Positions 1 through 64,000 of a DNA stretch of 64,000 nucleotides are shown piece by piece. The notes beneath the pieces are model-generated. The model ran no database searches and was not told where the DNA came from. It saw only the letters and a list, made by a program, of their open reading frames with translations. The DNA comes from Treponema sp. (GTDB taxonomy: Bacteria; Spirochaetota; Spirochaetia; Treponematales; Breznakiellaceae), in assembly GCA_009777735.1 (NCBI GenBank), contig WRLF01000005.1, positions 1 through 64,000 on the forward strand, in the 5' to 3' direction. The stretch's first letter is position 1; every line of letters begins with the position of its first letter. A program made the position numbers and the translations under genes.

Positions 1-6
1 ATCCTT

Positions 7-1317
7 TTAATTCTCCAGTTTGGACAGATCAACCATTTTCATTTTCTTGGCTACCACCGTGGTAACAACCAGGTCGCCGGTAACGTTAAGGGCAGTTCTT
101 CCCATGTCAAGAAGGGCATCTATACCGAGGATCATCGCATAAGCGCCTGCGGCTACGGTTCCCGACTGGATTGGCAAGTTAATGGCTTCAAGCACCATAA
201 GGAGCATGATTGCCCCGGCACCCGGAATTCCGGCTGACCCGATGGAAGCAAGGGTTGCCGTCAGGATGATAATGCCAATCTGGGAGGGGTTAAACCCATG
301 TCCCCATGTAGTAAGTGCAATAAAGGTGGCGGCAACACCAAGATAAATTGCCGCTCCGTCCATATTGATTGTGGCTCCCAGTGGAAGCGAGAATGAATAC
401 ACATCTTTTTTTACACCCAGGTTCTCTGCTGCCTGGATGGTAACAGGAAGGGTTCCGTTGGAGCTTCTGGTTACAAAGGCAGTAATGAAAGGGTTCTTCG
501 CATCCCTGATAAAGCGTCTTACGTTTATCTTTCCATACATCTTAATCAGAAAAATTGCATACACCAGAACCACATGGATCGTATAAGCTACAAAACAGGC
601 AATAACGATAGTCCCCAGAACGCCGACTACTCTTGGTCCGCTTGTGGCGAAAACGCCGGTAATAAGTCCCAATACACCAATGGGTGCATATTGCATGACG
701 CCTTTAATCATTTTCATGACAATTTCCGCTATGCCCTCAAAAAAGCTATAAATCATATCTGCGGTGTTTTTAATTCTCGCATCTCCCGACATTCTGAGAT
801 ACGAAAGGGCCAGCCCGAAAACAAGTGAGAAGAAAATAACCGGCAGAACTTGTACGTTTACGATTGATGCAACAATATTGGTGGGGATTATATTAAGCAG
901 GATGTCAAAAATACTTGTTCTGGTAGCTTCTCTTACGATTTCTTCTGTCAAAGCTGCAATTTCAGCCTGGGGACGGAAAATACCGCCCATCGCCAGGCCG
1001 ATTCCAATCGCAAATGCAGAGGTAGCAAGATAGAAGAAAAAGATCCGGATACCAACTTTTCCAAGCTGTGCAGGGCTCACCGAAGATGCCCCTACAATCA
1101 GGGTTGAGATTATAAGTGGCAACATTATCATGTTAAGAAGCCTTACGAATATGTTTCCAAAGAAAGAAAACCAGCTAAGAACACCCTGTAATGCTTCACC
1201 CTCTATTGTTGTTCCCAACACCATTCCTATAACCGCCCCCAGTATAAGGCCGATCATTATCCTGTAGAGCAGGTTAAAATTAAAGTACCAACCCAATAAA
1301 CCTTTCTTTGTCTCCAT
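7..1317 (-). CDS. Dicarboxylate/amino acid:cation symporter (DAACS family)
   Basis: Sodium- or proton-coupled inner-membrane symporter of the GltP/GltPh family, 436 aa. Family hallmarks are visible: the HP1-type motif 'TRSSNGTLPVT', the TM7 motif 'NMDGAAIYLG', the HP2-type 'GIPGAGAIMLL', and the TM8 motif 'DMGRTALNVTGD'. The arginine in 'DMGR' is the residue that binds the side-chain carboxylate in Asp/Glu carriers, so an acidic amino acid is the likely substrate. L-cysteate, a known substrate of mammalian relatives, would also fit, and a cysteate-synthase homologue lies directly upstream. The start at 1317 is preferred to a longer frame reaching 1392 because AAGGAG sits 8 nt before this ATG. 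A TATAAT -10 (1364-1369) and a four-site repeat array (1391-1459) lie upstream, so it probably has its own regulated promoter. The family is certain; the substrate is inferred. Confidence 0.9.
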   Translation of the reverse strand: METKKGLLGWYFNFNLLYRIMIGLILGAVIGMVLGTTIEGEALQGVLSWFSFFGNIFVRLLNMIMLPLIISTLIVGASSVSPAQLGKVGIRIFFFYLATSAFAIGIGLAMGGIFRPQAEIAALTEEIVREATRTSIFDILLNIIPTNIVASIVNVQVLPVIFFSLVFGLALSYLRMSGDARIKNTADMIYSFFEGIAEIVMKMIKGVMQYAPIGVLGLITGVFATSGPRVVGVLGTIVIACFVAYTIHVVLVYAIFLIKMYGKINVRRFIRDAKNPFITAFVTRSSNGTLPVTIQAAENLGVKKDVYSFSLPLGATINMDGAAIYLGVAATFIALTTWGHGFNPSQIGIIILTATLASIGSAGIPGAGAIMLLMVLEAINLPIQSGTVAAGAYAMILGIDALLDMGRTALNVTGDLVVTTVVAKKMKMVDLSKLEN

Positions 1318-1363
1318 ATCATATCTCCTTGTCTTTTGATTGGATACTTCAGCACGATAACAC

Positions 1364-1392
1364 ATTATAAAAGAAAAAATTGCCGCATTCAC
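1364..1392 (-). promoter_or_regulatory. Promoter of the DAACS symporter gene
   Basis: On the minus strand, TATAAT (1364-1369) lies 17 bp from a poor -35 hexamer, GTGAAT (1387-1392). The predicted transcript start is about 40 nt before the ATG at 1317. The nearest half-site of the adjacent repeat array overlaps the -35 by two bases. A good -10 with a weak -35 touching a regulator site is the usual layout of an activator-dependent promoter. Confidence 0.55.
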
Positions 1393-1459
1393 GACAGGGG
1401 AAAAACCTTTTACGACAAAAGCATGATTATTTACGCCCCAAAAAGCCGTTTTCGCGACA
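1391..1459 (-). promoter_or_regulatory. Four-site direct-repeat array, probable LytTR-type operator (copy 1)
   Basis: Half-sites ACGACA, ACGACA, ACGCCC and GCGACA begin at 1391, 1412, 1433 and 1454, an exact 21-bp period on one DNA face. LytTR regulators (AgrA, ComE, AlgR type) are known to bind 9-bp direct repeats separated by about 12 bp, giving the same 21-bp period. The distal part shares the string 'agccgttttcgcgacattt' with a second copy at 4199-4266. A LytTR response regulator is encoded at 5593-6354. The repeat is directly visible; assignment to that regulator is inferred. Confidence 0.7.
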
Positions 1460-1504
1460 TTTCAAGGCGGGCTGGTTCCAGGGCAACGGGGGATCGTCAT
1501 TCAA

Positions 1505-2782
1505 TTAAAGTATGACTGATATAAGTTTATTAAAGTCTTTTGATGCTGCTGCGTCTTTATCCACTGTCAGATTGGGCTTCGCCATGACAAACTGCCGGGC
1601 TTTGGCTAACGCTTCCATGCCGCCGCCGGTGACGTTCAGCATAACGACAGCATTTTTATCGATCAAACCATCCTGTGCCCTTTTAATCAACGACGCCAAC
1701 GCGACGCCCGATTCGGGACAAATATCCCACCCTTCCAGCTTAAAGAACATTTCCTGTGCATTGCGGATTGCATCATTGTCCACTGCATCAATGTCCCCGT
1801 CTGATTCGACGAGCGCATCAAACAGCCCGCCGGTAATGCCGTACGGCGGCTGGCGGTTTGAAAGCACCTTGGCATCAATTGCGCTAAGCTGCCTTTTGGC
1901 CTCCTCTTCGTCCATTGGAGCGATATCCCGGCTTTTTTGTTTCCATGCCTGTACCATTGGTATAAAGGGCAGGTTCTGTGATACGATCAGACGCATCATT
2001 TTCCGGCTAAATGCACCGCTTGCACTCAGGCGCAGGTTTGCTTCATGCGCCGCGATCGCTCCCGTGCCGCTGCCCACTGCCTGAAAATAGTAATCCGGTA
2101 TTTCACCTATTGTTTCCGCTGCGGACAGCACAGTGGTTCCCATGCCGTCGCGGCGTCCCACATTCTTCGCACCGCCCTCATTGATAAAGCCGTCCATGGT
2201 TGCAATGGTGTTTGCTGTTTTTATCGCGTCAGAATAGTCAGCGTTGCCGCTGACCGCGACGATTTTTACGCATGGGTTTATTTCTTTCAAAGACCAGAGA
2301 TTGCCCAGGCCCCTTTCGGGTATAACGATCACGGCGTTAATATGATTGTCGGACGCAACTTTCATGAATGCCCGCGCCGTATTCCCTGCGGAGGCCAATA
2401 CCAAAGTACCGCTGTCTGCGGGCAGCCGTGCACAGACAGCGTAAGCTTCACATTCTTTAAATGTCCCCGTTGTCATGGAAACACCAATATCAGGCCAATA
2501 CCCGCTGAACGTAATGTATAACCTGTCCAGTCCCAGAGTTTTTCCCAGTCCTTTGCTTGCATACGTTACCGGGGCGCTGTCTGAATGGATTTCCCGGTTG
2601 ACCGGAAGCCAGTCGAAATACCGGAATATTCCCGGCAGATCTTTTCGGATTTGCAGCGTTTTGCTGTCGTAATCAGAACGCATCAGCGCCGGAGCCGCCG
2701 CTGCCGGATTCGCCAGCAGCAACCCGTCATCCGCCAATATCTCGTTAGTAGCAAGGCACTTAAGTTTATAATTATTCTTCAT
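1505..2782 (-). CDS. Cysteate synthase-like PLP enzyme (threonine synthase superfamily)
   Basis: 425 aa fold-type II PLP enzyme. It resembles archaeal cysteate synthase (O-phosphoserine + sulfite to L-cysteate + phosphate) more than ordinary threonine synthase. Features recalled from the methanogen enzyme include 'TFSGYWPDIG' followed by 'TFKECEA' (Lys109 the probable PLP lysine), the phosphate/PLP loop 'LASAGNTARAF' (about 129-139), 'GMGTTVLSAAETIG', 'YFQAVGSGTGAI', 'NLPFIPM' and 'PPYGITGGLFDAL'. Only one cysteine remains in the N-terminal segment, where relatives can carry a Cys pair. RBS AGGAGT precedes the ATG. It starts 8 bp after the YeiH-type transporter gene and is surely co-transcribed with it. 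The product cysteate could feed export, sulfonolipid or coenzyme M synthesis; no gene for those last two pathways is in the window. A divergent threonine synthase is the alternative. Confidence 0.8.
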   Translation of the reverse strand: MKNNYKLKCLATNEILADDGLLLANPAAAAPALMRSDYDSKTLQIRKDLPGIFRYFDWLPVNREIHSDSAPVTYASKGLGKTLGLDRLYITFSGYWPDIGVSMTTGTFKECEAYAVCARLPADSGTLVLASAGNTARAFMKVASDNHINAVIVIPERGLGNLWSLKEINPCVKIVAVSGNADYSDAIKTANTIATMDGFINEGGAKNVGRRDGMGTTVLSAAETIGEIPDYYFQAVGSGTGAIAAHEANLRLSASGAFSRKMMRLIVSQNLPFIPMVQAWKQKSRDIAPMDEEEAKRQLSAIDAKVLSNRQPPYGITGGLFDALVESDGDIDAVDNDAIRNAQEMFFKLEGWDICPESGVALASLIKRAQDGLIDKNAVVMLNVTGGGMEALAKARQFVMAKPNLTVDKDAAASKDFNKLISVIL

Positions 2783-2790
2783 GGTTACTC

Positions 2791-4116
2791 CTAAAAAGGC
2801 AAACTGAAAAATCTGCCGCTGAAGAAAAACACGGCCGCTGCCAATGTAAGGATAATATTAAATATCTGACCAACTAAATACAGCGTAAGGGGGTTACCGC
2901 CTTTTACCATTTTGGCCATTTCCTTAAAATTGGACTCCAGGCCTATACTGACAAAGGCCATGGTAAATAAAAATTCCTGAAAACCACCTACCACCGGTAA
3001 TGTTACATCAACTTTTTCCTTCGAAAACGCAAATGAAAACAGCAGGGATGCGCCAATAAACCCAAAAATAAACTTGGGCATCCTGTTCCATATTTCAATC
3101 GGTCCAACCGTTGCTTCAGAGACAGATTTTTTCTCAATCTTTGTAGCAAAGTAAATGGCTACGCCAAAAGCGATAAAACCAATCAGTATATTCTGTATCA
3201 TCTTTACTACCGTTGCCACTTGTAAAGCTTCTGGGCCTAACATGCCTCCTGCCGCAGCTACTGCACCGGTCGAATCAATGGTTCCGCCTAACCAGGCGCC
3301 GCCTTCAGCAGGGCTTAAGCCCAGGGCATTGACCAATAACGGCATTCCTATCATCATAACAACCGTAAAAATCAGGCTAATGGAAATGGCAAGACTGATT
3401 TCTTCTTTTTTCGCTTTACTGGCAGCGCCGACAGCAATTGCCGCCGACACGCCGCACACAGAAGTAGTCGCGGAAATCACCATGGACAAACTTTTTTGCT
3501 CCCGCATTTTTAAGACTTTTTGGGAAAACCAATACATAAAAACAAGCACTATCGGTGTAACTCCCCAGGCAACTCCCAGCCCCATGGTACCAAGGGCCAA
3601 TATACGGTTAAATAAAATGGAAGCGCCAAGCAAAACCAGCCCTGTCTTTATATATAATTCGGTACGAACAGCCCCTTTAAGAAAAGCGGGAGTTTTAACG
3701 GTATTGCTAATCAGCAAACCGACAGCCAATGCCCAAATGACATTATTCAAACCATAAAGCCGCCATGGCGCATAATTACCGATTACCTCTGCAATAAGGG
3801 CCAAAATAAAAATTAACGGAAAGGCAATAATGAATTTCTTTATTCCCTGCCTTTCGGTGAAAAACAACGCAAGACAAAAGAGGCCAAATATTAATAATCC
3901 CGTGAATAAAATCCCCGGTACAATCTCAAGCGGTATTGAGCCAAGTATTGTCTCCGCTCCCGCGCGTCCCGGCCCCCACCGCAATGGCAGTACCGGCCTT
4001 GAAATTATGCCGGCAACAGCGCCGCCAATCATGAGAAACCCGACCCACACTGCCCACCAGTCTTCTTTTTTCCACAATTGTGACCAATTAATTTTCTTTT
4101 CGCCTGTTTTGCTCAT
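2791..4116 (-). CDS. YeiH/UPF0324 family putative sulfate/sulfite exporter
   Basis: 441 aa polytopic membrane protein of the UPF0324 (YeiH) family, whose bacterial members are annotated as putative sulfate exporters and are linked to sulfonate catabolism. About ten hydrophobic segments are visible. Conserved family stretches include 'YAPWRLYGLNNVIWALAVG', 'TELYIKTGLVLLGASILF', 'SATTSVCGVSAAIAVG', 'GGTIDSTGAVAAAGGMLG' and 'KMIQNILIGFIAF'. The N-terminus up to about residue 90 has extra hydrophobic segments. RBS GGGAGA precedes the ATG. It is first in a two-gene unit with the cysteate-synthase homologue, which places sulfite or a sulfonate as the probable cargo. Direction of transport is not established for the family. 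A 20-21 bp repeat array lies upstream. Confidence 0.85.
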   Translation of the reverse strand: MSKTGEKKINWSQLWKKEDWWAVWVGFLMIGGAVAGIISRPVLPLRWGPGRAGAETILGSIPLEIVPGILFTGLLIFGLFCLALFFTERQGIKKFIIAFPLIFILALIAEVIGNYAPWRLYGLNNVIWALAVGLLISNTVKTPAFLKGAVRTELYIKTGLVLLGASILFNRILALGTMGLGVAWGVTPIVLVFMYWFSQKVLKMREQKSLSMVISATTSVCGVSAAIAVGAASKAKKEEISLAISISLIFTVVMMIGMPLLVNALGLSPAEGGAWLGGTIDSTGAVAAAGGMLGPEALQVATVVKMIQNILIGFIAFGVAIYFATKIEKKSVSEATVGPIEIWNRMPKFIFGFIGASLLFSFAFSKEKVDVTLPVVGGFQEFLFTMAFVSIGLESNFKEMAKMVKGGNPLTLYLVGQIFNIILTLAAAVFFFSGRFFSLPF

Positions 4117-4170
4117 CCTGTTATCTCCCTGTTTAATACAATGCTAAAAATTTTCACCGACAATATACCA

Positions 4171-4200
4171 TATATAGAGGCTAAAAATTGCCGCATTAAC
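4171..4200 (-). promoter_or_regulatory. Promoter of the YeiH/cysteate synthase operon
   Basis: Minus-strand TATATA (4171-4176) sits 18 bp from GTTAAT (4195-4200), a weak -35. The proximal half-site of the adjacent repeat array overlaps the -35 by two bases, exactly as at the symporter promoter. The intervening 'TGCGGCAATTTTT' segment is also shared between the two promoters. The predicted leader is about 50 nt. Confidence 0.5.
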
Positions 4201-4266
4201 GACATGGAAAAAATCATTTACGACAAAACATGGTTATTTACGTCAAAAAAAGCCGTTTTCGCGACA
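4199..4266 (-). promoter_or_regulatory. Four-site direct-repeat array, probable LytTR-type operator (copy 2)
   Basis: Half-sites ACGACA, ACGACA, ACGTCA and GCGACA begin at 4199, 4220, 4240 and 4261, spacings of 21, 20 and 21 bp. The block is largely the same as the array at 1391-1459, including flanking 'attgccgcatt' and 'agccgttttcgcgacattt', and it has the same position relative to the -35 of the gene it precedes. It ends 3 bp before the stop codon of the adjacent sensor kinase gene. Confidence 0.7.
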
Positions 4267-4268
4267 TT

Positions 4269-5612
4269 TTACTCATTTATGGTTTGACTGATATTTAATT
4301 CCTGAATCAGAAATTCTTCATCAATAACGGTATTTAATGTGACAAACTCATAGTTCTTCAAAATATTCTGAATGATGGTAAGGCCAATTCCGCGGCCTGT
4401 CCCCTTTGTGGTATACCCCTCCTGAAAGAGAAGGTTTATTTGCGGTTTGACAAGGAAAGAGTTGGCGATGATAATGCTGATATCCTGATTCTCATTTTTT
4501 ATCACCGAAAAGGACAACACTTTTTCTTTGGAAATTTCCGCTGCCTCAATTGCATTGTCCAAAAAGATGCTTATCACCCGGCAGAGATCTATCACCTGTA
4601 TACCCGTTTCGTCAAAATAATCATCAATAAACAGGGATACTTTTATATTACTCTGTATTGCCCTTTGGAAGGCGGTAACCAATAATCCTTTTAAGGGGAT
4701 ACATTTAATATATTCAATATTGAGAAAAATACTGTTCACATCAAAACCATCAGGTTGATTTCCCAGCACCTCCCTAAAATAGTATTCCCTTAAGCCCTCC
4801 ATGTCATTGTTTTCTATATAAGTTTTAAGCGTCAATAATATGTTGTTTACATCATGTCTGAAAAACCGTATGTCCCTTGTCAGCTTTTCCACAATGCCCG
4901 TATAGACAAGGATCTGTTCGTATTTTTCCTTTTGATCGTCCAGTTTAATCCTGTTAATAATGGCTGTTTTATAAAGAAGATAACCAATAATATTAAGTAT
5001 GGGAAATATGAGAAATGGAATATAGGACGCAAACCTGTCCCTGTCCAGAATGCCTCCGGATATCCAGACCGCACCGAAGGCGGATATGCCCACCATCAAT
5101 AATAAAGCTACTTTAAAATAAAATGGGTACGGCGTGTTGGCCAGTTTTTTTCGCAGAGTGCGGTAGTGCTTGCGGAGCGTACGTCTTGAAAAAAAGTTCC
5201 ACCCCAAAAGGAAAACAACACAGAGAACGGTTACGACCAGCGCGTAAGCCCAGATTGCAAACCATTCCCAAATACCGTCCGGCCCCAGATAAAACCATTT
5301 ATATAACTCCAGTATCAGCATACAGGCCACATTCAAAATAAGAATGGCCGAAATATAGATAATGTTATGCACTATTGTCATCCTGTAAAACAGGATAACG
5401 AGCAATGTTACAATTATTGCCCAAATAACAACACGGATTACCAGTATGGAAACCCAGCCAAGAAAAAAATAACCTGCCATATTAACGAGTAAATAGATTA
5501 GGAATTTTCCTGCTTTAAGTCTTGTCTGGCTTGTGACGATTAATTGTATAGTATACGAAATCGCCGTTATAAAAATCAGCGCTTCGGCCGCATTATAAAG
5601 TATGTTTCTCAT
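4269..5612 (-). CDS. AgrC/CitA-like GHKL sensor histidine kinase
   Basis: 447 aa membrane sensor kinase. The first ~220 residues hold about six to seven hydrophobic segments with little periplasmic sequence, the AgrC/ComD layout. A linker leads to a HPK10-type phosphoacceptor 'RFFRHDVNNILL' (His253) and a GHKL ATPase domain with N-box 'LDNAIEAA' and G-box 'GRGIGLTIIQN'. The ligand is unknown; no pheromone precursor gene was found nearby. It overlaps the response regulator gene by 20 bp and so is translationally coupled to it. The genes directly downstream (YeiH transporter, cysteate synthase, symporter) carry LytTR-like sites, so the system probably senses a sulfonate, sulfite or acidic amino acid. 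The sensed signal is inference only. Confidence 0.85.
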   Translation of the reverse strand: MRNILYNAAEALIFITAISYTIQLIVTSQTRLKAGKFLIYLLVNMAGYFFLGWVSILVIRVVIWAIIVTLLVILFYRMTIVHNIIYISAILILNVACMLILELYKWFYLGPDGIWEWFAIWAYALVVTVLCVVFLLGWNFFSRRTLRKHYRTLRKKLANTPYPFYFKVALLLMVGISAFGAVWISGGILDRDRFASYIPFLIFPILNIIGYLLYKTAIINRIKLDDQKEKYEQILVYTGIVEKLTRDIRFFRHDVNNILLTLKTYIENNDMEGLREYYFREVLGNQPDGFDVNSIFLNIEYIKCIPLKGLLVTAFQRAIQSNIKVSLFIDDYFDETGIQVIDLCRVISIFLDNAIEAAEISKEKVLSFSVIKNENQDISIIIANSFLVKPQINLLFQEGYTTKGTGRGIGLTIIQNILKNYEFVTLNTVIDEEFLIQELNISQTINE

Positions 5613-6354
5613 AGTCCAGCAGCTTCTTTAAATATTTTGGCGCAATGAGGCATTTAAAGTCATTAAGCATTATAACATGCAGATCGCTCCGGTTTTTGGA
5701 AACAGACCTGATATGCCTTAAATTTATCAGAAAAGAACGATGACAGCGGTAAAAAGAATCGTCGAGACTGTTTTTCAATTCATCCAGTGTACTTCTGAAT
5801 TCAATGGTTTTATTGATCGTGTGCAGAATAATGCTTCTTTTTTCGGTGTTCGTCTCAAAAAAAATAATATCCCTGGTTGGGATGATAAAATCCGTTCCGC
5901 TGGTACGAATCAGTATTGTGCGTTCCCCGGATATGCCGCTTATTCCGGCACGTTCGTTTCGGATGGTTTCCAAACACTGAAATATCTTTCGTTTCATTTC
6001 TTCATCGCTTTTCAGTATATAATCCAGCGCCCGTACTTTATACTGAATCGCCGGATAGGCAAACTCCATATGACTTGTAATAAATACGATGTAACCGAAA
6101 ATATCCTTGCTCCTGATTTTCTGTGCAAGACTTAGGCCGTTTGTTTCGTCACCGAGGATGATATCCAGAAAGTAAATGTTTATAACCATGTTATCGGGAA
6201 CGATCTGCTCCAGAATACTTTCATAGCGTTCGCTGACAGTAATTATCTGTGATTCTATCTTATGTTTTGACAGATATTCACTGATATATTCCCTGATTTG
6301 ATGTATTATCTGTATGTTGTCTTCAATGATGAAAATCCGGCTGTTTTCATCCAT
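5593..6354 (-). CDS. LytTR family response regulator
   Basis: 253 aa. The N-terminal receiver domain has the acidic pair 'EDN' near residue 11, phosphoacceptor Asp64 in 'YFLDIILGDE', 'VFITSH', and the lysine in 'LKSDEEMK'. The C-terminal LytTR DNA-binding domain includes 'IFFETNTEKRSIILHT', 'FYRCHRSFLINLRHI' and 'APKYLKKLL', all typical of AgrA/ComE/VirR-type regulators. It pairs with the overlapping AgrC-like kinase. It starts 33 bp after the LEA-domain lipoprotein gene with GGGAG about 12 nt before its ATG, so read-through from the Bmp operon is possible. The best candidate targets in the window are the two 20-21 bp repeat arrays upstream of the YeiH and symporter genes. Confidence 0.9.
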   Translation of the reverse strand: MDENSRIFIIEDNIQIIHQIREYISEYLSKHKIESQIITVSERYESILEQIVPDNMVINIYFLDIILGDETNGLSLAQKIRSKDIFGYIVFITSHMEFAYPAIQYKVRALDYILKSDEEMKRKIFQCLETIRNERAGISGISGERTILIRTSGTDFIIPTRDIIFFETNTEKRSIILHTINKTIEFRSTLDELKNSLDDSFYRCHRSFLINLRHIRSVSKNRSDLHVIMLNDFKCLIAPKYLKKLLDYEKHTL

Positions 6355-6386
6355 AAATGATATTTTCTCCCATTTTGCTCAATGCT

Positions 6387-6974
6387 TCACCGGTCCAGTA
6401 CCCTGGAATACCCGGAAAGATCAAAGCTGGTTATAAACGGGGGCAGGTTTTCAATGCCGGTGCTGACAAGAGCCTCTCCGTCAAATCGGTATTGTACATC
6501 AACAAGATCAATAATCTGATTGAGCAGATCACGGCTCATACCAATGAAGTTCATGATGAGAAAAATATTGCCCTGATACGAGGAGTTTCCGTTTACATGG
6601 AGAATATTCTGTTCGTTACCCTGAGCCCACAGCCTGCCATTTCCAAACAGTCTATAGCTTAAAGCGGAAAGTTCCACCTGAAAAGGATTGGGATTGTCAA
6701 TTTGAATACCAACCCTGAAACTCGTGTTGACAAGATCATCCCTGAGAATGGCAATTTCGGTGATACTGAACACCGGGGGCAGTACAACGGGATCGTCCGC
6801 CTCTGTCTCGTCTGACACCAAAACTTCGGTAATTGCGGGCAGCTCTTCGGGAGTCTCTGCCGGTTGAATGCTTTTACATCCCGCCAGGTTAATCAGGAAG
6901 AAAAATATTAAAAAAACAAGGAAACAGGAGTTAGGAGTTGGGATAATACATTGCTTCATGTTGGGAATCCGCAT
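6387..6974 (-). CDS. LEA14/WHy-domain lipoprotein
   Basis: 195 aa. A hydrophobic leader ends in lipobox 'LAGC' (Cys33), so it is probably lipid-anchored. An acidic linker (about 40-65) precedes a WHy/LEA type-2 domain with the family signature 'VGIQIDNPNPFQVELSALSY' (about 88-107), expected to form a fibronectin-like beta sandwich. Members of this superfamily are found in stress-related and secretion-linked lipoproteins; no specific function is known here. Its start overlaps the stop codon of the upstream permease gene (TAATG), so it is the last gene of the nucleoside-type ABC operon. An alternative start at Met6 would shorten the leader without affecting the lipobox. Confidence 0.7.
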   Translation of the reverse strand: MRIPNMKQCIIPTPNSCFLVFLIFFFLINLAGCKSIQPAETPEELPAITEVLVSDETEADDPVVLPPVFSITEIAILRDDLVNTSFRVGIQIDNPNPFQVELSALSYRLFGNGRLWAQGNEQNILHVNGNSSYQGNIFLIMNFIGMSRDLLNQIIDLVDVQYRFDGEALVSTGIENLPPFITSFDLSGYSRVLDR

Positions 6975-7885
6975 TAACTCTTACCTTTATCATACGGCTT
7001 ACCCGCAGCTCTGGGGGCATAATCCTTGCCGCTGAATATTACCAAAGTGATCAGCGTTATAAGATACGGTATGGCGCTGAAAAATTCCGAGGGGAGGAAT
7101 TGCAGGCTGCTGATATTTACAATGTTAACCGCAAGAGCAGAGGAAAATCCAAACAGCAGACTGGCGCCGAATATGCCCAGGGGTATCCACCGGCCAAAGG
7201 ACACTGCCGCAAGAGCGATAAAGCCTTTGCCGTTAATGGTGTTAACGGTAAACTGAATGTCCTGGGTAAGAACGAGAGCGCCTCCGGCAAGACCGGCAAG
7301 GATGCCGGAAATTAAAACGGCAATATACCTGATTTTAATGACATTAACACCGGCGGAGGCAAGAGCCTGGGGATGTTCCCCGGCAGCACGTAAACGCAGT
7401 CCCCATGGCCGCTTGTACAGCACAAACCAGCTAATCGCCAGAATTGCCAAAGCAATCCATACCGTCGGGTAAAAACCAAAAGTACCGGGGAGTATGCCCA
7501 TACGATATGTAGGGCTTCTGTCCGCACTGAATAAAATCTGGCAGATAAACACGGTTATTCCGGTGGAAAGGAGGTTTATCCCCGTTCCGGAAATGACCTG
7601 ATCGGCGCGCAGGGTAATGGAAGCGAACGCATGTATCAGTGCAAACAGGCCGCCCACCGCCGCAGCAATGAGCAGAGCTATTGGTATGGAAAAAGCAATG
7701 TTTGATTCCAAAAGAACATGGATAACGGCGGCGCTCATTGCACCCATTGTCATAAGCCCTTCAAGTGCAATGTTGACAACGCCGGCGCGTTCGCAAATCA
7801 TTCCCCCTATTGCGGCAATGAGGATGGGGGAAAAAATCATGAGGGTAGAAGGAAGCATTCCCAGGATGCTTTCAAAGAAATTCAT
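6974..7885 (-). CDS. Nucleoside-type ABC transporter permease 2 (NupQ/YufQ-like)
   Basis: 303 aa integral membrane permease of the BPD_transp_2 family. Eight or so hydrophobic helices are visible. The N-terminal 'GMICERAGVVNIALEGLM' is the typical NupQ signature, and the interior 'RAAGEHPQALASAGVNV' is the cytoplasmic coupling region that contacts the ATPase. It overlaps the first permease gene by 4 bp. With the BMP lipoprotein, double ATPase and first permease it forms an importer, most likely for purine nucleosides; related sugar importers use the same fold. Confidence 0.9.
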   Translation of the reverse strand: MNFFESILGMLPSTLMIFSPILIAAIGGMICERAGVVNIALEGLMTMGAMSAAVIHVLLESNIAFSIPIALLIAAAVGGLFALIHAFASITLRADQVISGTGINLLSTGITVFICQILFSADRSPTYRMGILPGTFGFYPTVWIALAILAISWFVLYKRPWGLRLRAAGEHPQALASAGVNVIKIRYIAVLISGILAGLAGGALVLTQDIQFTVNTINGKGFIALAAVSFGRWIPLGIFGASLLFGFSSALAVNIVNISSLQFLPSEFFSAIPYLITLITLVIFSGKDYAPRAAGKPYDKGKS

Positions 7886-9042
7886 GCGGTCCTCCTTGCC
7901 TTTTCTTTCATCCGCCAGTCGATAATCAGCTTGACGCCCGCCCGCAGGGAAATAAATACCACAATGAGACCCATAATGATGGAGGTGATTTCTCTGGGTA
8001 TCTGGTTGCTCTGCATCGAAGACTGGGCGGCTCTGAGCATGCCGAATAAAAGCCCGGCAAGACCGGTTCCCACGGCGGTACTGTTGCCGACCAGCGCTAC
8101 GGCAATGCCGTCAAAACCATAGTTTTCAAAACCCGCCAGTATGCGGCCGGACGAAAATACGCCAAGGGATACAGATGCTCCGGCAAGACCGGCAAACGCT
8201 CCGGCAATGGCCATTGCCACAGTGATGTTTTTGTTAACGCCAATGCCGCCGTAAAAAGCGGCATCTTTGTTCAGTCCGGTAGCCCGCAGGGAATAACCCA
8301 GACGGGTCTTCTCCATGATGAGCCAAAATACGGCAATAGCAATAATGGTAAACCACAAGCTATAGTTAAGCGAAGAAGGAGGGGTAGTCATATTGGCGAG
8401 CAAGGGACTTGCAATGGTAGCTGTGGAAGAAAATGGCGGGGTCTGGAATGTGCCGCTCCCCGGTATTCTCATTGTTATTATCCGGTGTACATACAGGGCT
8501 ATGTAATTCATCATTATGGTTGCAACAACCTCGGAAACCTTAAACCGTGCCTTGAAAAAGCCGACTATTCCCCCCCATAACGCCCCGGCTGCAACCGCAC
8601 CCAAAACGGCTGCAATCCAGTGCAGTACGGGAACAGGCGGAAAATAAATCGCGACAAGCTGGGCGGCGGTAAGACCGATGATGTACTGCCCTTCAGCGCC
8701 TATGTTGAATAGCCCCGCACGCATGGCAAAAGCCACGGACAGGCCGCAGAGGATCAGCGGGATGGAACTGACCAGCCATTCGCCGATAAAATAGGGGTGC
8801 CAGACCCATACTCCCCGCCGGTTCCAGATACCGGTAACGGTTTGTAATATTGCCCCGTACATTCCCGCCGGGTTCCTGCCAATAAAAATGATGAGCAAGG
8901 TAGCGACAAGGAATCCTAACAATACTACCGCAACAGAAACGAGCGCATCGGAACCGGTGAACGCTTCGATAACCCTGTCGCTCAATGTATCAATTGCCCG
9001 TTTGGCGGGATGTATTTTTTTTCCGTTTTCATTTTCAGGCAT
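7882..9042 (-). CDS. Nucleoside-type ABC transporter permease 1 (NupP/YufP-like)
   Basis: 386 aa permease of the BPD_transp_2 family, longer at its N-terminus than its partner, as NupP proteins are. The signature 'MRAGLFNIGAEGQYIIG' and the coupling-loop sequence 'LRATGLNKDAAFYGGIGVN' are visible. The start at 9042 is chosen because AAAGGAG lies 8 nt upstream of this ATG; a longer reading to 9066 lacks such a site. The chosen start overlaps the ATPase stop codon by 8 bp, indicating translational coupling. Confidence 0.9.
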   Translation of the reverse strand: MPENENGKKIHPAKRAIDTLSDRVIEAFTGSDALVSVAVVLLGFLVATLLIIFIGRNPAGMYGAILQTVTGIWNRRGVWVWHPYFIGEWLVSSIPLILCGLSVAFAMRAGLFNIGAEGQYIIGLTAAQLVAIYFPPVPVLHWIAAVLGAVAAGALWGGIVGFFKARFKVSEVVATIMMNYIALYVHRIITMRIPGSGTFQTPPFSSTATIASPLLANMTTPPSSLNYSLWFTIIAIAVFWLIMEKTRLGYSLRATGLNKDAAFYGGIGVNKNITVAMAIAGAFAGLAGASVSLGVFSSGRILAGFENYGFDGIAVALVGNSTAVGTGLAGLLFGMLRAAQSSMQSNQIPREITSIIMGLIVVFISLRAGVKLIIDWRMKEKARRTA

Positions 9043-10570
9043 ACGCGGCTCCTTTAGAGGCGACACCTCCCATCATTGCGCCAATCCGCCGTTCATCCGC
9101 TTCTTCAACCGGGAGGATGCCTACCACTTGTCCTTTGGAAATGGCGGCAATGCGGTCACACAGGCCGAGTATTTCATCTAACTCAAACGATATCAGTAAA
9201 ACAGCGCGGCCCTTGTCCCGTTCTTCTACAATGCGCCGGTGAATGTATTCGATGGCGCCAACATCCAGGCCCCGTGTCGGCTGTGATACAATCAATAGCC
9301 GGGGAGAAAGATCTATTTCGCGGGCAATAATTATTTTTTGTTGATTGCCGCCGGACATGGATTTTGCAATGGTTGCCGGCCCGTTTCCGGCACGTATGTC
9401 ATAATCACCGATAAGCGCTTCGGCATGTTTCACAATGGCCGGAAACTGCAAAAAACCTATCGAGTTGGAATACGGCGGCTTACGGAAATTTTTGAGAATT
9501 AAATTTTCGTCAACCCTGAAATCAAGAACGAGCCCGTGTTTGTGCCGGTCTTCCGGCACCAGTCCCAGTCCGCTTTCATTCCGTTTCCTGATGCTGTCTT
9601 TGGAAATGTCATTGCCCTGCAGTACTACCCTGCCGGAATGTACCGGCAAAAGCCCCGCAATGGCGCTGACCAGTTCCGATTGGCCGTTACCGTCAACGCC
9701 TGCAATACCGACAATTTCGCCGGCACGGACATCCAGAGAAAGCCCGCTTACCGCCGGGGTCCCTTTTGCTCCAATGACGGTAAGGTCTTCGATTTTAAGC
9801 ACCACATCGCCGGGCTGTGCAGGTTTTTTGGTAATTCTGAATGTTACGGCCCTTCCCACCATTTTTTCGGCAAGTTCCGATTCGGTTACTTCGGATACGT
9901 TAACCGTATCAATATATATCCCCCGCCGCAGCACCGTACAGCGATCCGCTACAGCTTTAATTTCCCGGAGTTTATGGGTGATAAACAGAATCGTTTTTCC
10001 TTCCGCTTTAAGAAGTTGGAAAATAGCCAGTAATTCATCAATTTCCTGCGGGGTAAGTACTGCGGTCGGCTCGTCAAAAATCAGGATGTCGGCATTGCGG
10101 TACAGGATTTTTAAAATCTCAACCCGCTGCTGCATCCCCACGGTGATATTTTCAATTTTCGCTTTTGGATCCACTGCCAGGCCGTACATTTGGGAAAGTT
10201 CCGCCACCCGTTCTTCGGCGCTGTGCAGGTCAATATTTCCCATGCCGCCGCGCGGCTCCATACCGAGAACTATATTCTCCGTAACTGTAAAGTTATGAAC
10301 GAGCTTGAAATGCTGATGTACCATGCCGATTCGCAGGGCGGTAGCGTCATTGGGATTGCGAATCTTCACTTCCTCGCCCCAGATTTTGATAACACCTCCA
10401 TCCGGCTCGTACAGGCCGAATAGCATGGACATAAGCGTCGATTTACCGGCTCCGTTTTCTCCAAGGAGTACATGTATTTCGCCCTGTTTAACCAGCAGGT
10501 TTACATTGTCGTTAGCTACTACCCCGGGGAAAACCTTGCTAATCCCCAGCATTTCAATTGCATTAGTCAT
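9035..10570 (-). CDS. Nucleoside-type ABC transporter ATPase (tandem NBDs, NupO-like)
   Basis: 511 aa ATP-binding subunit with two fused nucleotide-binding domains. NBD1 has Walker A 'GENGAGKST' (37-45), signature-like 'ITVGMQQRVEIL' and Walker B 'ILIFDEPTAVLTPQE'. NBD2 (from about residue 258) has a degenerate Walker A 'GVDGNGQSEL', signature 'SMSGGNQQK' and 'LLIVSQPTRGLDVGAI'. One competent and one degenerate site is normal for the RbsA/NupO class. It overlaps the BMP gene by 8 bp upstream and the permease by 8 bp downstream. It energises nucleoside or sugar uptake. Confidence 0.92.
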   Translation of the reverse strand: MTNAIEMLGISKVFPGVVANDNVNLLVKQGEIHVLLGENGAGKSTLMSMLFGLYEPDGGVIKIWGEEVKIRNPNDATALRIGMVHQHFKLVHNFTVTENIVLGMEPRGGMGNIDLHSAEERVAELSQMYGLAVDPKAKIENITVGMQQRVEILKILYRNADILIFDEPTAVLTPQEIDELLAIFQLLKAEGKTILFITHKLREIKAVADRCTVLRRGIYIDTVNVSEVTESELAEKMVGRAVTFRITKKPAQPGDVVLKIEDLTVIGAKGTPAVSGLSLDVRAGEIVGIAGVDGNGQSELVSAIAGLLPVHSGRVVLQGNDISKDSIRKRNESGLGLVPEDRHKHGLVLDFRVDENLILKNFRKPPYSNSIGFLQFPAIVKHAEALIGDYDIRAGNGPATIAKSMSGGNQQKIIIAREIDLSPRLLIVSQPTRGLDVGAIEYIHRRIVEERDKGRAVLLISFELDEILGLCDRIAAISKGQVVGILPVEEADERRIGAMMGGVASKGAAYA

Positions 10571-11675
10571 CTATTGCCTTTAAATTTTGCGGAAAGCCGG
10601 GTAATTGCCGCGCTTCGGCGTAAGTTTCTGCGATTTGAATTTCACCGTCAATGATCTGTTGTTTTATTATTTCAAGCTGATCGATAATGGAAGTGCTCAG
10701 TGCGGGATTGGTGGTGGAATAGCCAACACCATCTATGGCAAGATTGAAATTTATTTCCTTGCCTTCAAACCGGCCATCCCTGACAGCTTCAAGTGCGTAT
10801 ATCAAACTATTTTCCACCCGCTTCAGCATTGAGGTGAGTACTGCTGAATCTGTTGCGTTGAACAGGCCTTCTTCATGCTGATCTGAATCAACGCCGATGG
10901 CCCATACATTCCGTCCTACAGCCCGGTATTCCTTGGCCTGGGCAATGGTCCCGTTGCCGCTGTTGCCTGCCGCCGAATAAATGGCGTACACACCGGTGTC
11001 ATACCAGTTCCTTGCCTGGGTTTTTGCAAGAGCCGGATCGCCCCAGCTATTGACATAATAATCAACAATATTGGCATCGGGAAGAATTGACAGAACACCC
11101 TGCACAAACCCTACCTGAAACTTTGTGATTACCGCGTTCGGTATACCGCCGATAAAACCAAAACTGGGATTACTGACGCCGTCCTCAATGGCTTTCAGGG
11201 CTGCCGCCACGCCGACCAGAAATGAGCCTTCATGTTCGGCATACGTTGCCATCATAACATTGAAAGTGTCCTCCAGGTGAACATCCACCATCATGTAAAA
11301 TTGATCGGGATTTGCACGGGAAACCTCTACCAAAGCATCGGCCCAGGAAAAACCGGTTGTTACAATAAGATCATATCCTTCCAGGGTGGCCTGCCTGAGA
11401 GTGGGAACATATCTGTCCATGGTTTGGGCGGTGATAACATCATACGCATAACCTCTTCTGGTCATGTTGTCCCATGTATCACCGTAAAACTCCATGATAC
11501 CCCGCCATGCTGCCGCATTAAACGATTTATCATCTATTCCTGTGGCGTCAGTTAACAGCCGTACCGAAATTTCACCGTCCGCCATGTATCTTCCCGATGT
11601 GTTGGCTCCTCTTTGACAACCAATCACCGTAAACGTAAACGCTGCAAAAACACATAAAATCACCAATTTTTTCAT
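10563..11675 (-). CDS. BMP family purine-nucleoside-binding lipoprotein (PnrA/BmpA-like)
   Basis: 370 aa substrate-binding lipoprotein. Lipobox 'VIGC' places the acylated cysteine at residue 20. BMP-family motifs include 'TDATGIDDKSFNAAAWRGI', 'LIVTTGFSWADAL', 'GFIGGIPNAVITKFQVGF', 'YAIYSAAGNSGNGTIAQ' and 'WAIGVDSDQ'. In Treponema pallidum PnrA, the equivalent family member, the ligand is a purine nucleoside; that is the likely ligand here. The start at 11675 follows a GGAGG site; the frame stays open to 11741 without a better one. It is first of the operon and has a clear promoter (11694-11722). The gene is divergent from fucI. Confidence 0.9.
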   Translation of the reverse strand: MKKLVILCVFAAFTFTVIGCQRGANTSGRYMADGEISVRLLTDATGIDDKSFNAAAWRGIMEFYGDTWDNMTRRGYAYDVITAQTMDRYVPTLRQATLEGYDLIVTTGFSWADALVEVSRANPDQFYMMVDVHLEDTFNVMMATYAEHEGSFLVGVAAALKAIEDGVSNPSFGFIGGIPNAVITKFQVGFVQGVLSILPDANIVDYYVNSWGDPALAKTQARNWYDTGVYAIYSAAGNSGNGTIAQAKEYRAVGRNVWAIGVDSDQHEEGLFNATDSAVLTSMLKRVENSLIYALEAVRDGRFEGKEINFNLAIDGVGYSTTNPALSTSIIDQLEIIKQQIIDGEIQIAETYAEARQLPGFPQNLKAIDD

Positions 11676-11693
11676 TAATTTCCTCCGTAATTT

Positions 11694-11722
11694 AGTATAG
11701 ACAGAATTCTCTCTGTGGTCAA
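11694..11722 (-). promoter_or_regulatory. Sigma-70-like promoter of the BMP operon
   Basis: On the minus strand TTGACC (11717-11722) and TATACT (11694-11699) are separated by exactly 17 bp. The spacer itself carries an imperfect inverted repeat, ACAGA...TCTGT (11701-11716), which could be a repressor operator. This is one of the clearest consensus promoters in the window. The operator suggestion is weak. Confidence 0.6.
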
Positions 11723-11756
11723 TAATACTTGAAAACAGCACTGTAGGAGAAGAAAA

Positions 11757-13550
11757 ATGGCAAATAATCGTTTTACCGTTGCATACCCAAAAATTGGTAT
11801 ACGTCCAACCATTGACGGACGGCAGGGTGTACTTAAAGTACGTGAGTCAATGGAAGTTCAGACCATGAATATGGCAAAAGCCGCAAAAGCATTGCTCGAA
11901 AAACACCTGCGTTACCCGAACGGAGAAGCGGTACAGGTAGTGATTGCCGATACAACCATCGGGCGTGTCCCCGAAACGGCAGCTTGTGCAGATAAATTCC
12001 GGCGGGAAGGCGTGGATATTACCTTGACGGTAACGCCCTGCTGGTGTTATGGCAGCGAAACCATGGACATGGATCCGAATACCATAAAAGGCGTATGGGG
12101 CTTTAACGGGACTGAACGTCCCGGCGCTGTTTTTCTTGCTGCAGTGCTGGCAGGCCACGCGCAAAAAGGGCTGCCCGCTTTTGGTATTTACGGCCGCGAT
12201 GTACAAAACAATGACGATACGGAAATTCCCGCTGATGTACAGGAAAAAATCCTGCGTTTTGGCAGGGCAGCGCTGGCTGCCGCAATTATGCGGGGCAAGA
12301 GTTATCTGCAAATCGGCTCAATCTGCATGGGGATCGCCGGATCTATCATCAACCCTGAATTTTTTGAAGAATATCTGGGAATGAGGGTTGAGAGCGTTGA
12401 TGAAGTTGAAATTATCCGCCGTATGGAAAACGGTATTTATGATGAAAAAGAATTTCAAAAAGCGCTTGCCTGGACAAAACAGTATTGTAAGGAAGGTTTT
12501 GATAAAAATCCAACTGCATTGCAGCGTTCCCGCGAGGAACAGGACAAGGCATGGGAATTTGTTGTCAAGATGATGTGCATTATAAAAGATCTTTTTAACG
12601 GCAATCCCAATCTTCCCGCCGGCTGTGAAGAAGAACGGCTGGGGCATAATGCCATTGCGGGCGGTTTCCAGGGGCAGCGTCAATGGACTGACTTTTACCC
12701 CAACTGCGATTTCCCCGAATCCCTTATGTGTTCTTCATTTGACTGGGAAGGCCCCCGCGAACCATACATACTGGCAACGGAGAACGACACCCTTAACGGC
12801 ACGGGAATGTTATTCGGAAAACTATTAACCGGCACCGCACAGATATTTGCCGATGTACGCACGTACTGGAGCCCCGAAGCGGTTAAACGCGCAACGGGTT
12901 ATGATATTACCGGAGTGGCAAAAGATGCGGGCGGTTTTATTCACCTGATCAATTCGGGCGCGGCTTGTGTTGATGCTTCGGGGGTAATGAAAGATTCGTC
13001 CGGCAAGAATACAATGAAACCGTTCTGGGAAGTTACCGAGGCGGATTGGAAAACATGCATTGACGCGGTAACGTGGAATGCGGCTGACTTTGGCTATTTC
13101 CGCGGCGGCGGTTTTTCTTCGCGGTTTATCACAAAAGCCGAAATGCCTGTCACCATGTCGCGGCTTAACATTGTCAAGGGAATAGGCCCGGTATTGCAGA
13201 TTGCCGAAGGCTGGACAGTGAACCTGCCGGATGATGTTTCGGAAATTCTCTGGAAGCGGACTGACTACACGTGGCCCTGCACGTGGTTTGCCCCCAGAAC
13301 TACCGGCTGCGGTCCGTTCAAAACCGCCTACGATGTAATGAACAACTGGGGCGCCAACCACGGATCAATTTCTTATGGACATATTGGCGCGGATTTAATT
13401 TCGCTTTGTTCGATACTGCGGATTCCGGTATGTATGCACAATGTACCGGAAGAACAAATTTTCCGCCCCAGTTACTGGAATGCCTTTGGCATGGACAAGG
13501 AAGGTTCGGATTACCGGGCATGTGCCGCTTTGGGGCCAATGTACAGGTGA
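11757..13550 (+). CDS. fucI: L-fucose isomerase
   Basis: 597 aa enzyme converting L-fucose to L-fuculose (EC 5.3.1.25), Mn-dependent and cytosolic. It matches E. coli FucI throughout. Visible features are '[20 protein letters not shown]' at the N-terminus, '[20 protein letters not shown]', which contains the catalytic glutamate, and '[17 protein letters not shown]', which contains the catalytic aspartate. The length is the usual one. RBS GTAGGAGA lies 6-8 nt before the ATG. It is transcribed away from the BMP operon and is followed by tRNA-Cys. No fuculokinase or fuculose-phosphate aldolase gene lies in the window, so the rest of the pathway must be elsewhere. Fucosidases at 16278, 55766 and 58147 would supply its substrate. 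Confidence 0.96.
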
Positions 13551-13607
13551 TTCGCGGCATAGACAAAACCGTTATTTTTTGTTATTATTAAAAAAACCAA
13601 TACTTTT

Positions 13608-13679
13608 GGCGCCGTACCCAAGTGGTAAGGGAGAAGTCTGCAAAACTTTTACGCATCGGTTCGAATCCGATCGGCGCCT
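13608..13679 (+). tRNA. tRNA-Cys (anticodon GCA)
   Basis: 72-nt cloverleaf. The acceptor stem is GGCGCCG/CGGCGCC with U as discriminator base, normal for tRNA-Cys. The D-arm is CCC...GGG, the anticodon arm GAAGT-CTGCAAA-ACTTT with anticodon GCA, the variable loop TACGC, and the T-arm ATCGG-TTCGAAT-CCGAT. The CCA end is not encoded. The 3' end overlaps the last 31 bp of the convergent GH3 reading frame. Confidence 0.95.
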
Positions 13680-15379
13680 GTTTCCATCTGCCACTCAACA
13701 GGCCACTGTCCTTCCGCATGTTCCTCGCCAAACAGAACGCCGGCGCAAACTTCCATGTTAGCCGGGGATGTGGCAAGGGAAATGATCAGATTAGGGCAAT
13801 TTTTCGGTACGCTGATGGGGTAGGGGGTATTGGTTATCACAATAATTTTGGGTGAACCGGCTGCATTAAATTTGACCAGTAGTTCTTCAATAAATTCATT
13901 GTTGGATAATTTTCCCCGCATGTAAAAACTGGTTATCACCACCGAGTCATAACGGGGGATATTTTGCAGTATTCGTTCCCGGTCATTTTCATCAAATGTA
14001 AAATCCGTTTCCAGGTAGTCGGCTGCCGTATACTTCAGGCAGTTTTTATACATAATACCCGGATGCCAAAATGAGTCATTGGGCGTTTTGCCTATCTGCT
14101 CGACAATCAGTACTTTGCCGGTTTTCTGCAGAGGCAGATCGCGGTTTTTTATAACCAGTACCGAGCGCTTTGCCATGTGCCGTGAAAGGGCTATTATTCC
14201 CGGATCGTTCAGTACGTCTTGCGGGTCTTCTCTAAGCTGCGGCGAAAAAAGGCCGTTGTCATATTTCACCTTGAGTACCCGGTACACCTTTTTATCCAGT
14301 TCCGCTTCAGTGATTCTCCCTGCCGAAACAAATTCCTTAATTTTATTAAAGACTTCTCCAATCAGGGAGTTTTCCGCTTTCATTAATACCAGGTCGGCCC
14401 CGGCTTCCAGAGACAAGGCGCAGGCATTGGGTACGCCGTAACGTACCGCCACGCCGCCCATGGTCATGCTGTCTGTGGTGATAACCCCTTCAAACCCCAG
14501 GGTATCGCGTAAAAGGCCGGTAATAATCGGTTTTGACACAGTGGCAATGTCGGTATCATCAAAGGCGGGAAAAATGCTGTGAGCCGTCATAATCGAAGGC
14601 AGCAGATCCCGTTTTATTAATTCCCGGTAAGGAAGCAATTCGCGGTTCATTATGGTATCCCTGCCGGCCTTGATGACCGGCACTTCAAAGTGGGCGTCTA
14701 CCGCCGAATCGCCCCTACCGGGGAAGTGCTTGCCGGTTGCGATGAGTTGTTCTTCCTTAAAACCTTCGCAGGTTTTAACGGCATATTCGGCGACTTCTTC
14801 GGCCCTGTCCGAATAGGCGCGGGTGTAGATTTCCGGGTTAAGGGGATCGGTGTTAATGTCGAGGACCGGCGAGTGGATCCAGCTAAAACCTGCGGCTTTT
14901 GCCTGCCGTGCTGCGGCTTTGGCAACGGCATAAGCGAGGCCCGGATCGCCTGATGCACGAATGCCCATTGGCTTGGGGAAAATGTTGACGCCGCCAAAGC
15001 TAAAGTCGGCGCTGCTGCCGCCTTCCTGATCAAAAGAGAAATGCAGGGGCAGTGCCAGCGGACGCGATGCAGCCAGCGCGGAAAGCTCATCCAGCATCTG
15101 CGCATATTGTGTTACGCTTACCGACGGGGCGGGCAGTTCTTTTTTGAACCCTTTTGTGTCGTTTATATCCACTACCGTTTTACCCGACCTGGGATCGACA
15201 TAACTGCCGAAAAAACGGGCAATGGGAGTGAGCCGCAGCCCGCCGCAATGGTATTTAATAATAGAGTCGCGGATATGCGGTCTTATTATTGTCCCGGTCA
15301 TACCAAGGGTTAACAGTGCGCCAATTTTTTGATCTTCGCTCATTCGTGCAATGATATTTTTGATAAACTTGTTTTTCAT
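13649..15379 (-). CDS. GH3 family beta-N-acetylhexosaminidase/beta-glucosidase
   Basis: 576 aa from the preferred ATG at 15379, which has AAGGA about 10 nt upstream; a GTG at 15397 is the alternative. The GH3 domain carries 'SFDQEGG' (about 115-121), the NagZ-like 'KHFPGRGDSAVDAHFEVP' (about 217-234) with its catalytic Asp/His pair, and the nucleophile in 'ITTDSMTMGG' (Asp303). The KHFPG-GD motif favours N-acetylglucosaminidase. A further ~240-residue C-terminal domain follows. No signal peptide is seen, so it is probably cytoplasmic and acts on imported oligosaccharides. The last ten or so residues ('GADRIRTDA') are read from the antisense of tRNA-Cys, so the natural C-terminus may have been lost or extended. 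It is last in the operon from the YesMN/Lpl genes. Confidence 0.85.
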   Translation of the reverse strand: MKNKFIKNIIARMSEDQKIGALLTLGMTGTIIRPHIRDSIIKYHCGGLRLTPIARFFGSYVDPRSGKTVVDINDTKGFKKELPAPSVSVTQYAQMLDELSALAASRPLALPLHFSFDQEGGSSADFSFGGVNIFPKPMGIRASGDPGLAYAVAKAAARQAKAAGFSWIHSPVLDINTDPLNPEIYTRAYSDRAEEVAEYAVKTCEGFKEEQLIATGKHFPGRGDSAVDAHFEVPVIKAGRDTIMNRELLPYRELIKRDLLPSIMTAHSIFPAFDDTDIATVSKPIITGLLRDTLGFEGVITTDSMTMGGVAVRYGVPNACALSLEAGADLVLMKAENSLIGEVFNKIKEFVSAGRITEAELDKKVYRVLKVKYDNGLFSPQLREDPQDVLNDPGIIALSRHMAKRSVLVIKNRDLPLQKTGKVLIVEQIGKTPNDSFWHPGIMYKNCLKYTAADYLETDFTFDENDRERILQNIPRYDSVVITSFYMRGKLSNNEFIEELLVKFNAAGSPKIIVITNTPYPISVPKNCPNLIISLATSPANMEVCAGVLFGEEHAEGQWPVEWQMETGADRIRTDA

Positions 15380-15393
15380 TATTGCATTTTCCT

Positions 15394-16275
15394 TCACTTC
15401 TGCCAGGGAGCCTTTTCCGGTAGTGCTTTTTTAAACTCATCAAGCAGCGATTCCTGATAATCGCCCTCATAACTCATACCGAAAAATGTATCCAGGGCTT
15501 CTTCGTAAAAACGCCGCCAGGATTCATCTTCGCTGCCGGGAATAATCGGGTAAAAAAGTACGCCGACAGATTCGGCGGCAACCAGATCGCCGGGCGCATC
15601 GCCTATCATTAAAATTTTATCCGCCGGATACTTGCCACGGGCCGCATATTCCAAATGCTGCGACTTTGTTCCCAATTCCTGTCCTGCGATAAAACACACG
15701 AGATTGTCTATGCCTAGATCAGCCCATTCACGTGCAAGCGTTTCTCCCGGTGTTTGAGACACTACTATTACATCCGCCTGTTTGCGCATTTTTTCCAGGC
15801 TTTCCCTGAATAACGGAAAGGGCGGCACGCCATGTGCAATTTTTTTCACCGCATCGTTAACATCAATCGACCATTGGTAAACACGCTTAAGTTCCGGATC
15901 CTGGGTTTTGTCCAGTTCCGCCTTCAGGGTTGGGTTGCCCAGTGTTGATTCCCTTTGCACCCAGGCTTTCAATACCGGCAGATCAATTATATTCGCGCCG
16001 CGCTTTGCAATCTCGGCGCGCTCGCGCAGCAAATCAAGGGCTTTTATAACGGCATGAAAACGGTTACAGCCCCTGTCGCGGGAGTATAAATTGACAAAGT
16101 CCCATACTTCACGGGCGTATTTTGAAACACTTTGCAGTGCAAAGTTGTTAATAAATGCCGGGCAAAAACATTCCTTGTGTTTTAATTCCATTGAATCAAA
16201 TACACAGCCGTCAGAATCAATGCCGATAAAAAATTCTTTTTCGGCACGAAGATTTCTTAAATCCTGTGGTGTCAT
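15394..16275 (-). CDS. HAD superfamily hydrolase
   Basis: 293 aa. HAD motif I is 'FIGIDSDGCVFDSM', with the nucleophile and acid/base aspartates; motif II is near 'VIVVSQTP'; motif III/IV is 'KILMIGDAPGDLVAAE'. The insert between motifs I and II (about 35-150) is long and helical, a C1-type cap. This fits a sugar-phosphate phosphatase or another phosphatase, substrate unknown. It lies between the GH29 and GH3 genes, overlapping the GTG start of GH3 by 4 bp and starting 3 bp after the GH29 stop. It could dephosphorylate a product of imported glycan catabolism. Confidence 0.75.
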   Translation of the reverse strand: MTPQDLRNLRAEKEFFIGIDSDGCVFDSMELKHKECFCPAFINNFALQSVSKYAREVWDFVNLYSRDRGCNRFHAVIKALDLLRERAEIAKRGANIIDLPVLKAWVQRESTLGNPTLKAELDKTQDPELKRVYQWSIDVNDAVKKIAHGVPPFPLFRESLEKMRKQADVIVVSQTPGETLAREWADLGIDNLVCFIAGQELGTKSQHLEYAARGKYPADKILMIGDAPGDLVAAESVGVLFYPIIPGSEDESWRRFYEEALDTFFGMSYEGDYQESLLDEFKKALPEKAPWQK

Positions 16276-16277
16276 GG

Positions 16278-18110
16278 TTAAATCCTGTAAGGTATAAATG
16301 TCAAAGTCATTGGACTAATATGCTCGCCGTTGAGGGTTTTACCTTTCAGCCTGACAATGTGATTGCCGGCATCAAGAGTAATGCGATCCACAACAGAGGA
16401 AGTATCGCCGGGCCGGTAATCCAGATCATGCTCGGCTCCGTTAATTTCAATGCTGACAGTTCCCGCATTGCCGGAGCTGCAATACTCAAGCGCAAGGCTA
16501 AAGCTGTACTTTTCACGCAGGCTGAGGTTCCAGCTTATGGACATATCGTTCGAAACCCAGCCGGACAGAAAATTCCGGGCAACCTTGCCGTCACCCCTGG
16601 TAAAATTGCCGGTTAAATCTGCGTCAAACACCTGCAATACGTTTTTTACACGGGGATCAAGCAGGCGATGGGGATATGAGGTATAACCGCCGTTAAGGGT
16701 TAATGCAATGACCGTACTGTCCGTATCCGGACAGGCGGCGGGAAGGGTTATGCGAATATCGCTGCCTTCCTGTGACCATGCAAGTGTTTCACCGGTAGCA
16801 AACAGGGCCGCTCTGCGTATATCCGCCTTGAGGCTGCCCAGCCACAGTACTCCGTCCTGCGGCCATTGGTGTACATGCAAAAATAGTGTGTCATTTTTCT
16901 TCGTAATGACTCCCCAGTTGGGAACGGGAATATCGTTTGTACGGACAGTGCCGTAAATTGACTCGCCGTTTTTTTCCAGCCATGCTCCCACAGCATTGAA
17001 TATATCCGCATCCCGTGTATCCCACTTCCCGTTCCCCATGGGGCCTACATTCAGCAGGATATTTCCGCCTTTGGAAACGGCACATGCCAGCAGGCGAATA
17101 AAATGCACGGGCGGCTTGTGTGAATTATCAACAGAACTGTAACCGAATGAATTATTTGTAGTGGGGATTGTTTCCCAGTATTCATCGGCAAGTGGAAAAA
17201 AATATGCTGCCCGGTCGCCTGAGTTTTCATAATCGCCTAACTGGTAATTTTCCCATCGGGCAAGGCGGCCATTGATGACTATTTCCGGTTTTAGCTCCCG
17301 CAAAAATTTACATATTTCGATATTGAGATACAGGGGCAGTTTGTGCGGCGTGTCAAACCACATAATGTCAGGATCAAGTTTGCGTACCAGTTCGGCAATC
17401 TGCGGTTTGGCTTTTTCCTCCACATATTTTTCCGCATGCTGTAAAAATTGATGATAGGTATTGTCCTGCCACCATTCCCTGCCCCCGTGCAGTTTGTCCC
17501 CGCCGGGGTTGCTTCGCGGAAAACCGGTAATGGCGCTGAAGTCGTCCCAGTCGTTACCGGGGGCATGGGGGTGTTCCCAGTCAAAGGCGTGAGAATAATA
17601 CGGGCCGAATTTGATCCCGTGTTTTTTTGCCGCATTACACAATTCCATAATCGGATCGCGCTGATTGAATTTTGTCATCCGCATATCATAGTCGTATGTA
17701 TCTGAATGCCACATGGCAAAACCGTCATGGTGTTTTGCCGTGATAATAAAATAGCGCATACCCGCTTTTTTTGCCTGCAGGATCCATTCTTCGGCATCGA
17801 ATAAAAAAGGGTTAAAGTTTTTAACAACTTTTTCTTTATACTCAGCCAGGGGAATTGCCGCCATACGCATAATGTGTTCGGCATAACCGTCGTAAGCCGT
17901 GCCGTCCCACCTGCTTTCCAGGGCGGAATACGGCCCCCAGTGAATAAAACAGCCGAATTTTGCCTCGCAAAACCAGCCCATGCGGTCATGCAGAGATATC
18001 TGAGAATCTTTCCACCAGCCGTTTATCGCTTCTTTGGCGGCGGCGTAGTCCTGGGGAAGCTGCATCGTGCCCGGTTCAAGTCCTTGTTCGCCGCCATGAT
18101 TTAATGCCAT
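16278..18110 (-). CDS. GH29 alpha-L-fucosidase (cytoplasmic)
   Basis: 610 aa. The GH29 catalytic domain shows 'WFCEAKFGCFIHWGPYS', 'RYFIITAKHHDGFAMWHS', and 'DIMWFDTPHKLP', whose aspartate is the expected nucleophile, followed by 'NILLNVGPMGNG'. A beta-sandwich region fills the C-terminal ~150 residues. No signal peptide is seen once the start is placed at 18110, where AAAGGTGA lies upstream and the preceding solute-binding gene ends 5 bp away. It probably removes fucose from oligosaccharides taken up by the upstream ABC transporter, producing substrate for FucI. Confidence 0.92.
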   Translation of the reverse strand: MALNHGGEQGLEPGTMQLPQDYAAAKEAINGWWKDSQISLHDRMGWFCEAKFGCFIHWGPYSALESRWDGTAYDGYAEHIMRMAAIPLAEYKEKVVKNFNPFLFDAEEWILQAKKAGMRYFIITAKHHDGFAMWHSDTYDYDMRMTKFNQRDPIMELCNAAKKHGIKFGPYYSHAFDWEHPHAPGNDWDDFSAITGFPRSNPGGDKLHGGREWWQDNTYHQFLQHAEKYVEEKAKPQIAELVRKLDPDIMWFDTPHKLPLYLNIEICKFLRELKPEIVINGRLARWENYQLGDYENSGDRAAYFFPLADEYWETIPTTNNSFGYSSVDNSHKPPVHFIRLLACAVSKGGNILLNVGPMGNGKWDTRDADIFNAVGAWLEKNGESIYGTVRTNDIPVPNWGVITKKNDTLFLHVHQWPQDGVLWLGSLKADIRRAALFATGETLAWSQEGSDIRITLPAACPDTDSTVIALTLNGGYTSYPHRLLDPRVKNVLQVFDADLTGNFTRGDGKVARNFLSGWVSNDMSISWNLSLREKYSFSLALEYCSSGNAGTVSIEINGAEHDLDYRPGDTSSVVDRITLDAGNHIVRLKGKTLNGEHISPMTLTFIPYRI

Positions 18111-18115
18111 ACACT

Positions 18116-19801
18116 TCACCTTTGCCTGTACTGCCGGTTGTAAGCTGTTTGTTTTAGCTCCAGGTACCGGGAAAGTTCCAGCTGCCTGAAGCCCGCGATG
18201 TATGCATCCCAATCGCGATCCAGACTCCTGTTGCCGGTAAGGAATGCGGCAATATTTTCGTGAACATAGGTTCTGATTTCACTGCTCATGCGCCCGGCAT
18301 CCACTGTTTCTCCGGCAGTATGATGGACTATCAGCGGATAATACACGCCGGACGGGGGCCGGAAAGGATGGTATTTTTCTACGGTTTCAAGATATGCCTT
18401 TACTTCTGTCTCAAAAATAATTTCCGGATCATTCCAGTCTGTCTGCCTGCCAATCCTGAAATTCACATGCTGATTGCCCAGGAGCATGGGAGCAAAGTAG
18501 GGGCTTACATGCGGCGGTTCGCCTTCATAAACTAAAGTTTTAAAGAGGGCGGGTTGTCTGTTTATGCCAAGAGCGCCCTCGTCGGGGTCATCGTGTATCA
18601 CCCCTTTGATTCCCAGGCGGAGATTTTTTGTCGCTTCCTCGCTGTACATTCCCTCCAGCCAGCGGAAAGCCAAAACCGGGTCTCTGGCATTATCGGTAAT
18701 ATTGGCAAAGGCCGGATTAATGCCCACACTGGTAATCTGGGCGTAGCGTACCCCGCGAGGGCCCCGCAGGGGAGGAATTGCGATATAATTATCTGCGCGG
18801 AAATCCGGCATATCAAGCCTGTCTCCTACGACGCCTCCCCAAAGCAAATCGGTAAATACGCCGATGCGCGCTGCGTCCGGTGTCATCCCCAACTGCCTGG
18901 CTTGATCCACATTCTGGGTAAAAGAAGCCCGGTGTAAAAGCCCTTCGTCAACAAGCCGGGCGATAAAACGCAGGCCTTCCCGGAATTCTTCCGTGTCGGC
19001 TGTGAAAACAACCTGGCCGTCTTCCAGCGCAAGAAATGTTTGGGGGTCAAAATACACAAAAGAATTGAGGAGGAATGGATAAGGCCAGCTTTGGGTGTTA
19101 ACCCCGAAATAACCCATCATGGGGATTTCATCGTCCCTGCCGTTACCGTTGGGGTCCATGGTTTGAAATACCTTGAGCATCTCATAAAATTCTTCGGTTG
19201 TTTCGGGCATTGCAAGCCCCAGCCTGTCCAGCCAATCCCGGTTTACCCAGGCCTTATGCTGATAAAATGTGTATAACGTTTGATTGATGTTGGGAAGGCC
19301 GTATATTTTTCCGTCGGGCAGGGTTATTGCCGGAATAACATCGGGGATTTGTTCGGTAACTTTATGGAACCAATAGCTGTGTTGCTCGATAAGCTCGTTC
19401 AGCGGAACGAATATCCCCTGACTGCCATAGTTAATTTCATCCATCGTCGTCATCCAACTGAACATGATGATGTCCGGATAATCACCGGTAGCGATATGCA
19501 GATTAGCGGATTCCCTTGCGGTGTGGTAGGGAGTATGGATATACCTGACGCGGACATTGGTCAGTTCTTCGTACCATTCGGCTGCCAGATTATTGTTGAG
19601 ATCGGATATATGCGCCGGTTTTGCCAGCAAAACGGTAAGCTCCGATTTTTCTTTGGTTAAAGGGAATTGTCCCGGTGCGGCAGTCACCGCAGTCTGCTCC
19701 ATAAGCACAGACAGGGGAATCTGCTCCCGCCTGTTGCCGCAGCTCACAAAGAGAACGATAAGTACTGTGCTGATCGCCGCTATGTATGTTTTAAGATCCA
19801 T
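18116..19801 (-). CDS. Extracellular solute-binding lipoprotein 2 (LplA/YtcQ-like)
   Basis: 561 aa. The leader ends in 'LFVSC' (Cys21, spirochaete-like lipobox). The mature protein is a family 1 solute-binding protein with 'GDYPDIIMFSW', 'YGSQGIFVPLNELIEQH', 'LPDGKIYGLPNINQTLY' and 'WLDRLGLAMPETTEEFYEML'. It is a close paralogue of the next upstream gene over its whole length. The start at 19801 has AGGAGA upstream; a longer frame to 19843 lacks one. It delivers oligosaccharides to the two Lpl-type permeases, and its place beside GH29 and GH3 suggests a fucosylated or amino-sugar ligand. Confidence 0.9.
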   Translation of the reverse strand: MDLKTYIAAISTVLIVLFVSCGNRREQIPLSVLMEQTAVTAAPGQFPLTKEKSELTVLLAKPAHISDLNNNLAAEWYEELTNVRVRYIHTPYHTARESANLHIATGDYPDIIMFSWMTTMDEINYGSQGIFVPLNELIEQHSYWFHKVTEQIPDVIPAITLPDGKIYGLPNINQTLYTFYQHKAWVNRDWLDRLGLAMPETTEEFYEMLKVFQTMDPNGNGRDDEIPMMGYFGVNTQSWPYPFLLNSFVYFDPQTFLALEDGQVVFTADTEEFREGLRFIARLVDEGLLHRASFTQNVDQARQLGMTPDAARIGVFTDLLWGGVVGDRLDMPDFRADNYIAIPPLRGPRGVRYAQITSVGINPAFANITDNARDPVLAFRWLEGMYSEEATKNLRLGIKGVIHDDPDEGALGINRQPALFKTLVYEGEPPHVSPYFAPMLLGNQHVNFRIGRQTDWNDPEIIFETEVKAYLETVEKYHPFRPPSGVYYPLIVHHTAGETVDAGRMSSEIRTYVHENIAAFLTGNRSLDRDWDAYIAGFRQLELSRYLELKQTAYNRQYRQR

Positions 19802-19817
19802 ACTAAATCTCCTGAAA

Positions 19818-21491
19818 TTAACGGTACTGCCGATTGTAGGCATTTTGAATTAATTGTAAATATTGTGTAAGCTCAAGCCGCCTGAATTCCCCGATATAAG
19901 AAGCCCAGTCCCTGTCCAGATTTTTGTTTCCGGTAATAAAGGCGACAATGCTTTCCCCGACAAAGGTATTTATCTGGTTAGCCATGCGGCCCAGTTCGGC
20001 CGCTTCAATGGTGGTATAGTTGAGGTTGTGCGGGAGCGCCACTCCTTCCGGCGGCCGGTGGGGGTAATATTTCTCCAGTGTTTCCCGGTACAGTTTGGGC
20101 TCGCGGTCATGGTAGGTGACGGGATTATCCCAGTCTGCCTGCTCTCCCAGCCGGAGTTCCGAAGTGCGGTTGCCCAGAAACTGGGGGGCGTAGTAGGGGC
20201 TTTCCGGGGGAGCGTTTGGTATTACCAGCAGTTTCCAGATAGCGGGCAGACGGTTAATTCCCAGAGCGCCCGGATCGGGATCGTCGCGCACCCTCCCCAT
20301 AATGCCAAGCTGGAGGACTTTTGTCGCTTCCAGCGAATACATGGCATCCAGCCAGCGGAAGGCGAGAATGGGGTCTCTGGCATTATCGGTTATTTGCGCC
20401 CATGCCGGGTTGAAACCATTGCCTGTTTCCAGGGCATAACGAACGCCCTGTGGACCGCGCAGGGGCGGAATGGCCACATAGTTGTCTGCGCGGTGTTCCG
20501 GCGTGTCCAGCCTGTCTCCCACAAAATTCCACCAGACAAAGTCGGTAAAAGCGCCGATACGCGGGGCGCCCGGGCTCGTTCCCAACTGCCGGGCTTGATC
20601 GATGTTTTGGGTAAAAGAAGCCCGGTGTAAAAGCCCTTCGTCCACCAGCCGGGCAACATAGCGCAGCCCCTCGCGGAATTCTTCCGTATTGGCCACAAAT
20701 ACCACGTTTCCGTTGTTCATGGCCAGGTAATTATTGGGGTTAAAGTACACAAAAGAATTGAGCAGGAAAACATACGGCACCGGCTGGAACACATTGGGCC
20801 TGAAGTATCCCATAAAGGGAATTTCGTCGCCCCTGGTTCTGTCGCCGTTGGGATTCTGGGTCTGGAAGGCCCTGAGTGTTTGGTAAAATTCTTCCGTTGT
20901 TTCCGGCATTTGCAGCCCCAGGTTATCCAGCCAGTCCTGGTTAATCCATGCTTTTATGCTGTAAAATGTATGGAAAGCTTCGTTGATGTTGGGAAGGCCG
21001 TAAATGTTTCCGTCAGGCTGGGTGATGGCCGCCGGAAGAATAGGGATTCGCTCAATTGCCTTATTGTACCAGTAGCCGTGTTCTTCTATCAGATCGTTTA
21101 ACGGAATAAAAATACCCTGGCTGCCGTAGTTAATCTCGTCTATGGTGCTCATCCCGGCGTTCATGATAATGTCGGGATAGTCTCCGGCGGCTATGTGTAA
21201 ATTGGTTGTTTCCCTTTGGCCGTGCTGCGGGACATGGATATACCTGACGCGGACATTCGTATATTCCTCGTACCATGCGGTGGATTCATTGCGGTTCAAG
21301 TCGGAAACCCACGGCGGCTTGTTTACCAATACCGTGAGTTCCGCTCTTTCCTCGGTAAGAGGCAGCTCTCCCGGCGCTGCGGTAACCGCAGTATGTTCCA
21401 TGAGTTCCGCCAGCGAAGGCCGCTTCTCCCTGCACGCAAAAAGCCCCAACGCCCCCAACACAACCAGCAATACAATTCTAAATAGTCTCAT
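19818..21491 (-). CDS. Extracellular solute-binding lipoprotein 1 (LplA/YtcQ-like)
   Basis: 557 aa. Lipobox 'LGLFAC' gives Cys20. The same blocks occur as in the adjacent paralogue: 'GDYPDIIMNAGMSTIDEIN', 'YGSQGIFIPLNDLIEEHGYW', 'QPDGNIYGLPNINEAFHTF' and 'LQMPETTEEFYQTL'. The two genes are a tandem duplication. Sequence divergence across the ligand-binding lobes suggests different glycans for one permease pair. It is preceded by the permease genes and followed after 16 bp by the second binding protein. Confidence 0.9.
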   Translation of the reverse strand: MRLFRIVLLVVLGALGLFACREKRPSLAELMEHTAVTAAPGELPLTEERAELTVLVNKPPWVSDLNRNESTAWYEEYTNVRVRYIHVPQHGQRETTNLHIAAGDYPDIIMNAGMSTIDEINYGSQGIFIPLNDLIEEHGYWYNKAIERIPILPAAITQPDGNIYGLPNINEAFHTFYSIKAWINQDWLDNLGLQMPETTEEFYQTLRAFQTQNPNGDRTRGDEIPFMGYFRPNVFQPVPYVFLLNSFVYFNPNNYLAMNNGNVVFVANTEEFREGLRYVARLVDEGLLHRASFTQNIDQARQLGTSPGAPRIGAFTDFVWWNFVGDRLDTPEHRADNYVAIPPLRGPQGVRYALETGNGFNPAWAQITDNARDPILAFRWLDAMYSLEATKVLQLGIMGRVRDDPDPGALGINRLPAIWKLLVIPNAPPESPYYAPQFLGNRTSELRLGEQADWDNPVTYHDREPKLYRETLEKYYPHRPPEGVALPHNLNYTTIEAAELGRMANQINTFVGESIVAFITGNKNLDRDWASYIGEFRRLELTQYLQLIQNAYNRQYR

Positions 21492-21514
21492 ACTCTTACC
21501 TCTTACCTTTTACC

Positions 21515-22411
21515 TTAACCTTTTATCGCTCCGACCATTATCCCTTTGACAAAATGCCGCTGAATAAACGGATACAATATAAGCATGGGCAGGCTGGCAA
21601 TCACCATGAGCGAATATTTGAGCAGCTGCGACAAACCCTGCTGCCTGATGAGGGCTGAGGTATCGCCAAGCATATCATCAGCCATTTCATTCATGATTAG
21701 AATATCCCGTAAAACCAACTGCAGGGTTTTCAGTTCCGGATCACGCAGGTAAATCATCGCGTTAAAAAATGAATTCCAATGACCTACGGCATAAAACATG
21801 GTGAGCACCGCTATAATCGGCGCAGAAAGCGGAACGACCACCTTGAAAAGGAAGCGGAAGTCGCTGCAGCCGTCAATCACGGCCGCTTCGTGCAGATCGT
21901 TGGGTATATTGCTGCGGAAAAATGTGCGGGCGACAATCACGTTGAACACCCCAACCGCACCGGGCAGAATGATCGCCCAGTGGGTGTTGAACAAACCCAG
22001 CGAACGGACCAGAAGGAAACTGGGGATAAGCCCGCCGGAAAACAGCATGGTAAAAGTGATGAGCGCCATAAAAACATTGCGTCCGTAAAGATCCTTGCGG
22101 GAAAGTGGATATGCCAGGGCGATGGTAAGTATCACATTGACGGCTGTTCCCACGCACATAACGTAAATGCTGTTCATAAAACCTCTGGGTACCTGGGAAG
22201 ATCGGAACACCGCTGTATAGCCGTCCAGAGTCGGTTCTACCGGCCAGAGCCAGACCCTGCCCTGCATTACCGCCAGACTGCTGGAAAAAGAAGCGCTGAC
22301 AATATAAATCAGAGGGTAGAGTACGGTAAGTGTTATCAATCCAAGAATAATTGTGCAGCAGAGTGAAAATACCCAATCTCCGCCGATTGTTTTATGTATG
22401 CCCCGTTTCAT
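21515..22411 (-). CDS. ABC sugar permease (LplC/YtcP-like)
   Basis: 298 aa inner-membrane permease of the MalG/LplC class with six hydrophobic helices. The EAA-type coupling loop is 'NDLHEAAVIDGCSDFRFLFK'; the N-terminus contains 'TVLYPLIYIVSASFS'. The start at 22411 is chosen for the AGGAGG 7 nt upstream and lies 11 bp before the end of the partner gene, so the two overlap. It forms the channel with LplB-like permease. No ATPase gene is nearby; Lpl-type systems usually share a MsmK-type ATPase encoded elsewhere. Confidence 0.92.
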   Translation of the reverse strand: MKRGIHKTIGGDWVFSLCCTIILGLITLTVLYPLIYIVSASFSSSLAVMQGRVWLWPVEPTLDGYTAVFRSSQVPRGFMNSIYVMCVGTAVNVILTIALAYPLSRKDLYGRNVFMALITFTMLFSGGLIPSFLLVRSLGLFNTHWAIILPGAVGVFNVIVARTFFRSNIPNDLHEAAVIDGCSDFRFLFKVVVPLSAPIIAVLTMFYAVGHWNSFFNAMIYLRDPELKTLQLVLRDILIMNEMADDMLGDTSALIRQQGLSQLLKYSLMVIASLPMLILYPFIQRHFVKGIMVGAIKG

Positions 22412-22421
22412 ATTCAACCTC

Positions 22422-23342
22422 CTACCACAGGCTTGTTTCACCCAGCTTGCGGGCTATTTGATTAACCACAACCAGAAGGATCGTATTAACGACCGAGTTA
22501 AACAAACCTACCGCCGCAGAAAAACTGTACTGGGCATTTTCCAGCCCCATGCGGTATACATACGTGGAAATCACATCCGATGAGGACATATTTAAATTGT
22601 TCTGCATAAGGAGGATTCTTTCAAAGCCTACATTCATGATTTGTCCGCTGTTGAGGATTAATAAAATAACAATAGTGGGGGCGATGCCCGGCAGGTCTAT
22701 ATGCCGTATTTTCTGGAATTTGCTGGCTCCGTCTATCGTAGCTGCCTCGTAAAGAGTCGGATCGATGGCGGACAGGGCGGCAATATATATTACGGAGCTG
22801 TACCCCATGCTCTGCCATATTCCCGACCAGACGAAAATCGATTTGAAATATTCCGGTCTGGCGATAAAATCTATCCGGTCGCCGCCAAGCGCGGCAATGA
22901 GATTATTTATCGGTCCGCCATAGATGGATATAAACATAAGAACCATATTCGTCATTACTACGGTGGAAATAAAATAGGGGGCGAATGTGATAAGCTGTAC
23001 GCTTCGTTTGAATGCTTTATTGGAGGCTTCATTGATGAGAATTGCCAGCATAATGGGAATGGGAAAGCCTACCAGAAGACCGTAGAAACTGATTCCCAGG
23101 GTATTGGTTAAAACCCGCCGGAACTGGAATGAATTAAAAAATATTCTGAAATGTTCAAAACCTACCCAGGGGCTGCCCCAAATACCGTCTCTTGGCCGAA
23201 AGTTTTTAAACGCTATCTGCACCCCAAACATCGGACCATAACTGAAAACCAGAATAAACAGCAATGGAAGCAGCATTATTACATAGAGCTGCCAGCACCG
23301 GCTCATCTGCCGGAGCGTGCTGCGCGGCGCAAGTACCTTCAT
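22422..23342 (-). CDS. ABC sugar permease (LplB-like)
   Basis: 306 aa inner-membrane permease of the MalF/LplB class. Visible family blocks are 'PLLFILVFSYGPMFGVQIAF', 'WVGFEHFRIFF', and the coupling loop 'PTLYEAATIDGASKFQKIRH'. GGAGG precedes the ATG by 7 nt. It is the first gene of the sugar-uptake operon that continues through LplC, two binding proteins, GH29, HAD and GH3. A promoter with an AraC-type half-site lies directly upstream (23371-23425). It works with the LplC-like subunit. Confidence 0.92.
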   Translation of the reverse strand: MKVLAPRSTLRQMSRCWQLYVIMLLPLLFILVFSYGPMFGVQIAFKNFRPRDGIWGSPWVGFEHFRIFFNSFQFRRVLTNTLGISFYGLLVGFPIPIMLAILINEASNKAFKRSVQLITFAPYFISTVVMTNMVLMFISIYGGPINNLIAALGGDRIDFIARPEYFKSIFVWSGIWQSMGYSSVIYIAALSAIDPTLYEAATIDGASKFQKIRHIDLPGIAPTIVILLILNSGQIMNVGFERILLMQNNLNMSSSDVISTYVYRMGLENAQYSFSAAVGLFNSVVNTILLVVVNQIARKLGETSLW

Positions 23343-23370
23343 CGTAAACCTCCAGAATACGGGTAACTAC

Positions 23371-23425
23371 AATCTATGTTGTTTTGATTTTATCTACAAG
23401 TGCAAATTTTAAGCTGGGGGGACAT
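23371..23425 (-). promoter_or_regulatory. Promoter and partial TTGCAC regulatory site of the sugar ABC operon
   Basis: On the minus strand, -10 TAGATT (23371-23376) and -35 TTGTAG (23394-23399) are 17 bp apart. TTGCAC (23400-23405) abuts the -35. The position 20 bp further upstream holds ATGTCC (23420-23425), a poor second half-site. The geometry is the same as at 54078-54104 and 55661-55687, where both half-sites are intact. Confidence 0.5.
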
Positions 23426-23436
23426 TTTTTATGATA

Positions 23437-24690
23437 TCAGTTTTCATTCATAACTTTTGCTCTATATTCAGATGGCTTAAGGCCGGTATATTGCCGGAAA
23501 AGCCTGGAGAAATAAAAGGCGTTTTCATATCCCAGAGTATGGGCAATTTCATTTATCCGTAATGTATTTTTTCGCAGCAATTCGCAGGCCGTATCAATCT
23601 TTGTCTGGTTGATAAAATCCATCAGGCTCTGGTTAAATTCACGCTTGAACAGGGTGGAAAGATACCCCGGCGAGATGTTGGCAAAGTCTGCCACATCCTG
23701 CAGCATGATCCGTTCTTCAATATGGTTAAGAACATATTGCAGAGCTTTTTGGACAGCTTCAGAATACATCCCCTTTTTTTTGCGGTAATACTGATCTTCG
23801 ATACTAAACAGGGCCTGACCGGGACTCTTTTCCGCTTCTTCCGACTCAAAAAAATCTGAAGCGATAAGATCTACACCCAGCCTGGTAATCTGGCCGGATG
23901 TCTTGACAAGTTGTTCTTTGAAACGGGTTATATCGGAATCCCATGTGTGTGGTTGTAAATTCCAGGCAAACAGTAATAAATCATGGTAAATATTCCGCGG
24001 GGGACATGGCAGCAACAGTACATGGGAAAAGAAAGAACCGGCCAGGTGCTTGGCGATTTCCATTTCCCATGTGAAAATTTTTTTAAAGCCGTCTTCGGGA
24101 AGATAGGGGTATTCCGGCAGGATTGCATAATTAATGGGAATAAATGCAAATGCAAAATTGCTGAGCATCCCTTCTTCCATAAGCAGCGCCATTTCATTGG
24201 GCAGCAGGGCAGGACCGCGTAAAAAATGCTCAATCGCTGTTTGAATCAGATCTTGCCGGATCCGGGCCGCGAGCAATGTGTCTGTTTCATCAATCCGGTG
24301 CAGTTTGTTCCGGGTTTCATACTCCGTAATGGCCCGTTCCAGCGCTTTTTCCAGCACTGCCGCTTCCAGTTCATTTTTAACCAGGTATTCAGCCACCCGG
24401 TAATGCAGCGATTCCCGGGCAAATGTAAAATCATCCTGGTTCGTCAGCATGATGAATACCGTTCCGGGGAATTCGGTATAGGCTTGTTTTAGTACGTCCA
24501 GTCCGGTAATACCGGGCATTGTTATGTCGCAAATGACCACATCGGTCTGCGTCTTCCTCATCAAAGCCAGTGCCGCATTTCCGTTGGTAGCAGTTCCCAA
24601 AATGATGCAGTTGTTTTTCTCCCAGTCGATTAGGCCTTTTACTCCCGAAAGTGCGAGGGGATCATCATCTACCAGTAATACCCGATACAT
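23437..24690 (-). CDS. YesN-like response regulator with AraC-type HTH
   Basis: 417 aa. The receiver domain has 'LLVDDDPLALSG' and the phosphoacceptor in 'VVICDITMPG' (Asp55), followed by a ~180-residue linker and a C-terminal AraC domain with two helix-turn-helix units ('VADFANISPGYLSTLFKRE' and 'INEIAHTLGYENAFYFSRLF'). It starts 6 bp after the YesM kinase gene. YesMN systems usually activate the adjacent Lpl-type sugar operon. The TTGCAC sites found at several glycan promoters are plausible targets, but the membrane AraC protein at 39820 is another candidate. Confidence 0.92.
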   Translation of the reverse strand: MYRVLLVDDDPLALSGVKGLIDWEKNNCIILGTATNGNAALALMRKTQTDVVICDITMPGITGLDVLKQAYTEFPGTVFIMLTNQDDFTFARESLHYRVAEYLVKNELEAAVLEKALERAITEYETRNKLHRIDETDTLLAARIRQDLIQTAIEHFLRGPALLPNEMALLMEEGMLSNFAFAFIPINYAILPEYPYLPEDGFKKIFTWEMEIAKHLAGSFFSHVLLLPCPPRNIYHDLLLFAWNLQPHTWDSDITRFKEQLVKTSGQITRLGVDLIASDFFESEEAEKSPGQALFSIEDQYYRKKKGMYSEAVQKALQYVLNHIEERIMLQDVADFANISPGYLSTLFKREFNQSLMDFINQTKIDTACELLRKNTLRINEIAHTLGYENAFYFSRLFRQYTGLKPSEYRAKVMNEN

Positions 24691-24696
24691 AGCGCC

Positions 24697-26472
24697 TCAG
24701 CGTTCCATTTTAATTCTTATTACCGCTTCAGTATATTCACCCGGCCGGCTGGTAAATGAGATGCCGCAGGATTCGCCAAAGTACATTTTCAGCCGTTCTT
24801 CTACATTTGCTATACCAATATGGTTAAGAGAAGGGTTACCCTGACGTTTCTTGCCGCTTTTCGTTTTGATATTTGCCAGCAGTTCCGGGTCTATCCCCAC
24901 GCCGGTATCATGCACGATTATATTAAGGAATTCTCCTTCGCCGGCTGTACTCAGGGTAATGGTACCGAACCTGCCGGAAGGAATTATGCCGTGGAGGATG
25001 GCGTTTTCCACAAAGGGCTGTAAAGTAAGCAAAGGGATACGGCAATCCAGAAAATCTTCGGGAATGGTATTCACTATGCGAAAACTCCCCATATACCTTA
25101 GGGACATCAATTCTGTATAGTCTTCCAGAACAAGCAGTTCCTCTGCCAGGGTGATGACTCCTGTCTGTCCTGCGATCCCCTGCAGCAGGTTGATGAGGCG
25201 TTTTATAATGTCGGCAATGGCGTTATTGTTCTGAATTTTTGCCATCCATTGGATTGAATCCAGGGTATTGTACAAAAAATGCGGATTGATTTGGGTTTGT
25301 AACAGGGCAATTTCAGTACTTTTTTGCTGCTGGTAATGTTCCTGTATTTTTATCAGGTAATTGGCAATGTCGGCGGACATTTCATTTAACGCCTTGCCAA
25401 TGAGCCCGATCTCATCTCCCCGCTTTTCAATTTCCGGGTCGTGGGAAAAATCTTTTTCTACGGAGATTTTTCGAATTCTGCCGATAAGTGCGTAAATTGG
25501 CCGGGTTAAAAAAACAGACAGGACTAATGTCATCCCTGCGGCAGCCAGCAGGGACAGAAGAACGGTTCCGAGTACGGTATAGAGTATTCTCTGATCGTCA
25601 AAGGCAAAACTGGTTACATCTGTCTGGTTGTACAATATCAGGTTTTCGTTTTCCAGCGGTATCCGGTCAAGCCGGAAATTCCGCCTGCCTTCGCGGAACC
25701 GGAAAGAAGAATCCGTATCCGGCGGGATAAAAACCATACCCCCTTCCTGCGGTATTGTAAGATGCGGACTGTCATGGAGAATAACCTCTCCGCTTGCGGG
25801 AATGAAGGCAAATATTTTCCCTCTATCGGCATGGTAGGGATATTCCCTCAGCGAGGCAGTAATCATATCTATCCCGGTTTCCAAATAGATGAAGGCTTCT
25901 GTGCTGTATTGGAAAGAACCGTATACCCGGAAAAGCAGTTGGTAGGCATCCTGTGATCTGACCGTACTGATTGATTGGCCAAAACCGCTTACCCAGGGAA
26001 GGTTATCGGCGATAAACCGGGTGTATATTGACAGTTGCCGGATATTGTCCAGGTCTGCCGGAGCCCCCACCTGCCTGCCCTGAGCCTGTACAAATATATC
26101 CTGGCTGTTAAAAAGTATCAGTTTGTCGATGTATGAGTTGATCGGGCTTGCCCGTAAAAAAGCATTCATCTGGTCCTGTACACCAAGGGAATCTATAATA
26201 ATCTCCCGTTCCTGCCGGTAATCCCTGGAAATGAGTTGCAGCACTGCCGGTTCTGTGGCGCACAAGGCGGCAAGCGAAAAAACATTATCAAAATTCCGGT
26301 CCAGCTGAAAACACACTGTTTGGATGTATGCCCGGTTCAACTGTTCCGACTTCCGGGACACTGCTTCCTGAAGGTAAAAAAACAGGAACAAATTACCGGT
26401 TATCCCTATACCCACAATATACGCTGTAACAGTAAAAGCGATCTTAAACTGTAAATTTGCGTTCTTTATCAT
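24697..26472 (-). CDS. YesM-like membrane sensor histidine kinase
   Basis: 591 aa. TM1 near the N-terminus and TM2 (about residues 285-310) flank a ~250-residue extracytoplasmic sensor. A HAMP domain follows ('DFSHDPEIEKRGDEIGLIG'), then a His_kinase domain with 'LLQTQINPHFLYNTLDSIQW' (the PHFLYN phosphoacceptor block), and a HATPase with 'LQPFVENAILHG' and 'DTGVGIDPE'. It pairs with the YesN-like regulator immediately downstream. The start is uncertain: the chosen ATG has only an AAGG immediately before it, and an upstream in-frame TTG at 26505 lacks an RBS. The signal is probably an extracellular oligosaccharide or its binding protein. Confidence 0.88.
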   Translation of the reverse strand: MIKNANLQFKIAFTVTAYIVGIGITGNLFLFFYLQEAVSRKSEQLNRAYIQTVCFQLDRNFDNVFSLAALCATEPAVLQLISRDYRQEREIIIDSLGVQDQMNAFLRASPINSYIDKLILFNSQDIFVQAQGRQVGAPADLDNIRQLSIYTRFIADNLPWVSGFGQSISTVRSQDAYQLLFRVYGSFQYSTEAFIYLETGIDMITASLREYPYHADRGKIFAFIPASGEVILHDSPHLTIPQEGGMVFIPPDTDSSFRFREGRRNFRLDRIPLENENLILYNQTDVTSFAFDDQRILYTVLGTVLLSLLAAAGMTLVLSVFLTRPIYALIGRIRKISVEKDFSHDPEIEKRGDEIGLIGKALNEMSADIANYLIKIQEHYQQQKSTEIALLQTQINPHFLYNTLDSIQWMAKIQNNNAIADIIKRLINLLQGIAGQTGVITLAEELLVLEDYTELMSLRYMGSFRIVNTIPEDFLDCRIPLLTLQPFVENAILHGIIPSGRFGTITLSTAGEGEFLNIIVHDTGVGIDPELLANIKTKSGKKRQGNPSLNHIGIANVEERLKMYFGESCGISFTSRPGEYTEAVIRIKMER

Positions 26473-26632
26473 CCTTGAAAACCACGTTATCCCTATTAAG
26501 GGCAATAGTCAATAATAATGGGATACCGTCAATCTAAAAATATTAATATACATTTCGTAAATATTATATATGCGAATGGCTGGTTTGGTGGTATATTGTA
26601 ATAGGAAAGCAGGTGTTTACTTGGAGGTGTAT

Positions 26633-29600
26633 ATGAAAAACAGGTTTTTAATTGGCGTTATTTTAACCACAATGCTTATTTTTGTGGTTACAGGATGTCC
26701 TTCTCCAACGGGGCCAATTGCAAATATTCAATCATCAATAACAAGGCAGGAGCTTCAGGATAAAGTGGCGGAGGCCAATATTCTGCTGGCAATAACCAGG
26801 GGATCTAACGATGGAAATGATGTGGCGACTACCCAGAAATGGGTTCCGCATGAAGTGTACGATGAATTGGTAAGAGCCCGTGACGAAGCCAGAAGAGTAT
26901 CCCTGCTGCCGAATCCCACGATTGCGGAGATAGAGAATTCATACGACGATATAGTAGCAGCCATTGAGAACGCTGAGGATGATAATGTATGGAATTGGGG
27001 CTTAAGCTGGAGTGCCGCTGACAAAACTGATTTGAATCTAAAAATAATCGATGCTGAAACAGTTATGACAGGTATAATCATCAGCGTGGATGGCACGGAT
27101 TTACCACCATCCATACAATGGGTTACCCAGTTTGTATGGGATAACCTCAATAGCGCTCTCGAAGCGGCCTATATCGTACAGGATGATGACGACGCTACGC
27201 AGGCCGAAATTAATAATGCCGCTACAGTCCTTGAAATAGCCATTAATAACTTTATTCCTGAAAATGGCACCAGTCAAACTCTTTACGGTTTTTTACTGGA
27301 TAATAATGAGATAGAATTGTTTACGTTAACCGGAGCCCAATTTATCAGACCCGCAGATCCGGTTGTTACCATTACCAATACCGGCGTAGAAGCTCTGACT
27401 ATCCTTACGGAAATAACCGGGCCGGGAGGAAATATTTTTTCAATTTCTCCGGCAACCGCGATCATCCCGTCAGGGGATTCGGCAGTATTTACCATTCAAT
27501 TACTGATAAATGATCCCGGCAATAATACATTCGATGCTTTTGTGTTTTTTACAACCGATGACAGCCAGGGCGGACTGCTCAGCAGGGTAGATATCAGTTA
27601 TATTGGCTGTCAGTTTATCAATGTTGACATTGACATTAGCGGCGGCATGCTTTATGTGGGAAAAACCGGTGTATTCGCCACGACGAACGAGCCTGACAAG
27701 GGCTCTAATCCCTGGTACTCCAGTAATAGTTCCGTGGCAGCAATAGACCCGGATACAGGCGAACTCACCATTAACGGATCAGGTGATGTAATAATCGGGT
27801 ATATTCTCAATGCAAATCCTTTGACATTAAAAGGCAGAGTGGTCAGAGTGCCGGTATCCTTGATTCCGAGGTACCCGCTGGAGGCAGGAGTGCTTTCCCG
27901 CCCTGCCGGCAGTACTGCCGGTTTGCTTAACCTGAATGAAATTGACGCGGCGGCATCCGGAAATGAGATCAGATTTACCAGAACCGGTGGTGAAAGCGTT
28001 ATCTCCGCCATAAATGGGACTACCGGAGCATTGACATTCAGAAATGACGCGGCGCCCGGCACAAATTCCGCCATTACGGTAACACTGATAATAGTAAGTT
28101 ATACGCCCGAAGGTGAAATAATAACCCATGCGGGTGATGCCGCTTTTTCCGTGCGGGTTGGGGATGCACCCCCGCCGTTGTTTGTTAGCGCGGGAACAAT
28201 TAACTCGGTAAGCGCTATTCAGACAGTAACGGTCGAGGCAATATTTAACGGAGACATAAGCGCAACCAGCCAGACTCATCATGCCGGATTTACCATCAGC
28301 AGGAATACAACAAATCTGACAATACAAAGTTCAGCCATTGCCAACAACAGAATTATTTTTACCCTGGCCGGCGCCGATCCCATATTGTACGGGCATGTGA
28401 TAACCATAAGCTACAATGATACAGCCGGAACAATAAATAATAACGGTGTCAGTCTTGCAAGTTTCACTGGCCGTCCGGTAACGAATAACTTGCGGGAAGT
28501 TGAACCGGGACCGGCTATGCAGACTGTGGAAATAGACGGCCTGGAGCACAGCATTTCGGACAGGCTGGTAATTACCTACGACAAACCGCCTGTACTGACA
28601 AGCCTTGCGGGTTTCTCAATTGAGAATACCACTGCCGGAGCTTTCGTGTACATGAGCCACAGTGTAAGCGCAAACAGATTAACCATTATTCTGAACCGGT
28701 CGCCTGTCTGGTCGGAAATTACGGCAACAGGCGGCAATGCTCTCCGTGTGGTATATAACGGTGAAACAGGCAATGTCGTAGATGCCGAAGGCTGGCGTAA
28801 GCTGGGAGGATCCGAAACCATTAATTTCACTAATTTTTCCGAAGAAGAATATAATGGGCCGGAAGTTGAAGAAATTACACTGAACGCAAGCGCTTCAACC
28901 AGTCTCGTTATTCAATATACAAAACATCTGAGCGGCGAATCCGGCCGGGGCGGCTTTATGCTGAACGGCGCTCCCGGTGTATCATTTACGAATCATCTGG
29001 TAAGCGGCGATACGCTGACTCTTACATTAAGCAGGGCTCCCGCGGTTGCCGAAGTAGCCGCCGGGCTTACCCTGTCATACAATTCGGTTACCGGAAGTAT
29101 TTCAGACGGACGAAACAGGGCCGAAAGCTTTACGAATATCCCGGTAATAACATCGGGGCAGTTCCAGACACCCCCGGTGCCTGAAAACGCGGCCATTAGT
29201 TCCGATTCACCCACCAGCCTGGTTTTGGGATTTGACAGGGCGGTAAACATTGCCAACACTCAAGGGTTTTCTGTCAGCGGTTCCGCCACAGCCACCAATA
29301 TAATGGCAGTAAGCGGCAGCGGGTCAACAACCCTGACGTTTACCCTGAATCTTAAACCTGCTTTTGGCGAGACTGTAACCCTCAGTTATAACGGGGCATT
29401 GGGCAATGTTGTAGACAACACTGCCTCAGATGTGGCGGTGGCTACGTTTGACAGACAGGTATCACTGACCGGATTTACGGAAAATGATCATGGCAGGCCT
29501 GTTGCTGTCAGCGCTGCCATTGATGCGGGCAGTCCGTTCAGCCAAACAAACGCCAGAAATCTGGTTGTCACCTTTAACAAGGCGGTAACGGCAAATACTA

Positions 29601-31375
29601 CCGGGTTTAGCCTTACAGGGTCGGAGACTGCCCGCACGTTTACCGGCGTTACCGGCTCCGGCACAACAACCCTGACATTTGCCATGAATGACTGGCCGTC
29701 CTGGAACGAAACGGACTTTACCCTTCACTACAACAGGAACCTTGGAACTGCAAGCGATGCCAATAATAACCTGTTGGTAGACTTTAGCCGCACTATTGAA
29801 CTTGTCAATTTCGGCACTCAAATGAACATTGATGAAGAGCCGCCCCGGATCGTAAGGGGCTTGATAGAAAACCATGCCCCGTTAGTCCTGCGGCTTGCCT
29901 TTGATAAACCGGTAGCCATAACGCCTTCGTTGTTCCAGGTAAAAGTGCATGGCACTCCCTGGGTTAATTACGCTTCTGTAACAGTCCCTGTAGGCGGAAC
30001 CCAGATGGATGTTGGCATTGTCACCAGGAACATAACCGCCGCTTCTCCCGTATCGGGGACCAATAACGCAGTCTGGAACCTGACCATGAGCGAATCTGCC
30101 CGGTACGGTGAAATCATCAGGGTTGCCACCACTGCGGCAGGCGCGGCAAGGAGCGTGGCCGCAGATGTACAATTACCGGTCATACCCCAGTTTATTGTCC
30201 GCAGCGAAATACGGCGGGTGAAAGATACCTGGGAAGATGAAGCGGGCTTTTACCGCAACGGTGTGAGGGATACGTCAATTACAGACGGTACCGGCGGCCA
30301 GATGTACAACAATATATTAAACGCCAATAAATTGGGTACGCAGTCAGCCAGACATGCTGATCATCCCCGAGAGGGCGAGGTTATTACCATTGTACTGGAT
30401 TCTGATCAGAACGTGACGGTGAACGGACCATGGAATAGCTTTAGCCAGGCTGACCTCCTCCGGGACCGCCAGTTTGGCGGCGCTACCATTATATTTACCA
30501 CAACAACGGCGAATGTGAATTCCGCTAACCCCCGGACCATCTACATTAATGTAGGCAATGTAACACCCCGCTGGGCGCAGAACAATATCACCATGATTAT
30601 TGACGAGTACATTGTCTTAAGGAGAGACCCGGCTGTTGCTTCCCGAAGCGCCGCTCTTATCATGCTGGGAGACGGTGGCAAGCTGATTCTTGACGGCGGA
30701 GAAATAAGGGATAATTCTGCATCTGGCGATGGAAATACCGGGGGCGCCCTGACGGTGGGCGGCGGATCTTATGGCGGAATGGTTTTGATTAACCGGGGGA
30801 GAATAACAGGCAACACCCTAACCGCTACCGGCACTGGTGTGGCCCAAACCCACTCTACTATAGCTGTTGATCAGAATGTAATTATTGTCATGCACGACGG
30901 CGAGATATCCGGCAATACGGTAAACCAAACTGCAAATCCGAATTCTCCCCGTGCTGCGGTTATATCCCACTTCAACAACAGTGCCCAAAACCACGGAAAG
31001 AGCAGTTTTTACATGACCGGCGGGGTAATTGCAGGCAACCGGCTGACTGGCGCTGCTACGTATACCAGGCCCGCTGCGGGAGCTGTCATTGTCAACGGCA
31101 CATTCATGAAGGTCGGCGGCACCATTTACGGAGCGAATCCCGATCCGGCCCTGGCAAATACAACGAGCAACTTTAACCACGCCATACGTGCAGACGCGGT
31201 AGTTGTTCTGACTACCTTTAACGGGACAATTCAGAACATGACTGCGGCGCAGTCGTACCGGCGTAATGCTACCAGCGGCCCGGACGATGTCCTGGTGGCT
31301 GACTGTTCAAAAACAGCCAATGGCAACGCCGGTAATTTTACCATTCCAACGTGGATACGAAGTTACTGGGATTAA
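26633..31375 (+). CDS. Giant multidomain lipoprotein: FIVAR, Ig/SwmB-like repeats, C-terminal beta-helix
   Basis: 1580 aa. Lipobox 'VVTGC' gives Cys22. Two FIVAR-like three-helix segments follow (about 37-205; 'QKWVPHEVYDELVRAR', 'QWVTQFVWDNLNSALEAA'), then Ig-like and BIG2-like sandwiches (to about 410). About five SwmB-like repeats of ~100 aa span roughly 505-1080, each ending in a 'TLSYN..G.v.D' motif. A conserved block with 'AGFYRNG' leads to a parallel beta-helix ('GGKLILDGGEIRDNSA', 'GRITGN', 'MHDGEISGN'), and the tail is 'SYWD'. RBS GGAGG is 6 nt upstream. It heads a plus-strand operon with the next three genes. It shares its C-terminal half with the proteins at 42054 and 50352. Probably a surface glycan-binding protein; no catalytic motif is recognised. 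Confidence 0.75.
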   Translation: MKNRFLIGVILTTMLIFVVTGCPSPTGPIANIQSSITRQELQDKVAEANILLAITRGSNDGNDVATTQKWVPHEVYDELVRARDEARRVSLLPNPTIAEIENSYDDIVAAIENAEDDNVWNWGLSWSAADKTDLNLKIIDAETVMTGIIISVDGTDLPPSIQWVTQFVWDNLNSALEAAYIVQDDDDATQAEINNAATVLEIAINNFIPENGTSQTLYGFLLDNNEIELFTLTGAQFIRPADPVVTITNTGVEALTILTEITGPGGNIFSISPATAIIPSGDSAVFTIQLLINDPGNNTFDAFVFFTTDDSQGGLLSRVDISYIGCQFINVDIDISGGMLYVGKTGVFATTNEPDKGSNPWYSSNSSVAAIDPDTGELTINGSGDVIIGYILNANPLTLKGRVVRVPVSLIPRYPLEAGVLSRPAGSTAGLLNLNEIDAAASGNEIRFTRTGGESVISAINGTTGALTFRNDAAPGTNSAITVTLIIVSYTPEGEIITHAGDAAFSVRVGDAPPPLFVSAGTINSVSAIQTVTVEAIFNGDISATSQTHHAGFTISRNTTNLTIQSSAIANNRIIFTLAGADPILYGHVITISYNDTAGTINNNGVSLASFTGRPVTNNLREVEPGPAMQTVEIDGLEHSISDRLVITYDKPPVLTSLAGFSIENTTAGAFVYMSHSVSANRLTIILNRSPVWSEITATGGNALRVVYNGETGNVVDAEGWRKLGGSETINFTNFSEEEYNGPEVEEITLNASASTSLVIQYTKHLSGESGRGGFMLNGAPGVSFTNHLVSGDTLTLTLSRAPAVAEVAAGLTLSYNSVTGSISDGRNRAESFTNIPVITSGQFQTPPVPENAAISSDSPTSLVLGFDRAVNIANTQGFSVSGSATATNIMAVSGSGSTTLTFTLNLKPAFGETVTLSYNGALGNVVDNTASDVAVATFDRQVSLTGFTENDHGRPVAVSAAIDAGSPFSQTNARNLVVTFNKAVTANTTGFSLTGSETARTFTGVTGSGTTTLTFAMNDWPSWNETDFTLHYNRNLGTASDANNNLLVDFSRTIELVNFGTQMNIDEEPPRIVRGLIENHAPLVLRLAFDKPVAITPSLFQVKVHGTPWVNYASVTVPVGGTQMDVGIVTRNITAASPVSGTNNAVWNLTMSESARYGEIIRVATTAAGAARSVAADVQLPVIPQFIVRSEIRRVKDTWEDEAGFYRNGVRDTSITDGTGGQMYNNILNANKLGTQSARHADHPREGEVITIVLDSDQNVTVNGPWNSFSQADLLRDRQFGGATIIFTTTTANVNSANPRTIYINVGNVTPRWAQNNITMIIDEYIVLRRDPAVASRSAALIMLGDGGKLILDGGEIRDNSASGDGNTGGALTVGGGSYGGMVLINRGRITGNTLTATGTGVAQTHSTIAVDQNVIIVMHDGEISGNTVNQTANPNSPRAAVISHFNNSAQNHGKSSFYMTGGVIAGNRLTGAATYTRPAAGAVIVNGTFMKVGGTIYGANPDPALANTTSNFNHAIRADAVVVLTTFNGTIQNMTAAQSYRRNATSGPDDVLVADCSKTANGNAGNFTIPTWIRSYWD

Positions 31376-31398
31376 CAATTTAAAAGGAGAGTATGGCT

Positions 31399-34300
31399 AT
31401 GAAAGAGAAGAGAAAAAAATTGCTTACAGGGTTAAACCTGACGGTTTTAGCGGCAGTATTGGTTTTTAACGCCTGCGAAGGGATAGGCCTGGATATTCCC
31501 CATGCCAGTGTTTTTTCGACAAGGCCGGAACTCACTTTTGCCAGCAGCGAAACGGACAACTGGGGGTTGGCTAATCAGGGGCAGATACAATACAGTTTTA
31601 CCGCCGCGAAAGACAGATTCGGCGGTGAAATTGAAGATGTTACCTATACAGTGTTTGTAGTCCCCGGTGTAGTTTCTGACCATAATGAACTCATTGAAGT
31701 TATTATCGCAGGAGGCCCCGGAACACAGATTTCAGACAATGACGGACTCCCTCTAATGCCGGATACACCGGGCATTTTTGCCGGTACCCCCGGTGTATTG
31801 TACAGCGCCGTGGTGATGGCGGTAAAAGACAACTATACCGATTTTTCCGAGGTTGTGCAGGGGCGGGGGCATTCGGCCTTTGCGGAGCCGCCGGAACTGA
31901 TTTTTTCAAGCGATAATCCAAACTGGATTGCCGCTGACAACGGAAAGATACAATACAGTTTTTCCCCGGCAAGAGACGGTAACAATGCAAGCATCAGCGC
32001 CGCTTATACCGTCTTTATCGCCGAAGGTGAGCATCATGAAGTTGATGATGTGATAGATAATAAAATTTATGAAGAAACAAGGCTTCCCATTGCCGCACAA
32101 GTCTTCACCGGGACCGCAGGCGAATGGTACAGCGCCGTGGTGCGTGTCGAGCTTAATGAAGATAAAGCATATTCATCCGTTGCGCGGGCGCAGGCTTTTG
32201 AATTCGAAGACTTGCAGCAAGGCGACTTTACCACAGCGCCTGTTCTGACTTTTACCAGTGATGTGCCGGAATGGAATAGTGCCAACCAGGGGTGGATTCG
32301 GTACGGATTTACACCGGCTGCCGGCGGAGACTCCGAAGGCGTTATTTACACAGTGTACATTGCGCCCGGACAGATAACAACGGCTGACACTGTCAGGCGG
32401 CAGGGAACGGTATTTACCGGGTTATCCCCCGATACGAATTTTACTTTTTCAGACGGAACACCCGGCTCGTGGTACAGCGCCGTAGTATACGCAAGGAGAG
32501 GAAATTATACCATAACTTCGGCTGTAATCCAGGCGCAGGCATACACTATTTTCAGTACAGCGCCGGTGTTGACTTTTACCGGTGACGGACCCGGTTGGAA
32601 TGTAAATAATTTTGGGCATGTACAGTATAGTTTTACGGCGGCAAAAAATCCCGCCGGCGAAGATATTCCCGGTGTCAGTTATACCGTGTATGTAGCGGAA
32701 GGCCAGATAAATTCCGCCGGTACAGTCATGCAAAGAGCCGAAGTCACCAATACAACCATCCAGCCCGGTGCAGCGGTTTCCTATCCTACAGGGCGGCCGG
32801 ACAGATGGTTCAGCGCTGTAGTGTATGCCGCATTGGACGGGCAGATAATCAACTCGGCTGTTTTACAGGCGCAGGCTTACAAGGGGTATATGGAATTTGA
32901 AGGAACGGGAACTCTGGTATCCCTTGGCAAAACCACGGTGCCGGGCAGATTTACGTACTACGTTGATGCCGAACGCGGGAATGACTCCAATGACGGCAGA
33001 ACTCCCATTACCGCATGGAGAACACTGGAGAAAGTAAATAACACCGTATTCCAGCCCGGTGACCATATTCTTTTGGAAGCTAACAGTATTTGGAACGGCG
33101 TAGGTTCCTACAACAGCAACCGGGCGGCGCATCTGGCGGCGCGCGGCAACGGCGGGATGCTGTCCCCGCAGGGGAACGGCACTGCGGAAAGGCGGATTGT
33201 CATTGACTTATACGACACAGAAGAAGTCAGTGGTATGTTGAATGTGTATTACAGTTCCAATAAACGCCCGATTATTAACGGGAACGGCACTCCGCATCTG
33301 GCAGCCGATAATCCCTACGGAGAGTCCGGTGCCATTAATTTTAATGAACAGGACTTTTGGCATGTGAGAAATCTTGAGGCAACGAACAGTTACCGGTTCC
33401 CCGAGATTGCGTCTAACCCGGATTTGCTCAGAACCCACTGGGATGAGCGGATTGTTCCCAAAAATCTTGCGGTTGTCGCTGTTCATGGCGGTAATCAATA
33501 TCCCAACCATGCGCGCGGCTTCATAATGGAGTACATCTATGCCCATGACGGTCAGACCCTGCATAACAATAACGGTAATTCCTACCGTCAATATACAAGC
33601 AATGAATTCGGTACCCCCGGTACCACTGGGGGCAAGGGCGGCGGTTTCATTGTAGTCGCGACTGAAACAACAGTGCAATACTGCATAGTGAAACGTACCG
33701 GACTGGAAGGCCTGCGTACCCAGCATGGTAACTGGGGCTACAATATGGTTTTCCGGGGCAATTTTATCGAAATGGTTGCCGGAGACGGCATGGTAATGTC
33801 AAGAAGCTATGACTCCCTGGTAGAAAGCAACCTGATCAAGGATGCCAATGCCGGCGATCACGGCAGCGGGAATTACGCTTCCAACTGGGCGTATGTAGCG
33901 AACAGAATTCTGTACCAGTTTAACGAAAGTTATGGAACCATGTACGGCAACCTTGACGGCGAGGCATGGGACGTAGACGGCGAGTGTAACAATGTTATTT
34001 ACCAATATAATTTTAGCCATCATAATGTCGGCGGGACCATACTCTTTATGGGAAGCCAAAACCGTGCTATTTTCCGTTATAACATCAGTGTAAATGACGG
34101 TACCGGCGGTCAATGGCTTGCCGGGCTTACCGACCCAACAACCGATCCCCTCGATCCGCGCGCACAATATGATCGGCCAAACGACCATTCCTATGTAAAC
34201 TATCCCAGAGGGCAGTCTCTGATTCACTATGCCTGGGGCGGTTATACCGACCATTCGAGAGTACCGCTGGTGCATAACAATACATTCTACATCGGGGACG

Positions 34301-35058
34301 GCTATGATGTTGGCATTGTCGGGAATACATCATCTTCAGGTGAATTGAATAAACAGGTGCGGTTTTTAAATAATATCATTGTAAAAGACGGTCCAGTCGG
34401 TGTTGTACGCATCGGCGACAACCACAACCCGCCGACAGCCAGCCGTAATCCCGCTGCCGGAGGTTTCCAGGGCGGCGTTCTCAGGAATAACATTTTCTGG
34501 GCGCCAAACCAGAGCCAGTTTGTAAACAGCGGCAATGCCAACAACGGTTATGGCGGTAATCAAATTGCCAGTATTACGAATAATACCAATCCCGACAGCA
34601 CGCAAACAAGCGGCAATATGTGGATAAACCCTCAATTAAGAATTCAAAGTCTTGATCAAAGCGAAAAGACCGCCATATTCAGGCAATTACGGAATGACCG
34701 GTTACCGCAGACGGACTTTAATGACCCGCAAAAAATCAGGGCTTATGTCAATCCCGACCGCCTGCGTATGAGGGCGCAATGGTTTAGCCCCCAGGCTGGT
34801 TCCCCAGCTATTGAAGCGGGCCGGGTGCTACCGGTAGTAGCCAACTTAACTACAACGGATGCAACTGTTTTGAGAAGCGCATGGAATGGTCACATTCATG
34901 GTCATCAGGCAGCCGGGTATAGATCGGTAGATGAACTTACCGATTATCCAACACCGTGGACAGCCGGTGTCGGCATTACACGAGACTTTTTCAATAACCC
35001 GATTAACACGGCAGCGCCGCCTATAGGCGCAGCCGCCGGACCGGTGGTTATACCGTAG
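31399..35058 (+). CDS. Beta-helix lipoprotein, polysaccharide lyase-like
   Basis: 1219 aa. Hydrophobic leader ending 'VFNAC' (Cys26). Residues ~30-490 hold four repeats of ~110 aa, each with 'LTF.sd.p.W...N.G.I.Y.Ft.a' and ending 'WYSAVV', expected to be beta sandwiches. From about 515 there is a right-handed beta-helix domain starting 'YYVDAERGNDSNDGRTP' and 'QPGDHILLEANSIWNG', the entry motif of pectate/alginate-lyase-like proteins. Its core has 'DGEAWDVDGECNNVIYQYN' and 'NNTFYIGDGY'. The ATG at 31399 has AGGAG 9 nt upstream; one at 31393 is too close. It lies 23 bp after the giant lipoprotein gene and is paralogous to 46307-48970, which has only one N-terminal repeat. A polysaccharide lyase, GH or epimerase is likely; the substrate is unknown. 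Confidence 0.75.
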   Translation: MKEKRKKLLTGLNLTVLAAVLVFNACEGIGLDIPHASVFSTRPELTFASSETDNWGLANQGQIQYSFTAAKDRFGGEIEDVTYTVFVVPGVVSDHNELIEVIIAGGPGTQISDNDGLPLMPDTPGIFAGTPGVLYSAVVMAVKDNYTDFSEVVQGRGHSAFAEPPELIFSSDNPNWIAADNGKIQYSFSPARDGNNASISAAYTVFIAEGEHHEVDDVIDNKIYEETRLPIAAQVFTGTAGEWYSAVVRVELNEDKAYSSVARAQAFEFEDLQQGDFTTAPVLTFTSDVPEWNSANQGWIRYGFTPAAGGDSEGVIYTVYIAPGQITTADTVRRQGTVFTGLSPDTNFTFSDGTPGSWYSAVVYARRGNYTITSAVIQAQAYTIFSTAPVLTFTGDGPGWNVNNFGHVQYSFTAAKNPAGEDIPGVSYTVYVAEGQINSAGTVMQRAEVTNTTIQPGAAVSYPTGRPDRWFSAVVYAALDGQIINSAVLQAQAYKGYMEFEGTGTLVSLGKTTVPGRFTYYVDAERGNDSNDGRTPITAWRTLEKVNNTVFQPGDHILLEANSIWNGVGSYNSNRAAHLAARGNGGMLSPQGNGTAERRIVIDLYDTEEVSGMLNVYYSSNKRPIINGNGTPHLAADNPYGESGAINFNEQDFWHVRNLEATNSYRFPEIASNPDLLRTHWDERIVPKNLAVVAVHGGNQYPNHARGFIMEYIYAHDGQTLHNNNGNSYRQYTSNEFGTPGTTGGKGGGFIVVATETTVQYCIVKRTGLEGLRTQHGNWGYNMVFRGNFIEMVAGDGMVMSRSYDSLVESNLIKDANAGDHGSGNYASNWAYVANRILYQFNESYGTMYGNLDGEAWDVDGECNNVIYQYNFSHHNVGGTILFMGSQNRAIFRYNISVNDGTGGQWLAGLTDPTTDPLDPRAQYDRPNDHSYVNYPRGQSLIHYAWGGYTDHSRVPLVHNNTFYIGDGYDVGIVGNTSSSGELNKQVRFLNNIIVKDGPVGVVRIGDNHNPPTASRNPAAGGFQGGVLRNNIFWAPNQSQFVNSGNANNGYGGNQIASITNNTNPDSTQTSGNMWINPQLRIQSLDQSEKTAIFRQLRNDRLPQTDFNDPQKIRAYVNPDRLRMRAQWFSPQAGSPAIEAGRVLPVVANLTTTDATVLRSAWNGHIHGHQAAGYRSVDELTDYPTPWTAGVGITRDFFNNPINTAAPPIGAAAGPVVIP

Positions 35059-35084
35059 TACATATAAACAATTGGAGGTAAATT

Positions 35085-36854
35085 ATGAAATTGCTTATTG
35101 CTATGCTGATTTTGTTCATGGCAGCCGCCGGCGGTCTTGCGGAAGAGGAAGAACAGGACAATAAACTGTTTTCTTTTGGGGTAGATACGGTTTCGGATGT
35201 ATTTTCCATTCGTTCTTTTAACGGTTCTTTTAACGATGACGACGAAGAAGGCAAAGGTGAAACCGGAAACCCCCTTATTCCTCCGCATAATCCGTTCCCG
35301 TATCAGGGCGGGGCTGAAACAAGGTTGTTTCAACCGCCCGCTTACGGTAACGGTCTGGATATTTGGGTTAAATTTAATTTTGAAACCGAAAAATTTGGCA
35401 CTCTGTTAAAATTATCCGCCTACGGCACCGGGATAAACGATATACATCTGAGCGAATGGAACGGATGGTTTACCCTTGGCCCCTGGTTTGATGATAATAT
35501 CAGCCTCAGGATTCTGGCGGGGAATATCGGCCCGTATGGGAGTATTCCCGCATATCATGTTTCTGACTCTCCGTTATTGTACAAAAAAAATTCAATGGGT
35601 GTTGTAATACCTTCCGGTACCATGACAAGCAGGTATCATGCCAGAAATGTCGTATATATTACCGAAACAAACTTCCCCTATGGCTATTGGAGGCCGGGTG
35701 TTCCCACGGGGTACGCTGAGTTTAACACTGTGGATACGCTCAATGTATTTTCACCGGCCGGTAACATAATCGATCAATCAAGAGAAATCCTGGAACAGTA
35801 TCCTGCTGGTATTCTGTTTGATATTAACACGAAACCGGTAACATTTACACTGGCAATGGGAAATCTTGTGGAAATGATGGGCCGTCCTTTCGCGTCGGCG
35901 TTGGAGTCGTATTGGTCGTTTAATCAAACCGGCAGATATGATCCGCATGGGGATAATTTACTGCTGGACAGGAATTTAAGTGTGGTTTTTCGCGCGGAAA
36001 GCGCCAGAATAATGGATCTTTTTATGGTTTCGGCTGTGTATAAATATAGAGAGATGGGCATGACAAAAAAATCCGGACCAGCCGGCACCTTTTTCCATGC
36101 TATAGATACAAAAGGCCAAACCCACGAATTCGGCATATTTTTTAATGTAGATGAGCTGCCGTTTTTCCCGGCTCTGGGGGTAACTCTCGGTTATTCAGGG
36201 CTTTACGAAGTATGGAACACCAGTGTATTAAATGATTTGAGGAGCGCCAACTTCCCGGGGAATGCCGCCGAAAAAGAACTTTTATGGTGGGCGCAATGGA
36301 AAAAAGCCGAGCTTCCGTTTTACAATGGCATTGATCTGAGGTTACATTACAACGGGATTGAAAACCTTGGCATATCTTTTAATAATAATGTGACGTTCGC
36401 CTCGGTAAACGGATTTAATGAAAATCTGGTCACTCATAGCAATGACCCGGATTTTAGAACCGGGGATCTATACAGGCCTGCATGGATATACGAGTATTGG
36501 CTGGTAGATAATGACAATCTGTCAGAAAGATATTTTGGATTGAACAATGTCCTGGGAGCAAGCTATCAGGTAAATGAAACGCTGATTGTGGATTTACAGA
36601 TTGCCAACCAGTTAGGTCTTTTTACATTAAAACAGGGAAAAACCACTGTGGCAACCGCTATAATAAACCGTTTTGAAATTTATGGCGGCGCCGGTTTACA
36701 TTTCGCTTACGGAAAACATTTTAACGCAAAACTGACGGGCGGCTTGTTATTCGCATTAAATACATTTTCTTATGAGGAGCCTGAATTCAGGGCAAGATCT
36801 AATGCGGGTTATGTTGATTTTGCCATTCCTCTGGGCATTCATGTTTCATATTAA
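35085..36854 (+). CDS. Putative outer-membrane beta-barrel protein, copy 1
   Basis: 589 aa. Signal peptide with cleavage near 'AAAGGLA-EEEE'. The mature part is rich in alternating aromatic/polar strands. The C-terminus 'IHVSY' ends in tyrosine preceded by alternating hydrophobics, the BAM recognition pattern of Gram-negative barrels. Family landmarks shared with the two paralogues are 'NPFPYQGG', 'LRLHYNGIENLGISFNNN', 'YFGLNNVLGASYQ' and 'YKYREMGMTKK'. GGAGG precedes the ATG. It sits in an operon 26 bp after the beta-helix lipoprotein and 10 bp before its paralogue. No known family is recognised. A porin or glycan conduit is the favoured guess because it always sits beside the beta-helix lipoproteins. 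Confidence 0.65.
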   Translation: MKLLIAMLILFMAAAGGLAEEEEQDNKLFSFGVDTVSDVFSIRSFNGSFNDDDEEGKGETGNPLIPPHNPFPYQGGAETRLFQPPAYGNGLDIWVKFNFETEKFGTLLKLSAYGTGINDIHLSEWNGWFTLGPWFDDNISLRILAGNIGPYGSIPAYHVSDSPLLYKKNSMGVVIPSGTMTSRYHARNVVYITETNFPYGYWRPGVPTGYAEFNTVDTLNVFSPAGNIIDQSREILEQYPAGILFDINTKPVTFTLAMGNLVEMMGRPFASALESYWSFNQTGRYDPHGDNLLLDRNLSVVFRAESARIMDLFMVSAVYKYREMGMTKKSGPAGTFFHAIDTKGQTHEFGIFFNVDELPFFPALGVTLGYSGLYEVWNTSVLNDLRSANFPGNAAEKELLWWAQWKKAELPFYNGIDLRLHYNGIENLGISFNNNVTFASVNGFNENLVTHSNDPDFRTGDLYRPAWIYEYWLVDNDNLSERYFGLNNVLGASYQVNETLIVDLQIANQLGLFTLKQGKTTVATAIINRFEIYGGAGLHFAYGKHFNAKLTGGLLFALNTFSYEEPEFRARSNAGYVDFAIPLGIHVSY

Positions 36855-36864
36855 GAGGTGCAAA

Positions 36865-38586
36865 ATGAAAAAATTGTTTGTTGCGTTTGCAATACTCCTT
36901 TTTATAACAGCCGGTCTTTTTGCCGAGGATAATCTGTTCTCTTTTGGGTTGAATTCGGTTTGGGATCCGTTTTATTTACGATCATTTACCGGTTCTTTTG
37001 CCAAGGAAGGCGTGTTAACTGACAGAGCTCCCGACCCCTTTCCCTATCAGGGGGGGAATGAAATCCAGTCGTTCAGGTCATCGGTATTTGGTTCGGGAAA
37101 TGACGCATGGGTTAGATTCAATTACAATACCGAACGATTCGGCGCCAGAGTGCAATTAACCGCTTATGGTATGGAAAACATTGATTTCCACCTGAGTAAC
37201 TGGAATGCATGGATCAGGGTGGGGGCGTGGTTTGATGACAATCTCTCCGTCCGTCTGCTTGCCGGAACAACAGGGCAGGATAGCAGTATACCGTCGTATC
37301 AGAATTTTGCCGCTCCGCTCCAGTTCAGAAAAGATGCCATGGGCGTTATGGTACCCATAAATAATATGACAGATATGTTTAGCAATGCCGATAACCTTCC
37401 CGAGACTGTGTTCCCTTATGGTTACGGTTTAACGAATATACCGACCGGTTATGTGAATTTTGCTTCCATAAATGTCGCCAATTTATTTGTACCTGCCGGA
37501 AGCGTTGTTCTTGATAAATACGGCAACGCTTTTGAACAGGAGGCGTCCGGTTTCCTCGTTGATATAGAAACAAAACCGGTTACCGTATCCCTGTCACTGG
37601 GCGGTCTTATGGAAAGTCTTGCCCGCCCGTTTTCTGTCCCCTGGCCGCATTTGTGGAGGAATGCGGCCCGCAGAAACTATGCCGAGAGGATGTACGATTC
37701 GAACAGCGAACACTTGCTGGAAGATGTAACTTTTACTATCGGAGCCCGTGCGGAAACAAAACGATTTTCCGATATGTGGATGATGTCGGCTTTGTATAAA
37801 TACACCGAAATGAGATTGACAAAAAAAGAAACACCCTATCCGGATTCTGTTGGCAGCTTTACCGTTGACTCGAAAAATCAAAGTCATGAATTTGGTTTAT
37901 ACGCAAACGCTGTACTGCCGTTTAATTTGGGGGTAACAATCGGTTATTCGGGAATGATGAGGAGATGGATATCGGATAATTATACATTTATGGAAACACT
38001 TGGGGTTAACGGATATGATGATGTAATGAGATACTGGTTTACCTCATGGAAACGGGTAGATTTTCCTTTCTTCAACGGCATTGACCTGCGAATGGAATAT
38101 ACAGGCATTGAAAGATTCGTAATCACATTCAATAACAATATAACTTTTGCCAGAGTGAATGGTTACACGGAAAGAGAAGACGGAGAGCCGGTCTTATACC
38201 GGACATCCTGGACTTATGAAGACAGAATCTTTAATAATCCCGATCGGTCGGAACGATATACCGGCCTGAACAATGTCCTGGGTTTTACCTTCGAGGCAAC
38301 AGATGCTTTGAAGTTACATGTGCATGTTTCCAACCAGTTTGGTATTTTTAACCTTGTAAACAATAATGATTCGGAGAGGATCGCCCATTCCATGGTTAAT
38401 TGTTTTGGTTTTTATGCCGGGGCTAATTTTGACATGATGGTAAGGGAATCGTTCAAACTGGGTTTTAGGGGCGGCGTTTCATTTGCAAACCGTACGTTTA
38501 ACTATCAGTCTCCGGACAACTCAGAAAGGTTTAAAGCCGGCTGGATTGATCTGGGGTTCCCCATAGGTATAAGTTTACAGTATTAA
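36865..38586 (+). CDS. Putative outer-membrane beta-barrel protein, copy 2
   Basis: 573 aa, paralogous to the preceding gene. The signal peptide ends near 'ITAGLFA-EDN'. Shared blocks are 'DPFPYQGGNE', 'MGVMVPINNM', 'LYKYTEMRLTKKE', 'FFNGIDLRMEYTGIERFVIT', 'FNNNITFARVNG' and 'RYTGLNNVLGF'. The C-terminus 'GISLQY' ends in tyrosine, again an outer-membrane barrel signature. The ATG at 36865 has AAGAGGTG upstream; the frame is open further 5' but only inside the preceding gene. The two adjacent copies may form a heteromer or have different specificities. It is the last gene of the plus-strand cluster. Confidence 0.65.
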   Translation: MKKLFVAFAILLFITAGLFAEDNLFSFGLNSVWDPFYLRSFTGSFAKEGVLTDRAPDPFPYQGGNEIQSFRSSVFGSGNDAWVRFNYNTERFGARVQLTAYGMENIDFHLSNWNAWIRVGAWFDDNLSVRLLAGTTGQDSSIPSYQNFAAPLQFRKDAMGVMVPINNMTDMFSNADNLPETVFPYGYGLTNIPTGYVNFASINVANLFVPAGSVVLDKYGNAFEQEASGFLVDIETKPVTVSLSLGGLMESLARPFSVPWPHLWRNAARRNYAERMYDSNSEHLLEDVTFTIGARAETKRFSDMWMMSALYKYTEMRLTKKETPYPDSVGSFTVDSKNQSHEFGLYANAVLPFNLGVTIGYSGMMRRWISDNYTFMETLGVNGYDDVMRYWFTSWKRVDFPFFNGIDLRMEYTGIERFVITFNNNITFARVNGYTEREDGEPVLYRTSWTYEDRIFNNPDRSERYTGLNNVLGFTFEATDALKLHVHVSNQFGIFNLVNNNDSERIAHSMVNCFGFYAGANFDMMVRESFKLGFRGGVSFANRTFNYQSPDNSERFKAGWIDLGFPIGISLQY

Positions 38587-38620
38587 GCTTGTAAGGAATG
38601 CTATAGTTTCGTCAGGTAAT

Positions 38621-39685
38621 TTACCGGGGAAACAATGTTACCCTCGCTTCTTTTATTTTTTGGTTTATGAAAATCTCATACTGGTCGTTTATCCATTTGT
38701 TGCGGCCGACAACCGGCGCTTCTTCTAAGCGCATAACATGGCCGCCTTCCTTGTTTATGATGTAATATACTTCCGGTCTGTCTTCCGGCCCGATAACGCA
38801 TGACCCTATGTCCCCTTCCCAAAGATTTTCCGCTATCCCCTGTTCGTAGGTGTCTTCCCTGGAAATAAAGCGGCTGTCAATGGAAAATTCTTCATAAGCA
38901 AGTCCGGGAACAGACCCGGACAGATTGAGAACAATCTCACCGGGTGAAAGGCCGTCTTTCAGGTTCAGTTCAAGCACGGGGCGCAATGTTTCGTTGGAAA
39001 CAGTGTCCTCATCCCAGCGGAAGTGTATTCCGGTTACAATGAGGGGTGCTATTTTCTGCCAGTCAGGGGCGGAATCATAGGCAGCCTGTAACTGCTCAAT
39101 GGTCGGGGCAAGCTCATTTCCAAGAAGATAGGTTTTTAGCATGTCCCTGATGCCGGTAATCCTGTAGCTGTTGAATTCCGCAGGACCAAGTGTTCTTGGC
39201 CCAAAAACAATATCGTCTGTTGGCGCGTTCCAGGCTGCCCGTTCTTCTTCAAGGTCATGAAATACTTCCGGAGTATCAATGCCTCTCTTGCGCGCTTCCT
39301 GAATGGTCACCATGTTTTTTACAAGGTCATCCAGTGCAAGCCTTTCCAGGAATTGCCGGGGGGTTTGGCCGTCATATTCTGTGTCCCAGAAACGGGCGCC
39401 CATTAAGCTTATATTGTATGCCTGTCCGTAATGGGCGGCAACGGCAGCCCTGAATTCCATGGCATATACATTCAAATCAAACTCGAAAAAAGGCTCCCCA
39501 TTTACCATGCCGATGGCTTTTACCCCGTCGTAGTAGAGTATATCGGCCTGTGCCAAATCGGCGGCGGTAAGCGCCGCTTCCTGCCTGATTCGGGGAATGT
39601 CTCTGCTCAGGACTGCAATGCCCGCCGCAATGATAACAACTGCTATAATAAACAGAACAATGGCGGTATTTTTTTTTATATACAT
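38621..39685 (-). CDS. Membrane-anchored SurA/PrsA-like foldase
   Basis: 354 aa with one N-terminal transmembrane anchor (about 7-27). The region 'GMVNGEPFFEFDLNVYAME' resembles the start of a SurA N-domain, followed by helical sequence and a PPIC-like region with 'YDSAPDWQKIAPLIVTGIHF' and a C-terminal 'VYYIINKEGGHVMRLEEAP'. The parvulin core is divergent, so catalysis is doubtful. It is convergent with the barrel genes. A periplasmic chaperone for the nearby barrels is a reasonable inference, though no operon link exists. Confidence 0.55.
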   Translation of the reverse strand: MYIKKNTAIVLFIIAVVIIAAGIAVLSRDIPRIRQEAALTAADLAQADILYYDGVKAIGMVNGEPFFEFDLNVYAMEFRAAVAAHYGQAYNISLMGARFWDTEYDGQTPRQFLERLALDDLVKNMVTIQEARKRGIDTPEVFHDLEEERAAWNAPTDDIVFGPRTLGPAEFNSYRITGIRDMLKTYLLGNELAPTIEQLQAAYDSAPDWQKIAPLIVTGIHFRWDEDTVSNETLRPVLELNLKDGLSPGEIVLNLSGSVPGLAYEEFSIDSRFISREDTYEQGIAENLWEGDIGSCVIGPEDRPEVYYIINKEGGHVMRLEEAPVVGRNKWINDQYEIFINQKIKEARVTLFPR

Positions 39686-39796
39686 AGTGGTTCTCCCCGC
39701 ATTATGATAATGATTAAGGGTAATTTATGGTAAAAACAGGTATTAATCAATATACATTTTTTGATAAAAAGAGTATTTTTTTAAAATCTTTACTGA

Positions 39797-39802
39797 TATA
39801 AT
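39797..39802 (+). promoter_or_regulatory. Probable -10 element of the membrane AraC gene
   Basis: A perfect TATAAT lies 18 nt upstream of the ATG at 39820 in a strongly AT-rich stretch, giving a very short leader. No matching -35 is seen 16-18 bp upstream. The RBS of the gene is also weak (TTTGGAT). Confidence 0.4.
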
Positions 39803-39819
39803 TTTTTTGGATCATTAGA

Positions 39820-42057
39820 ATGCAAAAACAACGACAGATTTTCGCCAGTTTCTCGCTGTCTTTTCTGTTTTTTATTATTATTCCCGTACTGGTATTTAAT
39901 ATAGCCATCTGGCTGGCAATCAGGGTGACAGGCAATAATGAGCGCCAGAACATGGTAGTCCGCCTTTCCGAGAGCAGCGGCAGAATGGATATCTGGATAC
40001 GGGATATCCAGAATATGGTAACGAGGCTGCGCAGGAACGAGCAAATTCGCGCTTTGGAACGGATGGACAGTTCCGAAGACGCGGAATATTTTACTGTCTG
40101 GCTTGCCATACAGAGTCTTCTCAGGATGGATATTCCCACACAGGGGCTGGATATAATGGTGTTCTGTCAAAACACCGGCCGTGTTCTGAGCCCCGGTTTT
40201 CTGGCGGGCAATATGAGCGAAGCCTGGGGCAGCAGTTTCCAATTCGGGGATTATGATTATTCCGGTTTTCTTGATTATTTTTGTTTTTCCGGTTTTCGGC
40301 CGGTATTTTTCCCCGGTATGGATACTATTTGGGAGAACACCCCTCACCGGGGAATGCTGTACGGGATGCGCCTTGATGTCAACAGTGAAATGTATACTTT
40401 TTCCCTCCTGCGGGAACAACGCATACGGGAGCATTTCTCCCCGGTGTTTTCCGGCGGCGGCGCTCTGTATATCTATGACGCATCGGGTTCTGTGCTGATC
40501 TCCCTTGGCGGCGGATTCCCTGCTGAACAATTGGATCCGGCGTTATTTGCGGGAAACGGGCTGCTTCCCGATGGTTTTTGGGGGCCGGGAATTATAGGTG
40601 CATACTCCCATTCCGATCACGGACTGTTTTATGTATCCGCGCTGAGTACTGAAGCCGCGTTGTATAATGTGCAGCGCTTATGGAATATTACGGTTATAAT
40701 CAATATTACTGCCATATTTCTTACTCTGGGATATGCTGTATTTTTAGCCGCATGGAACACGAAGCAAGTCGGCGAGGCCTTCCAGTTATTAAGCAAAGCC
40801 CCCGGCTTCTCCTCCTATGAAAAAGGAAATGCTCTGCGGTATTTAAATAATTCCGTGAAGCAGCTTGTCAGCGCCAATGTCCGGTTCAGGAAGGATGCCG
40901 ATTCCCGTTACGAAATACTCAAAGTGGCCTATATTGACCGGCTTCTCAACGATGAATGGGAAACGCCTCAAAAAGCGGCCGCATTGGCTGAATATGCGGG
41001 TATCTCCGTTACCGGGCGGCGCTTTTGCGTAATCCTGCTCGTGATAGGAGCGAAGAAAATAGATGAAGTCAATGCAACCGAAACATACCACCGGATTCAT
41101 GATATTTTGGAAAAGACATTGCCCGCAGATGAGGCAGTAATGTACAACCGCAATCCGGGCCGTATAGGGATTTTTCTTTTTCTTAAACCGGAACATTGGG
41201 CTGATTATAAAAAATATCTGGAAAACATTTTTCAAAACACAGTAATTCCGGATATAACAGAGCATTATAAGCTCATTGGAAGCCCTCTGTATGAAGATAT
41301 TTTTGAAATACGGGAAGCTTACCAGCTTTGCAGGGAATATGCCCTTATACATGACAATCTGGAAGACAGGCACCTGTATTGGATTGACCCTATCTTGCCC
41401 CTGCTGCATCAACAGATGATATTTTCCTTTCCTCTTGAGGTAGAACAAAAGCTCATTAACCAGCTGCGATGCGCTGATTTTGAAAATGCCCGCAATTTAA
41501 TTCAGGCAGTATTTAATGCCAATGTGCGGGAAATCCGCCTCAGCGAGCGCATGCTTATGATTTTCTACGCGAACCTCCAGGGCAGTTTTCTTAAATCTTT
41601 GGAAGGTTCTTTGGCGGATTTTTGGCGTGACGCCATTGAAGACCTGGACTTTAACTATTTGCCGCAGGAAATGGAAGAGATTTTTATTGAGCTTGCTCGC
41701 AGCATTTGCTCCTCTTCCCATGCGGAGCTTTCGAAGAAAAATTTTTTCATTAAAAAAGAAGACCTTGTCGCCTGGGTGGAAGAACACTTTAGTGAGGAAC
41801 GGCTTTCCCTGGGGCTGGCGGCCCGTCATTTCGGTTTCTCTGAATCGTATTTTTCCCAAATGTTCAAGGAAATTACCGGCGAAAATTTTTCTGTTTTTGC
41901 GGAACAAACCCGGCTGAACCATGCCCGGCTTCTGCTCAGGCAGCATCTAAAAATCGAAGAAGTCGCCTATCGCTGCGGTTACAGTTCAGCCAATTCATTC
42001 CGGCGAGCGTACAAGCGGCATTTCGGCATAAATCCCGCCCGTACACCTCCGAATTAA
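39820..42057 (+). CDS. Membrane-bound AraC-family regulator with extracytoplasmic sensor
   Basis: 745 aa one-component regulator. TM1 (about 11-33) and TM2 (about 288-311) flank a ~250-residue extracytoplasmic domain. A long cytoplasmic linker precedes an AraC DNA-binding domain with 'LAARHFGFSESYFSQMFKE' and 'IEEVAYRCGYSSANSFRRAY'. The layout is like the YesM sensor fused directly to an AraC output. No kinase or receiver motif is present, so signalling would pass through the membrane directly. It lies between the two beta-helix/barrel clusters, is divergent from the foldase gene, and its stop codon overlaps that of the 42054 lipoprotein in a shared TTAA. It is a natural candidate regulator of the glycan-capture genes. 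Confidence 0.85.
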   Translation: MQKQRQIFASFSLSFLFFIIIPVLVFNIAIWLAIRVTGNNERQNMVVRLSESSGRMDIWIRDIQNMVTRLRRNEQIRALERMDSSEDAEYFTVWLAIQSLLRMDIPTQGLDIMVFCQNTGRVLSPGFLAGNMSEAWGSSFQFGDYDYSGFLDYFCFSGFRPVFFPGMDTIWENTPHRGMLYGMRLDVNSEMYTFSLLREQRIREHFSPVFSGGGALYIYDASGSVLISLGGGFPAEQLDPALFAGNGLLPDGFWGPGIIGAYSHSDHGLFYVSALSTEAALYNVQRLWNITVIINITAIFLTLGYAVFLAAWNTKQVGEAFQLLSKAPGFSSYEKGNALRYLNNSVKQLVSANVRFRKDADSRYEILKVAYIDRLLNDEWETPQKAAALAEYAGISVTGRRFCVILLVIGAKKIDEVNATETYHRIHDILEKTLPADEAVMYNRNPGRIGIFLFLKPEHWADYKKYLENIFQNTVIPDITEHYKLIGSPLYEDIFEIREAYQLCREYALIHDNLEDRHLYWIDPILPLLHQQMIFSFPLEVEQKLINQLRCADFENARNLIQAVFNANVREIRLSERMLMIFYANLQGSFLKSLEGSLADFWRDAIEDLDFNYLPQEMEEIFIELARSICSSSHAELSKKNFFIKKEDLVAWVEEHFSEERLSLGLAARHFGFSESYFSQMFKEITGENFSVFAEQTRLNHARLLLRQHLKIEEVAYRCGYSSANSFRRAYKRHFGINPARTPPN

Positions 42058-44591
42058 TTTTCCCAGTTGTCCGGGGCAAACACAGGCTTTGTGATTTGTC
42101 CAAGAGAGTTAGAGTTATGGTGACCGGGTTTAATACCCTGGGTAAACAGCATGACATTTTCGCCTGCATCGGCATTACGGTACCAGTGATCGCCGGTATT
42201 GCCGTTTCTTGTTCCGAATTGCACGGCGACATTTGTCCGGCGGGTGCCCTGGTTATATGTGTTTGTATTATCCGCTATAACCCCGCCGGTTTTCTGGAGC
42301 GTGCCGCTGAGCATAATGCCGCCGGCGGATACCAGGGGGTTCGCTCCGCTGTTGCCGGTGAATGCATTGCCCGTTACGCTGCCGCCGGTCATGTAGAATG
42401 CATGCATGTTGGCCCGGTTTTGCGACGCGCTGCCTTCAGCATTCTGAATGCTGCCAAAACCGGTAATCCCGCCGCCGTGCGTATAAACGGGCGTGCCGCT
42501 GCTGCCGTTTGTAAGGGTATTGTTGCTGACTTCCCCGTCGTGCATCACAAAGTACGCCATACAAAACAAAGCTATCCCGCCGGCGTTTACATGCCTGCCG
42601 GTCATAGTCAGGGTGTTATTCGTAACTTTCCCGCTGTTCATAATGAAATAACCCTGGCCGTGCTGGTTGCTTTGTTCCCAGCCGTCGTCAACCCACATAG
42701 CGACACCTGCTGCTCCATTACCGTCTCTGCGGTTGCCGCGGATTTCCCCGCCGTCCAGGATCAGCCTGCCGCCGTCCCGCACATCAATAAGCGCGGCATT
42801 GTTGAGGCTGCCTGTTGCGCTTGTGTGTGTAAAAGCAACATTTTGTTCAATGATAAGGGTGATACCGTTCCTGATAACCATGGCGGAACCGTTGCCGCTT
42901 ACCGTGATCACTTTTTCGTTTGAGTCCGCACTGGCAAGGACAATGGTAAAACCGGCGCTGGGCATGAGCACCTGGCCTCCGGAAACTGTGACATTATTGG
43001 AGAACTGCGCCTGGGTAAATGTTCCTGCGCGGGCCGGAGCCGCCGTGTCGTATGTCTGGTTTTCTCCCAGAACGATAGTATATGTTCTGCCGTTAGCCTG
43101 GGAGTTGGCGTTTGTTATCAGCCAGTCAATGGCCCTCTGGTACAGTGTACCAGCAGGGGTTGCGGCAACGGCGCCTACCGCTGTGCCGTCCTGGTAAAAA
43201 CCGGCTGTAGTAGAAGAAAACCCGCCCCTTGGCACAAGATTTTTTACGATAAATTCCTGCATGGGCTTAATCGGATAGCCGATTTCTTCAACGGCAGAAA
43301 ATTCTTCTGTTACCGCCAGGCGAATTATTTCACCGTGTCTTGCAGCTCCGCTCATGGTGAGCGTCCAGGTATCGGCAAACGGGCCGCCTCCCACCGGAAC
43401 CGGCGAACTAACCGTCCGTGTTGTCATTGCCATGTCCAGCAGGGGTGCGGAATTATTGCCGAAATTTCCAATACGTACAGGAGGCTGGTCGTTTACTTTT
43501 ATTGTAAAGGCTGCCGCATTATCAATGCGGACCGGCTCGCTGAAAGAAATCTGTATCTGGTTTGAAGCGCCGGTAAGGACCTCCGCTTTGGTAATCCAGA
43601 TATCTTTATCATGGAGAATGCGGTTGTCTACTGGTTGATCGGTGAAAGACACAATGGGAAATGAATTATTATGGAATGAAACCAGCGAACCGGCAGCGGC
43701 ATTATAGCTTATTGTTACATCATCTTCATATATGATGTTGATTCCCATTGAAAATGTAATAACTGCGCCGTCTATTACCGCCGATGTAACGGGAAGTGTT
43801 GCCCTGCGCCTGCTGATAGTAAAACCATTTCCTGGATTACCCGCACCGGCGGATACCTCCGCGTCAAAGTGCAGCTCTATCGTCGTGGTAGATATGGCAT
43901 ACTCATCAGCGGGAACAGCCTGCGCCAGGGCAAACACGGGAGGCACAAATTGGTAGCCGTTTACCGGAGTAAAGCTGTCTGCCGCTGTTCCCAGGTCTAT
44001 CAGCGCCTGATTCACCATGTATTGATCTGCCGTAGTATCATTAAATACATCCAGTGCCGTATCCCGCGCGGCTAATAACTCGTCATACATCGCCTGCGTT
44101 ACCCACTGATGGTTTTGCGGGACATCCTGACCGTTTTCGCTTATTCTCACCTGGTCAAGGCGCACGTCAACCTCAAGGATTAAAAGAAACAATGCTTCCT
44201 TGTCAATGGCGCTTGTCCCGGAAGCCGGATGAAAATTATCCAGTGCGTCCACAATATCCATAACAGCCGCTGCTATTGTTCTGCTGGTAGCCGCTGGATC
44301 GTTAAAGACATCTATTCCGTTTTCCAGCGCATTTTCCAGAGCTGCATATACCGGCGGCAGCACCCACTGCAGGAATGTGGGTACATCAGCGCCGTCCAGG
44401 CTTGGGAGAACGCCGTCCATTCTTTGCTCGGCTTCGCTTATCCTTGTCCCCAGCCCGGCTTTGTTTACCGGCGGCGGTGGCGGCACTTTCATTTCAGGAT
44501 CATTCGGACACCCTGTGAACAGCACGCCCGCAGTAAGCGTGGCAAGCAGTATCAGCCAGCTTATGCCGGTTTTTCCTAAAATACCGTTCAT
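42054..44591 (-). CDS. Multidomain lipoprotein: FIVAR repeats, SwmB-like domain, C-terminal beta-helix
   Basis: 845 aa. Lipobox 'LFTGC' gives Cys28. Two FIVAR-like segments follow ('FLQWVLPPVYAALENALEN' and 'NHQWVTQAMYDELLAARDT', about 45-215), then one SwmB-like domain ('ISTTTIELHFDAEVSAG...NGFTIS'), a block with 'TAGFYQDG', and a parallel beta-helix ('ITLIIEQNVAF', 'GGRLILDGGEIRGN', 'MHDGEVSNNTL', 'MTGGSVTGN'). It ends 'FAPDNWEN', very like the 50352 protein. It is a shorter version of the 26633 product, with fewer repeats. AGGAGG is upstream. It is the last gene of the minus-strand cluster after the beta-helix and barrel genes. A surface glycan adhesin/receptor is proposed, not shown. Confidence 0.75.
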   Translation of the reverse strand: MNGILGKTGISWLILLATLTAGVLFTGCPNDPEMKVPPPPPVNKAGLGTRISEAEQRMDGVLPSLDGADVPTFLQWVLPPVYAALENALENGIDVFNDPAATSRTIAAAVMDIVDALDNFHPASGTSAIDKEALFLLILEVDVRLDQVRISENGQDVPQNHQWVTQAMYDELLAARDTALDVFNDTTADQYMVNQALIDLGTAADSFTPVNGYQFVPPVFALAQAVPADEYAISTTTIELHFDAEVSAGAGNPGNGFTISRRRATLPVTSAVIDGAVITFSMGINIIYEDDVTISYNAAAGSLVSFHNNSFPIVSFTDQPVDNRILHDKDIWITKAEVLTGASNQIQISFSEPVRIDNAAAFTIKVNDQPPVRIGNFGNNSAPLLDMAMTTRTVSSPVPVGGGPFADTWTLTMSGAARHGEIIRLAVTEEFSAVEEIGYPIKPMQEFIVKNLVPRGGFSSTTAGFYQDGTAVGAVAATPAGTLYQRAIDWLITNANSQANGRTYTIVLGENQTYDTAAPARAGTFTQAQFSNNVTVSGGQVLMPSAGFTIVLASADSNEKVITVSGNGSAMVIRNGITLIIEQNVAFTHTSATGSLNNAALIDVRDGGRLILDGGEIRGNRRDGNGAAGVAMWVDDGWEQSNQHGQGYFIMNSGKVTNNTLTMTGRHVNAGGIALFCMAYFVMHDGEVSNNTLTNGSSGTPVYTHGGGITGFGSIQNAEGSASQNRANMHAFYMTGGSVTGNAFTGNSGANPLVSAGGIMLSGTLQKTGGVIADNTNTYNQGTRRTNVAVQFGTRNGNTGDHWYRNADAGENVMLFTQGIKPGHHNSNSLGQITKPVFAPDNWEN

Positions 44592-44603
44592 GTAATGTTC
44601 CTC

Positions 44604-46271
44604 CTAATACTGTACCCTTAACGAAACAGGAATGCCAAATTCAATAACCCCGGCTCTATGGGTGTTAATTTCCCTTTGCCCCTGGATAATCCTCTGATGC
44701 GCGAATGATGATAAACGCAAATCCAGACCGCCCCGGAGAGTACCTCTGACCCTGTCATTGCTTATGCTGAAAACATCACAGGATACGCCCAGATAAGCCC
44801 CCAGATAATGGGTATAGCTGACCGGGTTATCCCCTTCATCCCATTGCAGTATGAATACTCCCATCTGGCTGGAAACGGATGCTTCAGCGGATAAAGTTTC
44901 GTTCACCGCATACCGTGCGCCCAGCGCGTTAAAAATACCGGTATACTGCTCTCTGCGGTTTTCCCCGCCGCCGCCGTGGTTTCCAAGCAAGTTGGAATAA
45001 GCCCACCCCTGGCTGAACATACCTTTTTCAAATTCTTCCGTAGTTAACCCGCGCACTCTGGCGTACGTAAAATTGTTGTTTGAGGTGAATGTGAATTTTT
45101 CCAGTCCGGTATAAACAAGACGCAGGTCAATGCCGTGATATATGGGCATCCTGGCTTTGCCGTATTGAGACAGCTCACGATCAGGATCACTGTTGTCCAC
45201 AGTGGTTACTAAATACAAAGTGTTCGTCCACGTCTGGAACAGCCCTGAATACCCGACTGAAACACCCAGATCTTCAAGAGGAGAAAAGTTTGCATACAAT
45301 CCGTAGGCATGGTTTGTTTTCCTTTCTTCAATGCTGTTTGACGGATTGGGTGCGGTCAATTTTGTGAGGAACGATTCGGTATATTTATAAACCGCAGCGA
45401 AAGATATAAAATCGGCGATTTGCGCACCTTCTACCCTGACTCCAAAATTAATGCCCCCTATGGCGGCCGGATCATGTACATTATCCCAAAGTATCGCCCT
45501 CATATCTTCACCCCGATCAGAATTAAAAGGATCATTTGTGGGTACGGAATCGTTTTCGAATAAACCGCCGGTGGCAAGAGTAACGGTAAACGGATGAAAT
45601 ACAAAATCGGTCAGGATATTGAGGTTCCTGCGGATATTAAAACCTACCGGCATGAACAAGTCGGCGGTATCCGTGCTGTAAAAACTTACAAAACCAAAAT
45701 CATCGCCCATGGCATCATAACCGTAGGGGAATCCTGCCGTTGTGTCAAAATTATTGCCAAAAACAAAGTTCCCGTTTTTTCTCCAGACGGGATACAAAAC
45801 ACCAAAACTCCCGACGTATGCTTTCAGGAAGCCATCAAAGTTGTTAAATCGGGGGAGCTGTCCGCCCTGGCCGGTGTTGCCGGCAAGAACACGAAGATCA
45901 AACGTATCAAACAGTGAGTTGAACCGCAGCCATGCAGACCAATCAACATCTCTATGTGAGGAATCGTCGGTTGACATCCGCAACTGCATGGATCCGCCCA
46001 GATTTTCGGCGTTGTAGGCAAAGCCCACCCTGCCCTTGATGCCGTCGTCAAACGCAGAACTCTGGAAAAATTTACTTTGTCCAAGCCCCTGGTAACGGTA
46101 TGGGCTGCCGGCAATATCAGGCGTTTTGCATGTATAGTCACCGGTATATCTCCTGATATACATGGCATCGACAACACCGTCCACTGTCACCGAAAATACA
46201 CTGTCCTCATCTGCGCTGAGAAATGCGGGAATTAAGGTGCAAAAAGCAATTACGAACACAATCTTTTTCAT
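44604..46271 (-). CDS. Putative outer-membrane beta-barrel protein, copy 3
   Basis: 555 aa, same family as 35085 and 36865. The signal peptide ends near 'PAFLSA-DED'. Family landmarks are 'PYRYQGLGQSKFFQSSAF', 'FDLRVLAGNTGQGG', 'IYHGIDLRLVYTGLEKFTFT', 'SNNNFTYARVRG' and 'EQYTGIFNALGARYAVNE'. The C-terminus is 'VSLRVQY', ending in tyrosine as expected for a barrel. The ATG at 46271 has AGGAG 6 nt upstream; the adjacent ATG at 46274 is rather close to it. It lies between a beta-helix lipoprotein and a FIVAR lipoprotein gene. Confidence 0.65.
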   Translation of the reverse strand: MKKIVFVIAFCTLIPAFLSADEDSVFSVTVDGVVDAMYIRRYTGDYTCKTPDIAGSPYRYQGLGQSKFFQSSAFDDGIKGRVGFAYNAENLGGSMQLRMSTDDSSHRDVDWSAWLRFNSLFDTFDLRVLAGNTGQGGQLPRFNNFDGFLKAYVGSFGVLYPVWRKNGNFVFGNNFDTTAGFPYGYDAMGDDFGFVSFYSTDTADLFMPVGFNIRRNLNILTDFVFHPFTVTLATGGLFENDSVPTNDPFNSDRGEDMRAILWDNVHDPAAIGGINFGVRVEGAQIADFISFAAVYKYTESFLTKLTAPNPSNSIEERKTNHAYGLYANFSPLEDLGVSVGYSGLFQTWTNTLYLVTTVDNSDPDRELSQYGKARMPIYHGIDLRLVYTGLEKFTFTSNNNFTYARVRGLTTEEFEKGMFSQGWAYSNLLGNHGGGGENRREQYTGIFNALGARYAVNETLSAEASVSSQMGVFILQWDEGDNPVSYTHYLGAYLGVSCDVFSISNDRVRGTLRGGLDLRLSSFAHQRIIQGQREINTHRAGVIEFGIPVSLRVQY

Positions 46272-46306
46272 CATTTTCTCCTTATCTAAAAATTTTAGCC
46301 CCTAAA

Positions 46307-48970
46307 TTATCGGGTGGGGTCGTATCTGGCATGGTCAAAATACCCCTGACTTGCACCGACCGCGGGCGGGTTTGTAATTGGATAACCAAAGAAACACAGC
46401 ATCTGCGCATTCGCTGCGGGAACACTGGGAATGTTCCCTACGGTCCTGTCCATTGTCCGGAAACCATCGTTCCAGCCGCCGTCTATGGTTGGGCCGGCTG
46501 TGCCGGGAATAACCATGCCTACCCGTAAAGCATTCAACGCTGCCTGATCAACGGGCATGAACAGGCTGGCACGGTTGCGCAGCCGTTCCCTGCTGGTAAA
46601 TGCCGCAAGCCTGTCAGGATCATTGTTGTTTTGATCCGTGTCGGCAAAAACCGTATTGCGCTGCTGGCGAAGCACCGCATACATACCCGGCTCCGAAATT
46701 TTCAGCCGGGGGTTGAACCAGCGGTTTCCAAACTGCGTTGTCAGTTCCTCAATGGCCATACCGGCGCCGTTTCTGATGCGGGTATAATCGCCCACAGCCG
46801 GGTTCTCGCGGTAGGCCCATAATACATTGTTTCTGAAGCCCGATGCCGGATTGATGATAAACCCGTCAGGGTGGCCGCTGCCTGACTGCCCATAAGACAG
46901 GTGCAAAATGCCGTCTCCGGCCTTGAGTATGATATTATTATAAAAACGGACATATTTGCTCACCGCTGCTGCTGCGTTATGCCCGACCAAGCCGACCGAA
47001 TTAACATTAGGCCCGATAAAAAATGTATTGTTGTAAATCAGGGGGACGTTGGCATGGGCCGTTGTACCCGTATACGTGTAGTGGAAAATATTCTGACCGT
47101 TATTCCAGCTTGTGTATGAATTCGCATTTGTGTTGACAGGAGGCGCGTCAGGAGGGGCAAAACCGTCATTCTGGAGCGCGTGCATGAACCTGGTACCGGC
47201 GCCGTCATTGGCGCTGATATTGTAGCGGAAAATACCGTTGGACGTGCCCATCATAAGCAGCGACCCGCCGGCATTGTGGTGGCTGTAGTTGTACTGGTAA
47301 ATTGTTTCATTCGAGTTGATATCAATGTCCCAGGCTTCACCGTCATTCCAGCCATACACCGTGCCGTAGGCCTCGTTAAACTGGAACAGGGTGTAGCGGG
47401 AGTTCATCGCCCAGCATGCCGCAAAATTCCCCGTGCCGTGGTTGGGCGCAGCGCTTGTTTCCTTGAAAACATTGTGCTCAATTCTGCTCCATTCGGAGGG
47501 GTTGCCTCTCGTAGAACTGATTACCAGACCGTCGCCGAAAATATCTTCGATATAGTTTCCGATAAAATTATTCAGCTTGCTCATATACCGGTCGCTTGTA
47601 TACGTCCGTATACCCATGTATGAGGCGCGCCGGACAATATTATGCTGCACTGTTGATTCGGTAAATGATACGGCAATTCCCCCGCCGGCTTTACCCGGCC
47701 GGCCGTTATCAAAACCAAAATAATTGTGCCGCCAGTCCGCCGCAATATCCTGGTTGTTGCTGTGCAGGCTCTGAATGTCATGGGCATAGATATGCTCAAT
47801 CAATATTCCGGTAATGGGTACTTCGTTATAGTCTGCGCGCACATAGACTCCGTATAAGGGTTTGGGAACCCCAAAGTGCGGTTCTCTTGAGTCATAAGCC
47901 CCAATTATTGATGGGTATCTTGATGTATTGTAGCTCCATTTGAGCCAGTGCCGTTCGCGCAGACCCGGAATCTCCGCAAGAAAGGGGAAGTCAAAGCTGT
48001 TCGTAACCTCTATGTTACGGATATGCCAGTGCGACTGGTCATTCATGTGTATGGCGCCTGAGTTCGCGTACGGGTTATCGCCATCTATGTAGGGCGTCCC
48101 GTTACCGTTAATAATGGGGCGAATATCGGCGCTGTAGTAAACGGCTTTGATAATATCGTCTTCTTTTTCTACCCTGTAGAGGTCTATTACAATGGGCCGA
48201 CCAGGAGCGCCTTCGCCACGGGGGCGGAGCATCCCGCCGTTGCCCCGTTCATTCCTTTGCTGTACAAAGTTGTCCCTCGTTACGGAGACGCCGTTCCACG
48301 TGCTGTTTGCTTCCAATAGAATATGATCGCCAGGCAGGAACTCGGGGTGGTGGTTTACCCTCGTCAATGTCTTCCAGGCTGACAGGGGGCTTAAACCGTC
48401 ATTTTCGTCATCCCCGTTTTCCCAGTCAATGAAGTACGTTCTGGCCCCCTGCACAGTCGTTCTGCCGCGTGACTGCAATGTACCGGTTCCCTGGCTCTCT
48501 GTCAGGCCGCTGAATGAAGAGGACTGCCGGACTGCCGAAACCGCTTCGTCTTCTCCCCGGCTGGCAACGACAACAGCGCTGTACCATTCTCCCGGATTCC
48601 CCGCAAAATTATATTCTATGCCGCTAAGTCTTTCTGTTACCAGAACATAATCCTGACGAATGCGGGCGGCCTCGTTCACAATGCCCTCGGCGAAATATAC
48701 GGTATATGTTACATTGTTGCCGGGAGATGCAGGGGTAAAACTGAACCGGATCCGGTCTCTGTCGTATGGCCCTCCGCCCTGTATATCCCCGGAAAATGTC
48801 AGAACCGGCGCGGCGGTAAAAACACCGGACAAACTCGGCCCTTCCGGATCAGTTAACGGAAAAGCCACATTCCCGGTTACCAGACCGTCCACAAGACAAC
48901 CGGTACATACCAATACCGCGGCAAGCGTGAACAAACCCGGCATCTGCCGTCTCCAACGCATTTTTTTCAT
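46307..48970 (-). CDS. Beta-helix lipoprotein, polysaccharide lyase-like (paralogue)
   Basis: 887 aa. Lipobox 'VCTGC' gives Cys25. One N-terminal sandwich repeat ('VLTFSGDIQGGGPYDRDRI' to 'WYSAVVVAS') precedes the right-handed beta-helix domain with 'YFIDWENGDDENDGLSP', 'LPGDHILLEANSTWNGV', 'DGEAWDIDINSNETIYQYNY' and 'YNNTFFIGPN'. It is a close paralogue of 31399-35058 that lacks three of the four sandwich repeats, so the lyase-like domain is the conserved functional part. GGGAGTG precedes the ATG. It is the first gene of the minus-strand cluster, with a promoter and half TTGCAC site upstream. An extracellular lyase or glycosidase acting on surface polysaccharide is likely, but activity is not proven. 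Confidence 0.75.
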   Translation of the reverse strand: MKKMRWRRQMPGLFTLAAVLVCTGCLVDGLVTGNVAFPLTDPEGPSLSGVFTAAPVLTFSGDIQGGGPYDRDRIRFSFTPASPGNNVTYTVYFAEGIVNEAARIRQDYVLVTERLSGIEYNFAGNPGEWYSAVVVASRGEDEAVSAVRQSSSFSGLTESQGTGTLQSRGRTTVQGARTYFIDWENGDDENDGLSPLSAWKTLTRVNHHPEFLPGDHILLEANSTWNGVSVTRDNFVQQRNERGNGGMLRPRGEGAPGRPIVIDLYRVEKEDDIIKAVYYSADIRPIINGNGTPYIDGDNPYANSGAIHMNDQSHWHIRNIEVTNSFDFPFLAEIPGLRERHWLKWSYNTSRYPSIIGAYDSREPHFGVPKPLYGVYVRADYNEVPITGILIEHIYAHDIQSLHSNNQDIAADWRHNYFGFDNGRPGKAGGGIAVSFTESTVQHNIVRRASYMGIRTYTSDRYMSKLNNFIGNYIEDIFGDGLVISSTRGNPSEWSRIEHNVFKETSAAPNHGTGNFAACWAMNSRYTLFQFNEAYGTVYGWNDGEAWDIDINSNETIYQYNYSHHNAGGSLLMMGTSNGIFRYNISANDGAGTRFMHALQNDGFAPPDAPPVNTNANSYTSWNNGQNIFHYTYTGTTAHANVPLIYNNTFFIGPNVNSVGLVGHNAAAAVSKYVRFYNNIILKAGDGILHLSYGQSGSGHPDGFIINPASGFRNNVLWAYRENPAVGDYTRIRNGAGMAIEELTTQFGNRWFNPRLKISEPGMYAVLRQQRNTVFADTDQNNNDPDRLAAFTSRERLRNRASLFMPVDQAALNALRVGMVIPGTAGPTIDGGWNDGFRTMDRTVGNIPSVPAANAQMLCFFGYPITNPPAVGASQGYFDHARYDPTR

Positions 48971-49003
48971 AAAAACACTCCCGAATAACAGTAATGTGCC
49001 TAT

Positions 49004-49057
49004 AATATAATATGGTTATGAAAAAAAACAATTACATATTTTCAGGTAAGGGTGCAA
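49004..49057 (-). promoter_or_regulatory. Promoter and partial TTGCAC site of the minus-strand beta-helix cluster
   Basis: -10 TATATT (49004-49009) and -35 TTGTTT (49026-49031) are 16 bp apart on the minus strand. The -35 is abutted by ATGTAA (49032-49037), and TTGCAC (49052-49057) lies 20 bp further upstream. The sequence between them ('CCTTACCTGAAAAT') resembles the spacer at 54078-54104. Confidence 0.5.
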
Positions 49058-49152
49058 TTTCTTTGTTTTCGAGGAATTTCACACGGTGGACACGGAGGAA
49101 TGAAGAAATTTGGGGAGAAAAAATAGTGTGCTGTTAATGGGGGGGATGCATA

Positions 49153-50016
49153 CTATCCGGCGCTAACCGCTGAAAACTGCTCCAACGATTGTACTTTATC
49201 AAGATCAAGCCCTGTAGCAGAAACAACTGTCTCCGGAGGAAACCCGAGGTTGAGCAGATTCCGGGCAATGTCAAACGCCTTGCGTTCCTCACCTCTGGCT
49301 TCCCACTCTGCCGTCATACCAGCATCTTCAAGTACTTTTGCAAGAGTTAATTTTGCTTTCCCCATTTGAATTTCCTCCTGTATTACCCTGCTATTTGTCA
49401 TATAAACTGCATTTAGATATGCCTGTATTCGGGCATCTTTATCTTTACTTGCGGCTTCAGCGCTTATCTGCCTGAAAACATTAAGATCCAGCCGGTTATA
49501 CAGGCTTTTAAGCCATATATTATCCTTGGCCAGCAGCTTACGATTATCAATTATCTGTATCGGCAGTATGTCGCCTGATACAGTATAAATCCCTGGACCG
49601 GTTTTTTCAACCTTATATCCGCGGACTTCTTTTAAGTGTTTCAACAATTTTGCAGGATAGCGGCTTTGGACAAACGATACTGTCAAGCCGGTTACCGGAT
49701 TTTTTTTTAATGAAGCATACAGACAGGCATAGCCGTAGACTTTGTAGAAATCGGCTACCGAGATATAATCGCTGGGGCTTTTGTATTCCAGCAGATTTGC
49801 CTCCCTGAAGATGGCGGCAATGTTCTTTTTAATGACGACATTTTTTGCCTTTTTGATAACAACACAGTCGATTCGCAGCGGTTCGGAGGTTAGCTGGCAT
49901 TCGGGAATGAACTCAAGTATGTCCCTGTAAGCTTCCAATTCCATCTGCAGTGCTTCAACAAATGCTGGGTGCCATGGAATTCGTTCCTGTTTACCGTCAT
50001 GTTTTTCTGTTTCCAT
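49153..50016 (-). CDS. Rpn/PD-(D/E)XK nuclease family protein
   Basis: 287 aa. The N-terminal half contains a plausible PD-(D/E)XK core: 'LRIDCVVIKK' (the Asp) and 'ANLLEYKSP' (the E-x-K), as in the Rpn recombination-promoting nuclease/putative transposase family. The C-terminus 'FPPETVVSATGLDLDKVQSL' is the helical repeat common at the end of these proteins. Families like this are present in many copies in gut spirochaetes. The gene separates the minus-strand beta-helix cluster from the third FIVAR lipoprotein and could mark a rearrangement point. No terminal repeats are seen, so mobility is not supported. The role is unknown. Confidence 0.65.
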   Translation of the reverse strand: METEKHDGKQERIPWHPAFVEALQMELEAYRDILEFIPECQLTSEPLRIDCVVIKKAKNVVIKKNIAAIFREANLLEYKSPSDYISVADFYKVYGYACLYASLKKNPVTGLTVSFVQSRYPAKLLKHLKEVRGYKVEKTGPGIYTVSGDILPIQIIDNRKLLAKDNIWLKSLYNRLDLNVFRQISAEAASKDKDARIQAYLNAVYMTNSRVIQEEIQMGKAKLTLAKVLEDAGMTAEWEARGEERKAFDIARNLLNLGFPPETVVSATGLDLDKVQSLEQFSAVSAG

Positions 50017-50069
50017 ATACTATATATGGCGGGAAAAGCCGTTTTGCTTTAGTGTCAAGATTTTTTTCG

Positions 50070-50183
50070 TTAAGATTGTGCTTGTTCTTTTTTATCCAGG
50101 TAGGGTTTTATAGCTAAACCGAATATGCTAAATGCGATTGACAGGCACATAATGCCTATGATGACATACAGCGTAATTTCCAT
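50070..50183 (-). CDS. Possible 37-aa single-pass membrane peptide
   Basis: A short reading frame encodes 'MEITLYVIIGIMCLSIAFSI' followed by a charged C-terminal tail ending 'KKEQAQS'. One hydrophobic helix spans about residues 5-27. GAGGAG lies 11 nt before the ATG, which is good for so short a gene. It lies between the terminator of the 50352 lipoprotein gene and the Rpn gene. No family is recognised; an accessory membrane peptide or a chance frame are both possible. Confidence 0.4.
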   Translation of the reverse strand: MEITLYVIIGIMCLSIAFSIFGLAIKPYLDKKEQAQS

Positions 50184-50185
50184 AG

Positions 50186-50299
50186 CTATTTATTCTCCTC
50201 GTATGTAATGACCAGCACAGTTCCTATTATCGCACTGACTATCGAGATAAGCAACCCCGCTGCAAAAATAGTGGCGTGAGAAATGTCCCATCGTATAAC
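50186..50299 (-). other. Possible second short membrane peptide frame, start unclear
   Basis: Directly upstream of the 37-aa peptide, a frame ends 'LLISIVSAIIGTVLVITYEE' plus 'NK', with the stop at 50186-50188. Its 3' end contains the GAGGAG that serves the next peptide, suggesting coupling. There is no in-frame ATG or GTG after the terminator hairpin; only a TTG (about 22 codons) or an ATT. The rest of 50017-50351 contains only this frame, the 37-aa peptide and the terminator. Confidence 0.2.
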
Positions 50300-50332
50300 A
50301 AAAAAAGCCGCCCGGCGATGCGGGCGGCTTTT
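50300..50332 (-). terminator. Rho-independent terminator of the 50352-54029 lipoprotein gene
   Basis: Minus-strand transcript forms a perfect GC stem, GCCGCCCG / CGGGCGGC, with a 6-nt loop, followed by seven T residues (50300-50306). It begins about 20 nt after the stop codon of the lipoprotein gene. Confidence 0.9.
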
Positions 50333-50351
50333 AAGAAAGTGTGTCTGGTAT

Positions 50352-53300
50352 CTAATTCTCCCAGTTGTTGGGGACAAAGGACGGTATATTGATAGAACCC
50401 CCGTTATTATTGTTAGCGCCGCCGACAGCCCTTACCCCCTCGGCAAACAGAAGGAAATCATCGTCCATGTCTCCGTTCTTCCAAAGGTGATCATTTTGGG
50501 TCAAAGTCAATGCGTTATTATTCTGCCTATTTGTATTCGAACGGTTCATGACAATTTGATGCGCCTTCACACCATTTGCCGAAACACTTTGGGTATTGCC
50601 CTGTATCCTCCCGCCGGTTTTCTGGAGTGTACCGCGCATAGCTATACCACCTGCAGAATGCGTGGTTCTTGTACCTACGGTACCGCTTACAGCATTGTTT
50701 TGTATCGCCCCGCCGGTCATATAAACACCATACATATTACTCCGGCCTTGCTGTCCGGCTGCATTTGAAGCATTGGCAAACCCTGCTATTCCGCCGGCAT
50801 GACTATAAGGATCAGTAGTGGTAGTCAAACCGCTGGTAAGAGTTGCCGCATTATTGCTGACTTCCCCGTCATGCATCACGAAAAAGGCTTTGATGAACAG
50901 GGCAATACCGGCTGCACATACATGATTACTTGTAATATCAAGATTATTCCCCGTTACTTTTCCGCTGTTCATAATGAAATAGGCTTCACCGCCATTTTCT
51001 ACTGCGCCGTCGCCTGACCAGAGATCAACACCTGCCGCGCCCTCGCCGCGCCTGAAATTTTTGCGAATTTCTCCGCCGTTCAGTATCAGTTTGCCGCCAT
51101 CTGCCACCATGATTAACGCCGCATTATTGGGAATACCGGAGGTTAAGCCCTGGTTTTCGTGTTCAATGGCTACATTATCTTCGATAATTAAGGTGATGCC
51201 GTTTCTGATTCTCAGGGCGGAACCGTTTCCGGTTACGGTTATCACGTTTTCACCCGTGCCTGCCGCGCTGGCAAGAACAATGGTAAAGCTGCGGTCGGGG
51301 GCGCGCACAACATTATTGCCTGAAGAAGTATCAACGGAGAACTCTGCTGCGGAAAAAGATTCTGTACCCGCAAATGTTTGGTCGGCTCCCAGCACGATGG
51401 TGTAGGTAGTGCCGTGGGTACCGGTAGGAATATTAGTAGCTGCGTTCGCAACAAGCCAGTCGATGGCTTCCTGGTAGAGAAGGTTATTTGCGCTGGCGGT
51501 AAAGCCGTCTACCGGAGTACCGTTGAGGTAGAAACCTGCCGTGCTTGGGTTAGTCTCGGTTTTGGACACGAGGTTCCGCACAATGAACTCTTGCATGGTT
51601 CCCCTCAGCGGATTGCCGCCCCGGTCACTGGCTACCGTCTCATCGGTCAAGGCCAGGCGGAGAATTTCGCCGAAACCGGCGTTTCCACTCACGGTCAGAT
51701 TCCAGGTATTGCTGTAAACCCCGCCTGCCGAAGTTGCGTTGCTGACGGTTCTGGTTGTCATAGATCTGTCCAGTATAGGTGCGGTATTACCGCTTACCTG
51801 CCCTACCCGGACGGCGGGCTGGTTGTTCACTTTTACTGAAAAAGATCCCGTTTTGGTTGTATCAATCCTCACCGGTTCGCTGAATGTTACCTGTATCACG
51901 TTGGCTGCCGTAACCGATGCGCGGGTAATCCACGGGCTGTCGGTATTCGTAATATTGTTTGTTATTGTTGCGTTCGCGATAGGATCGGCGCCCTGACTGG
52001 TTGTTGCACTGACAATTGAACCTGTTGTGGGACTGTAACTGATGGTGAGAGCGCCTGATTGTCCGATAGGATCATCAGGATGCAGGGTAAATGTTACTGT
52101 TGAACCGCTTATGGCAGCACTATCGATGCGGCGCACATTTCCGGCAAAGTTAATCGAAAATCCGTTTGCCGGGTTGGCGGAGCTTACCGCTTCATTGAAT
52201 ACCAGTTCCACAGTGTAGGTAAATTTATCATTGGCATTTGCGAGGATCGTTTGTGCGCTGGCAAATATCGGCCCGGCAGTAACCCATGTTCCCTGCCTTT
52301 TAGCCGCATTGAATGTTCCGGTGGCGCCGGATAGTACGGTTAATGCATCAGATAATTCAGCAGCAGTGGGCGACTCAGTGGCAAGCGTTGCCGCATTGTA
52401 AGTGCCGGCACTACCGGCTGTGCCACCGGTTACGGTTAATTTTTCGGCCAGAGCATCTGCTGTGTCAATAGCCGAAGTATAGGCAGCTCTGGCACCGGCG
52501 CTCACAAACCACACGCCTTCTAGAACATCATTCGCGTTATCTGCGGTTTCGGTTATTGATGCCAGGTTTAATTTCGCTGCCGCTACTGCTTCACGCAGCG
52601 GATTGCGGTCGTTGGCGTTGTACAACTCAATGCTGTATGCCCCTACATTGTTCTGGGATCCGTTTCTGCCGGTAATACTGAACCGGAAATACCGGGCGGT
52701 ATGCATTTGGCTAAAGAGGAAGTGGTAACCTATTGCGCCTGCATTGGTAGGGCCGGGCAGAACAGTTATACGTGATGTTTCGTCATGGGCCATTACCCAC
52801 GTATTCCCGTCATCGCTTGCTTCAATACTAAATGAAGTCATCCATGAAGCTGTAGCGCCTGAAGCAAAAATCCATGCGGCGTTCACCGGTACGGGTTGGG
52901 CAAACTCCAGAGCCAGGCGGATGGGGTTTGTTGCGGGAGTGGGAGAATTATTTGCAGGCAGGCTGCCGGCGGCAGTTTGCCACCTGTTGGCATCGGTGTC
53001 GCCTGCTCTGTTTCCGTTCACTGCGTTTGCGGCGCGGAAATTTGTTGCATGTTCTGTTGCAGCAGTGGCAATCACCGATGAATACCAGGGGGCAATGTTC
53101 GTGTAAGCCGGGGCTGCCGGGACCAGGTTAATATTGGCTGTGCCGCCTGTTTCGGTTACAGAAACGGTCTGTCTTTCAGTTTCTGCGCCAAACTTTTGCT
53201 CGACTATTATATTCTGGCCGATGAATGAGGATGAGATGTTCACTTCGTAGGCAGAAGCTCTCGTATGATTAGTGGATGTATTTGTTGTTGTCTCTGTTAG

Positions 53301-54029
53301 CGGGATCGCTGTGCCTATAAGAGTTGTCCCGTCTGACTGGAAGAGCGACAGTTCGCCCAGCCTTATGCCTTGCAGGTTTACGGTAATAACCGGGCCGGGG
53401 GCTGCGGTTCCCGGCTCAGGATCAAAATCGTCCAATGCGGTTTCAAGTTCATCAAGCGCCTCGGCTATCTCATCTTCAGTGGCGGCAGGATTGTTGTTCA
53501 CCGCTATTGCCGCTTGCAGCGCATCATTGAGGGCATCGTAGACTTCCTGGGTAACCCATAATTCGCTTGGTTCTTTACTCGAACCGTCTCCGTTGGGACA
53601 TGGGCTGGCGCTTCCAAAAATCGCTTGAGCTTCGGCTATTTTGGCGGCGAGTTCCTCTTTGGGGTTCGGCTGCATTTTGCCCGGCTGCAGGGCGTTGACT
53701 GCTGCGGTTAATAAGGTGAGCGCTTCATTGATTTCAATAATGGTGGAATCTGCGTCACCGTTGACTTCAATGGCATGTTCGAGCGCATCCAGGAAAGCTT
53801 CAATTTCGGCAGCTGAGCCCCAGTATTGGCTTGCGGGGATATCTTCGCCGTCATTGCTTTCATGAACATTAGCCGCTATATCCTGTGCGCTGCTTATGGC
53901 TGCGGCTAATTGCGCCCTGCCTCCCTGGTCTACATTAATATATTTTCCCATGGGGCATGCCAACAGCAGGGCTGCTGCAAGTAAGGGGATAAAAAACACT
54001 GTGGTTTTTCCATTTAAAATTTTGTTCAT
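50352..54029 (-). CDS. Multidomain lipoprotein: FIVAR, discoidin, SwmB-like and beta-helix domains
   Basis: 1225 aa. Lipobox 'LLLAC' gives Cys25. Two FIVAR-like segments ('SQYWGSAAEIEAFLDALEHA', 'ELWVTQEVYDALNDALQAA') span about 35-205. A beta-rich region leads to an F5/8 type C (discoidin) domain from about 320 to 480 ('FRAANAVNGNRAGDTDANRW', 'WMTSFSIEASDDGNTWV', 'ARYFRFSITGRNGSQ'). A third FIVAR-like stretch, an SwmB-like domain ('YTVELVFNEAVSSANPANGF'), the 'AGFYLNG' block and a beta-helix ('GGKLILNGGEIRKN') follow. The C-terminus is 'FVPNNWEN'. Discoidin domains bind glycans, which fits a glycan-receptor role. It stands alone, with its own terminator and an intact TTGCAC direct-repeat site upstream. 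Confidence 0.78.
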   Translation of the reverse strand: MNKILNGKTTVFFIPLLAAALLLACPMGKYINVDQGGRAQLAAAISSAQDIAANVHESNDGEDIPASQYWGSAAEIEAFLDALEHAIEVNGDADSTIIEINEALTLLTAAVNALQPGKMQPNPKEELAAKIAEAQAIFGSASPCPNGDGSSKEPSELWVTQEVYDALNDALQAAIAVNNNPAATEDEIAEALDELETALDDFDPEPGTAAPGPVITVNLQGIRLGELSLFQSDGTTLIGTAIPLTETTTNTSTNHTRASAYEVNISSSFIGQNIIVEQKFGAETERQTVSVTETGGTANINLVPAAPAYTNIAPWYSSVIATAATEHATNFRAANAVNGNRAGDTDANRWQTAAGSLPANNSPTPATNPIRLALEFAQPVPVNAAWIFASGATASWMTSFSIEASDDGNTWVMAHDETSRITVLPGPTNAGAIGYHFLFSQMHTARYFRFSITGRNGSQNNVGAYSIELYNANDRNPLREAVAAAKLNLASITETADNANDVLEGVWFVSAGARAAYTSAIDTADALAEKLTVTGGTAGSAGTYNAATLATESPTAAELSDALTVLSGATGTFNAAKRQGTWVTAGPIFASAQTILANANDKFTYTVELVFNEAVSSANPANGFSINFAGNVRRIDSAAISGSTVTFTLHPDDPIGQSGALTISYSPTTGSIVSATTSQGADPIANATITNNITNTDSPWITRASVTAANVIQVTFSEPVRIDTTKTGSFSVKVNNQPAVRVGQVSGNTAPILDRSMTTRTVSNATSAGGVYSNTWNLTVSGNAGFGEILRLALTDETVASDRGGNPLRGTMQEFIVRNLVSKTETNPSTAGFYLNGTPVDGFTASANNLLYQEAIDWLVANAATNIPTGTHGTTYTIVLGADQTFAGTESFSAAEFSVDTSSGNNVVRAPDRSFTIVLASAAGTGENVITVTGNGSALRIRNGITLIIEDNVAIEHENQGLTSGIPNNAALIMVADGGKLILNGGEIRKNFRRGEGAAGVDLWSGDGAVENGGEAYFIMNSGKVTGNNLDITSNHVCAAGIALFIKAFFVMHDGEVSNNAATLTSGLTTTTDPYSHAGGIAGFANASNAAGQQGRSNMYGVYMTGGAIQNNAVSGTVGTRTTHSAGGIAMRGTLQKTGGRIQGNTQSVSANGVKAHQIVMNRSNTNRQNNNALTLTQNDHLWKNGDMDDDFLLFAEGVRAVGGANNNNGGSINIPSFVPNNWEN

Positions 54030-54049
54030 AAAGGCCTCCTCGCATTAAT

Positions 54050-54104
54050 AAGATAACACGCCTGACACAGAAAGAAAGTGCAATCGTTCAGGTAAAGGTG
54101 CAAA
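54050..54104 (-). promoter_or_regulatory. Promoter and intact TTGCAC-N14-TTGCAC site of the 50352-54029 lipoprotein gene
   Basis: Half-sites TTGCAC occupy 54078-54083 and 54098-54103 (seen as GTGCAA on plus), a 20-bp direct repeat. The -35 TTTCTT (54072-54077) abuts the inner half-site and -10 TATCTT (54050-54055) follows 16 bp further. The predicted leader is short but includes GAGGAGG before the ATG. AraC-type proteins commonly bind direct repeats of about 20 bp beside the -35. Confidence 0.6.
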
Positions 54105-54131
54105 TCTTCAGCCATAGCATGCTTCCTTCGT

Positions 54132-55622
54132 TTACAGCGGACCCCGGTATTGGAGCAGGTCAAGTTTATCAAGCCGGTTCTGGTGAACAGTCAGCCGTTT
54201 GGCAAATTCATTAATATCCCTGTCTTTCCTGGCTGACCAAAGCGCTTCGCCGATGGCGCAGATACGGGGGAAAATCATATACTCGGCGATTTTTCCGGCG
54301 TAGATATTTTCGGCCCAGCAGTTTCCCTGGCCCCCCAGAACAAGCAAAGCGGCCTTTTCGTCCATTTCCGGCGTTACCGGGTTTAAGTTAAAACCCTGGG
54401 TAATGGTACCGATACCGAGCCTGCCTATTTCATCGGGCAGGTCCGCATGGCGGTAGTCCAGATAACAGCCGTTTGTTTGCGGCGACATGATAACACGGCG
54501 GCCCAGAGCGGCGGCTTTGCTGCCCCCCCCTTCGCCGCGCCAGGACTGGACAATAACATCGTCCGGCAGGGGGAATAACTCCGTGTTTTCAAGAATTTCG
54601 TCCCAGCCGATGGCGGCTTTTCCCCGTTTGCGGAGCATTTCGGCAAGGCGGGAAGTAATCCAGCTTTGCAGTTGCGGCGGCTCACTCAAGCCTAAGTCAG
54701 CCAGGCGTTTTTGGCATTTGGGGCATTTTTTCCAGTGGTTAAAGCGCACTTCATCACCGCCAATATGCACATACGCGGAAGGGAACAGTTCAGCCAATGT
54801 GTCAAAAACCGCCTCTGCCAGAGGAAATATGTCATCGTTGCCCGCACACAGTACATCTTCGAAAATGCCGCAGCGATCTTCTACCCGGTAGGGGCCTCCG
54901 GTACAGCCCAGACCGGGATATGCGGCTAAAATGGCACTGGCGTGCCCGGGAAGGTCTACTTCAGGTACCACTTCGATATGGCGTTCTGCGGCATACGAGA
55001 CAATGTCCCGGATTTCCGTTTCAGTGTAAAAACCGCCGACATAACGGTAAATGCGGTTGTCATATCGTTTTGAGCCAATTTCTGTCAGCAGTGGATATTG
55101 CTTGACCGGGAAACGCCAGCCCTGATCATCGGTCAGGTGCCAGTGAAAAATATTGATATGCTGTAGCGACAGCGCGTCCAGCAATTTTTTGATAAATTCG
55201 ACAGAGAAAAAATTCCGCGAACTGTCCAGCATCAGCCCCCGCCAGGAAAAGCGGGGTGCATCTTCAATGATGCCGCAGGGAATAACCAACTCTCCGTCAT
55301 GGTAACCCGAAAGAATAAGCTGCCGCAGAACCTGCAAGCCCCGGAAAGCTCCTGTTCCGCCTGCCGCGCTTATGCGGATTTCTTTTCCGGTAATTTCCAG
55401 CCGGTAAGCCTCCGCTCCCGCCGGACTGTCTGTTTTAAGCAGATGTATGTGCTCCGCGCCATTGGGATTGCCAAAAGTTTTAGCAATCTGTCCGGTAAAA
55501 ACCTGCGCTTCGCTGTGAAAATCCTGATCGCCTGCCGCAATGCGGGGGATTCCGGTACATTGAAAACTTCCCTGCCGGTACTGGATAGACTGCGGCTGGG
55601 GGATAATAGCATATTCTGTCAT
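54132..55622 (-). CDS. GH20 beta-N-acetylhexosaminidase
   Basis: 496 aa from the preferred start. An N-terminal GH20b domain (about 1-125) precedes the TIM barrel with 'WRGLMLDSSRNFFSVEFIKK', 'HINIFHWHLTDDQGWRF', 'VVPEVDLPGHASA', and 'YVHIGGDEVRFNHW', whose Asp-Glu pair (about 290-291) is the GH20 catalytic dyad. The C-terminal 'GGQGNCWAENI' forms part of the sugar pocket. It releases terminal GlcNAc or GalNAc. The frame is open to 55733, but that would read through a TTGCAC operator, so 'MTEYAIIPQ' at 55622 (or the ATG at 55625) is favoured. Neither has a clear RBS, and the mRNA may be almost leaderless. No convincing signal peptide remains with this start, which suggests a cytoplasmic enzyme. 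Confidence 0.9.
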   Translation of the reverse strand: MTEYAIIPQPQSIQYRQGSFQCTGIPRIAAGDQDFHSEAQVFTGQIAKTFGNPNGAEHIHLLKTDSPAGAEAYRLEITGKEIRISAAGGTGAFRGLQVLRQLILSGYHDGELVIPCGIIEDAPRFSWRGLMLDSSRNFFSVEFIKKLLDALSLQHINIFHWHLTDDQGWRFPVKQYPLLTEIGSKRYDNRIYRYVGGFYTETEIRDIVSYAAERHIEVVPEVDLPGHASAILAAYPGLGCTGGPYRVEDRCGIFEDVLCAGNDDIFPLAEAVFDTLAELFPSAYVHIGGDEVRFNHWKKCPKCQKRLADLGLSEPPQLQSWITSRLAEMLRKRGKAAIGWDEILENTELFPLPDDVIVQSWRGEGGGSKAAALGRRVIMSPQTNGCYLDYRHADLPDEIGRLGIGTITQGFNLNPVTPEMDEKAALLVLGGQGNCWAENIYAGKIAEYMIFPRICAIGEALWSARKDRDINEFAKRLTVHQNRLDKLDLLQYRGPL

Positions 55623-55631
55623 CATGAAAAC

Positions 55632-55687
55632 AGGATATAAAAAATATGGCATGAAAGAAAGTGCAATTGTTACGGTCAAGGTGCAAA
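55632..55687 (-). promoter_or_regulatory. Promoter and intact TTGCAC-N14-TTGCAC site between GH20 and GH95
   Basis: Two TTGCAC half-sites (55661-55666 and 55681-55686, minus strand) form a 20-bp direct repeat. The -35 TTTCTT (55655-55660) abuts the inner site and -10 TATCCT (55632-55637) follows after 17 bp. The half-sites and -35 match those upstream of the 54029 gene, with 'AAAGAAAGTGCAAT' shared by both. The same intergenic stretch may also serve the divergent GH95 gene. Confidence 0.6.
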
Positions 55688-55765
55688 ATTTATGCCAGAG
55701 TATGTTTTTTTTATGGAAATGATATATATTCATCTCAATATAAAACTTCCTGCAGGAGCGATACT

Positions 55766-58123
55766 ATGCACAAATTGTACAAACTCTGGTATGACAAACC
55801 GGCCCCCAACAGGGGCATTCCTCCCGATGACGAAAAAGGGAAAGACCCGGACTGGGAAGAATGGTCTCTGCCGCTGGGCGGCGGACATTTCGGTGTGAAT
55901 ATTTTCGGGCGTACCGATACGGAGCGGATGCAGGTTACCGAGGTTTCCCTGGCCAACCCCTATCCCCACGGTGTCAACAACTTTGCCGAAGTATATTTGG
56001 ATTTTGGGCATGACGAAGGCAGCGTATCAGAATATTACCGCGACCTGGTTCTTAACGATGCGACAGCCCATGTTAAGTACAACTTCCAGGGGATCAGCTA
56101 TGAGCGCGAGTACCTTACCTCTTACCCAGACGGGGTTTTGGCAGTCAAATTGACGGCCTCTGAAAAAGGCAGCCTTTCCTTTACTCTGCGCGCGCAAACA
56201 CCGTACCTTAAACCATTCGGGACAAACGGTACGAGCGGCAGAGGCATAGAGAACAATATCGGCAAAACCGGTGTTGTCGAAGCAAAAGGCAATACGATTA
56301 CTCTGTCAGGCGAAATGGAACACTACGGCATTTCGTATGAAGGTCAGATACAGGTAATCGCACAGGGCGGCAAACTCCAGGCCGTCGATGGAAGCATTAA
56401 GATTGAAGCCGCCGACAGCGTTGTTGTATTATTGGCGGCGGGCACGAATTATATCCTTGATGAACGAACGTATCTGGAAGAAGACCGCTTAAAAAAACTT
56501 GCAGGAAATGAACACCCGCACAAAAAGGTGACTGACACCATTTTAAAGGCTGCTGCACTGGGATATGAGGTTATCCGGCAGCGGCACATTGCCGATTACC
56601 GCGCTTTTTTTGACCGGATGCAGCTTGATCTGGGAGGCAGTCTTTCAGACAAGCCGACAGACCGGCTTTTGGAAGACTACAAGGCCGGGACTCTTGACCG
56701 CTATCTGGAAGAACTGTATTTCCAGTATGGCCGTTATCTGCTTATCGCTTCTTCCCGGAAAGGAACCCTGCCCGGCAACCTCCAGGGTCTGTGGAACCAG
56801 TATGACAGTTCGCCGTGGAGCGCGGGTTATTGGCATAATATTAATATCCAGATGAACTACTGGCCGGCCTTTACCACAAACCTTGCGGAAATGTTTGAAT
56901 CGTATGTCGCCATGAATAAAGCTTTTAGAAAATTAACATACCGCTTTGCCGACAATTACCTTGCCCATATCCGCATGGAATACCCCGATGTGGATTACGT
57001 TATCCCCATGGATCAGCCGGGTACAGGCAAAAACGGCTGGGCCATTGGCACAGGCGGCATGCCGTACACGATCCACAAACCTTGGCCGGGCGGCCATTCC
57101 GGCCCGGCAACGAATGCGCTGACTGCAAAGCTTTTTTGGGATTACTACGATTATACCCGCGATGCGGATATACTCAAGGAAACCGTATATCCGGTACTGT
57201 CCGGCGCGGCGGATTTTTTATCAAAAACCCTTATCAAAAAAGATGGCCTCCTGCTGGCGCATCCATCATCATCGCCGGAGCAGTGCATAGACAATGTGTA
57301 TCCCAATTACTATCAGACAAGCGGCTGCGCCTTTGACCAGCAGATGATCTACGAAAACCACAAAGACCTCATTGCCGCCGCCGAAATACTGGGCATAGAT
57401 GATGCCATTGTCCGCATTGTCAAAGAGCAGATTGATAAGCTCGATCCGGTTATTATCGGGGAAGACGGCCAGATAAAAGAATACCGCGAAGAGCGGCATT
57501 ACGGTGAAATTGGCGACCCGCATCACCGCCATATTTCTCATCTAAAAGGCCTGTTACCAGGCCAGACAATCAACTCAAGCAGGCCCGAATGGCTGCAGGC
57601 CGCTAAAGTGACCCTGACAATGCGGGGCGACAAATCTACCGGCTGGGCCATGGCATTCCGGCTATTGTGCTGGGCACGCGCACAGGACAGCGCAGGCGCT
57701 TACCGTATGTTCAAAACCCTGCTGCAGACCGGTACCCTGACGAATCTGTGGGATACCCATCCCCCGTTCCAGATTGACGGCAATTACGGCGGTACAGCCG
57801 GAGTTGCAGAGATGCTCCTGCAGAGCAACGGCAATATCATTGAGCCGCTGCCGGCGCTTCCCGCAGAATGGCCCTCGGGCAGTTTTAACGGCCTTGTTGC
57901 CAGGGGCAATGTTGTCATTGGCTGCGAATGGGAAAACGGCAGGCTGCGTACAATGACCCTAAGCCCCCGTGCGGGCGGTACATTCCGCATTAAGTATCCC
58001 GGCATTGGCACCGCCAGGGTAAGTACGCAGGACGGCGGCGGGGCAGGCGCACAGGCGGACGGCGGCGATTTGGTCATCAGCATGGAGAAAGGCGCGGTGT
58101 ATACTATAAAATTTGCCCTCTAA
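55766..58123 (+). CDS. GH95 alpha-L-fucosidase/alpha-L-galactosidase
   Basis: 785 aa. An N-terminal beta-sandwich ('WYDKPAPNRGIPPDDEKGKD', 'WSLPLGGGHFGVNIFG') leads to an (alpha/alpha)6 barrel with the GH95 hallmarks 'FQYGRYLLIASSRKGTLPGN', 'LQGLWNQYDSSPW', and 'HNINIQMNYWPAF', which holds the two asparagines that activate water in Bifidobacterium AfcA. Further on come 'AHPSSSPEQ' and 'HHRHISHLKGLLPG'. GH95 enzymes are inverting and mostly cleave alpha-1,2-fucose from H-antigen-like termini. Start 55766 has GCAGGAG 8 nt upstream. No signal peptide is seen. It is divergent from GH20, with a shared regulatory region, and convergent with the GH29 lipoprotein gene. Confidence 0.9.
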   Translation: MHKLYKLWYDKPAPNRGIPPDDEKGKDPDWEEWSLPLGGGHFGVNIFGRTDTERMQVTEVSLANPYPHGVNNFAEVYLDFGHDEGSVSEYYRDLVLNDATAHVKYNFQGISYEREYLTSYPDGVLAVKLTASEKGSLSFTLRAQTPYLKPFGTNGTSGRGIENNIGKTGVVEAKGNTITLSGEMEHYGISYEGQIQVIAQGGKLQAVDGSIKIEAADSVVVLLAAGTNYILDERTYLEEDRLKKLAGNEHPHKKVTDTILKAAALGYEVIRQRHIADYRAFFDRMQLDLGGSLSDKPTDRLLEDYKAGTLDRYLEELYFQYGRYLLIASSRKGTLPGNLQGLWNQYDSSPWSAGYWHNINIQMNYWPAFTTNLAEMFESYVAMNKAFRKLTYRFADNYLAHIRMEYPDVDYVIPMDQPGTGKNGWAIGTGGMPYTIHKPWPGGHSGPATNALTAKLFWDYYDYTRDADILKETVYPVLSGAADFLSKTLIKKDGLLLAHPSSSPEQCIDNVYPNYYQTSGCAFDQQMIYENHKDLIAAAEILGIDDAIVRIVKEQIDKLDPVIIGEDGQIKEYREERHYGEIGDPHHRHISHLKGLLPGQTINSSRPEWLQAAKVTLTMRGDKSTGWAMAFRLLCWARAQDSAGAYRMFKTLLQTGTLTNLWDTHPPFQIDGNYGGTAGVAEMLLQSNGNIIEPLPALPAEWPSGSFNGLVARGNVVIGCEWENGRLRTMTLSPRAGGTFRIKYPGIGTARVSTQDGGGAGAQADGGDLVISMEKGAVYTIKFAL

Positions 58124-58146
58124 GTGAAAAAACGCGCAATCTATTG

Positions 58147-60030
58147 TTAAATGTTTTTATCCAGATATGCTCCGGCAAAACGCAGGGTGGGGAACAGGCG
58201 GCTTTCCGTTATGTTGATCCGTATTGCATCGGCGTTAATCATGGGGAAGCGGCAAATCTTTTTCCACCCGACTGTTTCTGCGGCATAGTTGCCAAAGATT
58301 GAAGGGGGTGTATGGGGAAATACCGTGACCCATTCGCCGTTCGAGCGCACCTGGATATTAAACTGTTCAATCCTCTGGCTCTGGCGGATTTGTTCCTGTA
58401 ATACCACATGGGTAATGTCCTGTGCCTCCGGCAGGGTTATGGTGATAGTGGCAACTTCGCGCTCTCCTCTGGGGCGCCAGTAGCTTTCATCGTCAGTGAG
58501 GATGTTTGAGGCGGGGTGCATGGGATCGGCAGGCCCCGACATGGCGGTTACACCGGGAATGGCTAACAGGTTATCATCAAAAATATTCCGTATCGCAACG
58601 CCCATTGCCGCCAAATTAAGCTCTTCACGCGGGGAGAAGCGGCCTTCGCGGTTAGGCGGAATGTTCAAAAGCAGGGTGACATTGCCGCCGACCGAGCGCT
58701 CGTACATACTAAGTAGTTGCGCGGTCGAGTATGTAGCCCAGGGAGTGCCTGTCCGGTAAAACCACCGCGAGTGGGAACTATCGCTGGGCGGATTTGTTGG
58801 TGTGACGCTCCGTGTAATCGAAACATCCGCTTCGTAGGGGTACCAGATAAGGTTACGGAACTGGCTTATCATTTCACGCTTGCCAAAATCCGGATCGCGT
58901 CTGTTATAAGGCGGAGCATCAGGGTTTAACTGGGAAGCATCCGCGACAACACGGCCGTCGGCAAAGTTGGCAGGCAGGACGCTCCATTGAAAAGGCTGGA
59001 CTTCGGCATTTTCGTTGCCAATCCATCCGGCATCCGGTCCGGCGACGGTAATGACTGCCATAGGCTGCAATTCACGGATAGTCCGGTACCATGAGGAGTA
59101 ATCATAGTATTGCTGATAGTTTGTTGAAACATGTCCCTGTGCGCCGTCAATCCACCAGGCAAATATTTCGCCGCATTTATGGTTAAAGTGCAAATCCCAA
59201 TGCTCAAGGGAATCATCGTCGGAGTTATACTGGGGGCATCTGGTGTAATTACCATATCTGCCGTCCATTGTTTCCCGTATCTGTCTGCGGTATAGTTCAT
59301 TGTAATCAATGAGATGAAGGGGAGCATCTGGATCGGTAGACCCTCCCGTCGGCAGGACAACATTATTCCAGGGCGGAACATTGCCGAATTCCTGGGTGTG
59401 CCCATCGCCGGAAGACATGTATATGCCCATTTCAATCCTGCCCCTGGAAACAGATTTAGAAATTTCTCTCAGTACGTCAATCCCGCTGGATTCGGGGTGG
59501 TTAATGGCATAGTTATGTATCGCCGTCTCCCACATGGCAAAACCGTCGTGGTGTTTTGCGGTAACGATAACGCCCTTCATGCCGGCGCTCTTCATTGCCT
59601 CGACCCACTGGTCGGTGTTCAGGGCGGTGGGCCGGAACAATCTGGGGTGTTGATCTTCAATAATGTTATTCTGGGGATCTCTCGCTCCGGGGGCAGGGTT
59701 TGGGTGGCCGTGGCCCCATTCCACCCCGGTTGTTCCGGTATACGTATTGATGCCGTAGTGGATAAAGCCATAGAATTCAATGGCCTGCCAGCGGATCTGC
59801 CGCTCGTGGGGGCGTATCTGCACAAGCCGCCGGGCTTCCATCTGGTGATCACTCACCGTTGCTCCGGAGTTATCCACCTGTTCTTTCTCTGAATCAGTGA
59901 GGGCGCCGTCAATAAAACCTTTCCTGTATACTTCGGTAAACGCCTCTTGATCGCAGCCTTGAGAAAATACCATAAAAACCATAACGGCAGAACACGCCAA
60001 AACAACCGGCATACTGTTTTTTTTCACCAT
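58147..60030 (-). CDS. GH29 alpha-L-fucosidase lipoprotein with C-terminal discoidin-like domain
   Basis: 627 aa. The leader ends 'VFSQGC' (Cys26), so unlike the 16278 enzyme this one is exported and lipid-anchored. The GH29 domain shows 'FYGFIHYGINTYTG', 'GVIVTAKHHDGFAMW' and 'GEIFAWWIDGAQGH' (likely nucleophile Asp in 'WWIDG'), followed by 'VTLLLNIPPNREGRF'. A C-terminal F5/8-like sandwich starts near 'PASNILTDDESYWRPRG'. AGGAGA lies upstream of the ATG; the frame is open to 60168 inside the next gene, but that is not used. It lies 23 bp after a discoidin lipoprotein gene. It probably removes terminal fucose outside the cell. Confidence 0.9.
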   Translation of the reverse strand: MVKKNSMPVVLACSAVMVFMVFSQGCDQEAFTEVYRKGFIDGALTDSEKEQVDNSGATVSDHQMEARRLVQIRPHERQIRWQAIEFYGFIHYGINTYTGTTGVEWGHGHPNPAPGARDPQNNIIEDQHPRLFRPTALNTDQWVEAMKSAGMKGVIVTAKHHDGFAMWETAIHNYAINHPESSGIDVLREISKSVSRGRIEMGIYMSSGDGHTQEFGNVPPWNNVVLPTGGSTDPDAPLHLIDYNELYRRQIRETMDGRYGNYTRCPQYNSDDDSLEHWDLHFNHKCGEIFAWWIDGAQGHVSTNYQQYYDYSSWYRTIRELQPMAVITVAGPDAGWIGNENAEVQPFQWSVLPANFADGRVVADASQLNPDAPPYNRRDPDFGKREMISQFRNLIWYPYEADVSITRSVTPTNPPSDSSHSRWFYRTGTPWATYSTAQLLSMYERSVGGNVTLLLNIPPNREGRFSPREELNLAAMGVAIRNIFDDNLLAIPGVTAMSGPADPMHPASNILTDDESYWRPRGEREVATITITLPEAQDITHVVLQEQIRQSQRIEQFNIQVRSNGEWVTVFPHTPPSIFGNYAAETVGWKKICRFPMINADAIRINITESRLFPTLRFAGAYLDKNI

Positions 60031-60053
60031 ATTAAATCTCCTAAAAAATCGCG

Positions 60054-61472
60054 TTAAGGCCGCGAGCCCCAAAGCTGGAACTCCCAGAGAGTCGGCTCCT
60101 GAGAGGCGTTGATAATCCTCAGTCTGAAATGATTTGCTGTGACAGGGGAGAATGGAAACGATACCCATACCAGGGCGTTGCTGTCCGTAGAACCCTGTAC
60201 CGGCGTGTCGGTATAGCTGTACACAACTTCCCAGTCTGTACCGTTACTGGAATACTCAATATTAAATCTCGTGATACGGGAAGCGTAAGAAGCGATACGA
60301 GCACGCCTTACCCGGATTGGATCGTTATAACTCAAAGTGATTGTACATTCATTCGCTCCGGTCGGCGTGGCCCAGCGGGTGCTGTTATTCCCGTCAACCG
60401 CATTCGCCACGGGAAATGCGGCGATTTCAGTGCTTGCCTCAACATTGGCGTAGGGTCTGGTGACATCTACTGCGGCATCTACGATCACATTGTTGATCAC
60501 GTCCGCCTCAAATGCCTCAAGCGGTGCGCCGTTTTGATCTCTCAGGTTCCCGCTTGCGTTGTACCTGATATACGCTTCGTCCCCGAACTCAATGGGGTAG
60601 GCAAGGATAAGCCTGATGTTATTTTCCAATAAAAATGCACTATGAATGGCAAGAGGTATGCCGAAAATGTCGGCGCTTAAACCGGTAATACTCCCTGCTG
60701 CGCTGATCGGCTCACTGAAATTAAGGGCAACTTCAACTGCGCCGGTATCGGCGGGATCATTGGCAGTTCTTGCAATTATTGCAGGCAATACGGCTATTTC
60801 CCAGCCTCTGATTTGATAACCATCAGCGGCCGGAGACAATAAACCGACTACCGTATTGCCGCCGCTATGCAGAGTCATGAATCCATTGCTGTTTACCTGT
60901 GCAATACGCGGATGGAATGATATCCAGTCGCCGGGGCCGGAAGGCCTGTTCAGCAGGACTGTTGGCTGTCTTGTTATTCCCGCCCTTAATCCGGTGGATG
61001 TAAGGGCAATTTCTTCTTCTTCAATAAATGTGCATACATGGTACGTAATGGGAAGCCTTTGGTAATTTCCTTCATAACCTACCAGAAGCTCCGCACGGTA
61101 GCTTGTGGGCCTTCGCGGGTTTCCCTGTACCATTTTAACCGTGACAAATGCTGTTTCACAGGGCTCAAGATTGTCAATTCTGCCCGGAGAAAAACTAAAC
61201 ATATCCCTGTCGGGGCCGGTCAGCAGCACATTCAGCCTGTTGATAGTTTGATTCCAGTTATTGGTCACCGGAATTTCAATATCATCAGGCGGGAAAATAA
61301 TGGGGAAGTCAAACTCAACATGCGTCGGCGCATAGACAATGGCTTCATCTCCGCTGTTAATGTCAATGCGGTAAATACCTTCTTCAATTATTCTGTCAAC
61401 CGGTCCCAGACACATCATGAGGAACAGCAGCGGCACAAGATACACGGCGGTTAAAACCAGTTTTCTTCTCAT
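60054..61472 (-). CDS. Lipoprotein with Ig-like domains and C-terminal discoidin domain
   Basis: 472 aa. A leader ending 'LFLMMC' (Cys21) is a weak, spirochaete-style lipobox. Ig-like sandwiches follow ('IEIPVTNNWNQTINRLNVLL', 'EPCETAFVTVKMVQG'), then an SwmB-like stretch ('GAVEVALNFSEPISAAGSI'). The C-terminal ~140 residues are an F5/8 type C domain with 'FPVANAVDGNNSTRWATPTG', 'ITRFNIEYSSNGTDWEVVYS' and 'FRLRIINASQ', ending 'WEFQLWGSRP'. No catalytic domain is seen. It lies 23 bp upstream of the GH29 lipoprotein gene and 29 bp after the window-edge beta-helix gene, so all three are one operon. It probably presents fucosylated glycan to the enzyme. Confidence 0.72.
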   Translation of the reverse strand: MRRKLVLTAVYLVPLLFLMMCLGPVDRIIEEGIYRIDINSGDEAIVYAPTHVEFDFPIIFPPDDIEIPVTNNWNQTINRLNVLLTGPDRDMFSFSPGRIDNLEPCETAFVTVKMVQGNPRRPTSYRAELLVGYEGNYQRLPITYHVCTFIEEEEIALTSTGLRAGITRQPTVLLNRPSGPGDWISFHPRIAQVNSNGFMTLHSGGNTVVGLLSPAADGYQIRGWEIAVLPAIIARTANDPADTGAVEVALNFSEPISAAGSITGLSADIFGIPLAIHSAFLLENNIRLILAYPIEFGDEAYIRYNASGNLRDQNGAPLEAFEADVINNVIVDAAVDVTRPYANVEASTEIAAFPVANAVDGNNSTRWATPTGANECTITLSYNDPIRVRRARIASYASRITRFNIEYSSNGTDWEVVYSYTDTPVQGSTDSNALVWVSFPFSPVTANHFRLRIINASQEPTLWEFQLWGSRP

Positions 61473-61501
61473 ATAAACCTCTATTTGGTGTCAGTCACCG
61501 A

Positions 61502-64000
61502 TTATGGCGCGGCAAGCAGGATAGCGTCGTTAGTTCCCGGACGCAGCTGTAACTGGCGTCCACCCGGTGCACCGCCCTGAAGCCTGTTCAGATCAGCCTG
61601 GGTAAGGGTGTACGTGTCTGTGCCTCTGACGAAGACTGCTCCGGCTGCGTGTGCAGTGCGCAAGGTAATGGTTTCAATCCCGCCGGTACCAGTCAATGGT
61701 CCGGTGATGATGATAATATTGCTGCCTCCAAAATTCATACGCCCGATTGCAGCATCACCCTGCATATACAGATCACCGGTGTCAGTGCCGTTCTCATACA
61801 GGATATCAGGTCCCGGAGAAGTGCCAGATGGCACAAGGTTTCCGGAGATACTCCCGCCTTCCATTATTAGCCTGCCTGTATGGCCGCCTCTGTGTACGCC
61901 TGCAGTTAGCCATCCACCACTGGCGGTATTGTTAGTATTAACGGTAATTTCTCCGCCTCTCATGGTAAAGATGGCGCTAGCAAATAAAGTCACCGCACCA
62001 AAGTTTCCATTATTTAAGGTAAAGCCGGTAATTTTTGAGCCGTTAAGCATAATGAAGTTTGCATTGTCAACGCTAACCAATGCAGCACTCGCTGTACCTG
62101 AAGTTGCACCACTTAAGGTAATGTTGTTACCCAGGATAAGGGTTCTGGTCAAACCGCCGCTGACGGTAAAGAGCGTTCCTGCTGCGCTCGGCCTGATTGT
62201 CCTCTCGCTTCCCAGGCCAATCAATGTCAAACTGGTATTATTTCTGGTCATGCTTTGGGCTGCATTGGTTACATTATCGTTTATCGCGTACACAAAATTC
62301 CCGTCGTTTGTATTAACATGGGTAAAGGCCGCGGGAATATTATTCGCTGCGACTCCGGTAACGGCGGCGGGGACGCTCCACCGGGCAGTGAGGGTCATGG
62401 ATCCGGTAACAATGCCGGTTTCAAAGTTCCATGCCGTACTGCTGCCTGCTGCGAACCAGCCGTCAAAAACCCAGCTCTGCGGCGCGGCATACCGGTACAG
62501 GCCTGCTGCTGTAATTGCTGCGTTGAATTCTTCCGGTGAAGCAAATGTTCTGGTTGGATCGGCGGGCCTGTTGCTGTTTCCAATGGCTGTATTCGGGGTT
62601 ACGCTTATTGAACCCGGACTGACGGCGCTGCCTCCGGCGCTGTTAAATGTAACGGTAAAATTGGATGGTCCCTGCCCTGTTGCAAGCAGGATAGCATCGT
62701 TAGTTAACGGGCGCAGTTCCAGCCAGCGTCCGAATGGCTGACCGCCGGCTATATTGTCCAGGTCATTTTGAGTGAGGGTGTATTCAGTTGTGCCTCTGAC
62801 GAAGACGGCGTTGTTTGCAATATCGGCGGTGCGTACAATAAAGCCGCCGATGGAGCCGCTATAGGGCCCGGTAATTTCAATGATGTTATTGGGAGAAGCA
62901 TGAATAACCCCGATTTCGACATTCCCCGACAATCGCAGTATCCCCGGCCCGCTCGTCTCAACATTGCGATCCATGAACATATCCTTGGCCGTTGGCGGTG
63001 AGCCTGTTCCCTGTGTATTGCCGGAGACTCTGCCGCTTTCCAGAATTATATTTCCCGCATTATTGCCCCTGTTTATGCCCGCACTGGCCCAACCGCTGGT
63101 GGACGAAGTATGGTTATTGATTATTTCCCCGCCTCTCAAGATAACTGTTGCGGAAAATACATTGGGGTCTCCCGTCATGTTTATTATGGCATCGGCGTTA
63201 TTCGATTGAACACCGGTAATTTTTGAGCCTGCAAGCATGATAAATGTGGGGCCGTTCTGTAATTGAATAAGCCTGCCCGTAAGTGTAGTAGTAGCATGCC
63301 CCGATAATGTAATATTGTTTCCCAGTGTCAGCGTCCGGTCAGCTCCATTAATATTAAAGAGAACTACGGTACTGGCTGCCCCGCCCACCGTGTTGGGCCT
63401 GATAATCCTTTCCCCGCCCAGACCAATCAATGTTAAGCTGGTATTGGCTCTGCTCAGGGATTGGACTGCAATATTTGCATTCTCGCTTATCGCATACACA
63501 TAGTGGGTTGCAGGATTGGCTGCATTGTTAACATGGGTAAATGCTGCGGGAATATTATTTGCTGCCACTGCGGTGCGGGAGATGCTCCAGCGGGCAGTGA
63601 GGGTCATGGGGCCGGTAACGGTGTCTGTGGTAAAGTTCCATAAATTGCCGCCGGCATCTTCCCAGCCGTCAAATTGCCAGGTCAGCGGTGTTTGATACAA
63701 ACCCGCTGTCTGTATTGCGGCAATCATTTCCGCTTCCGATCCCGGCGTTCTTGTTGGGGGGGTGGGCTCTGTTATCGGTCCGTCATGAGACACATGCTCA
63801 GGGGCAACCGGGGTTCCGCCGGCGCTGTTAAACGTAACCTCATGTGTTATTACATTATCGTCAATGGTATAAGTCCTTTCCGCTATAGCGCTGTTACGCC
63901 ATTGGGCTTTGACAGCGATAGCTCTAATAGTAACCGTACCGGTGGTAATACCAAGCGATCCCATTGTGAAGGGCCCTGTGTACTGGGTTCCGGTATTTAC
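61502..64000 (-). CDS. Large beta-helix surface protein with InlB-type repeats (5' end beyond window)
   Basis: Partial: the frame remains open to the window edge, so the N-terminus is missing. The visible start 'YTGPFTM' and 'TVTIRAIAVKAQWRNSAIA' is the end of a chitobiase/hexosaminidase C-terminal (CHB_HEX_C) domain. Two cycles follow, each an InlB/Listeria-Bacteroides repeat ('VTFNSAGGTPVAPEHV', 'WQFDGWEDAGGN', 'GPMTLTARWS') then a beta-helix stretch ('TLILGNNITLSG', 'MLNGSKITGF', 'FTMRGGEITVNTN', 'LIMEGGSISGN') closed by 'VFVRGT..YTLTQ.DL'. The tail 'QLQLRPGTNDAILLA' is repeated at the end of both cycles. It is first of an operon with the discoidin lipoprotein and GH29. Adhesin or glycan-binding role is inferred. 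Confidence 0.75.
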   Translation of the reverse strand, partial: VNTGTQYTGPFTMGSLGITTGTVTIRAIAVKAQWRNSAIAERTYTIDDNVITHEVTFNSAGGTPVAPEHVSHDGPITEPTPPTRTPGSEAEMIAAIQTAGLYQTPLTWQFDGWEDAGGNLWNFTTDTVTGPMTLTARWSISRTAVAANNIPAAFTHVNNAANPATHYVYAISENANIAVQSLSRANTSLTLIGLGGERIIRPNTVGGAASTVVLFNINGADRTLTLGNNITLSGHATTTLTGRLIQLQNGPTFIMLAGSKITGVQSNNADAIINMTGDPNVFSATVILRGGEIINNHTSSTSGWASAGINRGNNAGNIILESGRVSGNTQGTGSPPTAKDMFMDRNVETSGPGILRLSGNVEIGVIHASPNNIIEITGPYSGSIGGFIVRTADIANNAVFVRGTTEYTLTQNDLDNIAGGQPFGRWLELRPLTNDAILLATGQGPSNFTVTFNSAGGSAVSPGSISVTPNTAIGNSNRPADPTRTFASPEEFNAAITAAGLYRYAAPQSWVFDGWFAAGSSTAWNFETGIVTGSMTLTARWSVPAAVTGVAANNIPAAFTHVNTNDGNFVYAINDNVTNAAQSMTRNNTSLTLIGLGSERTIRPSAAGTLFTVSGGLTRTLILGNNITLSGATSGTASAALVSVDNANFIMLNGSKITGFTLNNGNFGAVTLFASAIFTMRGGEITVNTNNTASGGWLTAGVHRGGHTGRLIMEGGSISGNLVPSGTSPGPDILYENGTDTGDLYMQGDAAIGRMNFGGSNIIIITGPLTGTGGIETITLRTAHAAGAVFVRGTDTYTLTQADLNRLQGGAPGGRQLQLRPGTNDAILLAAP

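Follow-up and report, generated by a model that had tools for sequence, protein, structure and literature searches.

A candidate outer-envelope glycan-utilisation module pairing a GH136-type lipoprotein with a predicted porin-like barrel in a Treponema-like spirochaete

A group of envelope genes found in four sets in the genome of a Treponema-like spirochaete is reasonably likely to encode the outer-envelope core of a glycan-utilisation system, with a GH136-type lipoprotein and a porin-like barrel as its constant pair. This reading draws on homology, conservation of catalytic residues, operon-like spacing, co-occurrence across genomes and glycan context.

Results

The window, i.e. the whole stretch of 64,000 nucleotides that was analysed, corresponds to bases 1-64000 of contig C5 (159,585 bases), from a draft genome of 2.69 Mb that is 83% complete. 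Comparisons were made with 195 genomes of the window's family and with a phylum sample of 392 genomes. Relatives are denoted by codes (G059, G126, G142, G180 and others), and the five genomes carrying the module are 74-91% complete. A search of the window genome with one barrel as query revealed five barrel genes, and a profile search with the enzyme revealed four beta-helix enzyme genes. These group into four sets, whereas the initial annotation had described a module present twice; both of its clusters are real, and all seven of its genes are open reading frames at the positions given. The LnbY-like gene at 38621-39685 and a third FIVAR lipoprotein at 50352-54029 had been left unnamed. The module features in the window are as follows.

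26633-31375, plus strand: set 1 FIVAR/SWM-repeat/repeat-rich (beta-helix-like) lipoprotein P0001, lipobox VTGC
31393-35058, plus strand: set 1 GH136-like lipoprotein P0002, motif DGEAWDVD, lipobox by eye
35085-36854, plus strand: set 1 barrel protein 1, P0003, by homology to P0006
36865-38586, plus strand: set 1 barrel protein 2, P0004 (from a later Met), by homology to P0006
38621-39685, minus strand: LnbY-like protein, convergent to set 1, with a paralogue beside set 3
42054-44591, minus strand: set 2 FIVAR/repeat-rich (beta-helix-like) lipoprotein P0005, lipobox FTGC
44604-46274, minus strand: set 2 barrel protein P0006 (structure modelled)
46307-48970, minus strand: set 2 GH136-like lipoprotein P0007, one N-terminal repeat, motif DGEAWDID, lipobox by eye
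50352-54029, minus strand: orphan FIVAR/F5-8 type C/repeat-rich lipoprotein P0008, 46% identity to P0005 over 665 aa
60054-61472, minus strand: set 3 protein of 472 aa with an F5-8C domain
61502-64000, minus strand: C-terminal part of the set 3 lipoprotein (1452 aa), with F5-8C, Fn3_assoc and List_Bact repeats, continuing to C5:65860

Set 1 (26633-38586) has the order repeat-rich lipoprotein, enzyme, barrel, barrel, followed by the convergent LnbY-like gene; in its lipoprotein form, the P0001 gene starts with the ATG at position 26633. Set 2 (48970-42054) runs from enzyme to barrel to repeat-rich lipoprotein. Set 3 (C5:71512-58147), which begins inside the window and extends past its end, comprises genes for an LnbY-like protein, enzyme, barrel, the 1452-aa lipoprotein, the F5-8C protein and GH29. 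Set 4, on contig C32, consists of a truncated repeat-rich lipoprotein gene, enzyme and barrel. In the window genome the gaps between enzyme and barrel measure 12-32 bp, an operon-like spacing. Scans of 38000-55000 for promoters (22 against 23.9 expected) and terminators (29 against 21.0 expected, sd 4.6) were uninformative. A recent duplication of the sets was rejected on the basis of the identity matrix: the set 4 enzyme is 57% identical to that of G142, compared with 41-46% to the other three of the window genome.

The three protein types are homologous between the two clusters, as had been proposed, and for the enzymes and the FIVAR lipoproteins the similarity is far beyond chance. The window enzymes P0002 and P0007 match over 877 aa (40% identity, E 1e-170); in P0002, four N-terminal Fn3-like repeats precede the beta-helix enzyme domain. 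These proteins had been annotated as polysaccharide-lyase-like, an identity that was rejected since no such family was matched in Pfam, NCBIfam or PDB. Pfam gave a single sub-threshold Beta_helix match on the eight enzyme members. The eight-member profile found five PDB sequences (7e-25 to 1.8e-32), four of them named lacto-N-biosidase; the fifth, 7v6m, is named Fibronectin type III domain-containing protein and has the same active-site motif. The NCBIfam lacto-N-biosidase model LnbX (NF047897) was matched by seven of the eight members at scores far below its 2500-bit equivalog cut-off, so that the enzymes are distant relatives of LnbX and not equivalogs. The homology to GH136 spans the catalytic beta-helix domain.

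All eight enzymes carry the motif NExYGxxYGxxDGEAxDxD. According to the available text of PMC7335108, D568 of ErLnb136 is the acid/base, D575 the nucleophile and W548 the galactose platform; these residues were mapped assuming an offset of two relative to the chain numbering, which puts the two Asp at chain positions 570/577. The first and last Asp of DGEAxDxD align with the Asp pair of LnbX and ErLnb136, and both catalytic residues, seven residues apart, are kept in 8/8 enzymes. In the PDB sequence 24mr, Ser replaces the last Asp of this motif, as would be expected of a nucleophile mutant. At the galactose-platform position Tyr (4), Met (3) or Ile (1) was observed, with Trp in register in 0/8; the G180:C208 enzyme has a Trp in an inserted column beside its Tyr. 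GH112 is the phosphorylase of the lacto-N-biose pathway and usually accompanies lacto-N-biosidases, but a search for it gave no match in any of the five module genomes (74-91% complete). GH112 is present in 6 of the 195 family genomes, in one of which, G178, the match is a fragment of 37 positions. The GH112 result and the replaced platform Trp argue for a specificity other than that of lacto-N-biosidase, and the substrate is probably something other than plain lacto-N-biose. GH112 genes (L101-L105) also occur in five genomes of the same genus, in none of which the module was found.

PMC7335108 reports that a second subunit is required by GH136 enzymes; this subunit is helical, and its closest fold is that of a peptidyl-prolyl isomerase. 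The product of 38621-39685 matched the NCBIfam LnbY model (NF047894) weakly (E 4.2e-5; 23.5 bits, where the cut-off is 400 bits), and no Pfam family was matched. The same model matched three of five LnbY-like members at E <=0.1, with 0.058 for the set 3 paralogue and no match for the G059 fragment. No PDB relative of these proteins was found. A three-member profile located LnbY-like genes in 4 of the 195 family genomes, namely the window genome (two genes), G059, G142 and G180, all of which also have the barrel. A homologue is thus present in three of the four enzyme-bearing genomes, with a weak family match of 23.5 bits at best. None was detected in G126 by the profile scan, and no LnbY-like gene lies next to set 2 or set 4. 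The complete LnbY-like proteins begin with an N-terminal membrane anchor that, by eye, looks uncleaved, which argues for a periplasmic active site unless these proteins are chaperones only.

The set 1 barrels P0003 and P0004 align over their full length to P0006, with 32% and 30% identity. All three window barrels end in Tyr, as initially noticed, and their relatives end in Phe or Tyr. Structure prediction, one of the checks that had been suggested, yielded a barrel for P0006. The mean pLDDT was 56.7, values >70 were mostly confined to parts of the C-terminal half, and the strands start at residue 27, directly after the signal peptide. The model resembles passive porins, and AlgE and Wzi were among its VIA-align fold matches; no TonB receptor occurred among the best 50 of these matches, a result that excludes nothing. 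For nine barrels, the Pfam matches (E up to 1) included no Plug or TonB receptor model. The barrels are predicted to be a new family of outer-membrane pores.

Distant relatives of the barrel were also observed, and two relatives belong to Treponema sp. MAGs. In G011, two of them stand in tandem with two lipoprotein-like genes (L013:731-10554), in a locus with no GH136-like gene and no evident glycan genes; such loci may belong to a wider barrel-lipoprotein family. In a Treponema sp. MAG (L037:1-7644), a distant barrel (25% identity) lies beside GH4 and ABC importer genes, near a lipoprotein-like gene cut by the contig end. Inspection by eye of ten weak-relative barrel loci revealed eight without evident glycan genes, the exceptions being L037, with its GH4 and ABC genes, and L043, with a GH3-like gene some kilobases off; this speaks against a glycan context as a general feature of the wider barrel family.

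The third protein type had been named FIVAR-SwmB-beta-helix lipoprotein, a name that holds in part. An SWM match above the Pfam cut-off was obtained in P0001 only, whereas the FIVAR matches were below it (14.8-21.2 vs 29.2 bits) and the beta-helix found no library support. The latter is based on repeats seen by eye and on the P0005 model, which is too poor for a structure search (pLDDT 44.1, pTM 0.48) and agrees with a beta-helix solely in its strand pattern. The common C-terminal half of P0001 and P0005 was confirmed, aligning over 590 aa (30% identity, E 4e-45), and a weak similarity (24%, 9e-5) links the C-terminal end of the 1452-aa lipoprotein of set 3 to this family. The N-termini of the lipoproteins were assessed by eye; the strict lipobox pattern fits P0001 and P0005, and not P0002, P0007 or P0008. 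The repeat-rich lipoprotein of set 4 (L012:3-752, at the end of C32) is a C-terminal piece without signal peptide, and an N-terminal part was not readable in three frames of the DNA upstream, owing to decay or misassembly.

A profile search across relatives, likewise suggested beforehand, revealed that the composition of the module is conserved in three other genera. Of the refuting conditions named at the outset, two therefore do not apply, as the model predicts a barrel and related genomes show co-conservation. Eight full-length enzyme genes were located among the 195 family genomes with the eight-member profile: four in the window genome, one each in G126 and G142, and two in G180, spanning the genera g1, g33, g38 and g55. 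A barrel adjoins the enzyme on the same strand in 8/8 cases. The enzyme lies directly upstream in seven of them; in G180:C9 the barrel comes first, and the enzyme downstream of it is fused to a FIVAR-like region. Nine of the ten close barrels are in a set with an enzyme, eight adjoining it and the second barrel of set 1 one gene further. The tenth, in G059, starts at the edge of its contig, on the side where an enzyme would be expected. It is followed by a lipoprotein (L039:590-2860) that combines the N-terminal repeats of the enzyme type with a calcineurin-like phosphoesterase, which suggests exchangeable enzyme modules. An LnbY-like gene in convergent orientation comes next, an arrangement also seen in set 1.

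The overlap between genomes with the barrel (five) and with the enzyme (four) corresponds to P 8.6e-8 assuming independent genomes, which these are not fully. Profile members outside the window genome were located via their barrels, and what is non-circular in the co-occurrence test is that the scan of the 195 family genomes detected no full-length enzyme lacking a neighbouring barrel. Enzyme and barrel distances correlate over the eight pairs (r 0.71; 18/40320 permutations), with a contribution from host relatedness. The module is rare (5/195 family genomes), and among the 392 genomes of the phylum sample, full-length barrels or enzymes were found in the window genome alone. Other GH136-profile matches in both scans were short stretches and were not counted; in some genomes just part of the first-pass candidates was scored, so that weak members may be missed.

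The sets had been described as embedded among fucosidases, hexosaminidases and sugar ABC genes. The context supports this:

11757-13550, plus strand: L-fucose isomerase
13649-15397, minus strand: GH3
16278-18212, minus strand: GH29 fucosidase
21515-23342, minus strand: two ABC permeases
23437-24690, minus strand: response regulator, divergent from set 1
24697-26505, minus strand: histidine kinase, divergent from set 1
39820-42057, plus strand: AraC-type regulator between sets 1 and 2
54132-55733, minus strand: GH20 hexosaminidase
55661-58123, plus strand: GH95
58147-60168, minus strand: GH29 fucosidase with an F5-8C domain, downstream of set 3

A tRNA-Cys gene (13608-13679) shares 31 bases with the 3' end of the GH3 reading frame on the other strand. 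Past the window, genes for GH3, GH2, GH30 and L-arabinose isomerase were found. In G142, where the glycan context is tighter, thirteen genes lie on one strand with no gap >55 bp, in the order repeat-rich lipoprotein, enzyme, barrel, UxuA, mannitol-dehydrogenase-type (UxuB-like) protein, PfkB kinase, GH2, binding protein, two permeases, GH29, LnbY-like protein and UxaC (Pfam); a histidine kinase and a response regulator are convergent at the downstream end of this run. Based on gene content, the simplest common cargo would be a glycan with fucose and uronic acid, for which we take arabinogalactan and Lewis-a plant N-glycans to be candidates.

The statement that SusD is lacking agrees with the search: PF07980 gave no match in the window genome (83% complete), and control matches were obtained in Bacteroides. 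In these searches the module showed neither a SusD lipoprotein nor a TonB-dependent plug barrel. A TonB-free organism was rejected, as three TonB-plug proteins are encoded elsewhere in the window genome. One of them (L127:2828-5467), about 30 kb beyond set 3, lies by eye among acyl-transfer and LolA-like genes and not among glycan genes.

Discussion

In the proposed mechanism, the usual companions of the enzyme-barrel pair would be a large repeat-rich lipoprotein with adhesion- or sugar-binding-type domains and a membrane-anchored LnbY-like protein, acting as second subunit or chaperone of the GH136 enzyme. The repeat-rich lipoprotein would hold or present a fucosylated glycan, and the two-subunit enzyme, together with the fucosidases, GH20 and GH3, would release oligosaccharides. 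These may then cross the outer membrane by facilitated diffusion through the plug-less barrel and be carried into the cell by the ABC importers. We infer, as parts of this best explanation, the substrate class, the membrane side of the enzyme, transport by the barrel and binding by the repeat-rich lipoprotein. Concerning the location of the enzyme, the LnbY-like anchor points to the periplasm and the adhesin-like domains to the surface. The initial wording of an "independent solution" was too strong, since a porin combined with an envelope glycosidase and an ABC importer is a known layout and the genome has TonB-plug proteins.

A serious although somewhat unlikely alternative is an ordinary substrate porin with the GH136-like enzyme and its LnbY-like partner in the periplasm, the lipoproteins not being surface machinery and the neighbourhood reflecting co-regulation. 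The uncleaved-looking anchor (by eye) would indeed place the active heterodimer in the periplasm, and the similarity of the barrel model to passive porins fits as well. However, the FIVAR-like (below cut-off), F5-8C and SWM domains of the partner lipoproteins would be typical of exposed proteins, and the one-to-one pairing of enzyme and barrel types exceeds what co-regulation needs.

A bolder and unlikely version of the glycan-utilisation reading would be a TonB-independent counterpart of SusCD. The barrel would be the cognate dock for an exchangeable enzyme lipoprotein (GH136-type, or the phosphoesterase of G059), cutting and uptake would take place within a single outer-membrane complex, the enzyme being completed by the LnbY-like protein, and glycosidase, dock and pore would have spread jointly among spirochaete genera.

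It is very unlikely that the module is a surface adhesion or envelope-structure system with lipoproteins as adhesins, the barrel as anchor or export pore and incidental glycan neighbours: the adhesin-like domains, the calcineurin-like phosphoesterase replacing the glycosidase on the G059 repeats, and AlgE and Wzi (export or surface polysaccharide) among the fold matches are compatible with it, but both catalytic Asp are kept in every enzyme, an LnbY-like partner occurs in three of four enzyme genomes, and G142 has a run of uronate, fucosidase and ABC genes.

To our knowledge, the passage of oligosaccharides through the outer membrane of gut spirochaetes without SusC/SusD is poorly understood. 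A barrel family that pairs one-to-one with a GH136-type enzyme offers a concrete candidate pore with a predicted cargo class, and a type of enzyme familiar from degraders of human milk and mucin is now placed in a diderm envelope. The four-copy set and its recurrence in three other genera make it a testable candidate for spirochaete glycan uptake. The module is not described in the literature found, with partial coverage, on GH136 with lacto-N-biosidase or Treponema, on Treponema barrels or glycans and on spirochaete utilisation loci; the papers on GH136 with lacto-N-biosidase or Treponema included none on a GH136-type enzyme in a diderm envelope.

Comparison with known systems

The termite-gut Treponema CAZyme clusters (PMC6298952) are likewise Treponema loci of clustered glycosidases, GH95 included; the available text of that study names no outer-membrane uptake protein and describes no outer-membrane barrel, GH136 or LnbY. 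With the GH136 lacto-N-biosidases (LnbX/LnbY of Bifidobacterium longum, ErLnb136, RhLnb136), the enzymes share the beta-helix catalytic domain, two Asp residues at a distance of seven and fucosidases in the locus; their genomes, G126 excepted, also encode a weakly matching candidate for the second subunit. Unlike them, the spirochaete enzyme is a diderm lipoprotein with N-terminal Fn3-like repeats beside an outer-membrane barrel, GH112 was not found in the module genomes and the Gal-stacking Trp is not kept in register. The SusC/SusD polysaccharide utilisation loci of Bacteroidota are comparable in function only. They too cluster a barrel, lipoproteins, glycosidases and regulators as a unit; in contrast, the genome has no SusD match, and the barrel lacks a plug domain and its model is passive-porin-like. 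Substrate-specific porins (Occ/OprD, LamB, ScrY, chitoporin; also AlgE and Wzi) have no detectable sequence relation to the spirochaete barrels, which, unlike them, are constantly paired with a GH136-type lipoprotein.
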